From: Platanthera guangdongensis
Lineage: Eukaryota > Streptophyta > Magnoliopsida > Asparagales > Orchidaceae
NCBI GenBank assembly: GCA_039583875.1
Contig: CM077149.1
Span: forward strand, 25,805,194 to 25,869,193
DNA: 64,000 nt
Direction of reading: 5' to 3'
Shown here: in pieces, positions 1 through 64,000 of the stretch
Position numbering within the stretch: the stretch's first letter is position 1
How the letters are laid out: the number at the start of each line of letters is the position of its first letter
Notes under the pieces: generated by a model
Told to the model about the DNA's origin: nothing
The model's input: the letters and a program-made list of their open reading frames with translations, nothing else
Database searches by the model: none
Program-made: the position numbers and the translations under genes

Positions 1-813
1 GAATTTTTTGAATCAAGAGAGACAGATTACAGAGATACACAGACATACAGACAGACATCAATAATCTTCAACAAAATCTTCTGTTTCAAAGAATTCTCAA
101 GAACACTCATCCAAGGAGATCAATCTTTTCAGAAATCTTCAGATCTCTTTAGTTTCATAGTGTTCAAGGCCAACATATTTCAAGACTCCAGACATTCAAC
201 ATTTCAGCTATTGCTGAAATCATCTATTGCTTGAGTTCAATCTTTGAAGGCCTATCACCCTCAGCAAAGCTTTTCTTCCTGCAAGGATTCAGGGGGAGCT
301 TTGACATCAACAATCCACATAGTCTTCTCAGTTGTTTGAGAAAGAGAAGACTGCCATCACTCTCTCACCCCCTATCTGTAAAGGGTTTCTCAAACTCCCT
401 TCAAAAGTTTGAGCTTGGTTTTTGAGCACCTTGTCAAAAGCTCATTGGTGGCAAGACACCTGATCAAAAAATCTGATTTGGTTTTTGAGCACCTTATCAA
501 AAGCTCATTGGTGCCCAGGACACCTGATCAACTCTCCTGCAATGGATTCCTACCTAGGGTGGTAGAAGAGTGGATGTACCCAAGTTTAGGGGAACCACTA
601 TATTTCCTTGTGTCTTTTGGTTTTGCTTGTCTTTATTTTTGTTTCTGGCCTTGATTATTCTGTGATTAGCTTTTGTTTAACTTAGTTCTGTGATTAGATT
701 TTTTAATTGCTTCCCTGCTCACTCTTATCACAACAATTGTTGTAAAAAGTTTCAAAGCACCATATACTCTATTCACCCCCCTCTAGAGTATATCAGATCT
801 AGCTGCACTTTCA
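1..813 (+). repeat. 5' LTR of copia element A (left end outside window)
   Basis: This segment matches 10633-11452, the right part of the 3' LTR of the same element, at nearly every base. By eye I count about 19 substitutions and one 7-bp indel. It ends in TTTCA, followed after two bases by the primer-binding site. It carries a tandem duplication of about 64 bp (near 414-530, the words around TTTTTGAGCACCTT), the 14-bp palindrome ACAACAATTGTTGT (730-743) and a terminal hairpin (762-793). The U3 part with the palindrome array lies off the left edge. Confidence 0.95.
762..793 (+). other. Hairpin with C-rich loop near LTR end (family A)
   Basis: A 10-bp perfect stem, ATATACTCTA with TAGAGTATAT, encloses a 12-nt loop, TTCACCCCCCTC. 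It lies 20 bp before the LTR end. The same loop with a different but still paired stem occurs in element D at 27061-27085, so pairing is conserved rather than sequence. Inferred role: RNA structure at the transcript end or packaging region. Confidence 0.7.
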
Positions 814-815
814 AT

Positions 816-831
816 TGGTATCAGAGCCAGG
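816..831 (+). other. Primer-binding site of element A
   Basis: TGGTATCAGAGCCAGG lies two bases after the LTR end. The first 12 bases are complementary to the 3' end of plant initiator methionine tRNA, the usual minus-strand primer of copia elements. It fixes the 5' LTR boundary at 813 and the element orientation as plus. Confidence 0.93.
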
Positions 832-945
832 TTGGTTAAACATACCATACCTGATTGGTTGTACAGGCTAACACCTGAACCCAAAGATCCCAAGTTAGAT
901 CTGTTTTCTGTTGTATCTTATTGTTAGATTTTGCTTTCACAAATC

Positions 946-3024
946 ATGGCCCAAAACAAAGATTATGCTAGCACCAGATCTCCAGTGTGCAATCTATCCA
1001 AGTTTGCACTTTGGAAATCAAGGATCAGACTGTACATGAATTCTATTGACGAAGATATTTTTAACTCTGTTTTGATAGTGTATCCAAGACCCCCAGAGAA
1101 CACAAGTACAAATGCTGTTTCACCTCCATCAGGAACAGATGCTGATGTCAAGAGATGGATGGTAGCTGATGCCAAGGCTATGAACATCTTGACCCAGACA
1201 ATGTCTGATGACATATTTCAAAAGGTGGCTGAATGCAATTCAGCAAAGGAAATTTGGGACAAATTCTCAGAAATAGTCTCAGGCTCAGCTGATGAGAGAA
1301 AGGATAGGAGATCCCATCTCATCTCTCAATATGAGAATTTCAAGAAGGGAGAAACTGAGTCAGTGGGAGACATGTACAACAGGATAAGTCTAATTGTCAG
1401 TGAACTCAGGACATTGGACAAAGAGATCTCTCTAACTGAACTCAATGACAAGATCCTAATGTGCTTCCCTAGCACTTGGGATTCAAGAATCTGGCCAATT
1501 AAGGATGCCAGAAGTCTGAATGAGATCACCACTGAAGCTCTATTGGGTAAGCTCAAATCTTATGAGCTACTCATCAAAAATAGAGAAGAAGAACAGAAGG
1601 CTGCCTCACCAGCCACAATAAAAGAGAAGACCATAGCCTTCAAGGCAACTGAGGATCTGCCTGAAGACAAAGCCACAGGCAATGATGAACTACTCAGTCT
1701 GTTGGCCAAAAGATTCTATAAGATGGCCAGAAAGGACTTCAGAAGGAGATCATACAAGGAACATGATAAGCCAAGGTATGACAAGTCCATTAATAATAAT
1801 AATAAAGATATTATCTGCTTTGGTTGCAGGAAATCAAGGAACATAGTTCCTGACTGTCCAGAAAACAAAAACAAGGACAGGAGGGACAGGAAAGAAAGAA
1901 GAAAGGAGAAAGACTCCAAGAGGAATTGCAATGACAAACCCTTATCAAGCAAAAACAAACATACAAGAAAGGGGTTTGTTGCTGAATCCTGGAGTGAGAC
2001 TAAAGAAGAGTCAGAAGCATCATCCAGCTCCAGTGATGTTGAAGATGATGCAGAAGAGAAAGAGTTCTGCATGATGGCAATCAATGCCTCATAGCATAAT
2101 TCAGAAGAAGAGGAGTCAGAGTCAGACTCAGAGACTCAACCTGAAGAAGATCAGGTAATTGGTTCTTTTGATTTTAGTTCAGAGGACTTTAAATCTGAAT
2201 TTAAAGCACTGTGTTTAGACCTGCTAAAGTCTGAGAAAGAAATTATCTCTCTCAGAAATCAATTATCTGAACACAATACTTTAAAGTCAGAAAACCTCAA
2301 ACTCTCTCAGGAGTTGGAGTGCTGTAGGGAGCAGATAGCTTCACTGAAAAGTGAGCTCTCTGATGCCAAGAAGCTTGAAGAATCCCTTAATGGGAGAAGC
2401 ATCAAGCTGATGGACATCACAAGCACAGTGAACTCCAGATTTAACAGTACACTGGGCTTGGGTGCTTCATCCAGCCAACCCATAGTTCTAACAACTCCAA
2501 TCAAATTCATTTCTGGCATAGGAAAGGGAGTTATAGAGGTTGCTAGGAAAAATTCTGATCTGCCCCAGAAAACTAAGTCCCAGCAGAAATCATCGAACGG
2601 AGATCGACGATCGCCAAACGGAGATCGACGATCGCCGAATGCAGATCGACGATCTCAGCCAAAATCGTCGAACACAGGTCGACGATCTCAGGCATAATCG
2701 TCGAACGCAGCTCGACGATCTCAAGTACCTGATCTCAGCCATAGTCGACCATCGAACGGAGCTCGATGATCTGACCCAAGATCGTCGAATGCATCTCCAA
2801 GATCGTCGAACAGAGGTCAGAGCTCTGGAAAATTTTTCAAGGGCAAATCAAAATTGAATCCTAAGGGTCCTTCATCCCAAATCTTTAACCCTTATACTGA
2901 ATGGATTATACCTCCAAGGAGATATCATCCTGAAGGAAATAAGAGTCAACCTGGGATGTCTTTTATTTCAGAATTTAAAGGTTATCAACCTAGGCCCAAG
3001 GTAAACTGGGTCAAAAACAAATGA
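946..3024 (+). pseudogene. gag: gag of copia element A (interrupted)
   Basis: Capsid and nucleocapsid polyprotein. I place the start at ATG 946 (MAQNKDYAS), 24 bases before which no better in-frame start is seen; the same start occurs in copy C. Residues about 20-230 are the UBN2-type gag domain (FALWKSRIRLYMNS, then ELNDKILMCFPSTWDSRIWPIKD). A zinc knuckle follows near residue 300 (CFGCRKSRNIVPDC), but here its His is Asn; copy C keeps CX2CX4HX4C. An acidic Ser/Glu stretch and a palindrome-encoded Ser-Asn-Gly-Asp-Arg-Arg repeat (2590-2818) come next. Two in-frame stops break it: TAG at 2092 and TAA at 2695. The frame otherwise continues to TGA 3022-3024 (PKVNWVKNK, stop), the position where copy C also stops. 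Confidence 0.9.
2590..2818 (+). repeat. ATCGTCGA palindrome array inside gag (A)
   Basis: Units of about 20-30 bp such as ATCGTCGAAC, a few bases, then GATCGACGATC repeat through the coding region. In the gag frame they read as a repeating peptide of the type SSNGDRRSPNGDRRSP; the +1 frame is also open through the array (2540-2857). Copy C has the same array at 56197-56420. It lies between the zinc knuckle and the conserved end of gag. Confidence 0.92.
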
Positions 3025-3025
3025 A

Positions 3026-6000
3026 TTGTCTTATGTGCAGGTGAAGACCTATCCAACATCTAACCAGCAATGGTACTTGGATAGTGGGTGCTCTAAGCAC
3101 ATGATAGGGAACAAGGACAACCTCACTTCCTTTAGAGCCAAGCTTGGACCCAAAGATATCTTTGGTGATTCAAACTTTGGACAGACTAAAGGATATGGTG
3201 CAGTCCAGATTGGATCAGTAACTTTCAAGAAGGTAGCTTATGTGGAAGGACTGAAGCACAACCTAATCAGCATCAGTCAGCTGTGTGATGAAGGCTACCA
3301 GGTGACCTTCAGCAAAGCCTTATGCAAAATCAAGTCAGAGGACAACACAACTGTATTGACAAGTAAAAGGAAAGATAACATATATCTAGTAGATTTTCTT
3401 TCAACTGATGTAGATATCTGCTTGTTCAATTCTGTCTATAGACCAAAAATTTTATGGCATAAGAGATTAGGACACCTAAACCTTAGAACTATTGCTAGGC
3501 TATCCAAGGACAACCTTGTTAGAGGACTACCTTCTGGCCCCTACAAGAAGGAAGGACTTTGCAAGGCTTGTCAATTAGGCAAGCAAACTAAAAACAGCTT
3601 TAAGTCACTTAATAAGAGTGATTCACCTAGGATATTGTATCTGTTACACATGGATCTTTTTGGACCCATCACAGTACAAAGCCTAGGAGGGAAATCCTAC
3701 ACTTTAGTAGTTGTAGATGACTTCTCTAGATTCACTTGGGTGTTCTTTCTAAGGAAGAAGTCTGATAACTTTAAGTGTCTGACAGAGTTTCTCAAATGTA
3801 TACAGATTGAGTTCAATACTCACATTGCCCTGATCAGAAGTGATCATGGGACAGAGTTTGATTCTCTTCTTATGCAAGAGTTCTGTCCGAGTGAAGGGAT
3901 CAGGCATACTTTCTCAGCTCCTAGAACTCCTCAACAAAATGGGGTAGCAGAAAGGAAAAATAGAACCCTTATTGAATCTGCCACTACATTGTTGTCAGAT
4001 GCTCACCTTCCTCTATCCTTTTGGCAGAGGTAGTAAACACCTCCAACTATGTGCTGAATAGAAGTTTGATACATAAACTAAAGGGAAAGACTCCCTATGA
4101 ATTACTCAAAGGGAAGAAACCTAAAGTTGACTATTTTAGAGTCTTTGGTTGTATTTGCTACATACACAACAATGACAAGAAATATTTAGCAAGATTTCAA
4201 GCTAAAGCTGATGAAGGAGTGTTTCTGGGATACTCCATGATCAGCAAGGCTTATAGGGTCTATAATAAATCATCTTTAAAAATTGAGGAATCTGTTCATA
4301 TATCATTTGATGAATCTAACATGCCTTTCAAGGAGAAGATTTCTTCTACAATAGAACCATTGCAGGAACATTCTCTAGTTGAAGACCTGAACAAGTTACT
4401 GGTTACTCAAAGGGATGAAAGCAGTGAAGATGAAGAAAATGCTCAACATATTGAAGAACAACTTGAAGAGCCAGTTGTTGTACCACAAGAGGAAACAACA
4501 ACACAGGTTGGTGAACAATCAACACCCCCTATTGATTTAGTACCATCAAGAGACCATCCAATTTCCCAAATAATTGGAGACATCTCAGCTGGTGTGCAAA
4601 CCAGAAATCAGGTCAACCAAAACCTGTTGCACACTTGCTTCCTATCTCAAATTGAACCTCAGTCCATTCAAGATGCAGAGCAAGATCCACACTGGATCAT
4701 TGCAATGCAAGAGGAGTTGCATCAATTTGAGAGAAACAAAGTATGGGAACTAGTGCCAAAGCCTAAGGATCACTCCATTGTTGGAATAAAGTGAGTATTC
4801 AGAAACAAACTGGATGATCAAGGGGTAATTATAAGGAACAAGGCAAGGCTAGTTGCTCAGGAATACTCTCAAGAAGAAGGAATAGACTACGACCAGACTT
4901 TTGCACTTGTTGCAAGATTAGAAGCCATCAGAATATTTTTACCCTATGCACCACATAAAGGCTTCAATGTATATCAGATGGATGTCAAAAGTGCATTTCT
5001 AAATGGAGATATCAAAGAGGAAGTATATGTCAGAAAACCTCCAGGTTTTATCTCTCCAACTTTTCCTGATTATGTTTTTAGATTGAATAAAGCATTATAT
5101 GGTCTCAAGCAAGCTCCTAGAGCATGGTATGAGACCCTAACATGCTTTCTCTTGGAAAATGGTTTTATAAGGGGTAGAGTAGACCAAACTCTTTTCATTA
5201 GAACCCATAAGTCCCACACCCTACTAGTACAGATTTATGTAGACGATATTATTTTTGGTTCTACTGACTCCAAATTGTGCAGAAGGTTTTCCAACCTAAT
5301 GCATTCTAAATTTGAGATGAGTAGCATGGGTGAGCTATCCTTCTTCCTAGGATTGCAAGTCAAACAGCATGCTGAAGGCATCTTCATTTCTCAAACCAAG
5401 TATGCAAATGAACTGGTTAAGAAATTTGGCATGTCTGAAACATCTTGTATGAAAACACCCCTACCTACTAATGCTGTATTGGATGCTGATGAACATGGGA
5501 AACCTGTTGATCAGACAACATATAGAGCAATGATTGGCTCTTTACTGTATCTTACAGCTAGTAGACCAGATATAATGTTTGCTACATGTATATGTGCTAG
5601 ATTCCAAGTAAGCCCTAGAGAGTCACACATAACACTAGTAAAGAGGATTCTCAGGTATGTTAAAAGTTGTCCAAATCTAGGTCTTTGGTATCCAAAAGAT
5701 TCAGCATTTGATTTAACTGCATTCTCTGATGCTGACTATGCTGGATGCAGAATTGACAGGAAGAGCACCAGTGGAACTTGTCAGTTCCTTGGTGACAGAC
5801 TTGTCTCTTGGTTTTGTAAGAAACAAACATCTGTGTCAACTTCAACTGCTGAAGCTGAATATATGGCTGCAGGCAGTTGTTGTTCACAAATCTTATGGAT
5901 TCAAAACCAACTCCTAGACTATGGCTACAACTTAGAGAAGTCTAAAATCTTTTGTGATAACACCAGTGCTATTTCTATAGCTCAAAATCCAGTCCTCCAT

Positions 6001-6189
6001 AGTAGGACAAAACACATAGAGATTAGGCATCATTTCTTAAGGGATAATGTTGAAAAGAATAAAATTGAACTACACTATATCCCAACTGATTTACAAAGGG
6101 GAGATATTTTCACCAAGCCCTTGGATGAAAAGAAACACACCTTCTTCCTAAATCAGTTAGGAATGTTAGATGGAGGAAGTCTTAATTAA
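3026..6189 (+). pseudogene. pol: pol of copia element A (protease, integrase, RT, RNase H; broken)
   Basis: Order is Ty1/copia: protease, integrase, RT, RNase H. The protease motif WYLDSGCSKHM starts at 3071 (catalytic Asp at 3080). The pre-integrase zinc region is near 3440-3640 and the integrase core starts at HMDLFGPI about 3648. RSDHGTEF (3836 on) and [10 protein letters not shown] (3947 on) supply the other acidic residues. RT has [15 protein letters not shown] (4984 on) and YVDD at 5236-5247. RNase H covers about 5700-6100. Lesions relative to copy C are a one-base loss near 4025 that shifts frame, and a stop TGA at 4792. The frame is +1 relative to gag. No ATG is obvious at the pol start. 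Confidence 0.93.
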
Positions 6190-6275
6190 TATCCAAGATT
6201 TTGAAAGCTTAAAAATTGACCAAGACTAGGCAAACATCCTGATTTTTCTTAGTGTCTAGAATTTTTCTGATCTCT

Positions 6276-6541
6276 GAACTGCGCTCGACGATTTTCCCCC
6301 AGATCGTCGAACGGAGATCGACGATTTCCGAAATCGTCGAACTGAGTTCAGCGTCTCTCAGATAGTATGAACTATCTCTTCCGGCAACGATCGTCGAATG
6401 GCGCTCGACGATTTTGTTCTTTGAACGATCATCGAACAGAGCTCGACGCTCTCCAATATCGTCGAACGGAGATCGACGATGTTGAAGACTCTTCAGATTC
6501 CTTTAGAAGCCTCAATCGTCGAACTGAGTTCAACGATCTTT
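6276..6541 (+). repeat. ATCGTCGA palindrome array in pol-aORF spacer (A)
   Basis: After the pol stop the spacer carries repeated ATCGTCGAACGGAGATCGACGAT-type units, often as inverted pairs around a GAGCTC or GGAGTT centre. The same array occupies this position in copy C (52447-52738). It ends just before a TATA-like box at 6564. Confidence 0.92.
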
Positions 6542-6563
6542 CCAATTCTGCATCGAACCCTAA

Positions 6564-6570
6564 TATAAAA
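6564..6570 (+). promoter_or_regulatory. Candidate TATA box for the aORF (A)
   Basis: TATAAAA sits about 120 bp upstream of the aORF ATG at 6686 and about 25 bp after the palindrome array. The box is conserved in copy C (52435-52441). Between box and ATG lies a pyrimidine-rich leader ending TTTTTGCAG, which could be a splice acceptor. Promoter activity is inference. Confidence 0.5.
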
Positions 6571-6685
6571 CTCTTTTTTTCGCCGTCGTTCTCCTTTGCG
6601 CTTTTGATTTCTCTGCAAGAAATTTCTTTCCCTCCAAACAGTTCTGCACTTGGTCGTTTTGTTTGTTGAATTTTTGCAGGTACCC

Positions 6686-9600
6686 ATGGCTGTGTCTGTT
6701 GCTGTTCTTGCTGCCATGAAGTTTGATGCTGGTTTCGATATTGACATGGAATCCTTCAGCACAACTGACTAAGCTTTTCAAGATATTTTGGGATTATTCA
6801 AAGACCAGAACCTGACAGCAATAATGACCACAAGGATTAAGCTTGCATCTGATGAGATAAAGGAATGGGTCTACACTGCCCACAATCAAGACAAATCCAC
6901 CATTGTTGGGTCTATATCTGGCACTCAGGTACCCTTGACCCCAGAAATTTTAACAGAAGTTTTTGAGTTGAGAAATGGTGGAGATACTGCTGACTTATCT
7001 GGAGAAGAGTATACTGAACTGCTTGCCAGAATGGGTCATTCAGAGGCCAACCCTAGCAAGCTCTTCAATAGGAACCTTTCTGTGGAATACAGATTCATGG
7101 CAGATGTTGTTGGGAAAGTGCTACTGCCTAAGCACTCTGCCCATAATACAATCTCAAGGTATCAACTCTGCCTCATGGGAGCCCTTGTAGATAAGAAAAA
7201 TCTGAATTGGGGAGAAGTCTTCTTTGACCTTATCAAGAAGAAAATCAACAAAAGTTTTGTCAACTTTGGGAGGATCATTGGGGTGTTTTTGCAGCACAGG
7301 TGCCCTGCTTTGCTGGTCTCCTCTGGAATCCATATTAATGCTTCCAAGAGACTGTCTTGTGCCCTTTTGGAAAGTGGGACAGACAAATCAGCAAACCCAG
7401 CAGGCCCTCCTCCAGCACTCCTTCAGGCACAAGGACTCTAAGAGTCACTTCTCCACAGGTCTCTGCCCCTGTAGATGACCTGCCTGCTATTGTTGCCTCT
7501 CCTCCTCCTCCTCCAATTCCATCCCTTCCCATACCTTCTACCACTCAACCTCCATCCACCATCATCATCTCCAGTCCATCTCCAACATCCACACCATCTC
7601 CAGTACCTACTCTTCCCACACCAGAAGACCACTTCCATCCATTATTCTACTACCCTCAACCAGATGTCACTTCATCACCCTCCCATCCATCCTTCACCCT
7701 CATTGATGATTCCTTTATGGATGATTCACCATCCTCTCCTCCTGAGCTACCCTCATCCTCCACTTCCTATCAAAACCTTCTACAACAAATTATTAATCAA
7801 CCAACATTCATCCCATCTATTTCCATCCCACTGTCCTCCATCTCCACCTTACCCACACCTCAGCCATCCCTTCCAGCATTCACCAGCTCTCCACTACCCT
7901 CACCCTCAGCTGCTCCTACATCTTCTACCTCTGCTCCAGTCACCCTTGAGCAAGTAGACCTCCCAGCCCTTGCTGACAGGTTGTATGAACTGCTAGCCCC
8001 CAGGCTATCACTTCTTCTGGAGACCTCCTTGGCTCCCTTACACCTGTCAGTGACAGCCCTCTCTGCCAGGCTTTCTTCTATATTCCCTCAGGCAGCCCCT
8101 ACAGCAGTGTGCCTTGATCCAACCTTGTTTGAATCTAGGCAGGGGGAGATGCCCTATGAAGTGAGTCTTCCTGTTGCTGCTGTTGCTGCTGCTGTTTCTA
8201 TGAGCCTGTCTGCTGCTGCTGCTGTCATTGCTGCTTCTTCTGCTCCTGCTCTTGCTGTTGTTGCTATGCCTCAAGCACAAATTCCTCCTGCTGTAGTCCT
8301 TGCAATAGACCTCAGGTCTTTGCTATCAAATTTTGATCAGTTTTATTTCAGCTGTCTTTCAGAGATAACTGCTGTCCAGCCTCCAGAGGATCTATCCAAG
8401 GCACTTGTGCCATTTTCCTGCTATGACCCAAGCATCATCACCTCCTTTGTCAATTCAGTGTATGCTGCTGCTTCTTCTGAAGAAAGCATTATTGTTGCTT
8501 CTGATATTGTTATCTCTACTGCTGCTGAAAATGTTGATACTGCTGCTGAAGTTTCTGTTATTACTGTTGAACCAATTTCCAAGGAAATTCTTATGTCAGA
8601 GGCACCTGAGTTTGAGGCTTCTGTAGTTTCTGATGATTTCTCTGCTGTTGTTTCTGCTGTTGTTAGTGAGACTGTTGCTGCTGCTGTCACTTCTCTAGAG
8701 CCTATAGTTGCTGCTGCTATTGTTACTGCTTCTACATCTGCTGTTGCTGTTACATCTGCTGCTATACCATCTGTTGCCTCATCTGCTTCTGTACAGCTCA
8801 AGAAGGTCTTAATGAAGAAAATAGATGCTCTTTATGATGTCCAGAGTTCTGATAGTGATGAGTACAGAACAGACTCTGATGACTCTTCTGCTACCATTGC
8901 CAGGAAAAGAAAGGCAAGGAGCAAAGCGATGAAGAGAGTACCTCCTGCTAAGGTCAAAGATAACAATGATATTCCATACTACATCCTTCATGACTGCCCT
9001 ATTACTGAGCACTGGATGCAATACTCCAAGAACCAACTGAAGGCAATGAAAAAGAAGAGAAAATATGATAAGGGTTCCTCTCAATTCCAACACTCTCATC
9101 CTCCTCGACCACCTCCTCCTGATGCAGGTGCAGGTGGAAGCTCTGCAGCTCAACCCCCAGCCAGAAGTCAGGCCCCCTATCAACCTCATGCTAGATCTTA
9201 TGATAGGGGAAGCCAATCCAGGGGTTCTCAATCAAGGAGAGGAGGATACAGAGGAAATCAAAGAGATCTCCAAGTCTACTCCAAAGGTTACTCCAGGCAA
9301 CACCCATATTCCAGGGGAGGACAAATTTTAACTGATACAACATCTGGTCCTTTCCCCTATAAATTAAGGGAAACTATGTCTTCCAGGCCTCCTCAGGACA
9401 ATCCCTCTAACAGATATAAGCCACCTGTACCTTTTGAGGACCCTGAGAACAATCCAGGTGCTTGGACTGCAAGAATGAAAGAACTAGCTGCACTGGATCA
9501 GATCAAAAAGGCTAGAGAGCAAGGAAAAGATTTCTCCAACATCTCAACAATGTCTGAACAAAGAAAGAAAGAGCTAGAAAGATATGCATCAAGCAAGTTC

Positions 9601-9759
9601 TTTGATTCTGACAAGTATATGGAATTACATCCTGAAGCTATGGTTCCTAGGCCTAAACAGCAAACATCCTTAGGTGCAGCTGATGATACCAGATCAAACA
9701 AAGAAGCCCTCAATCCCAATAGAGAGATTAAACTTGTTAAGGGCAAAGAAAAGAAATGA
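6686..9759 (+). pseudogene. Additional ORF (aORF) of element A, downstream of pol
   Basis: Large extra protein of a SIRE/Maximus-like copia element, function not established. Start ATG 6686 (MAVSVAVLAAMKF) follows the leader and is shared with copy C. Residues about 25-230 form a domain also present in the D aORF (words such as DVVGKVLL, LNWGEVFFDLIKKK, WDRQISKP) and resembling the putative plant transposon protein domain. Then come a Pro/Ser/Thr-rich stretch (about 7450-7960), an Ala/Val/Ser-rich low-complexity stretch coded by GCT/GTT/TCT triplets (8170-8790), basic runs (KRKARSKAMKR, KAMKKKRKY), a poly-Pro tract and an RG-rich segment (about 9200-9260). In-frame TAA near 6770 and a one-base loss near 7366 break it; 7357-9759 is open for 800 codons. 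The Ala/Val block could be mistaken for a membrane segment. Confidence 0.85.
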
Positions 9760-9926
9760 TAATGTAAGGTGACATTCTCTATGATTTCTGATTGCTATCT
9801 GGTTGTTATATATCTCTGTGGTTCTGCAATGTCTAGCTTGTTGCTTTTCTATTTTGCTGCTTGTATATTGTTATTTAAATTTTTCCAAAGTTTGTAAATA
9901 GTAATCCTAACCCAAATAGGGGAGAT
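9760..9926 (+). other. 3' untranslated region and polypurine tract of A
   Basis: Non-coding AT-rich spacer. It ends in AAATAGGGGAGAT (about 9914-9926), the plus-strand primer, directly before the LTR start TGTTGG. Confidence 0.85.
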
Positions 9927-11452
9927 TGTTGGAACACCCTATTACTAATTTGGGTCAGGATCACTATGTCTCTAGGAATCAATGCTTGACCTCCTGTATA
10001 GCTCAATAGGTTAATTAGAATTGAGTCTAAGGGTTAGAAGTCTAGGTTTGGAAGCTGCCCTGGAGACCAAGATTTTCTGTTTGGAGACTAATTCATATCG
10101 TCGAGCTTAGCACGACGATTCGTCAAACTTAGATCGACGATCGTCTTGCTCAACTTCGACAGATCGTCGAACTCCATTCGACGATCGCTGAGCTCAACTT
10201 CATTATATCGTCGAACTCCATTTGACGATCGGTGAGCTCAGTTTGATGATCTTGACTCTGCTTTGGATCATTATCTTTGAGCTCAGTTCGACGATCTTTG
10301 AGCTCAGATCGACGATATTTTGCTACTGTATATTTCCAGATCGCTGAGCTCAGTTCGACGATAGCAGAGCTCAGTTCGACGTTTTCAGATAACTTCAAGG
10401 ATGCTTCTAGATTCAAATTCAAATCAGTTAAGGCATTATTCTGCAATTAATTCTGAGGATTTCCTAGCCGTTTTCATTCATTTCTGGACCAAGTTTCAAG
10501 GGATTTTCAAGAAACATTTCTATGGACATTCCTCCAGAAGAGATTTTGCAATTAAGGATGCAATTAATGCAGGCCAACGGCTATACTTGACAGAGAATGT
10601 TATTCTATTCTGTATCAGAGAATAAAAAAGAAGAATTTTTTGAATCAAGAGAGACAGATTACAGAGATACACAGACATACAGACAGACATCAATAATCTT
10701 CAACAAAATCTTTTGTCTCAAAGAATTCTCAAGAACAATCATCCAAGGAGATCAATCTTTTCAGAAATCTTCAGATCTCTTTAGTTTCAAAGTGTTCAAG
10801 GCCAACATATTTCAAGACTGCAGACATTCAACATTTCAGCTATTGTTGAAATCATCTATTGCTGGAGTTCAATCTTTGAAGGTCTATCACCCTCAGCAAA
10901 GCTTTTCTTTCTGAAGATCTCAAGGATTCAGGGGGAGCTTTGACATCAACAATCCACATTGTCTTCTCAGTTGTTTGAGAAAGAGAAGACTGCCATCACT
11001 CTCTCACCCCCTCTCTGTAAAGGGTTTCTCAAACTCCCTTCAAAAGTTTGAGCTTGGTTTTTGAGCACCTTGTCAAAAGCTCATTGGTGGAAAGACACCT
11101 GATCAAAAAATCTGATTTGGTTTTTGAGCACCTTATCAAAAGCTCATTGGTGCCCAGGACACCTGATCAACTCTCCTGCAGTGGATTCCTACCTAGGGTG
11201 GTAGAAGAGTGGATGTACCCAAGATTAGGGGAACCACTATATTTCCTTGTGTCCTCTGGTTTTGCTTGTCTTTATTTTTGTTTCTGGCCTTGATTATTCT
11301 GTGATTAGATTTTGTTTAACTTAGTTCTGTGATTAGATTTTTTAATTGCTTCCCTGCTCACTCTTAGTACAACAATTGTTGTAAAAAGTTTCAAAGCACC
11401 ATATACTCTATTCACCCCCCTCTAGAGTATATCAGATCTAGCTGCACTTTCA
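9927..11452 (+). repeat. 3' LTR of copia element A
   Basis: 1526 bp, beginning TGTTGGAACACCC after the polypurine tract and ending GCTGCACTTTCA. It matches 1-813 over its right half and the LTRs of copy C over its whole length in reverse. It contains the palindrome array at 10097-10383 in the U3 part, an ACAGACAT-rich stretch (about 10660-10690), the 64-bp tandem duplication and the terminal hairpin. To its right the sequence changes abruptly to an unrelated copia fragment. Confidence 0.96.
10097..10383 (+). repeat. ATCGTCGA palindrome array in LTR (A)
   Basis: Inverted pairs such as ATCGTCGAACTCCATTCGACGAT and GAGCTCAGTTCGACGATC recur about every 25-45 bp, with many GAGCTC centres. Each complete unit holds four CpG sites. 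It lies in the left (U3) part of the LTR, the region expected to hold promoter elements. Confidence 0.93.
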
Positions 11453-13823
11453 TAAACTAATTCTAAAACTATCAAAACATAAACTTGTTCGTGGACTCCC
11501 AAAGTTAAGAAGTAGTTTGAACTCCTTATATGCTCCGTGTCAAAAAAGGGAAATTTATTAAAACCTCATTTAAAAGAAAAAAATGACATTTCCAGGACTA
11601 GACCACTTGAACTCATTCAGATGGATTTGTTTGGTCCCCTTAGTACGTGTAGTTTAGGTGGAAACGATACATGTTTGTTCTCATAGATGATTACTCCCAT
11701 TATTGTTGGATGATTTTTCTTACAAATAAATCTGACACATTTATTGTATTTACAAATCTATGCACTAGACTTCAAAATGAGAAGGAACTAAAAATAAAAT
11801 GCATAAGGACAGATCATGGGGGAGAGTTTGAGAATGAAGACTTCGCGAATTTTTGTAATAATCTAGGAATAAAGCATGAATTCTATGCCCCACACACTTA
11901 ACAACAAAACGGGGTAGTATAAAGCAAGAACCATACACTTCAAGAACTAGTACGCACAATGCTCGTCGAGTTCGGCTTAGCCTGATACTTTTGGGCTGAA
12001 GTGGTAAACACAACAATCTATGTGATGAACCGTGTCATGCTTCTCCGCATTCTGAAGTGAACTCAATAAGCATTATATTTCGATAAGAAGCCCTCTGTAT
12101 CATATTTTAGAGTCTTTGGCTCTCCGTATTTCAGCCTTAACAGTAAGGATCACTTAGGAAAATTTGACAAAAAATCGTTCCATGGAATCCTCTTAAGATA
12201 CCCTTATATGAGTCGAGCCTATAGGGTCTATAATAAGAGAACCTTAGTTGTTGAAGAATTGGCTCACGTACATTTTAATGAAACTACACCAACTGAAGAA
12301 TCTAGGCTGAATGAAGAAGATTTTGATGACGATGTGCGGTTAGGAGATAAGAGTGAAGAGAGAGAAGTGGTGGTTGATGTTCCAACTCATGTAGAAAGAT
12401 ATAGGCCTCCAAGCAGTCTAAACTTTTTAAAACTACATCCGCGAGAACTAGTTATAGGGGATCCCTCACATGGAGTTAGAACTCGGTCGGCCATGCATGA
12501 ATCATTCTCAAACCTATGTTTTATATCTGAAATTGTACCCAAAAATATCTCAGAAGCTTTAAAGGATGAATCGTGGTACTTGGCTATAAATGAAGAATTA
12601 TTTCAGTTCGAGAGAAGTAAGATCTGGGTATTAGTGGAGCGTCATTATGACCATCCAGTTATTGGTTTGAAATGGGTATACAAAAGTAAACTTGATTGTG
12701 AATCTAGGATAACTAGGAATAAGGCCAGATTGGTGGCACAAGGTTACTCACAAAAAAAGGTATTGACTTTGAAGAATCATTTGCACCGATTGCAGGTCTT
12801 GATTCCATTCGTATGATTTTTGCATTTACAAGTTACAAACAAATTAAGTTATATCAAATGGATATTAAGAGTTCATTCTTAAATGGATATATTAATGAAG
12901 AGGTGTATGTCGAACAACCACCTATTTTCAAGAACAATGACTCCCCAAATCATGTTTACAAATTAGTGAAAGAATTTTACGGACTAAAACAGGCACCCCA
13001 TGCTTGGTATGATAGACTCACGACTTTTCTCCCAGAACATGGCTTTAGATGGGTAGTGTGGACTTCACTCTGTTTGTGAAGCACGAGAATCTTGATCTAA
13101 TTCTATTACAAATTTATGTTGATGATATCATATTTGGGGCCATAAATGAAAAATTATGCAATGAAATTGTCACTTTAATACAATCTGAATTTGAAATGAG
13201 CCTTGTTGGAGAGTTAAAATATTTCTTAGGATTTCAGATTTCTCAACGTAATTATGGTATTTTTAACAGTCAATTGAAATACATAAAAGATTCTTGTGCG
13301 ATTCAGCTTTGAAAATCTGAAACAAGTCAAAACTCCAATGAGTGCTTCTCTAAAATTAGGAAAGAATGACAGTGCCATTTCGGCGGACCAAATTGTATTT
13401 TGAGGAATGATCGAGATCACTACTCTAATTTAGTGATTCTAGTCTCGACATTACCTTCACGGCGTGTCTTTATTCTAGGTATCAAGCCTATCTTATAAAA
13501 TCTCACTTCAAAGCCATTAAAACAAATCTTTAGGTATCTTATTGGCACCCAAAATCTTGGTCTTTGGTACCCCCACGCCACTGACTTCACACTCTACGGG
13601 TATTCTGGCTCTGATTATGCTGGATGCTCACTTGAACGCAAGAGCACATGTGGTGCCAATCGCTTCCTAGGTCCGACACAAGTCTTATGGTAAGGTAGGA
13701 AATAAAACATTGTTGCCCACTCTATTGCTGAAGCCTAGTATAATGCCTTAGGATGTTGTTGCGCACAAGCACATTGGATGTCGCAAACATCAGAGTACTT
13801 TGGCATAGTATTTAGGAACGTTA
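11453..13823 (+). pseudogene. pol: Degenerate copia pol fragment B (integrase to RNase H)
   Basis: Remnant of a different, older copia family. It starts within the pre-integrase region (LVRGLPK about 11485). Integrase words follow: IDDYSHYCWMIFL (11680 on), IRTDHGGEFENEDF (11805 on), and an eroded PQQNGV-type word. The pol linker SRAYRVYNKRTLVVEE is at 12211. RT words are DIKSSFLNGYINEEVYVEQPP (about 12859) and YVDDIIFG (13115). RNase H words are LFGTP-region and DYAGCSLERKST (about 13610). Many stops and frameshifts. RNase H is cut by element E at 13823 and resumes at 19652. Confidence 0.88.
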
Positions 13824-16800
13824 TGTAAGACCCCCTACCGGAACACAAGACAGGGCACTGGGGAAGTCTTATGCCCAGAACAGCCGCCTTGTGATAGTGC
13901 TGGCGCACCGGCTTACCTGTAATACAAGACGTCTATCCTACTGGCTAATCATATCATCCTCGCCAACCCAACAAAAAGAATTTAAAAACAGAAGTTAAAG
14001 TATACACTACTATATAAGTCCACGGGTACAGTAGAAATAAGTAGAAAACAAGGCTTCTAATATATCAGAGTACGTGTCCAAAAGGGCTATAAAGAGTCTC
14101 TCTACAAAACACTCACATCAATCACTGACGGCATCGATGGTACCGTCACATCAGGCCCTATCGCCCTGCCCTAGCTGTCTTCTTGCGTAACCTATTGCTG
14201 CTCTATCTGCAGGGTCCCCTCCTAAAAAGGAAGACGTTGTAACCATTAGTCATAAAAACTAAGTGGCTTTCACATCCACTCCCCCAGTGACTCCTCGGCA
14301 CCGGGCGAAGAAAGGAACAAGGGTATAATATTGATATATAAACAGTAGTACAAGCAAGTGGTATAAGAGTAAACAGTATCAGTGTATATCAGAGTAAATA
14401 CAACAAATGAGTAAATAATCTACTCTAGTAGTTCTACCATTAACAACAGTAAGTAATATGAAGCTATGACAGAAAAAGTAACTTAACTTATATGAATGCT
14501 CATACACACATATAAGTTAAGGATCAGCTCAACAATAAAGTATCTCATCATACAAACTTATACGATAAGGATCTTGTACATGCAATGTGATGTAATGATA
14601 TGAATGCAATGTTATGACTCACCCATGATCACACACATGCAATTACTATGTCAACACAGACTTGTAGTTCCCACTTTTCGAGCAGGTAGCTAACCTCTAA
14701 GTCATCAACCATCATGGCCAGACAGTGATAGTAGAGAAGGATTCTCCACTACTAAGCGGTCATCCACACTACCAATCCTAGGCCTCCGTATACCTCAACG
14801 CTAAGAACACAACATCAGAGCTCACGTGTACTACGGCTCAGAGGGGTCTCGGGTAGATGTGCACCAAGAACATAGTCCAAACTAGCCTATCATCGTGGCA
14901 CGGAAGGTGCTTCTATGACCATATCACCAGAGGACCAAGACCAATAGTCCACTAGCATGGAGGTTGCCTCAGGAAGTAATAACAGAGGACCAAGATCCAA
15001 CCGCGCAAGTCTATCTGTCGACTCCCGTCGGTGTGATGACTGGAGAGCCCATAGACCTGCCACACTATCCTTAACCCAGGATTACGACACCGCATGTCGA
15101 CTCACACTGCATGCTGTTTCACATCATCGTGGTATAGAAGGAGACTATGGGAGCGTATCACCAAAATACAAAGCCCAACCGTCCTATGTCTCTATTCATC
15201 ATTACAAAACCAGTGTGGTTAGACACCCGCACTTACACCCTTTCACATTCTCGTGCACAAATGAAATTAAGGGTTCATCATCGACACAGGTGGTGAACCA
15301 CCTCACACAACAATCAATCCACACTACTACCCGTAGGGAGACATGACTCTAAGCAGTGGACCACTTTACCCTTTCCTTATTTGACAAGCCGAATTACCAT
15401 GCATCAACTGTTTTCCAATATTATTTAAGGATCAAGCATCCATCTACCGTTATGCTTCCATCATGGTAATCTCATCAGCATAAAATAGTTCACCCCTTTT
15501 TATTAACATGGATACACGGTTACTCGTTCGATTACCAAGCATCATACCTCCTTCCAAACCTGTTCCATTACATAGAATATAATCATGCCTAATTATGTTT
15601 CCAAGCATTTGTTTAATACATTCTTATAGGGCCAAATTCACTCAAACCCCAACGATTATCTTAACATTTCTTTACTCAATCCAAGCCCAATACCATACTA
15701 TCCAAGGAGTATTAAATACAAGGACTTAACTGTACAGACACTTCAATCGGCCATTACTGAGCCTATCTGACTCGTATGAATACTCGTAACCATCCGTTGG
15801 AATGGTTTTTCCAAGAACTTCAACTTTAATATTCAGTCGATCAACCAGATCAGATCTTAACATATTTGAAATCGATGTCGAAGTATGCAGTGTTCAGAAA
15901 AATATTTTCTGCATGTTTACAACCATAAGGACTTTCACGAGGCTACAAACCGCATATGAGATCATGTAACCACTCAGTGGAAAGGTATTTCCAAGGGATA
16001 CAACTATCGTGTTTAGCCTAAATCGCAGATCTGGTCGCATCATATCCGAAAGCATCCTTGAAGATCGCTGCGCGCAGAAATCAGCTTTCTGCGGGCATCT
16101 TAACGCGAAACGAACGTCATCGGTTCGTCTTCCTCCTCCAACCAAAATTCCCAAATCACATACAAAATTCTTCCTCCCATATTCTCCAACAAAAGGCCAA
16201 CTCTGTTCATGAAACCAAGTCCCTATCTTCACATAGAAGAAAGAAATGGTCAAAGACATCATATCTCTAGGGCACAAGCCCTAGTAAGGCCTCCTCCTAG
16301 GAAACTTCTCCTCACGAATCAAGACTCCTTTGAGTCGATATCTATCCTTGGAATAACTAAAGATCTAGCACCAAGGGAGAGGGTAGGAAGCTTACTTCAT
16401 TTCGGGCGGTTCCGAGACTTTCGGCCATGGATGTAGTGATCCGCCTTGGCGGTATCCTTCCTTTTCATTTGCGGTGTTCTTCAACGGGAGCGATGATGCT
16501 TTTACCCCTAAAATCTCCGACTCAAGAGACTCACGACATCCCACTCTATTTTGTTCCCGACGGTTTCCCGCAGCATGGGTTGGCACGATCGGTAAGTGTG
16601 GCTAGGGTTTGGCTTTCATCCATTTTTATAATAAGTATTTGGTTTAGTCACATGCCACGTGTCGTTGTGTCATTGGACCACTAATATTAAGTCTTAATGA
16701 AATGACTGGTTCAAGGAATCACCCAAAATGAATCTCAAAGTCCAGTTCGACCAGCCTAATCAAGACAGTAAATTCTGCCTGAACCGAAAAACACACATGT

Positions 16801-17389
16801 CAAAATCGGCAAGTATCAATCTGCCATACTCGCCGAATCGGTGAGTATAGTCAAGCATACTCGATGGATCCTCCTTCATTCTGCCGAATCGACTAAGAGA
16901 TACTCGCCAAATATCCTTAGCGATATTCGACGAATTTTCCTTGGCCGAAAATTCCATCTTCAATCTTGTTGAATTCCTTTGACGATATTTGACAAATTTG
17001 TCGGAAATCACCAGTGATATCCGACGATTTTCACTTAGACAATTTTACAGGTTTCTGGTGTTGAGTGCGTCAAGTTCCAGCCAGCGATACTCAACGAATA
17101 ACAGCCATACTCGACGAATTCGTCAGATATCATTGGCGATATCCGAAAAATTTCCCTTGGACTTTCTGCCAACGATATTCGATTAATTTGTCTGATATCC
17201 TTGACGATATCCGACAAATTTCCCTTGGTCATTTTCTCCTAGGCTATCCCAATTCAACATGTTGGGTATCACTCAACCCAACCCTTTATCCAATGCACTC
17301 GACACCTTTTTCCAGTGCACCCCGAGTCTGAGTCAAGTCACTTGACTCAGAACGTGCGCGATTGGCCTAGCGTGAAACGAGACGTTACA
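13824..17389 (-). repeat. Long 3' LTR of gypsy element E
   Basis: 3566 bp bounded by TGTAAG at left and GTTACA at right (inverted ends TGTAA...TTACA). Orientation is minus because the integrase at 17465-18950 reads leftward into it and the adjoining sequence (GAGGATGGAATATTTTA on the minus strand) resembles the usual gypsy pre-LTR sequence. It holds degenerate tandem GGACCAAG-type units (about 14860-15200), a GC-rich block and a palindrome block at 16790-17230. Short ORFs inside are not conserved as proteins. Target duplication with the right end is CGTTA versus TGTTA. Confidence 0.85.
16790..17230. repeat. CGACGAATTCGTCG-type palindrome block (E LTR)
   Basis: Words such as TACTCGCCGAATCGG, CGATATTCGACGAATT and CGACGAATTCGTCAGATATC recur, many self-complementary around GAATTC or GATATC. 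A second copy is in the right LTR fragment at about 19050-19490, where ATTCGACGAATTCGTCGGAT is nearly perfect. The block lies at the LTR end that is 5' in the element's own direction. Confidence 0.82.
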
Positions 17390-17464
17390 AATACTATAAA
17401 AAAATAAAATATTCCATCCTCGAAATAAGGCTAAGGCTATATGGAAGCAGGGCATAAAATTAAA

Positions 17465-18950
17465 TTAAAATGTGCCTTTAAAGTTATCTTGGGGAAATAA
17501 CTCCGGGTAGCGCTTTTGCATCAAGTCCACCGGCTCCAAAGTATACTCCTCCTTCCCATGATTAGACCACAAAACTTTTAGCAACGGGACACTTTTTCGC
17601 TGCAAGCTCCCTGTTTCAGTGTCCACAATCTGCACCTTCTCTAGTCGAACAGATGTACCATTTGCCAATACTCCATCTATGGTGAGGACGTGTTGCTCCG
17701 ATCGCAACAGTGCCTTCTGAAGTGACGACACATGGAACACATCGTGTAAATTCTCTAGCTCTGGTGGTAGCTCCAACCGATAGGCTAACGGGCCAATCTT
17801 CTCCAATATAGCAGAAGGGCCAACGTACCTTGGGCTGAGCTTCTTCACACCACATACCAGTGACACTCCATGCATCAGCCGGATCTTCAGGAACACCTTG
17901 TCAGCCACTTAAAATTCCACCACCCGACGCTTCACATTATAATACTTGGCCTGCCGACATTGAGCCTCAAGCATGCGTTCTCGTATTAACCTAACAATAA
18001 CATCTGTGTCATCAATATACACAACTCCCAACACCTTCAGATCCTCATCATGCACCCATGACAAGGGGCTTCTACACCTTCTTCCATAAAGTGCTTCATT
18101 GGGTGCCATCCCGATAATGGCCTGATGAATGTTGTTATATGAAAATCCTACCAGAGATAAAAGCCTTTCCCACTGCTCTCCTCTATCCAACAAACACAAC
18201 CTTAATAAATCTTCCAGAGTTCTGATGGTCCTATCAGACAGCCCGTCCGTATGAGGATGAAACGCTATGCTGAAGGCAAGGCGTGAAACCAAATACGCCT
18301 GTACTTCCTTCCATTCTCTAGAGGTGAAATGACCATCCCGGTCAGAAACAATTGTCTTTGGCATGCCATGGTACCGTACAAAATGCTCCACAAAGATGCG
18401 CACTAAAATATCGACATGTTCCTCTTTCCTCATAGAGATGAACCTGGCTACCTTTGTCAGGGAATCCACGATTACCCACGCCGAATCTTTCCCAAAGCGT
18501 GAGCAAGGCAAACCTTGAACGAAGTCCATGGAGATATCCTCGAACTTCCACTCAGGGATGGGTAACGACTTTAATAATCCTCCAGAGCTCTTGCATTCCG
18601 CGTTTACCCTTTGGCAGGACTCACAGTATATAGCAAAATATCTGAGGCCTCTCTTCATTCCTGTCCAACACATGGTCTTCTGCAAGTCAGTGTACATTTT
18701 GGAAATCCCAAGATGTACTGAATACTGAGAGCAATGTGCCTCTCTCAAGATATATTCCCATATTTTCCAGCATTTGGGTTTGTAGAGCCGGCCACAGAAA
18801 TGAACGAGGCTGTATCTTAAGGAATATTCGTCAGTAGACGCATCTTCAATTAACTTAAATACTAGGGCAAGAGCATCATCCTTTCCTTACTCTGTCAGGA
18901 TTCAGTTCCGAATATCATAGTCCCGTCACAAACTAGCAACATCCTCATGC
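17465..18950 (-). pseudogene. pol: Integrase and chromodomain-like end of gypsy element E
   Basis: Reads leftward from about 18950. The HHCC zinc region (HCSQYSVHLG ... CESCQRVNAEC) is followed by the integrase core with SMDFVQGLP and SDRDGHFTS. The third acidic position, usually Glu before RTI.TLED, is Asp here (TDGLSDRTIRTLED). A stop at about 17907 separates the C-terminal part (17465-17906): the GPF/Y-type segment with LSPRYVGPSAILEKIG and a chromodomain-like tail (LLKVLWSNHGKEEYTLEP). This order is typical of chromoviruses. RT and RNase H of this copy are deleted. Confidence 0.88.
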
Positions 18951-18957
18951 TGGGTGA

Positions 18958-19651
18958 TCTGTTCAAGGAATCACCCAGCACAAATCTGAGGTCCGGTTCA
19001 ACATGCCTAATCAAGCTAGTGAATTCTACCTGAACCAAAAATCACACAAGTCAAATTCGACGACTATCAATATGCCATACTCGCCGAATCAGTGAGTATA
19101 GTCAAGCATACTGGACGCGTCCCCCTTCAATCCTGCCGAATCGGCTAAGTGATACTTACCGAATTCGTCGTATATCCTTAGCAATATTCGAAGAATTTTC
19201 CTTGGCCAAAAATTCCATCTTCAATCTGGTCGAATTCCTTTGATGATATTCGACAAATTCGTCGGATATCACCAGAGATATCTGTCGAATTTCACTTACA
19301 TAATTTTCTTGGTTTTTTTTTGTTAAGTGCGTCGAGTATCAGCCAGCGATACTTAACAAATAACAACCATACTCGACGAATTCATCAGATATCATTTTCG
19401 ATATATAACAAATTTCCCTTGTACTTTCTTCCAATGATATTCGACGAATTCGTCGGATATCCCTGACGATATTCGACGAATATCCCTTGGTCAATTTCTC
19501 CTAGGCTATCCCACTTCGACTCATTGGGTATCACTCAACCCAACCCTTTATCCAACGCACTCGACACCTTTTGCCAGTGCACCCCGAGTTTGAGTCAAGT
19601 ATCTTGACTCAAAACATGTGCGAGGGGCCTAGCGTGAAACGGGACGTTACA
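18958..19651 (-). repeat. Right (5') LTR fragment of gypsy element E
   Basis: Aligns with 16709-17389, the right fifth of the left LTR, including the GTTCAAGGAATCACCC start and the AGCGTGAAACGGGACGTTACA-type end. The rest of this LTR and the internal region from primer-binding site through RNase H are missing, so a large internal deletion joined LTR to integrase. The following bases TGTTA match CGTTA before 13824 at four of five positions. Confidence 0.85.
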
Positions 19652-19910
19652 TGTTAACCTAATTAGGTGCGACAATATGAGTGTCATAGACCTGAAAAAT
19701 AATCAAGTACATCAATATAATTCCAAATATATGGACCTTCGTCATCTTTTCATTCGGGAACACATTTGGAAAGAGAACGTGAGAGTAAGCTTCATTGGAA
19801 TGAACGATCAACTAGCTGATATCTTCAGAAAACCACTCCCTGATGCTCGCTTTTCGCTACTTTGACTTGAGCTTGGCGTTTTGGATCTCCCTACCTAGTC
19901 ATGTTGTATT
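19652..19910 (+). pseudogene. pol: 3' end of copia fragment B (RNase H C-terminus)
   Basis: Open at 19677-19865, with words DLRHLFIREHIWKENVRV and MNDQLADIFRKPLPDARF, which are the end of copia RNase H. It continues the fragment broken at 13823, so element E inserted into RNase H of B. The last 45 bases before 19911 are non-coding. Confidence 0.85.
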
Positions 19911-20461
19911 TGTAAGACCCCCCTCCCGAAACCCAAAACACGGCACGAAGGGAGTATTATGCCCAGAACAGCCGCCTTGCGGTACCATTAGCATATGGGC
20001 TAACCTGTACCACAAGACGGCTATTCTGCGGGCTACAAAAAAATCAAGTAATGCCAACCAAACCAAATTGTAACATAGAAGCCAATCCACACATAAGTAA
20101 TATAAGTCCAAATATACATCAATAAAATAAGATACAAAAAGCTTCTACAACATCAGAGTTCAGCTATTATATGTCCAAAAGGCTACATCAAAATCCTCCA
20201 AAACTCACATCGGGGACTGATGGTAGCGACGGTACAGTCCCTTCAGGCCCTATCGTCCTGTCCTGACTGTCCTGCTGCGTAGTTTGCGGCTGCTTTACCT
20301 GCAGGGTTACCTCCTAAAAATGAAGACGTAGCAATCGTTAGTCGAAAAGACTAAGTGGCTTCACATCCTCTCCCCCGGCGACTCCTCGGCACCGGGTGGA
20401 GAAAGGAACAAGGCTACAATATAAAAATAGCAATATAAGAAACTACAGACAGATGTATTAA
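19911..20461 (-). repeat. E-family gypsy LTR F, left part
   Basis: Begins TGTAAGACCCCCC and matches 13824 to about 14345 of the E LTR (shared CCCAGAACAGCCGCCTTG and GACTCCTCGGCACCGGG words). It stops where the Tat/Athila-type LTR J starts. F resumes at 24169. Whether the pieces are one interrupted LTR or two partial LTRs of one element is unclear; about 340 bp of the E LTR has no counterpart between them. Confidence 0.8.
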
Positions 20462-21439
20462 TGATTGAGCCCGCGAACAGACTCTTACTGTGGTTGGTTC
20501 GGTGAGTCGATTGCCGCGGGCTTGCTAGGGGAGGCAAGTGCACCTATCGCAAGTAGTACTCGATATTCGGGAGAATACCGAGGTCGTATTATTCTCGGGA
20601 ACGGATTGATTACCCCTACTGCTCCGAAAACACTATTATTTTACCGAAATAGTAAGTTGAGGGTTTTAATTAAAATAGGAAGAAAATAGATTTAAGAATA
20701 TAGTCGATGAAGAGATAAATCCTGGTATCGAATTACGTTAGGATTAAAAATAGATTTGAATAACTAGAGATCTAAAGTTTCAATTTAATTAAAGGGGAAA
20801 CTTTGGCAATGGAGGTTCAAAATAATGAGCTCACCTATCTCTAGGAATATCACTCACCTGGACATTAAGTCTATTGGACCGGGCTCTCGTCCGACGAAGG
20901 ATTCCCCTTAATGTCTGCAGTACGCTAAGAACCCCGCTATTGGGTGGGGAACCAAATCTGGTAGAGTTAGCGCGCCTCCTCTCTCGAGGGTTAGTGTGGA
21001 ACTCTATTTACCCAGAGGTGATCTGTCTATACGCATGGCCTCTCGGCTAGCTAGAATATGGATAATGGAAATAGAGCCCATACATCGATATATTGTTCTA
21101 CGCGTCGTTAACCCGGTGTAAACCTTAAGTTTTTTAATTAAATAAAAAAATTTAGACATTTGGTTATTTAAAACATTATATATCCCAAAGCTCTTCGATA
21201 CCGAGGGCTAAAAGCAATTAGCCACTCATCGGAATGCGGGAAGCTTATATGTTTGGTTAAGCGAGCATCCTAAACTAATCGCTGAAGGGTTATAAAATAA
21301 ATAAGAAGAAAAGTAAAATACCCTAACATTAGAAAAGTTATTACAAATAAACACACCCGCACTCATTCAAACATATAACAAGAGACAAAAATAAAACTAA
21401 GTTACACATAAGAGAAAATTGCATAATTAAAATTTGCAG

Positions 21440-21880
21440 GTCCCACTCAAACGAGTGGGGCGGGAAATAAAAGCTGAAAATTGCAAGTACTACTCAAACG
21501 AGTAGGACTGAAATGAAAGCGAGTCCTACTCTTAACGAGTAGGCGAAAATAAATGCTGATTACAAGGCTTTCTCAAATATTTACATCAAATAAAGTCCGG
21601 TCATTTAACTCCTAGCGAGTAGGCAAAAAATCAAATCCAGCCATTTAACTCAAGTGAGTAGGTAGAAAAATAAAGAATGAAAATTACAAGTACTAGTCAA
21701 AGGAGTAGGTGGGAAATGAAGTCCGACCATTTAACTCAAGTGATTAGGTGGAAAAATAAAAGCTACACACACTTGCTTGAATAAAATCCAGGCATTTAAC
21801 TCAAATGAGTAGGCAGAAAATAAAAATACACACACTTGCTTGAATAAAATCCAGCCATTTAACTCAAATGAGTAGGCGGA
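21440..21880. repeat. CTACTC-n4-GAGTAG repeat block (J LTR)
   Basis: Repeated ACTCAAACGAGTAGG, ACTCAAATGAGTAGG and CTCTTAACGAGTAGG words, each an inverted repeat around four bases and followed by a run like CGGAAAATAAAA. The period is roughly 50-70 bp, giving degenerate tandem units (for example 21781-21850 and 21851-21893). Confidence 0.8.
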
Positions 21881-22754
21881 AAAATAAAAACAACACACGC
21901 ACTCTATTTGAAAGTAACTACTCACGCACTCGACATAAATAAACACACACACATACACTTGCATAAGTTAAATAAGATGATAAAGATTATCTCATACACT
22001 CACGCACTCGGGCGTAAAATAAGAAAAACAAAGTTATTGAACAATTAAAATGACTGTATTTCTACCGCTGGAATGAAGTAGAAATGCATAAAAAAGAAAA
22101 ATAAAAATTATTTGAGCAAAAAGTTTTGAAATTAAAGTGAACAAAGCAAGTGCCCGAAAAATTAAAATGTTTGCATTTTTACCGTTATATTTTGACAGAA
22201 ATGAATAAAAAGTGGAAATAAAAATTGTTTGAGCAAAAATATTTTTTGTAATGTAATTGCTGATATCAAAGTTTTTGAAAAACTAAAATAACGCTTGATT
22301 CATTCTTATATATCTGTAAAAGATTTTAAAAAGTAGCAGAAAATGAAAATAAAAATTCTAAGTCTAACCAATTGTTATAAGAAAAACGGCTATAGTAACA
22401 GCTAGAAATGTTGATAAAAATGAAAGTAAATCAATAGGTTTTTCATTTGAAAGTATAAATTTTGCAATTTTTATGCTCATAAACACACACACACATTATG
22501 AAAATGAAAATAGAAGTACTTAGGATTGATGAAAAGGAGGCCTTCAGATTTTTTTCAAAGCATTATAAGGATGAAAAGAAAATATTTTATTAACAAAAAA
22601 GTTGATTACAATGCTTAAACAAACTTGAAAAGGAGGGGGAAAGATCATACATAGCCCCAAAACTAGCTCCGAACGACAACCCTTAGCATCAAAATGATTC
22701 AAAAATTTGGAACAGCAACTCAAAACAGAAGGGGTCAATTTATAGGAAAAATTT

Positions 22755-23300
22755 CATGGTACACGCCCTAAGTCACGGGCGTGTACCATGGGCGTATCAG
22801 CACTATTTAACAACTGAATTCGGTGAAGTGATGGATTTGATGGTGATTTGACTTTGCGGCCAAAAACACGGCGGTCGCGCCCCTGTTCACGGGCGTGACG
22901 GTGGGCATGTCGGCACTATTGAGTAGCAGATTTCGGTGACTTGATGGCGATTTGATTTTGCGGCGGAAATCGCGGCGGTCACGCCCCAGGTCACGGGCGT
23001 GACGGTGGGCGTGTCGGGGAGGTTGAAATGGGCGCCGTTTTCATCGAAAGTCATCGGCGGTGGTTTGTCAGGCCAGGTGGAGGAGTCACGCCGCAGGTCA
23101 CGGCGTGACTCTAGGCGTGTTAGGGGTTCTACGATCGTCGAGCGGAATGGACACGGGCTTGGGTCACGCCCCGTGTTGGGTGACACGGGCGTGACGCCAG
23201 GCGTGTCAAGATTTTCTCTTCAAAAATCGTTGATTTCGCTGGAATTTGACGGGTTACGCCCTGGTCACGGGCGTGACCCAAGGAACACGGGCGTGCCCAA
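22755..23300. repeat. GTCACG-CC-CGTGAC palindrome block (J LTR)
   Basis: Many copies of TCACGGGCGTGAC and CACGCCC words, often paired as GCCCnnGGTCACGGGCGTG. The same vocabulary fills element I's LTR (61480-62260) and LTR F (39170-39830). One ATCGTCGAGCGGAA word, the family A motif, sits inside at about 23133. Confidence 0.85.
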
Positions 23301-23471
23301 AGCAAAAATTTGACTTTTCCTGGAATTTTTTAGAAAATCAAAACAAAGTAGGTTAGCAAAATATTTACAAAATAAGAGCAATTTATTGAAGAGATATAAG
23401 TAAAAATGACGAAAAGTAACTAAAATGACTTATTTATTATACACAAAAATATGTATATGTACAACTCATCA

Positions 23472-23834
23472 AATACCCCCATACTTAAGCTTTTGCTATT
23501 CTAGAGCAAAAGTTGTAGATGAACTTATAAGGAATAAAAGAAATCCTAAGTTTAACTACCGCTTCACCTAATTGAAAGAAAGATCAAAATGAATTTCCGG
23601 GGTATACGAGTTAAATCCTAAATTATGCCAAAAATTTAAATAAAGGAAGAGTTTCAGCAAAACACTTCTCGTTATAAGCAAATAGATAGGAAAAATTTTA
23701 TTTGTAAGGCTAACAAAAATTGATTGGATTTATGAAACTAGAGCTTGGAAAAATTAAAGGAAATAATTTAATTTACAAATTATGCTCTCAAACAGATTTT
23801 AAAAATAAATCTAGAATTTTTTTGAATTTGCCGA
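23472..23834 (-). other. Polypurine tract and 3' internal remnant of element J
   Basis: AT-rich and non-coding. The minus strand ends in the polypurine tract next to the J LTR. The other end is fused at about 23835 to a gypsy RT scrap of a different lineage, so J's internal region is truncated here. Confidence 0.65.
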
Positions 23835-24168
23835 CGGTGCATTAGTGAGCCCGAAGGGCATCACGGTAAACTCGAACAGCCCATATCTACTACTGAAGAC
23901 TTTCTTCGGTATGTCCTCCTCCTGGATCTGCAGCTGATAGTAGCCCGACCTCAAATCTAATTTTGAAAAGAAATGCGCCCCCTCCAACTGATCAAACAGC
24001 TCATCTATTCTTGGCAATGGATAGGTATTATGTACTATCAGTCGGTTCAGTGCTCGGTAGTCGATGCACAACCTAAGTGTCCCGTACTTCTTCTTGACGA
24101 ACAACACTAGGGCTCCCCATGGTGAAGAGCTTGGTCAGACAAATCTGGCTTCCACTAGTTCCTGGGCA
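23835..24168 (-). pseudogene. pol: Gypsy chromovirus-type reverse transcriptase fragment
   Basis: About 110 codons of RT palm and fingers on the minus strand: [69 protein letters not shown]. There is one in-frame stop just before PSSSPWG. The fragment does not reach the YVDD box. The sequence type is chromoviral, so it may be leftover internal DNA of element F. At its right edge it joins F LTR sequence through a GCAGG microhomology. Confidence 0.88.
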
Positions 24169-25070
24169 GGTAGCTAACCTCTCAGGCATCAGCCGCCATG
24201 GCCAGGCGGTGACAGTAGAGCGGGCATCTCTACTACTCTGCGGGTATCCACACTACTTCCCCTAGGCCTCCGTACGCCTCAACGCTAAGAACACAACAGC
24301 GGAGCCCATACATACTATGGCCCAGCGGGAGACTCGGGTACATGTGCACCAAGGACCAAGCCCCGAACTGACCTTGTGTGACCCGGAAGGAGCCTTAGAG
24401 TGAGCACGACGACCAAGCCCAACCGTTCACCTGGCACAGAAGGAGCCCCGGGATGTGAACACCGAGTACCAAGCCCAACCGCCCAAAGTCTAACTGTCGA
24501 CTCCCGTCGGTGTGACGACTGGCGAGCCCGTAGACCTGCCACACTATCCTTAACCCAGGATTACGACACCGCGTGTCGACTCACACCCAATTCAAATTCC
24601 ACATCATCGTGATATGGAAGGAGCCTTAGGAAAAAGGCACGAGGACCAAGCCCAACCATCCACCTGTCACGGAAGGAGCCCCGAGACGTGAACACCGCGG
24701 ACCAAGCCCAACCGTCCGTTTGTCTCATCTCAAGCTATCCAAGCTTGCGATGGTCAACACCGCACTTACATCCCTTCCCAATACTACCCGTAGGGAGCCG
24801 ACGCTCTAAGTATTGGACTACTAAATTTCATTCATCAGTCGAACATACACCTGGCCATAATTTATCATCCCATATGACATCCCAAATGATCCAAACATAA
24901 TACATATATGGTGCACATATAATAATCTACCAATTTCTATCAAGTCATTCCGTTCAAGTAATCTTGCATCACAATTCGATTATAAGAGATCTGCTTCCAA
25001 CATGATATAACAAGATATGCATCTATAACAACCTACCAAATTCTATCAAGTAAATTCAATTAAGTAGGCT
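24169..25070 (-). repeat. E-family gypsy LTR F, middle part
   Basis: Matches the E LTR from about 14682 (TAGCTAACCTCT, CTAGGCCTCCGTA, CAACGCTAAGAACACAAC). It contains degenerate tandem units of GACCAAGCCCAACC plus GGAAGGAGCC (24345-24730). It is cut at 25070 by insertion of element D, whose target duplication is AGGCT, and resumes at 37961. Confidence 0.85.
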
Positions 25071-25215
25071 TGTTGGGTACATTGGTTTTAATGTACCTGA
25101 TTTGAAGAAGCCTCACCCTACTCAATGATATACATCAAAATGTATTTGATGTATTTTGAGTTACTTGTGCAGGTTAAGTATTTGCAGGACTGAAGCAAAA
25201 AGTTTCTAAGTCCAT

Positions 25216-26105
25216 GTGTCGACACCCAGAGGGAAAGTGACGACACTTAAGAAGACTTGTGTCGACACCCAGACAAGCAGTGTCGACACTTGGAGTCATT
25301 GTGTCGACACCTGGGATGCAGAGTCGATACCAGACAGAAAGTGTCGACACAAGGAGCTGTGTCGACACTCAGTGAAGAAAAGTGCAGTAAAGTTGTATCG
25401 ACACTTAGCAGCAGTGTCGACACCTAGAAGGACTGTGTCTACACCAGAAAGTGTCGACACTTGGAGCTGTGTCGACACTCAGCAAAAGTTAGCAGAGACT
25501 AAGTATAAGTGTCGACACCCAGAATAATGTGTCGACACTCAACAGAAGAGTCAGCACTTAAAGTAAGTGTCGACACCCAGAACAATGTGTCGACACACAA
25601 CAAAAGAGTCAACACTTAAAGAAAGTGTCGACACATGGAGCTATGTCGACACTTAGCAAAGAACAGCAAGATCAACAAATTATTCTAAGTACAAGTGTCG
25701 ACACTATGGGAATGTGTCGACACTCAGCTGAAGTCTCAACAAGAAGAAGAATGTGTCGACACAAGGAGCTGTGTCGACACTTAGCAAGTATCAACACTGA
25801 AGACATGTGTCGACACCAAGAAGTAGTGTCGACACTTAACAGATTCAACACATGAAGATGTGTCGACACAAAGGAGATGTGTCAACACTTAGAAGAATTC
25901 AGTAAAATACAGAAGATCAAGTACTTGTGTCGACACTCAATTTCAGTGTCGACACATGAAGAAGAAACTGTGTCGAGACATAGAATCTACAACACAAGGA
26001 GTTATGTCGACACCTTGTAGACTTGTGTCGACACTTACACAACTTGTGTCGACACTTGATCTATAAGTGTCGACACTTAAAGACAAAAAGTCTCGACACT
26101 TTCAG
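25216..26105. repeat. TGTCGACAC palindrome array (D, 5' LTR)
   Basis: I count about 28 exact TGTCGACAC words, mostly within the 10-bp palindrome GTGTCGACAC, plus near-misses (GTCTACAC, TCTCGACAC, GTCGATAC, GTCAACAC). Spacers of about 8-30 bp reuse a few words such as AAGGAGCT, TTGGAGCT and CTCAGCAA. It lies in U3 directly upstream of the TATA box. Confidence 0.96.
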
Positions 26106-26233
26106 ACAGTTAGAGAATTTTCAAGAACTGACTGGATGACTTGACAGCTACCGTTCCAGCCGGTCTACAGCACTTGTCAGAGTTGTCAGAAAACAGTTAT
26201 GGACCGGATCAGCCGGTTACCATGAAGAAGGCC

Positions 26234-26242
26234 TATAAATAG
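26234..26242 (+). promoter_or_regulatory. TATA box of D 5' LTR
   Basis: TATAAATAG within GGCCTATAAATAGGC, about 130 bp after the palindrome array and identical in the 3' LTR (37085-37093). Position in U3 before the transcribed segment fits the LTR promoter. Confidence 0.75.
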
Positions 26243-26659
26243 GCATATACAGTCTGCAGAAACTGAGTAGTAGTTGAGAGGATTTGAAAACAAGTCCAAG
26301 TGATCATTGATCAAGTTCAAAGAAGATCTAGCTTTTCAAGTGAAGATCTAAAATGTTGGAGAGAGAGAGCTCCATCCAAGAAATTAACCGTTGGAACTAG
26401 ACTGAGAAGAAGGGTTCAGATTTATTCTGGATCTTAAGAAGCAGAGATCAAGGATCAACTGCAGAAGGAGTCAATCTTATTGAGTTCTACTTTCAAGAAG
26501 GTTTGAAGAATGCTAAGTCAGATTGATTTCAACTGAGTTCTTCCAAGAACTCATCAAGAAACTCACAACTCCCCTCTCTTGTCTTTGGGTTGCTGAGTTA
26601 ACAATTGTATATTCATTTTATCTTGTAGGATCTTTTGGATCTGAGTTTTTGTAAGCCTG

Positions 26660-26800
26660 TAATTATAAAGGCTGAGTGTAGAGCTTGAGAGCCTGAGTGT
26701 AGGAGATTGAAATCTCTGAGTGTAGGCCTTGGTGGCTGAGTGTAGGCCTTGGTGGCTGAGTGTAGGCCTTTGTGGCTGAGTGTAGGCTTTGTGGAAAAGC
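26660..26800 (+). repeat. Tandem CTGAGTGTAGGCCTT repeats in D LTR
   Basis: At least five imperfect units of about 20-30 bp around GGCTGAGTGTAGGCCTTGGT, repeated identically in arrangement in the 3' LTR (about 37525-37660). The location is downstream of the TATA box, in the transcribed part of the LTR. Confidence 0.85.
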
Positions 26801-27060
26801 TGAGTTGTAGGGCCTTGGGCCTGAGGTGTAGGAACCAGTTTGGGTTCTGAGATAGTGGAGAAGTTTGGCCAAATCTAGTACACTGCTAGATAGGCGAAGG
26901 GGGAAAGTGGATGTACCCAAACCTTGGGGAACCACTATAAAACTGTGTGTCTTCTGTGTGCTGTGATTTGCTGTGAATATTGTGTGATTGCTGTGCAATA
27001 GTAGATTAGATTCTGTGTTAAAAACTGATTGCTGCCATAAAACGTTAAAAAGAATTTGGT

Positions 27061-27085
27061 CACCTATTCACCCCCCCTCTAGGTG
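27061..27085 (+). other. Hairpin with C-rich loop near LTR end (D)
   Basis: CACCTA and TAGGTG pair around the loop TTCACCCCCCCTC, 20 bp before the LTR end. The loop matches family A (762-793) while the stem differs in sequence but still pairs. Confidence 0.7.
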
Positions 27086-27107
27086 TTTAGGTACTATATC
27101 TTTCAAG

Positions 27108-27123
27108 TGGTATCAGAGCCAGG
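27108..27123 (+). other. Primer-binding site of element D
   Basis: TGGTATCAGAGCCAGG starts two bases after the 5' LTR end, complementary to the 3' end of initiator methionine tRNA and identical to that of element A. Confidence 0.93.
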
Positions 27124-27246
27124 TTCCTCAAAAAGGTCTAACAGTCTGAGGAGATCCTGATTGGCAGATTTAGTCTAAGTCAAATTACAGATTCAAGAAA
27201 ATCAAGAACCACGGGTTCCACAGATAATCACAAGGAATTGGGATCC

Positions 27247-29222
27247 ATGAAATTACCTATATGTAGGAAAGAGATATTTGGGATCTGGAAGGAAAGGGTA
27301 AGGCTATTTATGAAAGCCTCAGACCCTAGGATTTATATCACAGTCAAAGAGGGGCCATATGTGCCCATGAAGATATCAGTTCTAGATGCAAATCAGAGAA
27401 CACCAAAGGATTTCTCTGAAATGACAAAGGATGAGATTGTCCTAGCCACCATGGACAAAAGGGCTCAAAATATTATAGTAAGTGCCATAGATGATGCAAC
27501 TTTTCAGAATCTAATACACTATAAGACAGCGAAAGAGATGTGGGATACTCTTATTGTGTATATGGAGGGTTCTGAAGAAGTAAGGCAAGACAGAAAATCC
27601 TTGCTAAATCAAGAGTATGAAAGTTTTAGACAAGGAAAGGGTGATAGCATAACTGAGTGCTATAAGAAGTTCTATAGGATAGTGAATGAACTCATGTATT
27701 ATGGAAGAGAGTTCAGTAATTATGAACTAAATGACAAGTTTCTAAGGTCCCTAACTAAAGATTGGGACACCAAGATCTGTGCCATTAGAGAAATGGCTAA
27801 GTTGGGAGAAATTCCTCCACCTACACTGTTTGGCAAATTGTTGTCATATGAAATGCAGTTGACAGTGAGGAAAGAGGAGGAGAAATCAATAAGAAATGAA
27901 CATAAGGAAAGAACAGTAGCTTTCAAGACAGAAGCCCCCAGAAAGTACAGAGGTAAGTCACCAACTCCACCTCCAAAGGTTGTTGAATCAGAGTCAGATG
28001 AGTCTGTCAGCACAAAGTCTGAAAGCAGTGAAAGTGATGAAGACTTTGCTGCCTTCACTAGACATTTTCAGAAGTTCTTGAAGAAGAAACAGTGGAGGAC
28101 AAGACCTTCTACTTCACAGGGAAAAGAAGACTTCTATCAGAACTAAAACGTCTTCAACTGTACCTAAGCAAACTAGTGTGCTATTGCTGCAATAGACAAG
28201 GCCATGTTGTTACAGATTGTCCAGAAAAGAGAAAGGAGTCTGGTGACAGGAAGAAGACTCATTTTAAAGGCAAGAAAGAGAAGTCTTTTGTTGCCAAAAA
28301 GGAGAAGACTCTGTCAGATATTTCTTCTTCAGAAACTGAGTCAGATGATGAGGCATACATAGGGCTGTTTGCTGAAGAAGAAGAAGAAGAGTTCATGCAG
28401 ATTATGGATTCTATATATAAGCAAGAAGACTATCAGTGACAAGGACTGATGGCATTGACTGAAAATGACAAAATCCTGGAGCAGCCAGGACCCAGTAAGG
28501 TACAAAGTTCAACTTTAAGTTCAGTTTCTTGTGCCAGTACAGAATCAGATTCGTCATCATCAAATGATGATAGTGCATCTGAGTCTGAAGAAGATATTCA
28601 TCAGCTGATAAATGAATATAAAGTACTGTTGCAAGCTTATAAGAAGAGCAAGTCCCTAGCCAAAAGGCAGGCAAAGGAAATTGCTGATCTCAAAGCTACT
28701 GCAACAGAATTTGAGAAGTTATTTGATCAAAAGATTAATGAGATAGCCAGACTGAAGCACATAACAATGATTCAGATGGGGACTATCACCTATAAGAATG
28801 ATCAAATCAAGAGTCTGGAGATCAATCTTCAGAAGGAGAAGGACTTAGTTGCTAGGTTTTCTAAACCTAAGTCAGTTCTACCCATAATTGATGAGTTTGT
28901 TCATCACAAAGGTAAAGCTGGACTGGGATTTACTAGACCTGCAAGGACTGTTCAGTCCAAGTCCAAGTCCAAGGGCAAAGCCCCAACACTCAACAAGTCA
29001 GCTGTAGATAAGACAGCAAAGACAGTACCTAAGCAAAGGTACAATAAGTTTGAATGTTGGTGTTGTGGCAAGGTTGGCCACTTTGCCATGGATTGTTGGC
29101 ACAATGCTAGTGCCAAAGTGAGTAGCAAACTGCCTATTGGAAAACCAGTAGGTAGCTTTGTCAGGTTGCAAACTAACAAGTACCAAGGACCCAAGAATTC
29201 TTTGGGTTCTAAGGTTCATTAA
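27247..29222 (+). pseudogene. gag: gag of copia element D (frameshifted)
   Basis: Start ATG 27247 (MKLPICRKEIFGIWKERV). The UBN2-type gag domain fills the first ~220 codons (ELNDKFLRSLTKDWDTKI). The frame closes at TAA 28144, while the zinc-knuckle part continues in another frame from about 28092: CYCCNRQGHVVTDC (about 28181), an acidic stretch, a stop TGA at 28437, a coiled-coil-like region, and a second knuckle CWCCGKVGHFAMDC (about 29056). It ends at TAA 29220. So one frameshift and one internal stop break it. Two knuckles separated by about 290 codons is an unusual arrangement. Confidence 0.88.
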
Positions 29223-29228
29223 TCTGTT

Positions 29229-32200
29229 TTGCAGGTGAGTCTAAGTGGCCATGCCCCAACATGGTACTTGGACAGTGGTTGTTCCAAACATATGACTGGA
29301 ACTAGAGGATTACTAAGGGACTACATTCCAATCAAAGATGGTCCAAAAGTCACCTTTGGTGGTTCTGAAAAAGGAATCATCAAAGGATTTGGTAACATTT
29401 CTAGTAACTTGGTTACCATTACTCAAGTGGCTTATGTTAAAGGGTTGAAACACAACCTAATAAGTATAAGTCAATTAAGTGATGTAGGGTATGACATCTC
29501 ATTTGTTAAAAATGGTTGTCATATCAAGAGGTCAACTGATCAAGAGATCATTTTGACTGGTTATAGGAAAAGGAATGTCTATTGCTTAGACATTATGGTT
29601 GAGAACAGTGGTTCTCCAGTGTGTCTTGTAGCTGATGAGACAGTCTCTCATTGTGTCAAATGGCACAAGAGGCTAGCCCATCTTAACTACAAGACTATTG
29701 GCAAACTCTTTAGCAAAGAGTTAGTGAGGAATGGTCCTCAAGTTAAGTGTGTTAAAGATGGTATTTGCTCAGCTTGTCAAAAGGGCAAGCATACTAGATC
29801 CACCTTTAGAAGCATAGAAAACAAAGATGCTGTGAGGTGTTTATACCTCTTGCATATGGATCTCTTTGGTATAATTCCAGTTCACATCCTAGGAAGGAAG
29901 GTCTATACCTTTGTAGTTGTAGATGACTACTTAAGGTTTTCCTGGGTGTTCTTCTTAAGACAGAAATCTGAAACACCTAGTGTATTCTATAGCTTTGTCA
30001 AGCAAATTCAAAATGAACTAAACAGTACAGTGGTCAAGATTAGAAGTGAACTGAATTTCAGTCTGATAGCATGACAAAACTATGTGAAGAATTTGGGATA
30101 TTTCAAGAGTTTTCTTCACCTAGAACACCTCAGCAAAATGACATTGCTGAAAGGAAGAATAGGACCTTGATTGAGGCTGGTAGGACCCTATTAAGTGATA
30201 TATCACTACCAGAATATTTCTGGGCTGAAGCAGTTAATACTGCATGCCATGTTATAAATAGGGCTACCATCACTAAAAGCCTCAACAAGACCCCCTATGA
30301 GGTTGTGAAAGGCAGGAAACCAAACCTATCCTACTTCAGGATCTTTGGTTGTGAGTGCTTCATACTTAACAATGGAAAGTCTTACTTTACCAAGTTTGCT
30401 GCCAAGTCCCAAGAGGGAATTTTTGTTGGGTACAGCAACAACAGCAAGGCTTATAGAGTCTACAACTTGTCTACACAAGTTGTAGAAGAATCTGTACATA
30501 TAGTATTTGATGAGACTAAACTTATTAACAATGAGTTGTCTAGTAGTGTATGCAGCCCCACAGGTTTAACAAAGAAGATGGACAAGCTTAGTATAGAAGA
30601 AATACCTACTGCAAGACAGCAAGTAGAAGACAGTGGCTGTTGTCCAGGGGGAGAACTACATGTACCAATTGCTGATGAAGTTCAAGGAGTACAGCATGAT
30701 GGAGATGTTGAAGAGGTTCAACCAGAAGTCAGGATGCCTACAGCCAATAGGCATCTTAGAGATCATCCAGTAGAGCAGATTATTGGAGATCCAAGACAAG
30801 GGGTACAAACAATGAGCAGAAACCTGAATGCAGCAATCTATTCCAGTTTTCTATCTCAAGTTGAACCAAAGAAGTTTGAAGAAGCCATACTAGATCCACA
30901 ATGGACTGAAGCAATGCAAGAAGAGCTGAATAAGTTCAAGAGGTGCAAGGTCTGGGAACTTGTTCCTAAACCTAAAGACCACAATATAATAGGAACCAAG
31001 TGGATCTACAGGAATAAGATGGACGAACAAGGGGTCATCATTAAGAATAAAGCAAGATTGGTTGCTAAAGGATATAGGCAAGAAGAAGGTATTGACTTTG
31101 ATCAAACCTTTGCTCCAGTAGCCAGACTGGAAGCCATAAGGATGTTTCTTGCCTATGCAACCTTTCAAGGATTCAAGGTTTACCAAATGGATGTCAAGTC
31201 AGCATTTCTGAATGGTAATCTTAAAGTGGAAGTCTATGTGGAACAGCCATCATGTTTTGTTGATACAACTTTACCTAATCATGTCTATAGACTTAGGAAA
31301 GCTTTATATGGGTTAAAGCAAGCCCCTAGGGCTTGGTATGAAACCCTATCTAGTTTCCTCATTGAGAACAAGTTCTCAAGGGAGAAAATAGATAAGACTC
31401 TATTCTTTAGGGAATCTAGAGGCAAAGTTATACTAGTCCAAATATATGTAGATGACATTATATTTGGGTCTACTGAAAGCAGCCTTTGCAAAAAGTTTGC
31501 AAAACTTATGCAAGGTCAATTTGAGATGAGTAGTATGGGAGAGCTAAAGTTTTTCTTGGGTCTCCAAGTTAAACAGACTGAGAATGGTTTATCCATTTGT
31601 CAGTCCAAGTTCACCCTAGAAATCATAAGGAAGTATGGTATGGATTCATCCAGTACCATGAAGACTCCTATGGGGTCAAGTATGTCTCTTAGCAAGGATG
31701 ATGCAGGGAAACCTGTAGATGAAACCTTGTATAGAGGGATAGTTGGCTCCCTATTATACTTGACTGCTAGTAGACCAGATATCATGTATGCTACATGTGT
31801 CTGTGCAAGGTATCAAGCCTGCCCTAAAGAGTCTCATTTGACAGCAGTCAAAAGAATATTGAGATATCTAAAGGGCACTCCCTATCTAGGCCTCTGGTAC
31901 CCTAGGAATGGGGATTTTGAACTAACAGGTTATTTAGATGCAGACTTTGCAGGATGCAAAGAAGATAGAAAAAGCACTACTGGAACCTGTCAATTCCTAG
32001 GTGGGAGACTAATTTCATGGAGTAGCAAAAAGCAAACAAGTGTGGCTATCTGCACTGCAGAGTCAGAATATGTGGCTGCAGGAAGTTGCTGTGCTCAACT
32101 TCTGTGGATACAACATCAGCTTGAGGACTATGGAATTCAGGTAAGTAGAACTCCACTCTTTTGTGATTCTACTAGTGCTATTTCAATAGCCAATAATCTT

Positions 32201-32389
32201 GTATCCCATAGTAGAACAAAACATATTGAAATTAAATATCATTTTCTTAGGGAGCATGTAGAAAGAGAAGATATTTTATTGGAATATGTTAAAACTGATA
32301 ATCAACTAGCTGATATGTATACTAAGCCCCTAGAAGAAGCTAAGTTCAATAGGTTTAAAATTGAACTAGGTATGATCAACTTAGAGTAA
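29229..32389 (+). pseudogene. pol: pol of copia element D (one lesion in integrase)
   Basis: Protease WYLDSGCSKHMTG is at about 29262. The pre-integrase zinc region (WHKRLAHLNY ... CSACQKGKH) is at 29660-29800. The integrase core starts at HMDLFGI (about 29854). A small deletion at about 30048 removes the second catalytic Asp word and shifts frame; 30071-32389 then stays open for 772 codons. This contains [21 protein letters not shown] ([22 protein letters not shown] at 31445-31456) and RNase H ([14 protein letters not shown]) to the natural stop. The frame is the same as the gag zinc-knuckle part, separated from it by TAA 29220. Confidence 0.94.
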
Positions 32390-32421
32390 GTTTATAGAAT
32401 TGAAAATGGCTAAGTAAAAAG

Positions 32422-32750
32422 GTGTCGACACACAGAAATCTATGTGTCGACACAGAATAGTGGTGTCGACACTTCAGGAAAAAGGTGTCGACACATCTAG
32501 GAAATTGGTGTCGACACTTCTGAATATTAGTGTCGACACATGTCAAGTAGGTGTCGACACATCCAAAGTGGTGTCGACACTTAAGTTTTACTGAGAATTC
32601 TCTAAGTAAAGTCTCGACTATATGTCGAGTTGAGTGGTGTCGACACATAAACATGTGTCGACACATACAATCTGTTGACTAAACTTGTGTCGACACATAT
32701 GTGTCGAGACATTATAAGTCAGTGTCGACACTTATTGCCAGTGTCGACAC
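32422..32750. repeat. TGTCGACAC palindrome array in pol-aORF spacer (D)
   Basis: I count 13 exact TGTCGACAC words between the pol stop and the TATA box, plus TGTCGAGACAT and TCTCGACTATATGTCGAG variants. Two more words (32820, 32860) lie between TATA box and aORF. The spacer words differ from those of the LTR array, so this is not a simple recent copy of it. Confidence 0.95.
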
Positions 32751-32795
32751 AATTTAAGTTAGCTGCCCGCCTTTTCATCTTCAAAATTAGAAAGG

Positions 32796-32804
32796 TATAA
32801 ATAG
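32796..32804 (+). promoter_or_regulatory. Candidate internal TATA box before the D aORF
   Basis: TATAAATAG within GGTATAAATAGGG, identical in core to the LTR TATA box, about 98 bp before the aORF ATG at 32902 and about 45 bp after the palindrome array. The array-TATA order copies that of the LTR promoter. Promoter function is inferred. Confidence 0.65.
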
Positions 32805-32901
32805 GGTTTTGTCTTTGTTTGTCGACACGCTTTCAAAAGTTTCGAGACCAAACTTCTGTGTCGACACCTCTCTTCTCTCAAGACAAATTCTACAAACCCT
32901 A

Positions 32902-35619
32902 ATGGCACCTAAGCTAGAGGAGAACGTCAACGAAGGCTACGAGCTGGTGCGTGATGCTTTTGAGGATGCCGATCAAGAATTCAAGAATGTGATAACCCTA
33001 GTTGCAGACTCGGGGTTGGAATTTCTTGTTTCTGAGCCAACAAAAATCTGGAAAAAGGAAGTTCTGGAATTCCTCAATGGAGCTAAAGTCAAAGAATCTG
33101 GATTCAAGATCAAATCCAGAGTTCATGGTGCAAAAGTTAAGGTATCCCCTAAGAGCTTGAGGAAGATTCTACATCTGCCAAGAACAAAGGAAGAAGCTGA
33201 GGTTACTACTTCAAAGACCAGGGAAGCTCTAACCTGGTGTGCACTAGATTCTAAGATGAAGATAGGATCTGTTTTTAATAGAAAGGGCATGAATAATCAA
33301 GGGAAATTTCTTTCAGAGATTGTTGGCAAAGTAATACTCAGTAAGCCAGGAGGGCATGACAGAGTGTCTGCCTATATGTTTAGTATTATGATAAGGATAA
33401 TCTTCTCTCTGCAAACTGACTGGTCAATTGTAGTTTATGAGAAGATTAAAGAAAGCCTAAAGAAGCCCAACTTAGGCAGAATTTTAAGTCTATACCTTGT
33501 TGGAAGTATTCTAGAGGTAATGAGTACAGCTGCTGGAACAAAAATAAATCATATGAGAAAAATGAACATGAGGTTGTTCTCCAGATGGGACAGGGTGTTG
33601 TCAAAAGAGATACCAACACCTGAGAAGATTACTCCTGAGAAAGTATCTCCTCCAAAGAAGAAGAGGAAAACTGCTCCAGTGGCTCAAGAGTCCACTAGCA
33701 GCTCAGACAGTGAAGAACAAGTTGTCTTCACACCAGATGAGAATGAGGAAGGACCTGCTATAAAATCTCCTGCTCCTCAAGATGTTGCTGAGATCCAGGG
33801 GGAGCTACCTCAAGCTAGCCCCATACACAACGATCAAAGCCAGGGGGAGTCTCTAGTTGTAGAAGAACCAACTACACTAGAATGTGAACAAGCAATCAAC
33901 ATTATCCTAGAGGTAATCACTGAACTCAATACTTTAGATTTTCCTATAGAAGATACTGATTTGTCTGATGTTCATCAGCAAACTCAGCTGGATAACCAAG
34001 TCCCAGATGCTGTCATGGAAGACACATCTGTTGCAGCTCCAATAGTTACTGATCCAGTAGTTGAAGAGCCCAGAATTTCTCCTGCCAATTCTCCACAAGA
34101 GTATATAATGGAGGATTTATTTCTAAATCTGGATCAACAAGACTTTGGCAAGGATAATGCTGCTGCTGAGGGGGAGCAAGTGAAAATTCTAGAAGAGCCT
34201 GTGAGGCAAGAACCTGAGACAGCACCAGATGTGCAGACTGAGAGGCCCCCAAGCCCTAAGGAGAGGGTAGAAATTGCCAGCACATCTGCCTCTAAAGATG
34301 AGATAGCAAGGGCAAAGAAGAAGAAATTTCAGGTCTTCAGAAGAAGAAGCCAGAGTTATAAGAAGGCTCTCCAAACTGTTGCTCCACAGCCTATAGTTCA
34401 GAGAGCTCCAGCTTTTGATCATAGTGCTTTCATTGTTGCACTACAAATTAAACTTGATGAGCATAGAAAAGCAATTGAGAAGTATGTGGATGAAGGGCAG
34501 AAGTCTCTCCAATTTGATCTAGCCCAGGACATAAAATCTATAAGGTTTGAAATGAACCAAAATAAAAAGGAGATGACTGACTATTTCCACAAGGGTGGAA
34601 ATGCTGTAGTATACTTGGCTAATCATCAAGAGAAGATTAAAGCCCAAGTAGATCACATGGCTATGAAGCAAGGTTATGTTCTTGAAAATCAGATAAGAAT
34701 GAATGACAACCTTACTACATCTCACAATGCAATAGTCACAGAACTGAAGAATCTAGCTGCAGGGCAGACTCCAGCTATAGCAAAGGCAGATTTTGACAAA
34801 GTATTCCTAGCAGAAATCACTGCTCTTAAGACTGCCATTCAAGAATCTCAGAAGCTGATTACTGACAAACTCCAAAGGTTAAAACCTTTCTTTAAAGATG
34901 GAGTTAATTATTTGGATAATCAAGTGAGATTTCAGAAAGATGATGTCAGAGATCATATAGAACGAGAAGTCATAAAGGGGGATAGAGTGTTAGTCAAGGC
35001 CAGCTCTGATCATGCCAAGTGGATATCAAATTCTATCAGAGCAACTCTTGGATATCCTCCTCCAGATTTTGACATGATTCATGCAGATGTACAGTCCATG
35101 TATAGCCCACCTGGGGGTAAGGACAATGTTATTATTGAGAAAGATGTTCAGCCTATCTCTGAAGCCATGCAAGAGGCACTGCAGAAAGAAGAAGAGACCA
35201 GATTGTCTAAGAAGAGGTTTAGGGAACAAGCTGAACAAAGACCAGACTTTGAGCAGTGGAGCCCTACCTCAAGAAACATTATATTGACTGCCTGGAAAGC
35301 TGCCAAAGATAATGTGCATGATAGGAACAAATGGTTTTCTGAGGCTGAATGGAGAAAACATGAGACTAGACAGGAGGCAATAGTCCAATATAGAAGGAAG
35401 GCCAAGATGGGAAAGCTACCTCCTACTGCTCAGGAGCCTAGCAAGTACTTTCCTAAGCCTTACCATTACTTTGAAAGGCAGAAGATTAAAGCAGAAGAGC
35501 TTAAGAAGAAAGACTTGAAAGGCAAGAAGCATGCTGATGCTGAAGTTGCTGATGCTCCTGTTCAAGCCAAAGTTCAAGCTGGAAAAGGAATAGTGATTAA
35601 GGAGCCAGAACAGAAATAA
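32902..35619 (+). CDS. Additional ORF (aORF) of copia element D, intact
   Basis: Uninterrupted 905-codon reading frame, the best-preserved gene in the window. I choose ATG 32902 (MAPKLEENVNEGYELV) because the 31 codons upstream are encoded by TGTCGACAC spacer repeats. Residues about 30-230 are homologous to the A/C aORF N-terminus (EIVGKVILSK, GRILSLYLVG, LFSRWDRVLSK) and resemble the putative plant transposon protein domain. A basic PPKKKRK nuclear-localisation-like motif follows (about 33652), then a long acidic, low-complexity region (to about 34300), and predicted-looking helical or coiled-coil segments rich in Lys, Glu and Gln (34420-35000). The C-terminus is Lys-rich (RQKIKAEELKKKDLKGKK). 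I see no signal peptide, membrane segment or catalytic motif. Function unknown. Confidence 0.9.
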   Translation: MAPKLEENVNEGYELVRDAFEDADQEFKNVITLVADSGLEFLVSEPTKIWKKEVLEFLNGAKVKESGFKIKSRVHGAKVKVSPKSLRKILHLPRTKEEAEVTTSKTREALTWCALDSKMKIGSVFNRKGMNNQGKFLSEIVGKVILSKPGGHDRVSAYMFSIMIRIIFSLQTDWSIVVYEKIKESLKKPNLGRILSLYLVGSILEVMSTAAGTKINHMRKMNMRLFSRWDRVLSKEIPTPEKITPEKVSPPKKKRKTAPVAQESTSSSDSEEQVVFTPDENEEGPAIKSPAPQDVAEIQGELPQASPIHNDQSQGESLVVEEPTTLECEQAINIILEVITELNTLDFPIEDTDLSDVHQQTQLDNQVPDAVMEDTSVAAPIVTDPVVEEPRISPANSPQEYIMEDLFLNLDQQDFGKDNAAAEGEQVKILEEPVRQEPETAPDVQTERPPSPKERVEIASTSASKDEIARAKKKKFQVFRRRSQSYKKALQTVAPQPIVQRAPAFDHSAFIVALQIKLDEHRKAIEKYVDEGQKSLQFDLAQDIKSIRFEMNQNKKEMTDYFHKGGNAVVYLANHQEKIKAQVDHMAMKQGYVLENQIRMNDNLTTSHNAIVTELKNLAAGQTPAIAKADFDKVFLAEITALKTAIQESQKLITDKLQRLKPFFKDGVNYLDNQVRFQKDDVRDHIEREVIKGDRVLVKASSDHAKWISNSIRATLGYPPPDFDMIHADVQSMYSPPGGKDNVIIEKDVQPISEAMQEALQKEEETRLSKKRFREQAEQRPDFEQWSPTSRNIILTAWKAAKDNVHDRNKWFSEAEWRKHETRQEAIVQYRRKAKMGKLPPTAQEPSKYFPKPYHYFERQKIKAEELKKKDLKGKKHADAEVADAPVQAKVQAGKGIVIKEPEQK

Positions 35620-35921
35620 AATTAGAATTTTCTTAAAGATTACTTTGAAACCTTTTTGATGTAAAAACATTCTGTAAAATGAATATGACAAATATTAGAA
35701 CAATGTGTTATATGTTAAATCTATTTCATATTTGTTCTGTGATGATGTCTATGTCTATTTCATATTTGTTCTGTGATGATGTCTATGAATACATGTGTGA
35801 TTGATACATGTTTATGTTTACCCTGCTATATAATTATCCTGCTTTACATCATTTTGTAATTTAATTATGAATGGTGTATATCATTGACTAAGGGTTATGA
35901 CTTCTCCAAATAGGGGGAGAT
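35620..35921 (+). other. 3' untranslated region and polypurine tract of D
   Basis: AT-rich. It holds two tandem copies of a 34-bp unit (35721-35788, CTATTTCATATTTGTTCTGT and following) and ends with AAATAGGGGGAGAT (35908-35921), the plus-strand primer, immediately before the 3' LTR. Confidence 0.88.
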
Positions 35922-37960
35922 TGTTGGGTACATTGGTTTAAATGTACCTGATTTGAAGAAGCCTCACCCTACTCAATGATATACATCAAAATGTATTTGA
36001 TGTATTTTGAGTTACTTGTGCAGGTTAAGTATTTGCAGGACTGAAGCAAAAAGTTTCTAAGTCCATGTGTCGACACCTAGAGGGAAAGTGTCGACACTTA
36101 AGAAGACTTGTGTCGACACCCAGACAAGCAGTGTCGACACTTGGAGTCATTGTGTCGACACCTGGGATGCAGAGTCGACACCAGACAGAAAGTGTCGACA
36201 CAAGGAGCTGTGTCGACACTCAGTGAAGAAAAGTGCAGTAAAGCTGTGTCGACACTTAGCAGCAGTGTCGACACCTAGAAGGACTGTGTCTACACCAGAA
36301 AGTGTCGACACTTGGAGCTGTGTCGACACTCAGCAAAAGTTAGCAGAGACTAAGTATAAGTGTCGACACCCAGAACAATGTGTCGACACTCAACAGAAGA
36401 GTCAGCACTTAAAGTAAGTGTCGACACCCAGAACAATGTGTCGACACACAACAAAAGAGTCAACACTTAAAGAAAGTGTCGACACATGGAGCTGTGTCGA
36501 CACTTAGCGAAGAATAGCAAGATCAACAAATTATTCTAAGTACAAGTGTCGACACTATGGGAATGTGTCGACACTCAGCTGAAGTCTCAACAAGAAGAAG
36601 AATGTGTCGACACAAGGAGCTGTGTCGACACTCAGCAAGTATCAACACTGAAGACATGTGTCGACACCAAGAAGCAGTGTCGACACTTAACAGATTCAAC
36701 ACATGAAGATGTGTCGACACAAAGGAGATGTGTCGACACTTAGAAGAATTCAGCAAAATACAGAAGATCAAGTACTTGTGTCGACACTCAATTTCAGTGT
36801 CGACACATGAAGAAGAAACTGTGTCGAGACATAGAATCTACAACACAAGGAGTTGTGTCGACACCTTGTAGACTTGTGTCGACACTTACACAACTTGTGT
36901 CGACACTTGATCTATAAGTGTCGACACTTAAAGATAGAAAGTCTCGACACTTTCAGACAGTTAGAGAATTTTCAAGAACTGACTGGATGACTTGACAGCT
37001 GCCGTTCCAGCCGGTCTACAGCACCTGTCAGAGTTGTCAGAAAACAATTATGGACCGGACCAGCCGGTTACCATGAAGAAGGCCTATAAATAGGCATATA
37101 CAGTCTACAGAAACTGAGTAGTAGTTGAGAGGATTTGAAAACAAGTCCAAGTGATCATTGATCAAGTTCAAAGAAGATCTAGCTTTTCAAGTGAAGATCT
37201 AAGAAGTTGGAGAGAGAGAGAGAGCTCCATCCAAGAAATCAGCCGTTGGAACTAGACTGAGAAGAAAGGTTCAGATTTATTCTGGATCTTAAGAAGCAGA
37301 GACCAAGGATCAACTGCAGAAGGAGTCAATCTTATTGAGTTCTACTTTCAAGAAGCTTTGAAGAAAGCTAAGTCAGATTGATTTCAACTGCGTTCTTCCA
37401 AGAACTCATCAAGAAACTCACAACTCCCCTCTCTTGTCTTTGGGTTGCTGAGTTAACAATTGTATATTCATTTTATCTTGTAGGATCTTTTGGATCTGAG
37501 TTTTTGTAAGCCTGTAATTATAAAGACTGAGTGTAGGGCTTGAGAGCCTGAGTGTAGGAGATTGAAATCTCTGAGTGTAGGCCTTGGTGGCTGAGTGTAG
37601 GCCTTGGTGGCTGAGTGTAGGCCTTTGTGGCTGAGTGTAGGCTTTGTGGAAAAGCTGAGTTGTAGGGCCTTGGGCCTGAGGTGTAGGAACCAGTTTGGGT
37701 TCTGAGATAGTGGAGAAGTTTGGCCGAATCTAGTACACTGCTAGATAGGCGAAGGGGGAAAGTGGATGTACCCAAACCTTGGGGACCCACTATAAAACTG
37801 TGTATCTTCTGTGTGCTGTGATTTGCTGTGAATACTGTGTGATTGCTGTGCAATAGTAGATTAGATTCTGTGTTAAAAACTGATTGCTGCCATAAAAAGT
37901 TAAAAAGAATTTGGTCACCTATTCACCCCCCCTCTAGGTGTTTAGGTACTATATCTTTCA
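35922..37960 (+). repeat. 3' LTR of copia element D
   Basis: 2039 bp, TGTTGGGTACATTGG to TATATCTTTCA, followed by AGGCT, which equals the five bases before 25071. The array at 36066-36955 has about 32 exact TGTCGACAC words; where the two LTRs differ within this array the 3' copy keeps the canonical word. TATA box at 37085. Confidence 0.97.
36066..36955. repeat. TGTCGACAC palindrome array (D, 3' LTR)
   Basis: Same array as in the 5' LTR with the same spacing. It is slightly more regular: sites reading GACGACAC, GTCGATAC, TATCGACAC and GTCAACAC in the 5' LTR are canonical here. It encodes short spurious ORFs in several frames because the unit rarely creates stops. Confidence 0.95.
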
Positions 37961-39169
37961 AGGCTTGCTTCATAATTTGATTATATGGAATCTGATAATC
38001 ACACTACATCAATTAAACAACTAAATTGTTTAATCATAAAAGAGTCCATCTAAGCCTCAAGAAAACTTTCACTATTAATTCACAATTTGTATCTAGTCAA
38101 TTCATTCAATAAGGCTTGCTTCACAATTAGTTATATAAAATCTAATTAACAAGATTCATCATTCATAGCATTACGGTAGTTAGTATGAAATATTTCATCA
38201 AAAACCTCAAGCTAATTTGCAACATTGATTCCTCCGAATCCAAATCCATATTATATAAAAACCCAGAATTTTAAGTGCAGATTGAATCTGGACAGCAACT
38301 TCAACCGGAGATTCCCGAGGCTATAAGAATTCGGAAGAGACGTGTAACCCATCGATGGAAAGGTCGTTTCATGGGTTACAACTTTCATATTCAGCACACA
38401 ACCCAAATTTGAATGTATCCTATTTGAGTTTGGCTTCAAAGTTCGCTGCGCACAGAACACAATTTCTGCATGCAGGATTTATCGGATGTCATTTTCGTCC
38501 AGGCTTTCCTGTGGCTACATACATCGCCTGACATCGTGCAACCATTCGTTGGAAAGGTATTTCCAAGGGCTTCAACTTTCATGTTTAGCCGAAAGCCCAG
38601 ATCTGGACATATCACACCTAAAAATGGCCACAACGTTCGCTGCGCGCAGAATACAGATTCTGCACGCATCTTAAGGCGGAATGAACGACATCGGTTCATC
38701 TTCCTCCTCAAGGCGATCTTCCCAAGTCATTCCAGAAAACCTCCTCCCATATTAAACGTCAAGAGGCCAATACCATTCACGAAACCATCCCCTATCATCA
38801 CATAGAAGAAGGGAGTGGTTGAAGAGATCTAAAACCTAGGACACAAGTCCTAGCATGGCCTTTCCTAGAAAACTCCTCCTCTCCATCAAGACTCTCTTGA
38901 GTCTATGTCTCGCCTAGGAAAATAACTATAGATCTAGCACCAAGGGAGAGGGTAGGAAACTCACATCATTTCCAGCGGTTCCATTTCTGGCGATAGACCT
39001 TGTGATTCTTCGCGGCCGCATCCTCTCCTTTATGCCGATGGCAGATCTCCTTCCCTATATCTTCCTCGACCAAACTCTCCTTCTCCACAGGACTTCTCTC
39101 AGAAAAATACGGCTGGGAAGAAGAGTGAACTGGCTAGGGTTTTTCCACTGTTCCTTATATATATAATGT

Positions 39170-39420
39170 GACACGGGTAGGGACACGCCCGTGTCCTTTA
39201 CCGTGTCCCGCTCGGGCAAAGCGTTACAGGCGGTTACGTTGTTAGTTCGATCTATAATGGCGGATAGGTCGTACACGCCCGTGTCAGTCAAGTCATGCCC
39301 GTGACATGGGGCGTGACACCTAAATCGTCGAACTCAACTATCGAGAATTTGTCGAACTCACTTAAAATCGTCGAACGGAGAACACGCACGTGACGTAGGG
39401 CGTGTAACCCTCTCACTCAG
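39170..39420. repeat. Mixed palindrome block in LTR F
   Basis: CACGCCCGTG words are interspersed with ATCGTCGAACTCA, TTGTCGAACTCA and ATCGTCGAACGGAG, the latter being the family A/C copia motif, within a gypsy LTR. Confidence 0.85.
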
Positions 39421-39830
39421 GAACCAACCACCTACTCGAGTTCCTTCGGCACCTACTCGAGTATCTTAAGTCACGACCCTAGGTCACGCCCGTGACCCCG
39501 GGCGTGTAACCCACCTTACTTGAGTACTTTGAAAACTACTCGAGTAATCTCGGCAGGTACTCGAGTACCTTTAGTCACGCCCCTGGGTCACGCCCGTGAC
39601 GCAGGGCTTGTAACTCACTTTACTCGAGTATTTTGAAAACTACTCGAGTAACCTCGACAGCTACTCGAGTACCTTCAGTCACGCCCCTGGGTCACGCCCG
39701 TGACCCAGGGCGTGTAACCCACTTTACTCGAGTACTTTGAAAACTACTTGACTAACCTCGGAAGCTACTCGAGTACCTTCAGTCACGCCTCTGGGTCACG
39801 CCCGTGACCCAGGGCGTGCAACCTGATCTG
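39421..39830. repeat. 104-bp tandem repeat, about four units (LTR F)
   Basis: The word AGTCACG(C/A)C starts at 39469, 39573, 39677 and 39781, exactly 104 bp apart. Each unit holds two or three TACTCGAGTA words and one long inverted repeat, CACGCCCCTGGGTCACG with CGTGACCCAGGGCGTG around CC. Confidence 0.93.
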
Positions 39831-39944
39831 GACTAACTTCTCCAGTCCATAAGTGCCACCCTTTTTCCTCCACTTTCCTGAACTCAAGCCTACCCTCCTG
39901 ACTTAAAACTCGCACTTGGGCATAGCGCGAATTGGGACATTACA

Positions 39945-40861
39945 GAGAGGCTCCTGAGAGTTTAACTAACTCCAAACTAGGGAACTAAAAGTCTGTGCAC
40001 ATAGAGTTGTGTGTGTGTGTTGCACTTGCATGTTCATACTCTAGCATACTTGCATGTCATAGCATAGTCATTGCATTTAACCCCTGACACCTAACGTATA
40101 AATTCGTATGAGACAGTTTATACGAAAGGCCATGCAGAACAACCCCTTGGTCTATAGGGGTAATCCCTATACATCAATGGTTACTGAATTACTATTTTTA
40201 CAGTTCTTACTTTCAGTTCTTCATGCTTACCTTACTACTCTGCATTACTATTTATTGATTAACTCCTACTGCACTTTTAATGTTATAACACTTCTGTTAG
40301 GATAGTTGTCATCTACTCGATTACGCCCTGCTATTTGGTCCTCTTTTTCACTTCCTTCCGCCCAGTGCCTAGGAGCCATGGGTAGAGGGGTGGGGGATTG
40401 TTGACTGAGTCTAGTTTGACTGATGGTCGTTTGACCACCACATTTTAGGACTCCGGATAGGAGACAGGGATCAGCCGCAGGAGGTGCAGCACCAGCGGAG
40501 TACGGTGCAGATGGAGACAGGACGGTGTAGTTCGGGTGGACAGTCATCCAGATCAGTGAGTGGAGCTGAGTAGTAGTAGTTTTACTTTTATGAGTGGCTT
40601 GTAGTGAGGTCTTTATGTACCGGCATAAGTCCGTATATCATGGTGTGGACTCTTTATTTGTCATGTGATTTCCTCTTTCTATGTTGTGCACTTGATTGTT
40701 TTAGCTTTTCCAATCATTAAACATTATGTCGCAGGTGATCGAGATGGCTGACAGGATCGGCATTTTGTGGAGTCGACCATCCCTGAGGATGGTGTCACCG
40801 TAAAACGGCGGTTCTCAGCCTAAGACCCGATGGTTGTTCCAAAAAAGGTGGTCTTATAATG
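39945..40861. other. Unassigned repeat-like DNA
   Basis: No coding homology seen. It includes a short GT run (40009-40022). The stretch around 40430-40560 (GACTCCGGATAGGAGACAGGG, GATCAGTGAGTGGAG) resembles the terminal third of gypsy LTRs, so this may be an eroded LTR or leader of element G. No boundaries could be set. Confidence 0.4.
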
Positions 40862-43255
40862 GATTTGATGAAACAAGTATTTCAAGAGTATTTACACTCA
40901 TTTGTGGTGGTCTTCATTGACGATATTTTGGTCTACTCCAAAAGGGAGGCGGAGCATGAGGTTCATCTGTGAGTAGTCTTGTAGAGTTTGAGAGAGAAAC
41001 AACTATATGCAAAGTTCTTGAAATATGAGTTCTAGTTAGAGAAGGTGACATTTTTGGGCCATGTAATTTGTAGTGATGGGGTGGTGGTGGATCAACTAAA
41101 AGTTAAGGCCACCAGAGATTGGCCAGTTTTGAGCACCGTGGCGAAAGTCAGGAGTTTTCTTGGACTAGCCAAGTTTTATAGAAGATTTGTTGAAAAAATT
41201 TCGCAGATAGCTCAACGCCTCACTTCTTTCACTCGCAAGGACCAAAAATTCATGTGGACACAGGAGTGCAATCAAGCATTCTACACCATGAAGGAAAGGA
41301 TGATGACCGCTCCAATCCTAAGTCTTTCGAAAGGGACTGAAGGATTTCAGATTTACAGTGACGCATCAGGATACAGATTGGGTTGCGTGCTAGTGGAACA
41401 TGACATGATGATAGCATTTGGGTCTGGGCAATTGAAAGCTCATGAGAGGAATTACCCCGTCCATGACTTGGAATCGGCGACAGTAATATTTGCGTTAAAG
41501 TTGTGGCGACACTATGTGTATGGTGCGAAGGTGGAGATCTTCACGGACCACAAAAGCCTGAAGTATCTCCTAGATCAAAAGGATTTAAACATGCGACAAT
41601 GTAGATGGGTCGAGTTCCTTGGAGACTATGATGTGGAAATACAATATACGCCAGGCAAAGCCAACGTGGTGGCCGATGCCTTGAGTAGAAAATTTTCTGG
41701 ACAAAAGAATTGGATTGAAGCTCATGATGAGTAGTTGGTGCGAGACTTTGAGTCCCTCGGCATCGTTTGTGTAGCAAGAGGCGAGTCTAGCATAGCTCGA
41801 TTGAACTGGATAGAGTTGCAGAATGACCTATCCGATCATATTTGGAAGCAACCAGTGTGGATGCAGAGTTTCTGACATTTGTGGTGGAAGCTCAAAAAGG
41901 CGTGAGTAGTGCATGGGAGATGATTGATGGGATCTTAAGGAAGGACATAAGGATTTGCTTACCGCAGTTCGACAAGCTCCGTAAGGAGTTAATGTTTGAT
42001 GCTCATTTCACGAAGTACTCCATTCATCCAGGTAGTGCAAAGATGTACTTGGATGCGAAGAAATTCTTCTGGTGGTCTGGGTTGAAGCGGGATGTTACTT
42101 TATACATAAGTCGGTGTCAAACTTGTGCCATAGTGAGGACAAAGTGTCAGATGCCGGGAGGGTTCCTGAAGCCTCTTCCAATTCTCAAGTGAAAATTTGA
42201 TGACATATCCATGGACTTTGTGCATGGCTTACCTCGGTCGCTGCTGTGAAATGATGCGGTTTTGGTCATTGTGGATTGTTTGACCAAAGTTGCTCACTTC
42301 ATCCCAAATTGGAAGGAGGACAATGTGAAAAGCTGGTAGAACTTTATGTTCGCAACATTGTGTGGCTGTATGGGATTCTTAAGACTATCATTAGTGATAG
42401 CGATGGATGGTTCACGTCCAAAGACTTGAGGTTGGTATAGAAGAGCCTGGGTACAAGACTCAAATTTAGTACAACGGTCCATCCTCAAACAGATGGACAA
42501 ACGAAAAGGACGAACCATACAATGGAGGATATGCTGAGAATGTGTACCCTTGACTTTGGTAAGAAGTGGGAAGATCACCTCATCATGGTGGAGTTTGCGT
42601 ATAACAATAGTTTCTAGGCGAGTATAAAGATGGCGCCATGGAGCCATATGAGGCTTTGTATGGAAGGCAGTGTCGAACAACGATGTCTTGGATAGAGGAA
42701 GGAGAAACCAAACTTTTGGGAAAAGAGGCAGTGATTGATGCTTGCTAGTTGGTGCGAACAATTCAAGAGCGCATGAAGGTTGCTCAGGATCGGCAAGCAA
42801 AGTATTTCAACGCTCGCCACAGGAACATGGAGTTCGCGGTAGGCGACTGGGTATACCTAAAGATTAAGTCGTTCAAAGGCGTTTTGCGGATTCACCGACA
42901 CAAGAAGTTGAGTCCGAGGTTTTTGGGGCTGTTCAAAGTTACAGAGCGCATTGGAGAAGCCTCTTATCGGTTAGTGTTGTCTGCAGAGTTGAGTGGATTA
43001 CACGATGTCTTCCATGCCTCAGTTTTGAGGAAAGCCATATTGGAGATGAGTGTTGTGGTCGAGTCGGTTGCAGTGTCGGTCAAAGAGGACTTGAGGATGA
43101 AAGTCCAATCTATCAGCATAGAGGATTTAGAAGTTCGGCAGTTACAGAACAAAGAATTTATTCTCGTGATAGTACGTTGGGACAACTGCGGGCGAGATGA
43201 GTTCTCTTGGGAGCATGAAAAGGTAATGCGGGACGACTTCCCAGAACATTTTTAA
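40862..43255 (+). pseudogene. pol: pol of gypsy chromovirus G, 5'-truncated and broken
   Basis: Starts inside RT at [12 protein letters not shown], with [10 protein letters not shown] (about 40915) as the catalytic box, then stops. 41045-41734 is open: RT thumb ([25 protein letters not shown]) and RNase H ([32 protein letters not shown]). Integrase follows in pieces: HHCC (HFTKYSIHPG ... CQTCAIVRTKC, 41842-42192), core with stops (42190-42750), where the third acidic residue is Lys (TDGQTKRT), and the C-terminal part 42749-43255 (HKKLSPRFLGLFKV) ending in a chromodomain-like segment (VIVRWDNCGRDEFSWEH). Confidence 0.9.
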
Positions 43256-43312
43256 TTCAGGTATGCTTTTGGTTTGAGTGCATGCTTAATTTTGAGGATG
43301 AAATTCTTCTAA

Positions 43313-43325
43313 GGGGGGAAGGGGT
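43313..43325 (+). other. Polypurine tract of gypsy G
   Basis: AAGGGGGGAAGGGG-type tract just before the LTR start, preceded by GAGGATGAAATTCTTCT, the usual sequence at this place in chromoviruses. It confirms the plus orientation. Confidence 0.85.
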
Positions 43326-45515
43326 TGTAACACTACAATTTTCCAAAAATGAGCCTCTGAAAGCTATAGCCCAATGATAGTAGTTTTCGCCCAGTGGTAG
43401 CTAAGCACTGAGTAGCCATGCATTGAGAGCGCTGAGTTGCCAGGCATTGAGAACATTGAGTGCTAGCACGCGATGTTAGAGAGCTACCGTTTAGCGGTAG
43501 CTTGGCGTTAAGTGCGTTGAGAGCTTGGCGTTGAGTGGTAGGCATTATGTGAGCTACAGCGCATGGTTAGTTCTACTGCTGGCATTAGCACAACCTTATT
43601 TTCTTGGCCGAGCTCTCAGGAGGCTCCCACCCGGCGATAACGTGTGGAAGCGGTTGCGTCATTTGGCTTTTTAGCCATCTGATTTCACTTTAGTTTGATC
43701 TTAAGGCCCAAGACTCTCCCTCTATAATTCTTATATAGGGATGAGCGGGATTTCTCCTTCATTTCTTCTCTTTGGATTTGACTTAGGGTTTGGAAGAGAG
43801 AGTGGGAGCAGGAAGAAGAGAGCTTTCTTTCACCATTAACGGAGCTTCAGATCCCCGATCGTTATCCAAGTATGGATCTGTGGAGTGGACTTGTAGGCGC
43901 ATATTCTCATCTGTGCAAAGCAATGTTTCATGGCAAGGAAGAGGAGTCGTAAGGTAACAACACTTCTCGTCTCGGTCTTTAGGATGCATGCATGATATCC
44001 ATGTTGCTTTCGCTTTCTTTCAAGCATTTAGGCACTATATCTTTCAAGTGAAAGGGATTCGGGTTGCCATGGTTCAAGATGAGCCATCGGGTCGATTGTG
44101 TCCGTCCCCGATATGATATTACAATAGAAATCAGCAACGTTAGTTGATTAGGCATTGCGGGTGAAGCCGTAGTCACGACCGTTAGTTTGACTCAGTGATG
44201 TTGCATATAGAGTCTTAAGGATTTTGTTAGAAATCTGTTAGCGGCAAGACATCATTTGTGATGTTACTTTCCTCCTCTTTCATGCGAGTACGTGTAACCA
44301 GGATCGGATCGGGTGGAAATTAGAGTACACGCGTGGGCACGAGGATGGTACGGTACGAATAACGGATTAGGGTGGGAAATGCTTGGAATTATGTTGTGCT
44401 AAGGCGTGGTTTGTCTCTGTGGTCGGCTGGCTAGCCCGTGACTTGCAAGTCATGTGCGGAGAGTATCCCAGCAAGACAAGCCCCCTTCTATGAAACTGAC
44501 GAGGACGCTAAGCTTTGGACAAGCCCGGACAATACCAGCTAGGTCCCGCTATGTCTCCTTCGGTGGACTTGGTCCCGATATTGGAGCCGGGCCTGGGTCG
44601 TCGCGAGCGGGTGGCGTCTAGCAAGGGTTCTTAACATCGATTTGTTTATGTGGCGGAATCATGATGTGAGAAGTCAGAGGTTTCATGAAAGCCCGGGTTT
44701 GAGACCCACAAGTGGGTGTGGCCTAGTCAAGTGTTCTGTGTGGCGGCTTGTATGCCATTTGGGGGAAAGTGGAAGTACACTCGGGTTTGTGGCTTGAATG
44801 CCGATGGGGAAATTGGAAGTAGCCGATTGATGATTTGTTAGAAGCATACGCTTTAGGGTACTTTGGTGAAGCCCAGGTTTGCATACATGCTGCATTGTAG
44901 GCCCCTTTTATTATATGCGCAACATAGGAACATGTTTGTTGTATGAGACATCCAAACCTATTTTACTACTTTCAATGTCCATGTATATTTACATAAGAAG
45001 TGTTGACCTGCAGGGTGATGGAGTGCCCCGGGGTCCGCTAGGGACGACCGGGAGGAGATGTGTTGGTTACACTATTGAGGTCAGTCTCTATTGACCCACG
45101 TTACAACCAATTTTTATAGGGTAAGGATCACAAGTAGGAGCAAGCTCGCCAGCCAAAAAGGCCTAAGCCTCATGAAGTGTTTCATGTTGTGTAATAGCTT
45201 TGTTTTGTGGAATGTGATGCTAATGCACAATGTTTCCGGCTTGCATGCCAAGGTAGTCTAGGAGTGCTTATGCACATTGATGTTTGATGTTATTGTTTGA
45301 GTTTTGGACTCTTAATTGTTGTAAGGCCTCAAGGCCGGTTTGATACTCATATGTTAGTGTATAACTTCGGGTGCTGTCGTATCTTTCCGCTATGTTTGGT
45401 CTTAGATTTGAGTTGGGTAGTGTATATCATCTTATAATACTTTTGCTATAGCGTCTGTATGTTTTGGGGCCCTGTCTGGACCCATATTATATGGTTATTA
45501 TAGGGGAGGTGTTAC
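43326..45515 (+). repeat. 3' LTR of gypsy G
   Basis: 2190 bp with inverted ends TGTAACAC and GTGTTACA. The first 230 bp hold repeated GCATTGAG/AGCTACC words (43390-43560). Positions 44027-44050 match 23 of 24 bases of element D's LTR end plus primer-site start. No 5' LTR partner is in the window. Confidence 0.85.
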
Positions 45516-47013
45516 ATCACGCATCCGTTAGGTAATAAAACCTTTACTCTATCTGTCGACATAAGAATAAGCAATCTGATCCATGATATGATGTCCTTGG
45601 ATAGAAATGAATGCGAAGCACCTGTATTGAACAATGCCCTCACCGGATGGTCCCGAATAAGAACAAAGCCTATACTTATCAAGGTATACACAGGCAATTC
45701 AGAAGGCATAAAGTATATAAAGCATGAACCTATATACTTATCGTAGGCACTCTAATCCGCGATACAAAGTCCCCAGATAGAAACGAATGCAAAGCACCTG
45801 TATTGAACAGTGCCCTCGTCGGATGGTCTCGAATAAGAACAAAGCATATACTTATCAAGTTATACACAGGCAATTCACAAGGCATAAAGTATATAAAGCA
45901 TGGAAACTATATACTACTCATACATGTGGCGACATCAGCATGTTTCATGGCCTCCTGTTGGACAGGATTATACACCCTTTGCTGAGCTGGAGCATATTGG
46001 GATGCAGTGGACTCCATCACCTTTCCCTTTTCAACATACGATGCTCCTGGCTTTTTGTCCATCTTTGGAAGGCCACTAGGGCATTCATAGGTAAAATGTT
46101 CAGGTTTACCACAAGTGTAACACGTGAGCGTACCTCGCCCTGACGTTGCTCGAGAAGTAGCCACAGATGGAGCTTGTCCAGAAGACCCGGACTTTGTTCT
46201 CCATCTATTGTGGCAGTCAGAGTTTCCAGGACGCTGCGTTTTGAACTCGTTCTTTAACATCGCTAAGTCCCTATTTCCCTGTACCCTCTTTATGTCTTTC
46301 TTTAACGAACGAGCTTTATTCACCAACATTTGGAAACCTTGTTTCTTTGGACCCAAGAGTAATAACCTCAGCTCATCTCATAGTCCCTCGTAGAACCTGT
46401 TGGTATTACGCTCTTCGTTAGTGAAAGTAGACCCCGCATGACATCCCAACCTGGTAAACTCATGGAGGTAGTCTTCCACACTTCCCTCACCCTGAGTTAA
46501 CCGTTGAAACTCATTTTTCATGGCAATTCGCCGCGACGATAACAGATGCTTTGCCAGGAACAGTCTCAAAAACTGCTCCATCGAGACCTCTGATAGTCGC
46601 TTGCCCTTGAAGTAGTGTAACTCCAACTCATCCCACCAAAGTCAATCCTCTCCTTCCAATAGGAAAGTGGCCAAGGTGACCTTCTGTCCCCCCTCTATCT
46701 CAATCGTCGTCAATATCCTCTTGATGCCTGAAAGCCAGCCCTCCGCCCGCGTTGGGGATCCTGCACTCGTAAACATAGGCGGACTAAAGCACATAAAGTG
46801 CTCTACCTGCCATTTAGTCGCTCGCTTCTCAACCAAAGCCTCAATAAGCACTTGCCTAGCAGTTATAGGCTCGACGACACTAACCTGTACTGGCACAATT
46901 GCAGGTCGCACCTGCCCAATCAGTTGTGCACTCATCATTACAAACACTGCCTTAACAACTAAGCATACAATTTCCGTAGAAGGAGAAGGGGTGGGCACAT
47001 CAGCTGGTTCCAA
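45516..47013 (-). pseudogene. gag: gag and protease of gypsy element H (degenerate)
   Basis: Reads leftward. Gag core: CFSPPMFTSAGSPTRAEGWL (about 46790), then ELHYFKGKRLSEVSMEQFLRLF (46600 region) and EFQRLTQGEGSVEDYLHEF. The zinc knuckle CYTCGKPEHFTYEC is near 46110, followed by a protease-like segment ALFNTGASHSFLS (about 45630), where the catalytic Asp of DTG is Asn. The protease region is duplicated (period 176 bp). Several stops. It ends exactly at the G LTR boundary, suggesting G or a deletion removed the rest. Confidence 0.85.
45591..45906 (-). repeat. 176-bp direct duplication in H protease region
   Basis: CACCTGTATTGAACA starts at 45619 and again at 45795, and the similarity continues through CACAGGCAATTCA and GGCATAAAGTATATAAAGCATG in both. 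The copies differ at scattered bases, so the duplication is not recent. Confidence 0.88.
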
Positions 47014-47281
47014 ACTCTCTACAAAACATTGGGGTTCAGACTATCCTGCACCACTTCTAGTCACCTATATTTGTAAAATACACAATTTAGCAACTACTCA
47101 AAAGGCAAACAAATTCAATAAGAATGTGCAGGTTTCTCAAACATGTGTATTTTCATTCCAAAGTGGACATTCTTGAGTTCATTTTTTTATAATGGTATGC
47201 ACAAACACGTGCTCTCCACCGTGTAAAAGAATTCGACCACGAAGTTGCAGGAGGAAGACGAAGACAAGCATATACCAAAAT
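47014..47281 (-). other. 5' leader of gypsy H with eroded primer site
   Basis: Non-coding. On the minus strand TGGTATATGC near 47268-47277 follows the LTR end and resembles a decayed TGGTATCAGAGC primer-binding site. Confidence 0.4.
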
Positions 47282-47578
47282 TGTAACACCTTCATCCGTC
47301 TCATGAAATATAACAGAGGGTCCGGCCGAGGCCCCACGCCATATACCACAGACAGTCGACAGAGTTACGTATTAATATCAAAACTACTAAACCACCCTAA
47401 CTCAGAGCATTATAGCGTAAGCTTCAAGGGTTAACTTTCGAACTCAAGTACACATGAATGTCCACTATATATATATATATATATATAAGAAATGTTTTAC
47501 AGAAATACGCCAAAGTCAAACTGGCCATAATGCCTTACAACTATTGTCTTTTACAAAAGTATTTTCATACATCGGCAG
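47282..47578 (-). repeat. Part of 5' LTR of gypsy H
   Basis: Begins TGTAACACC on the plus strand, consistent with an LTR terminus GGTGTTACA in the element's direction, next to the eroded primer site. It holds a TA run (47466-47487). Interrupted at 47578 by element C; its continuation should lie right of 59766. Confidence 0.45.
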
Positions 47579-49109
47579 TGAAAGTGCAGCTAGATCTGAT
47601 ATACTCTAGAGGGGGGGGGGGGGTGAATAGAGTATATGGTGCTTTGAAAGTTTTTACAACAATTGTTGTAATAAGAGTGAGCAGGGAAGCAGTAAATAAA
47701 ACTAACCACGACACTAAGTAAAACAAAAACTAAGCACAGAAGAATCAAGGCCAAAAACAAAAATGAAAACAAGCAAAACCAGAAGACACAAGGAAATATA
47801 GTGGTTCCCCTAACTTGGGTACATCCACTCTTCTACCACCCTAGGTAGGAATCCACTGCAGGATGAGTTGATCAGGTATCCTGGGCACCAATGAGCTTTT
47901 GATAAGGTGCTCAAAAACCAAGGCAAATTTTTTGATCAGGTGTCTTTCCACCAATGAGCTTTTGACAAGGTGCTCAAAAACCAAGCTCAAACTTTTGAAG
48001 GGAGTTTGAGAAACCCTTTACAGAGTGGGGGTGAGAGAATGATGGAAGTATTCTCTTTCTCAAACAACTGAGAAAACTATGTGGATTGTTGATGTCAAAG
48101 CTCCCCCTGAATCCTTGAGATCTTCAGGAAGAAAAACTTTGCTGAGGGTGATAGGCCTTCAAAGATTGAACTCCAGCAATAGATGATTTCAGCAATAGCT
48201 GAAATGTTGAATGTCTGGAGTCTGGAAATATGTTGGACTTGAACACTTTGAAGACTAAGGAGATCTAAAGATTTGAGAAGGCTTGATCTCCTTGGATGTG
48301 TGTTCTTCAGAATTCTTTTGTGACAGAAGATTTTTGAATGCTTCTCTGTAATTTGTATCCTCTCTCTGTATTGTGTGTGTTCTATATGAGAGATTAAAAA
48401 AAAATCCTGTCTTTTATTCTGGTAGAGAATAGAATAACATTCTCTGTCAAGTATAGCCGTTGGCCTGCATTAATTGCATCCTTAATTGCATAATATCTTC
48501 TGGAGGAAAGTACACAGATACATTCCTTGAAAAATCCCTTGAAACTTGGTCCAGAATTGAATGATAACGGCTAGGAAATCTCTGAATTAATTGCAGAATA
48601 ACTCCTAACTGATTTGAATTTGAATTAAGAAATATTCTGGAAGTTGTCTGAAATCGTCGAACTGAGCTCTGCTATCGTCGAACTGAGCTCAGCGATCTGG
48701 AAATATACATCAGCAAAATATCGTCGATCTGAGCTCAAAGATCGTCGAAGTGAGCTCAGAGATAAAGTTCCAAAGCAGAGTCAAAATCGTCGACCTAAGC
48801 TCACCGATCATCGAGTGGAGTTCGACGATATGATGAAGTTGAGCTCAGCGATCGTCGAACGGAGTTCGACGATCTGTCGAAGTTGAGCTAGACGATCGTC
48901 GATCGGAGTTCGACGAATCGTCGTGCTGAGCTCGACGATATGACTTAGTCTCCAAACACAAAATCTTGGTCTTCAGGGCAGCTTCCAAACCTAGACTTCT
49001 AACCCTTAGACTCAATTCTAATTGACCTAAAAAGCTATACAGGAGGTCAAGCAAAGGTTCCTAGAGACACAGTGATCCTGACCCAAATTAGTAATAGGGT
49101 GTTCCAACA
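47579..49109 (-). repeat. 3' LTR of copia element C
   Basis: 1531 bp, reverse complement of the family A LTR, from TGAAAGTGCAGC to GTTCCAACA. The partner is 58247-59766; I count about 38 substitutions by eye (about 2.5 percent) plus a G-run of 13 versus 7 near the end and an A-run difference. The preceding bases GGCAG equal those after 59766. Array at 48652-48940. Confidence 0.96.
48652..48940. repeat. ATCGTCGA palindrome array in C 3' LTR
   Basis: Reverse counterpart of 10097-10383. It includes the perfect pair ATCGTCGAAC...GTTCGACGAT at about 48850-48873 (11-bp arms with flanking G/C, 3-bp centre) and many ATCGTCGA...GAGCTC combinations. Confidence 0.93.
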
Positions 49110-49278
49110 ATCTCCCCCTATTTGGGTTAGGATTACTATTTACAGACTTTGGAAAAACTTAAATAATAACATACAATCAGTAAAACATAAAAACAACAGC
49201 TAGACATTGCAGAATCACAGAGATATATATGGCATCCAGATAACAGTCAGAAATCACAGAAATTATCACCTTACAATA
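49110..49278 (-). other. Polypurine tract and 3' UTR of C
   Basis: ATCTCCCCCTATTT (reverse of the tract AAATAGGGGGAGAT) adjoins the LTR, followed by AT-rich non-coding DNA homologous to 9760-9926. Confidence 0.85.
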
Positions 49279-52200
49279 TCATTTCTTCTCTTTGCCCTTA
49301 ACCATTTTAATTTCTTTGTTAAGATTTAGGGCTTCCTTCTTAGATCTGCTGTCATCTGCTGTACCTAAAGATGTCTGCTGTTTAAGCCTGGGAAGCACTG
49401 CTTCAGGGTGTAATTCCATGTATCTGTCAGCATCAAAGAATTTACTTGAACCATATCTCTCTAGTTCTTTTTGTCTCTGCTCAGACATCGTAGAAATGTT
49501 GGAAGAATCTAATCCTTGTTCTCTGGCCTTTTTAATTTGGTCCAGTGTAGCTAATTCCTTTAACCTTGCAGTCTAAGCAGCTGGATTATTTTCAGGGTCC
49601 TCATAAGGTACAGGTGGCTCATACCTGTTGGAGGGGTTGTCTTGAGAGGGCCTGGCAGACACAGTTTCTTTTAGCTTGTAAGGGAAAGAGCCAGATGTTG
49701 TATCAGTTGAAGTTTGTCTTTCCCTGGAATATGGGTGCTGCCTGGAGTAGCCTTTAGAATAGACTTGAATATCTCTCTGATTACCCCTATATCCTTCTCT
49801 CTTAGAATGTGAACCCCTGGATTGGCTTTCCCTGTGGTAAGATCTGGCATGAGGTTGATAGGGAGCCTGACTTCTGACTGGGGGTTGACTTGCAGAGCTT
49901 CCACCTGCACCTGCATCAGGAGGAGGTGGTGGAGGAGGATGAGAGTGCTGGAATTGGGATGAACCCTTCTCATATTTTCTCTTTTTCTTCATTGCTTTTA
50001 GCTGGTTCTTGGAATACTGCATCCAGTGTTCAGTGATTGGGCAATCATGTAGAATGTAATAAGGGATATCATTGTTATCTTTAACTTTAGCAGGAGGTAC
50101 CCTTTTCATAGCCTTGCTCCTTGCCTTTCTTTTCCTGGCAATGGTAGCAGAAGAATCATCAGAGTCTGTTTTAAATTCATCAGATTCAGAGCTCTGGTTA
50201 TCATAGAGAGCATCTATTTTCTTCATCAAGTCCTTTTTGAGTTGTTCAGAAGCAGATGAGGCAGAAGTTGAAACAGCAGCAGCAGGTGTTGAGATGGTAA
50301 TAGCAGGGACAGTAGCAGATGGAGAAGGTGAAGCAGAAACAACAACAGCAACAGCAGTAGGTTCTGGAGAGGTGATAGCAGCAACAACTTCACTAACAAC
50401 AGAAGAAACAGAAGATTCACTATCAGCAACAGAAACAGAAGGAGCATCATCAAAGACTGCAGAAGGCTCAAATTCAGTTGCCTCTGACATCAGAATGTCC
50501 TTGGAAGATGGTTCATCAGAAACAGTAGGAACTTCAGCAGCAGCAGCAGCAGCAGTAATTACTGAATTTACAAAGGAAGTGAGGATGCTAGGGTCACAAC
50601 AAGAAAAAGGCACAAGTGCCTTGGATAAGTCTTCTGGAGGCTGGATAGCATGGACCTCTGGCAGACAGCTGAAGAAGGCAGAATCAAAAGCTGATAGCAA
50701 AGACCTGAGGTCTATTGCAAGAACTGCAGTTGAACTCTGACTTTCTGGAGGCACAGCAACTGGAGGAGCAGCAGAAGAAGCAGAACTGACAACAGCAGCA
50801 GACAGAGAGCTTGCAGAAACAGCAGCAACAACAGCATGAAGATTCTCTTCATATGGCATCTCCCCCTACCTAGATGCAGACAGGTCTGGATCATGGCACA
50901 CTGATGTAGGTGCTGCCTGAGGGAAGAGGGAAGAGAGCCTGGCAGAAAGGGCTGCCACTGATAGGTGTAGAGGAGCAAGGGAGGTCTCCAACAGTAGAGA
51001 GGGCCTGGGGGCAAGCAGCTCACACAGCTGTCAGCAAGGGCTGAGAGGTCTACTTGCTCAAGAGCTGGAGCAGAGGTAGAAGGTATGGAAGCAGCTGAAG
51101 GTTATGGAAGTGGAGAGCTGGAGAATGGTGGAAGGGATGGCTGAGGTGTTGGTAGGGTGGATATGGAGGATAGGGGAAGGGATATGGATGGGGTGAAAGT
51201 TGGTTGATCAATGATGTGGTGTAGGAGGTCTTGAAATGAAGTGGAGGAGGAGGGTAGCTCTGGAGGAGATGATGGGGAATCATCCATAAAGGAATCATCC
51301 AGTAGGGTGAAGGATGGAATGGAGGGTGAGGAGGTCACATCTGGTGGAGGGTAGGAGAACAGTGGGTGGAATTGGTCTAATGGTGGATGTAGGATAGGTT
51401 CTGGAGAAGGTGTTGATGTTGGAGATGGGCTGGAGATGATGATGGTGGATGGAGCTGGAATGGTGGATGGTAGGGGAAGGGATGGAATTGGAGGAGGAGG
51501 AGGAGAAGCAGCAGCAGCAGCCAGGTCATCTGCAGGGGCAGAGACCTGTGGAGAAGTGTCTCTTTGAGTCCTTGTACCTCAAGGAGCACTGGAGGAGGGC
51601 CTGTTAGGCTTGCTTATTTGCCTATCCCACTTTCCAAAGAGGGCACAGGTCAGTCTCTTGGAGGCATTGATATGAACTCTAGAGGAGACCAGCAAGGCAG
51701 GACACCTGTGATGCAGAAATACTCTAATAATTCTCCCAAAATTAACAAAACTTTTGTTTATTTTCTTTTTGATGAGGTCAAAGAAAACCTCTCCCCAGTT
51801 CAGATTTTTCTTATCCACAAGAGCTCCCATGAGACAGAGCTGATGTCTGGATATTGTATCATGGGCTGAGTGCTTTGCCAGTAGCACTTTCCCCACCACA
51901 TCTGCCATGAACCTGTATTCAACAGACAGGTTCCTTTTGAAGAGCTTGCTAGGGTTTCCCTCTGGATGACCCATCCTGGCAAGCAGTTCAGAATATTCTT
52001 CTCCAGATTGCTCAGCAGAATCTTCTCCATTTCTCAATTCAAAAACTTCTGAGAGAATGGTTGGGGTCAAGGGTACCTGATTTCCAGCAATAGTCCCAAC
52101 TATTGTAGAGTTATCTTGATTATGGGCAGTATAAACCCACTCCTTGATCTCATCAGTAGCCAGCTTGATCCTGGTGGTCATTATAGCAGTCAGATTCTGA

Positions 52201-52319
52201 TCCTTGAACAAACCCAGTATATCTTGAAAAATCTGATCAGTCGTGCTGAAGGATTCTATATCAATGTCAAAACCGGCATCAAACTTCATTGCAGCAAGAA
52301 CAGCAACTGACACAGCCAT
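49279..52319 (-). pseudogene. Additional ORF (aORF) of element C (broken)
   Basis: Second copy of the family A extra protein. Start ATG at 52319 (MAVSVAVLAAMKFDAGF), and the N-terminal domain is open to 51579, including residues where A has a stop. A stop at 51579, a frame change between about 51100 and 50860, and a TAG at about 49573 break it. The segment 50859-49573 carries the Ala/Val-rich, basic and poly-Pro parts; 49488-49279 is the Lys-rich C-terminus. Together with A it shows that the frame was once continuous. Confidence 0.85.
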
Positions 52320-52434
52320 TGTACCTGCAAAAACTCAACAACCAAAACGACCAAGCGTAGAACTGTTTGGAGGGAAAGGAAAAAATCTTGCAGAGAAATC
52401 GAAAGCGCAAAAGAGAACGACGGCGAAAAAAGAG

Positions 52435-52441
52435 TTTTATA
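52435..52441 (-). promoter_or_regulatory. Candidate TATA box for the C aORF
   Basis: TATAAAA on the minus strand in the context CCCTAATATAAAACTC, about 115 bp before the aORF ATG and just after the spacer palindrome array. Conserved with 6564-6570. Confidence 0.5.
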
Positions 52442-52446
52442 TTAGG

Positions 52447-52738
52447 GTTCGACGCAGAATTGGAAAAATCGTTGAACTCAGTTCGACGATCGAGGCTTCT
52501 AAAGGAATCTGAAGAGATTTCAACATCGTCGATCTCCGTTCGACGATATTGGAAAGCGTCGAGCTCCGTTCGACGATCGTTCAGAGAACAAAATCGTCGA
52601 GCGCCGTTCGACGATCGTTGACCGGAAGAGATAGTTCACACTATCTGAGAGGCGCTGAACTCAGTTCGATGATTTTTGGAAATCGTCGATCTCCGTTCGA
52701 CGATCTTAGGGCAAATCGTCGAGCGCAGTTCAGCGATC
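52447..52738. repeat. ATCGTCGA palindrome array in C pol-aORF spacer
   Basis: Units such as ATCGTCGATCTCCGTTCGACGAT recur, homologous in position to 6276-6541 but with different point substitutions. Confidence 0.92.
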
Positions 52739-52817
52739 AGAAAAATTCTAGACACTAAGAAAAATCAGAATGTTTGCCTAGTATTGGTCAATTTTTAAGC
52801 TTTCAAAATCTTGGATA

Positions 52818-55800
52818 TTATTTAAGGCTTCCTCCATCTAACATTCCTAACTGATTTAGGAAGAAGGTGTGTTTCTTTTCATCCAAGGGCTTGGTGAAAA
52901 TATCTCCCCTTTGTAAATCAGTTGGGATATATTGTAATTCAATTTTATTCTTTTCAACATTATCCCTTAAGAAGTGATGCCTAATCTCTATGTGTTTTGT
53001 CCTACTATGGAGGACTGGATTTTGAGCTATGGAAATAACACTTGTGTTATCACAAAAGATTTTAGACTTTTCTAAGTTGTATCCATAGTCTAGGAGTTGG
53101 TTTTGAATCCACAAGATTTGTGAACAACAACTGCCTGCAGCCATATATTCAGCTTCAGCAGTTGAAGTTGACACAGATGTTTGTTTCTTACAAAACCAAG
53201 AGACAAGTCTGTCACCAAGGAACTGACAAGTTCCACTGGTGCTTTTCCTGTCAATTCTGCATCCAGCATAATTAGCATCTGAGAATCCAGTTAAATCAAA
53301 TGCTGAATCCTTTGGATACCAGAGACCTAGATTTGGACAACTTTTAACATACCTGAGAATCTTCTTTACTAAATTTAGGTGTGACTCTCTAGGGCTTACT
53401 TGGAACCTAGCACAGATACATGTAGCAAACATTATATCTGGTCTACTGGCTGTAAGATATAGTAATGAGCCAATCATTGCTCTATATGTTGTTTGATCAA
53501 CAGGTTTCCCATGTTCATCAGCATCCAATATAGCATTAGTAGGCATGGGTGTTTTCATACAAGATGTCTCAGACATACCAAATTTCTTAACCAATTCATT
53601 TTCATACTTGGTTTGAGAAATGAAGATACCTTCAGCATGTTGCTTGACTTGCAATCCTAGGAAGAAGGATATCTCACTCATGCTACTCATCTCAAATTTA
53701 GAATGCATTAGGTTGGAAAACCTTCTGCACAATTTGGAGTCAGTAGAACCAAAAATAATATCATCTACATAAATTTGTACTAGTAGGGTATGGGACTTAT
53801 GGGTTCTAATGAAAAGAGTTTGGTCTACTCTACCCCTTATAAAACCATTTTCCAAGAGAAAGCATGCTAGGGTCTCATACCATGCTCTGGGAGCTTGCTT
53901 GAGACCATATAATGCTTTGTTCAGTTTAAAAACATGATCAGGATAAGTTGGAGAGATAAAACCTGGAGGTTGTCTAACATAAACTTCCTCTTTGATGTCT
54001 CCTTTCAAGAAGTCACTTTTGACATCCATCTGATATACTTTGAAGCCTTTGTGAGCTGCATAAGCTAGAAAAATTCTGATGGCTTCTAATCTTGCAACAG
54101 GTGCAAAAGTCTGGTCGTAGTCGATTCCTTCTTCTTGAGAGTATCCCTGAGCAACTAGCCTTGCCTTGTTCCTTATAATTACTCCTTGATCATCCAGTTT
54201 GTTTCTGAATACCCATTTTGTTCCAACAATGGAGTGATCCTTAGGCTTTGGCACTAGTTCCCATACTTTGTTCCTCTCAAATTGATGCAACTCCTCTTGC
54301 ACTGCAATGATCCAGTGTGGATCTTTCTCTGCATCTTGAATGGACTGAGGTTCAATTTGAGATAGGAAGCAGGTGTGCAACAGGTTTTGGTTGACCTAAT
54401 TTCTGGTTTGCACACCAGCTGAGATTTCTCCAATTATTTGGGAAATTGGATGGTCTCTTGATGTTACTAAATCAACAGGGGGTGTTGATTGTTCACCAAC
54501 CTGTGTTGTTGTTTCCTCTTGTGGTACAACAACTTGCTCTTCAAGTTGTGCTTCAATGTGTTGAGCATTTTCTTCATCTTCACTGCTTTCATCCCTTTGA
54601 GTAACCTGTAAATTGTTCAAGTCTTCAACTAGAGAATGTTCCTGCAAAGGTTCTATGGTAGAAGAATTCTTCTCCTTGAAAGACATGTTAGTTTCATCAA
54701 ATGAAATGTGAACAGATTCCTCAATTTTCAAAGATGATTTATTATTGACCCTATAGGCCTTGCTGATCATGGAGTATCCCAGAAACACTCCTTCATCAGC
54801 TTTGGCTTGAAATTTTGCTAAATATCTCTTGTTATTATTGTGAATGTAGCAAATACAACCAAAAATCCTAAAATAGTCAACTTTAGGTTTCTTCCCTTTG
54901 AGTAATTCATAGGGAGTCTTTCCCTTTAGTTTATGTATCAGACTTCTGTTCAACACATAGTTGGAGGTGTTCACTGCCTCTGCCCAGAAGGATAGAGGTA
55001 GATGAGCATCTGACAACAATGTAGTGGCAGATTCAATAAGGGTTCTATTTTTCCTTTCAGCTACCCCATTTTGTTGAGGAGTTCTAGGAGCTGAGAAAGT
55101 ATGTCTGATCCCTTCACTCTGACAGAACTCTTGCATAAGAAGAGAATCAAACTCTGTCCCATGATCACTTCTGATCAGGGCAATGTGAGTATTGAACTCA
55201 ATCTGTATACATTTGAGAAACTCTGTCAGACACTTAAAGTTATCAGACTTATTCCTTAGAAAAAACACCCAAGTAAATCTAGAGAAGTCATCTACAACTA
55301 CTAAAGTGTAGGATTTCCCTCCTAGGCTTTGTACTGTGATGGGTACAAAAAGATACATGTGTAACAGATACAATATCCTAGGTGAATCACTCTTATTAAG
55401 TGATTTAAAGCTGTTTTTAGTTTGCTTGCCTAATTGACAAGCCCTGCAGAGTCCTTCCTTCTTGTAGGGGCCAGAAGGTAGACCTCTAACAAGGTTGTCT
55501 TTGGATAGCCTAGCAATAGTTCTAAGGTTTAGGTGTCCTAATCTCTTATGCCATAAAATATTGGTTCTACAGACAGAATTAAACAAGCAGATATCTACAT
55601 CAGTTGAAAGAAAATCTACTAGGTAGATGTTACCTTTCCTTTTACCTGTCAACACAGTTGTATTGTCCTCTGACTTGATTTTGCATAAGGCTCTGCTGAA
55701 GGTCACCTGGTAGCCTTCATCACACAGCTGACTGATGCTAATTAGGTTGTGCTTTAGTCCTTCCACATAAGCTACCTTCTTGAAAGTTACTGAACCAATC

Positions 55801-55982
55801 TGGACTGCACCATATCCTTTAGTCTGTCTAAAGTTTGAATCACCAAAGATAACTTTGGGTCCAAGCTTGGCTCTGAAGGATGTGAGGTTGTCCTTATTCC
55901 CTGTCATGTGCTTAGAGCACCCACTATCCAAGTACCATTGCTGGTTAGATGTTGGATAGGTCTTCACTTGCACATGAGACAA
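52818..55982 (-). pseudogene. pol: pol of copia element C (single nonsense lesion)
   Basis: Protease WYLDSGCSKHMTG near 55936, pre-integrase zinc region, integrase core with RSDHGTEF and [12 protein letters not shown] with YVDD (about 53760-53771) and RNase H, all in one frame. The only break I see is TAG at 54396-54398 between integrase and RT, in a word that is Gln in copy A. The first words of the frame have no ATG; the frame is +1 relative to gag, as in A. Best-preserved pol of family A. Confidence 0.94.
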
Positions 55983-55983
55983 T

Positions 55984-58059
55984 TCATTTATTTTTGACCC
56001 AGTTTACCTTGGGCCTAGGTTGATAACCTTTAAATTCTGAAATGAAATACATCCCAGGTTGACTCTTATATCCTTTAGGATGATATCTCCTTGGAGGTAT
56101 AATCCATTCAGTATAAGGGTTAAAGATTTGGGATGTAGGACCCTTAGGATTCAATTTTGATTTGCCTTTGAAAAATTTTCCAGAGCTCTGACCTATGTTC
56201 GACGATCTGTGAGCTGCGTTCGACGATCTTGGGTCAGATCGTCGAGCTCCGTTCGACGGTCGACTATAGCTGAGGTCAGGTATTTGAGATCGTCGACCTG
56301 CGTTCGACGATGTTGCTTGAGATCATCGATCTGCGTTTGACGATTTTGCCTGAGATCGTCGAGCTGCGTTCGGCGATCGTCGATCTTCATTCGGCGATCG
56401 TCGATCTCCGTTCGACGATATATGCTGGGACTTAGTTTTCTGAGGCAGATCAGAATTTTTCCTAGCAACCTCTACAACTCCCTTTCCTTTGTCAGAAATG
56501 AATTTGATTGGAGTTGTTAGGACTATAGGTTGGCTGGATGAAGCACCCAAGCCCAGTGTACTGTTGAATCTGGAGTTCACTGTGCTTGTGATATCCATCA
56601 GCTTGATGCTTCTCCCATTGAGGGATTCTTCAAGCTTCTTGGCCTCAGAGAGCTCACTTTTCAATGAAGCTATCTGTTCCCTACAACACTCCAACTCCTG
56701 AGAGAGTTTGAGGTTTTCTGACTTTAGAGTATTGTGTTCAGATAATTGATTTCTGAGAGAGATAATCTCTTTCTCAGACTTTAGCAGGTCTAAACACAGT
56801 GCTTTAAATTCAGATTTAAAATCTTCTGAACTAAAATCAAAAGAACCAATTACCTGATCTTCTTCAGGTTGAGTCTCTGAGTCTGACTCTGACTCTTCTT
56901 CCTCTGAATTGTGCTGAGAGGCATTGATTGCCATCATGCAGAACTCCTTTTCTTCTACATCATCCTCATCATCACTGGAGCTGGATGAGGCTTCTGACTC
57001 TTCTTCTGTCTCACTCCAGTATTCAGCAACAAACCCTTTTCTTGTATGCTTGTTTTTGCTTGAAGAAGGTTTTCCATTGCCATTCCTTTTGGAGTCTTTC
57101 TCCTTTCTTCTTTCTTTTCTGTCCCTTCTGTCCTTGTTCTTGTTCTCTGGACAGTCAGGAACTATGTGCCCTGGTTTCCTGCAACCAAAGCAAATAATGT
57201 CTTTATTAATACTAATGGACTTGTCATACCTTGGCTTATCCTGCTCCTTGTATGATCTTCTTCTGAAGTCCTTTCTGGCCATTTTGTAGAATCTTTTGGC
57301 CAGCAAGCTGAGTAGTTCATCATTGCCTGTGGCTTTGTCTTCAGGCAGATCTTCAGTTGCTTTAAATGCTATGGTCTTCTCTTTTCTTGTGGCTGGTGAG
57401 GCAGCCTTCTGTTCTTCCTTTCTATTTTTGATGAGTAGCTCATAAGATTTGAGCTTACCCAATAGAGCTTCAGTGGTGATCTCATTTAGACTTCTGGAAT
57501 CCTTAATTGGCCAGATTCTTGAATCCCAAGTGCTGGGGAAGCACATTAGGATCTTGTCATTAAGTTCTGTTAGAGAGATCTCTTTGTCTAATGTCATGAG
57601 TTCAATGACAATTAGACTTAGTTTGTTGTACATATCTCCCACTGACTCAGTTTCTCCCTTCTTGAAATTCTCATATTGAGAGATGAGATGGGATCTTCTA
57701 TCCTTTCTCTCACCAGCTGAGCCTGAGACTATTTCTGAGAGTTTGTCACAAATTTCCTTGGCTGAATTACATTCAGCTACCTTTTGAAATATGTCATCTG
57801 ACATTGTCTGGGCTAGGATATTCATAGCCTTAGCATCAGCTACCTTCCATCTCTTGATGTCAGCATCTGTTCCTGATGGAGGTGGCACATTATTTGTGCT
57901 TGTATTCTCTGGGGGTCTTGGACATACTGTCAAAACAGAATTAAAGATATCTTCATCAATAGAATTCATGTAGAGACTAATCCTTGCTTTCCAAAGTGCA
58001 AACTTGGATAGATTGTACGCTGGAGGTTTGGTGCTAGCATAATCATTGTTTTGGGCCAT
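55984..58059 (-). pseudogene. gag: gag of copia element C (one stop in the palindrome array)
   Basis: Start ATG 58059 (MAQNNDYAST). The gag domain and intact zinc knuckle CFGCRKPGHIVPDC are open down to 56323, where a CGA-to-TGA change inside a palindrome unit stops the frame. The same frame continues to TGA 55986-55984 (NWVKNK, stop), the position used in A. The Ser/Glu-rich acidic stretch follows the knuckle. Confidence 0.9.
56197..56420. repeat. ATCGTCGA palindrome array inside gag (C)
   Basis: Counterpart of 2590-2818. In the gag frame it reads as SSNGDRRSPNEDRRS-type repeats. Arm substitutions differ from copy A, but repeat number and frame are nearly preserved (3 nt overall difference between gag start and pol start). 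Confidence 0.92.
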
Positions 58060-58170
58060 GATTTGAGAAAACAAAATCTAATAATAAAATACTAAAGAAA
58101 AGCAGATCTAGCTTGGGATCTTTGGGTTCAGGTGTTAGCATGTACAACCAATCAGGTATGGTACGTTTAA

Positions 58171-58224
58171 CCAACCTGGAAGATGTGGTATTTTTAACCA
58201 ACCTGGAAGATGTGGTATTTTTAA
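58171..58224 (-). repeat. Two 27-bp tandem units in C leader
   Basis: CCAACCTGGAAGATGTGGTA and its 7-bp extension occur twice back to back (58171-58197, 58198-58224), with a partial third unit running into the primer site. Element A has one divergent copy here. Confidence 0.9.
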
Positions 58225-58228
58225 CCAA

Positions 58229-58244
58229 CCTCGCTTTGATACCA
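58229..58244 (-). other. Primer-binding site of element C (variant)
   Basis: Minus strand TGGTATCAAAGCGAGG, two bases from the LTR end. It differs from A and D at two of 16 positions, one within the 12 bases complementary to initiator methionine tRNA. Confidence 0.85.
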
Positions 58245-58246
58245 AT

Positions 58247-59766
58247 TGAAAGTGCAGCTAGATCTGATATACTCTAGAGGGGGGGTGAATAGAGTATATG
58301 GTGCTTTGAAAGTTTTTACAACAATTGTTGTAATAAGAGTGAGCAGGGAAGCAGTAAATAAAACTAACCACAACACTAAGTAAAACAAAAACTAAGCACA
58401 GAAGAATCAAGGCCAAAAATAAAAATGAAAACAAGCAAAACCAGAAGACACAAGGAAATATAGTGGTTCCCCTAACTTGGGTACATCCACTCTTCTACCA
58501 CCCTAGGTAGGAATCCACTGCATGATGAGTTGATCAGGTGTTCTGGGCACCAATGAGCTTTTGATAAGGTGCTCAAAAACCAAGGCAGATTTTTTGATCA
58601 GGTGTCTTGCCACCAATGAGCTTTTGACAAGGTGCTCAAAAACCAAGCTCAAACTTTTGAAGGGAGTTTGAGAAACCCTTTAAAGAGTGGGGATGAGAGA
58701 ATGATGGAAGTCTTCTCTTTCTCAAACAACTGAGAAGACTATGTGGATTGTTGATGTCAAAGCTCCCCCTGAATCCTTGAGAACTTCAGGAAGAAAAGCT
58801 TTGCTGAGGGTGATAGGCCTTCAAAGATTGAACTCCAGCAATAGATGATTTCAGCAATAGCTGAAATGTTGAATGTCTGGAGTCTGGAAATATGTTGGCC
58901 TTGAACACTTTGAATACTAAGGAGATCTAAAGATTTGAGAAGGCTTGATCTCCTTGGATGTGTGTTCTTCAGAATTCTTTTGTGACAGAAGATTTTTGAA
59001 TGCTTCTCTGTAATCTGTATCCTCTCTCTGTATTGTGTGTGTTCTATATGAGAGAAAAAAATCCTGTCTTTTATTCTGGTAGAGAATAGAATAATATTCT
59101 CTGTCAAGTATATTCGTTGGCCTGCATTAATTCCATCCTTAATTGCATAATCTCTTCTGGAGGAAAGTCCACAGATATATTCTTTGAAAAATCCCTTGAA
59201 ACTTGGTCCAGAATTGAATGATAACGGCTAGGAAATCTCTGAATTAATTGCAGAATAACTCCTAACTGATTTGAATTTGAATTAAGAAATATCCTGGAAG
59301 TTGTCTGAAATCGTCGAACTGAGCTCTGCTATCGTCGAGCTGAGCTCAGCGATCTGGAAATATACAGCAGCAAAATATCGTCGATCTGAGCTCAAAGATC
59401 GTCGAACTGAGCTCAGAGATAAAGTTCCAAAGCAGAGTCAAAATCGTCGACCTAAGCTCACCGATCGTCGAGTGGAGTTCGACGATATGAAGAAGTTGAG
59501 CTCAGCGATCGTCGAACGGAGTTCGACGATCTGTCGAAGTTGAGCTAGACGATCGTTGATCGGAGTTCGACGAATCGTCGTGCTGAGCTCGACGATATGA
59601 CTTAGTCTCCAAACACAAAATCTTGGTCTTCGGGGCAGCTTCGAAACCTAGACTTCTAACCCTTATACTAAATTCTAATTGACCTATTAAGCTATACAGG
59701 AGGTCAAGCAAAGGTTCCTAGAGATACAGTGATCCTGACCCAAATTAGTAATAGGGTGTTCCAACA
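58247..59766 (-). repeat. 5' LTR of copia element C
   Basis: 1520 bp, partner of 47579-49109. Followed by GGCAG, the target duplication. Array at 59309-59597; terminal hairpin at the left end with a G7 run in place of G13. Confidence 0.96.
59309..59597. repeat. ATCGTCGA palindrome array in C 5' LTR
   Basis: Same array as 48652-48940, with a handful of arm substitutions between the two. Confidence 0.93.
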
Positions 59767-61282
59767 GGCAGGCAGGCCGGCCACACAAGAAAACACAAAA
59801 AAGACTTCGCTTGGCCTTTGAGGGCAGGCATAGCAATAAGGGAAGTAACCAGCTATTTCCCACTCGGCTCTCCAACACCTGCACGGGGATAATCCACCAC
59901 AAGGGCGGCAAACGAGGCAACGGTCATCTTTTAGCCGACCAAATTATAACGACCCTACCCTATACCCGGGGCAACAATATTCCTTACCTACATGCATAGT
60001 ATTAATACAACAGAAATATCACAATGAGGTGCATTTAAGCACCAATCAATATATCACAAACGAATGCCTCAACGACCAAACGTGCTGTTCACACAGGGCA
60101 CATTCTCGGTGTATCGGACGTCTCCGAGTCCCACCACCATCCACAGTCTTGAACTTGATGGTATACTTGAGCATTTAAGTTGTTCCAGCATTAGGCCTTA
60201 GACTCTCATTATGCCAATGACGAAAGCCAATTTCTTTAGGCAATCCATCCTAGACTGACATAATGCGGGTACGGTTCAGCATTCTTCCCGTTGCTCAAAA
60301 ATCCATGTCATTGATGAAAGCTGAAGCAATCAAGCCTCATGACAAGATGCGGGTCGACCTCCCTTTTCCCGTTTGTCTCTCTGGCCTTACTTTAGCTGGG
60401 CTATTCAAGCTCTTAGCTTTGACTGCCTCCCACCAGGTCCCCAGGACCAGAGCCTGCAATCGACACACAATGGCACTCACGGCCATAGATGGGCACCCAG
60501 GATCATAACTCACCTGCTAGCCCTTCATTCTCCACGAGACAGGCATTGCAAATCAAATGTTATCTAAAAGCTATCCCGAGCAATAGTCACTATCGCCTGA
60601 CATTAACGATAGAACTTTCATCTATCTCCAGACTCAGCCACAACTAGAACATCCGTCTAGCCAACACCCTGCAGTATCCTGTAGTGCCAGAAAATTGGTC
60701 TTTCACAGCAATCACAAATCACAAAGATCTATCGCCAGCGATACTCGCTGTCGCCCGGCAATATCCAACAGTTATGCAAACTGTGGTATTTTCTTGGAGC
60801 TCACCCCCAGTAATTTCTGCTACTCGCAATTCATAGTTACAACCCATAAACCCCGCAAACTACTCGGTTATACTCAGAATCTTCTCCGAAATGCAAAATA
60901 AAACATCACCAATTCAGACCAACCTTTCCAGATGGGCATCACACAACATGCTTATTCCATAATGAGATTTTTGATTCTATATGCAAAACCAAACCCAGGG
61001 ATACTACGTATCGACCCATCAGAATCTCCTCGATTCTCCTCCTTTTGGTGGGGGATTCCATGCATTTGTAAAAGGAAGACTTCACTTGTCCAAGAAGGAA
61101 GATCGTTACCCTTGTAGTTTTCTTCGGAGACATGAACGCTTTTCTGTCTAGTTGGAAAGGAGAATCTCGCTTTAATCTTTATGGATCAAGCCTCGGTTCT
61201 TGCTTCCGACCACATGATCTCCTTCACCAAGCTTTTCTAAAAATGGTTATTCTTCTGAAACAACAAGCCCTTTTCTGGAGAC
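59767..61282. other. Unassigned repeat-like DNA right of C
   Basis: No recognisable protein. By continuity across the GGCAG target site it should continue the H LTR, but I could not find its other terminus. TAACGACCCTACCC near 59947 looks like a gypsy LTR start. Words around 60720-60760 (ATCGCCAGCGATACTCGC) resemble the palindrome vocabulary of E. The short ORFs here show no domain motif. Confidence 0.4.
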
Positions 61283-63197
61283 TGATAAGTCATTATTTAT
61301 AGTGGTTTTTATATAGTTTTTATTTAATAAATAGTCAGGTTTCTGTTTAGTTTTTATTATTTTTTTAATTAATTCCCTTGTTTTCTTATTTCAGGTCAAT
61401 CTGGGCGGCCAATATCAAAATGGAGCATGCTAGGCTAATCAAAAGAACAAACAGAGAATTCCTTGAAAAATCACGTTTACACGCCCCTATCACAGGCATG
61501 ACCTTCAGGTCACGGGCGTGACAGGTGGCCGTGTCCCATAAAGGAGGCTCCAGAGCACATTCCACATCAGATTAAAGTTACACGCCCCGGTCACGGGGAT
61601 GACATATGGGTCACGAGCGCTACCAACAGGCATGAGCAGCATGCGTGACTAGTAGAAGGAGGCCAAAAGTCAGTTCCAGACAATTTTCGGCATACACGCC
61701 CCGGTCATGAGCGTGACTTTTGGATCACGGACGTGACCTCCGAGCGTGACACCTAGGAGAGAAGAACGTCGACCATAAATCGTCGAATAGCGAACGAAGA
61801 GCCTTGACACACCCGTGACATTCCCTGTGCTACGCCATCCTTGGGGTGTCCCATAGGCGAGAAACCAAGAACTAGCATCGTCGATCGAAGAACGTCGATC
61901 AGCCATGTACACGCCTAGGTCACGTGCGTGACACCGGGAGTGTTAGGAGAATTTTCCAGCCAAAAATAGTCGTTCCTGCCATTGCCGCCAAATTTCAGTT
62001 TCCAGCTTTACACGCCCTTGTCACGGGCATGTTTACGGGGCGTGATGCCTCCATCAACAACATTTTATTCCCGCCGTCTTCAGCTTCCCGCCATTTTCTA
62101 GAAATAAATCTGACATGCCCTAGGTCACGGGCATGACCTAGGGGCGTGACCCATCATTTAATAGATTTTGGAGGTTTCTCCTCCAATGTTCCCGGGCTTT
62201 CAAGATGACGGTTCCAACCCTTACACGCCCAAGGTCACGGGCGTGACCTGCAAGAGAAAATTCTAGAAATTCCAGAAATCTGAAGGAGACCAGAGGAAGA
62301 TCTAGGGAGCCAAATCTAGGAGTAGTTCTTAGCCAGTATTAGTAGTTTATTTTCTTATCTTCCTTGTACTCTTCAAGTCATAGTTTAATTTTGCCTTTGT
62401 TAATTCCAATTCATAGTGTAACTTTTATTTTTGTTTTTCAAGTCTTTTTTTGTTAATCATGTCTCTCTCCTCCCTTTTTTGTAGTTCTCCCATCATGATG
62501 AGTAGCTAAACTTCTTTTAGCACTTGATCATGATGAACCTTGTAATAAAATAGGCTTTTCAACTTTATTAAAAATGTCAGGTTCTTTACTTTACTCACTA
62601 ACGATTTATCTTTGATTTATATTGTATTGAATTCATATTTTGCGGATATGTTCTTCGATCTAAGATCCATATCCTAAATGACCGAGAGGTTGTATATACG
62701 AGTATATAGATCAAAGATAAAAGAGGTTGCATGCACTCCTCGAGAGAGGATGACATAAATCTTCCGGATTGGAGTCAAATCCAATATAGGGCTTCACCAC
62801 ATAAAGCAAGGTTAGGGGTTTCGACTGGCTGAGTGGTCGTAATCGATCAACCTAAGGTTAATCAAAAGCATGAGCTCAAGAGAGACGCTTTTTGTACTTT
62901 AGGAACCTCCACGGTCGGGTGAGCAATTTAAGAGTCTTGCGTACTTTATGTTCATAAAAGTTCATTTTAATCCAAGTGGATTATAGATCAAGTGCTACCT
63001 TTTATTTTGTTTTCTAGCTATAGTTTAAATTAACTCATTTTATTATTTGATAAAATAATATTAATTTGTGTGAGTATAAGTAATCAACAGGCCCCGAGTC
63101 TAATACGACATTTCCTATACTATATTTTGATAGGTGCACTTGCCTATTTGGGATTATAGTTTGGATACATTTTTAAAACTATAGAAATTCTCCATCA
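61283..63197 (+). repeat. 5' LTR of Tat/Athila-type gypsy I
   Basis: 1915 bp from TGATAAGTCATTATTT to ATTCTCCATCA, followed by AGTTTTTGGCGCTGTTGCC. GATAGGTGCACTTGCC near 63130 is shared, reversed, with J. Palindrome words at 61480-62260. The element continues past the window end. Confidence 0.85.
61480..62260. repeat. GTCACG-CC-CGTGAC palindrome block (I LTR)
   Basis: Many TCACGGGCGTGAC and ACACGCCC words, most as GCCCnnGGTCACGGGCGTGAC. At 61765-61905 ATCGTCGAATAG, ATCGTCGATCGAAG and AACGTCGATC words of the copia A/C type are mixed in. Confidence 0.88.
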
Positions 63198-63203
63198 AGT
63201 TTT

Positions 63204-63216
63204 TGGCGCTGTTGCC
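63204..63216 (+). other. Primer-binding site of element I
   Basis: TGGCGCTGTTGCC within TTTTTGGCGCTGTTGCC, seven bases after the LTR end. TTTTTGGCGCCGTTGCC is the signature of Athila/Tat-lineage elements; this copy has one base change. Confidence 0.85.
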
Positions 63217-63336
63217 TGAGACATTTATTTTGTTGATATTTTGAAAGCTCAAATTTTATAACTTTTATCATTCTCTTTCTCTACCCCTCTTCACTTTTTT
63301 ATTTTCTTTTTTGAATTCCGTTCTATTAAGTACCAT

Positions 63337-64000
63337 TTGTTTTATTTCTCTTTACAAAAAAAAATATTATCTCAATTGGCCGATAAGGTTGCCGAGCTTA
63401 CACATAAAATTACTCTTTTACAAGCCGCAAGACAATGCCAAATTTCTTGTTTTTATTGTGTTGCTGCTCATCAAAGTGATAATTGTTATTATTATTATTA
63501 TCAAAAATTTTGTTATGAAAATAATTTTACAATTAATAATTATTCTCACTCTGATGCTAATTCTTCTTCATATTTTCATGAAACTAATTTTTCCAATTCA
63601 CCTAATTTTCATGAAAATAATTTTTCCAATGCGAATAATTATTCTGATTTAAATAATTCTTCTTCTACCTCCGATGTTGATTTTTCTTGTTCGCAAGATC
63701 AACCGAAAATTTTCCCGAGTTATGAGAATAATTATTTAGATCCGAATTTTTCTTCTTCTTTTAGTATAGAGCACACTTCTTCTTCTAATTTTGGGACTTT
63801 ACACAATCTCTTGTTGATCCTCCTTCCAAAATTTAGAAGAAATTATTACTTTTCCTAATAATACTTCTCCAACTTCGAATATTTCACCTATGGATGAACA
63901 TGAATCTTCATGTGTCCTCATAGTGACTTATTCGGAAGAGGAAGAAGAATTATTATATCAAGAATATTTTAAAGTTATGGGCACACCAGATGAATTAGAA
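63337..64000 (+). pseudogene. gag: gag-region ORF of element I (incomplete)
   Basis: 63337-63858 is open: LADKVAELTHKITLLQAAR (helical), a Cys/His cluster CFYCVAAHQSDNC (CX2CX3HX4C, a spacing close to a zinc knuckle), then an Asn/Ser/Tyr-rich low-complexity stretch. After TAA near 63856 another frame reads ISPMDEHESSCVLIVTYSEEEEE to the window edge, suggesting a frameshift. No ATG fits the start well. Assignment rests on position after the primer-binding site. Confidence 0.55.

What the first reader, a model, noticed from the sequence alone, without database searches (positions are those of the whole stretch)
2590..62260. Several CpG-containing palindrome vocabularies fill LTRs of unrelated retrotransposons
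At least six short self-complementary words occur as dispersed arrays: ATCGTCGA/TCGACGAT (A, C), TGTCGACAC (D), GTCACG-CC-CGTGAC (F, I, J), TACTCGAGTA (F), CGACGAATTCGTCG-like (E) and CTACTC-n4-GAGTAG (J). They span copia, chromovirus and Tat/Athila lineages. All but the core of the last contain CpG at the centre of symmetry or in the arms. Shared design (short palindrome, variable 8-40 bp spacers, non-coding or LTR location) with different words is not explained by common descent of the elements. Possible causes are dimeric transcription-factor sites, symmetric CG methylation targets, or a palindrome-generating mutational process during reverse transcription.
Basis: partly seen in the sequence, partly recalled or inferred. 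Interest (0 to 1): 0.88.

Follow-up and report, generated by a model that had tools for sequence, protein, structure and literature searches.

The report
Phased DNA-word arrays with regulator genes
Retrotransposons in a large, probably orchid, genome carry dense arrays of short symmetric DNA words in their promoters and in front of an extra gene whose product may resemble a DNA-binding anti-silencing protein, which suggests that they carry their own regulator together with its binding sites.

Summary
The arrays are real and genome-wide: GTGTCGACAC occurs 2,076,908 times in the 4.25-Gb host genome (reversed control 2,228), and 10 of 19 sampled loci hold arrays (reversed words 0 of 19). The "six vocabularies" are uneven: two palindromes supply 79 of 82 central-CpG 10-mers.

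Copia arrays (elements A, D and a reverse-strand A relative, Arev) resemble Sirevirus RM boxes: palindromes in the LTR and before an extra ORF (PMC2829016). New here: 18-22-bp phasing, a TATA box between internal array and ORF, and a similar layout in L008, whose ORF has an ATHILA-family match. TCGTCGA also occurs in 25 of 29 CACG-type arrays. CACG arms covary within arrays (0/5000; weaker in replication, 223/5000).

Best reading: operator arrays for two promoters, probably bound by the element's own protein. Binding is untested.

The parts
1..813 (+). Element A, part of 5' LTR (cut by window start)
   Evidence: 96.8% identical to 10633-11452; PBS TGGTATCAGAGC at 816
2596..2830 (+). Element A, ATCGTCGA-type array at the gag/pol junction, partly in the gag frame
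   Evidence: frame
6285..6540 (+). Element A, internal (linker) array of ATCGTCGA half-sites
6564..6570 (+). TATA box TATAAAA, about 24 bp after the linker array
6686..9759 (+). Element A extra ORF region (ATG 6686; frame broken in this copy, searched in pieces), PF20167-like N-terminal domain below the curated cut-off
9927..11452 (+). Element A 3' LTR
10097..10382 (+). Element A LTR array of ATCGTCGA half-sites
25070..27107 (+). Element D 5' LTR (97.9% to 3' LTR); PBS at 27108
25216..26110 (+). Element D LTR array of GTGTCGACAC; TATAAATA at 26234
32422..32868 (+). Element D internal array of GTGTCGACAC, dense to about 32750; TATAAATA at 32796; two more words lie beyond the TATA
32902..35619 (+). 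Element D extra ORF (905 aa), PF20167-like N-terminal domain (sub-threshold), KKKRK at residue 252
35921..37962 (+). Element D 3' LTR with GTGTCGACAC array 36067-36928
39283..39823 (+). Array F: GTCACGCCCGTGAC and TACTCGAGTA on a 104-bp tandem unit, plus two ATCGTCGAAC (39324, 39367); gypsy domains follow at 41036-43255
   Evidence: domains
22770..23290 (.). GTCACG/CGTGAC array with one ATCGTCGA; no element assigned
61480..62250 (.). GTCACG/CGTGAC array with two ATCGTCGA; no element assigned
47579..49109 (-). Element Arev (A family, reverse strand) 3' LTR with array 48653-48941
52483..52724 (-). Element Arev internal array; TATAAAA at 52441, ATG at 52319
51582..52334 (-). Element Arev, PF20167-like domain piece that was modelled; top PDB fold match VANC21
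56199..56421 (-). Element Arev gag/pol-junction array, overlapping the end of the gag ORF
58247..59766 (-). Element Arev 5' LTR with array 59310-59598

Best explanation
The arrays are cis-regulatory operator arrays of LTR retrotransposons. In the copia elements they sit in the LTR and again directly before an internal TATA promoter for an extra ORF that follows pol. That ORF encodes a protein with basic clusters and an N-terminal domain that resembles VANC21 in a predicted model; it probably binds the element's own word array as a dimer and keeps both promoters active or unsilenced. Shown here: arrays, phasing, the order array-TATA-ATG, the subfamily's word beside the subfamily's protein, and a fold resemblance. 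Inferred: binding, dimerisation, any effect on transcription or methylation. CACG-type arrays, which lie by gypsy genes where genes were found, share the TCGTCGA half-site and, in one element with an ATHILA-family ORF, a similar layout; their arm complementarity is a second feature, best read as DNA-level arm copying or selection on self-pairing.
Confidence: 0.5

Rival explanations
1. Host transcription factors, not element proteins, bind the words; unrelated lineages converged on the same host sites.
For: TCGTCGA 92 times in 29 CACG-type arrays (25 of 29) against 6.0 shuffled; GTGTCGACAC 17 (12 of 29) against 0.10. Known RM boxes matched stress-related factor sites in the PLACE database (PMC2829016 section 9).
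Against: Does not by itself explain why the word changes with the protein subfamily, though that is one contrast.
Confidence: 0.25
2. The arrays act as hairpins or cruciforms (small-RNA or recombination effects), or are left by a palindrome-perfecting copying process.
For: Arm covariation within CACG-type arrays: 243 of 462 against 197.3 (0 of 5000), replication 153 of 343 against 140.1 (223 of 5000); hairpin energy real against swapped arms -23.45 vs -21.04 (0/400) and -20.86 vs -20.14 (6/400). In maize, small RNAs map in excess to palindromic Sirevirus regions (PMC10760457 passages).
Against: GTGTCGACAC flanks are less complementary than permuted ones. No G-T excess in the transcript strand: 15 G-T against 23 A-C. 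The discovery arrays were chosen after inspection; the replication is weak.
Confidence: 0.15
3. Plain tandem-repeat expansion with no function.
For: TRF reports 104-bp, 58-bp and 40- to 63-bp repeats over parts of several arrays.
Against: Words stay exact while spacers carry almost no shared information; the same word recurs in separate places of one element.
Confidence: 0.05

Closest known systems
Sirevirus repeated motif (RM) boxes (Bousios et al. 2010, PMC2829016; section 9 and passages seen)
   Same: Palindromic words with CpG, many copies, clustered in the LTR upstream of TATA and upstream of the ENV-like ORF; linker copies go with that ORF.
   Different: Core here is TCGA, not CGG-CCG; an internal TATA lies between linker array and ORF (that paper could not conclusively identify such a promoter); phasing; a gag/pol-junction array; similar words by gypsy genes, while that paper calls the RM Sirevirus-specific.
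VANDAL / VANC anti-silencing (Hosaka et al. 2017, PMC5735166; passages seen)
   Same: Transposon-encoded protein; short target motifs accumulated in the element's own non-coding parts; motifs that differ between related families; possible fold resemblance to VANC21.
   Different: VANDALs are DNA transposons (passage in PMC12844716); here LTR retrotransposons. VANC21 motif is YAGTATTAY. No binding or demethylation shown here; no sequence match.
Maize Copia palindromes and miRNA-like structures (PMC10760457; passages seen)
   Same: Palindromes concentrated in Copia LTRs.
   Different: [quoted passage not shown] here inverted-repeat arrays lie by gypsy genes.

Membership tests
Sirevirus RM-box element | Copia-type gag and RT | tested here: met
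   PF14223 and PF07727 in A, D, Arev
Sirevirus RM-box element | At least eight palindromic words, in LTR and in linker before the extra ORF | tested here: met
   (for A the word is a half-site in inverted pairs)
Sirevirus RM-box element | CGG-CCG core | tested here: not met
   A and D words lack it; the paper itself lists Tnd-1 without it
Sirevirus RM-box element | TATA box after the LTR array | tested here: inconclusive
   Met in D (157 bp), not found for the A-family LTRs
Sirevirus RM-box element | RT phylogeny and multiple PPTs | not tested
   no tree or PPT scan was made
VANC anti-silencing system | VANC fold of the encoded protein | tested here: inconclusive
   [not shown]
VANC anti-silencing system | Sequence relation to VANC21 | tested here: inconclusive
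   Profile A4 against PDB sequences did not list it up to E 10
VANC anti-silencing system | Family-specific motif arrays in the element's own non-coding parts | tested here: met
   one A array is partly coding
VANC anti-silencing system | Protein binds motif and removes methylation | not testable with these tools
   needs bench data
Retroviral-type envelope | Transmembrane segment in the extra ORF | tested here: inconclusive
   Hydropathy only: D ORF maximum 1.55 over 19 residues; A and Arev pieces up to 2.15 and 1.72 in Ala-rich stretches; KKKRK in D, A and Arev

The most novel reading that the evidence does not exclude
The 'envelope-like' ORF of these Sirevirus-type elements is a VANC-related anti-silencing regulator and RM boxes are its target sites: LTR retrotransposons, perhaps of more than one lineage, carry a self-encoded regulator with co-evolving DNA words.
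Probability: 0.3. Interest if true: 0.9.

Novelty: new variant of a known kind. Interest (0 to 1): 0.7.

Why it matters
It would give a function to the unexplained extra ORF and RM boxes of Sireviruses, extend sequence-specific anti-silencing from DNA transposons to LTR retrotransposons, and help to explain how one word reached two million copies in a genome. A 2026 paper says that whether ORFs encoded by other LTR lineages modulate their epigenetic state remains to be investigated (PMC12844716, passage).

Tried and rejected
Structure of the whole D ORF: too poor to use. Viral fold library: no match with E up to 0.001, best probabilities about 0.1. Profile comparison of the L008 ORF with the domain set A4: no support (hhalign Prob column 0.3, E 0.19), and the domain HMM did not hit it at E 1e-3, so the link of that ORF to this domain rests on a weak Pfam hit to PF20167. 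RNA folding z-scores are low in all array types (means -2.9 to -4.3 against -1.1 and -0.5 in controls), but repeated complementary words force that, so they do not separate the models. Two-copy divergence of words against spacers: uninformative. A G-U test for RNA selection: none found. No paper describing this combination was seen in the search listings; that is not proof of absence, and Bousios 2016 and Sasaki 2022 are not held. Genome searches for GACACGGCCGTGTC and family PF20167 did not complete, so no genome-wide count is given for them.

Full report
1. Where it is. The window is G000:C3:25805194-25869193 of an unnamed 4,245,561,818-base genome in 274 contigs. The seven protein matches of the D extra ORF (E up to 0.001; only the 7,990 candidates sharing most words were scored) are all from the orchid genus Platanthera, so the host is probably an orchid; this is inference.

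2. Elements. Self-comparison, PBS search and Pfam give three copia elements. A (+) has its 3' LTR at 9927-11452. D (+) has LTRs 25070-27107 and 35921-37962, 97.9% identical. Gypsy-type domains lie around 17465-18886 and 41036-43255; no lineage was assigned by phylogeny.

3. Is the observation more than chance? Yes for D and F, weaker elsewhere. Window 10-mer palindromes: 172 against 65.1, maximum 81 of 20 shuffles; central-CpG 82 against 6.8, of which GTGTCGACAC 71 and TACTCGAGTA 8. Local inverted-repeat counts are well above all 100 shuffles in three D arrays and F, but not above the shuffle maximum in the seven A-type arrays, E, the CTACTC block, 22760-23300 or 61480-62250; two of five control stretches pass their maximum by one. 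A-type arrays hold a half-site in inverted pairs, which that count misses.

4. Genome scale. GTGTCGACAC 2,076,908 sites, control 2,228; ATCGTCGAAC 324,577 on both strands, control 8,382; GTCACGCCCGTGAC 81,441 on both strands, control 1. Of 19 stretches at round coordinates (145 kb) 10 hold at least one array (five copies of a word, gaps up to 200), 8,000 of 145,000 bases, against 0 of 19 for reversed words. The words were chosen partly after seeing this sample, so the rate is descriptive.

5. Two designs. GTGTCGACAC: flank complementarity at positions 1-4 is 0.30, 0.17, 0.20, 0.19 against 0.37, 0.31, 0.28, 0.29 permuted in 135 sites; of 163 nearest-neighbour distances 106 are 18-22 bp and 28 are 34-42 bp. 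CACG-type arrays: arms outside the core covary within arrays in 66 sites of 12 arrays (0 of 5000 permutations), weaker in 49 sites of 16 arrays from 17 new loci (223 of 5000). Per array in the discovery set, permutations reaching the observed value were 3 (L008), 13 (L025), 63 (window F) and 69 (L021) of 2000; in the other eight 183 to 2000. L008 shows five units with five different arms, each complementary over 7-11 bases. Hairpin energies with swapped arms agree (0/400 in 64 sites, 6/400 in 45).

6. Which elements hold CACG-type arrays. Gypsy-type domains were found in the same locus in six cases: F in the window, L008 (ATHILA family), L015, L021, L025 and L026. The others, including the 17 loci and two window blocks, are grouped by their words alone. 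TCGTCGA: 92 in the 29 arrays (25 of 29) against 6.0 shuffled; GTGTCGACAC: 17 (12 of 29) against 0.10; GCGGACT: 0 against 2.8. So the vocabularies cross lineages.

7. Internal promoter and extra ORF. Array, TATA and ATG occur in that order in A (array end to TATA 24 bp), Arev (42) and D (46, with two further words beyond the TATA) (the A ATG is at 6686). In L008 CCCTATAAATAGGGTTTT follows the array and an ATG comes about 100 bases later, in an ORF with PF03078 (E 2.1e-7) and sub-threshold PF20167 (E 3e-4). That this array is internal is inferred: two groups of seven words with the same spacing lie 12.6 kb apart with this group between them. L021 has a degenerate array and no TATA by the same scan. 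Bousios 2010 says that such a promoter could not be conclusively identified (passage).

8. The protein. The D, A and Arev ORFs carry KKKRK; D has no strongly hydrophobic segment. The N-terminal domains of the A and D families are homologous (E 2e-21). A model from seven sequences (pLDDT 61.6, pTM 0.63) has VANC21 on DNA as best PDB match; the sequence search did not find it. Strong copies of the domain in window and fetched loci (L002-L007 left out as overlapping): six, all with an array upstream, four with TCGTCGA (A, Arev, L021, L012; 54-83% identical to Arev) and two with TGTCGACA (D, L016; 69%), while across subfamilies identity is 22-29%. One weak hit (L026) has none, and the L008 ORF is not hit at E 1e-3.

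9. CpG. Transition forms: CpG 104,938 (control 18,987), non-CpG 56,619 (control 4,484). After subtracting controls the ratio is about 1.65, and CpG-decayed copies are about 4% of intact ones. This gives no sign of rapid loss of the central CpG, but there were no methylation data and no CpG baseline.

10. Verdict. Real arrays; a new variant of Sirevirus RM boxes with an internal promoter, with related words by gypsy genes, and a plausible but unproven self-encoded VANC-like binder.

Noticed in passing
2596-2830 and 56199-56421: A third ATCGTCGA array lies at the gag/pol junction and is partly read in the gag frame (repeats like SSNGDRRSPN).
   Followed up: partly
L014:7812-8579: A sampled array of GCGGACT, nearly all in one orientation (CAGTCCGC 12 of 13), with TATAAAT 78 bp after it and a PBS at 9366: a half-site form of the CGGAC signature.
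   Followed up: no
26716-26791 and 37571-37646: A 20-bp tandem repeat CTGAGTGTAGGCCTTGGTGG, 3.8 copies, 94% matches, in the D LTRs.
   Followed up: no
23814-24134: A reverse-strand piece matches RVT_1 (E 6.1e-14), beside the 22770-23290 array.
   Followed up: no
32796 and L008:2149: TATA boxes of the putative internal promoters in D and L008 are followed by AGGGTTTT, a telobox-like context (name recalled).
   Followed up: no
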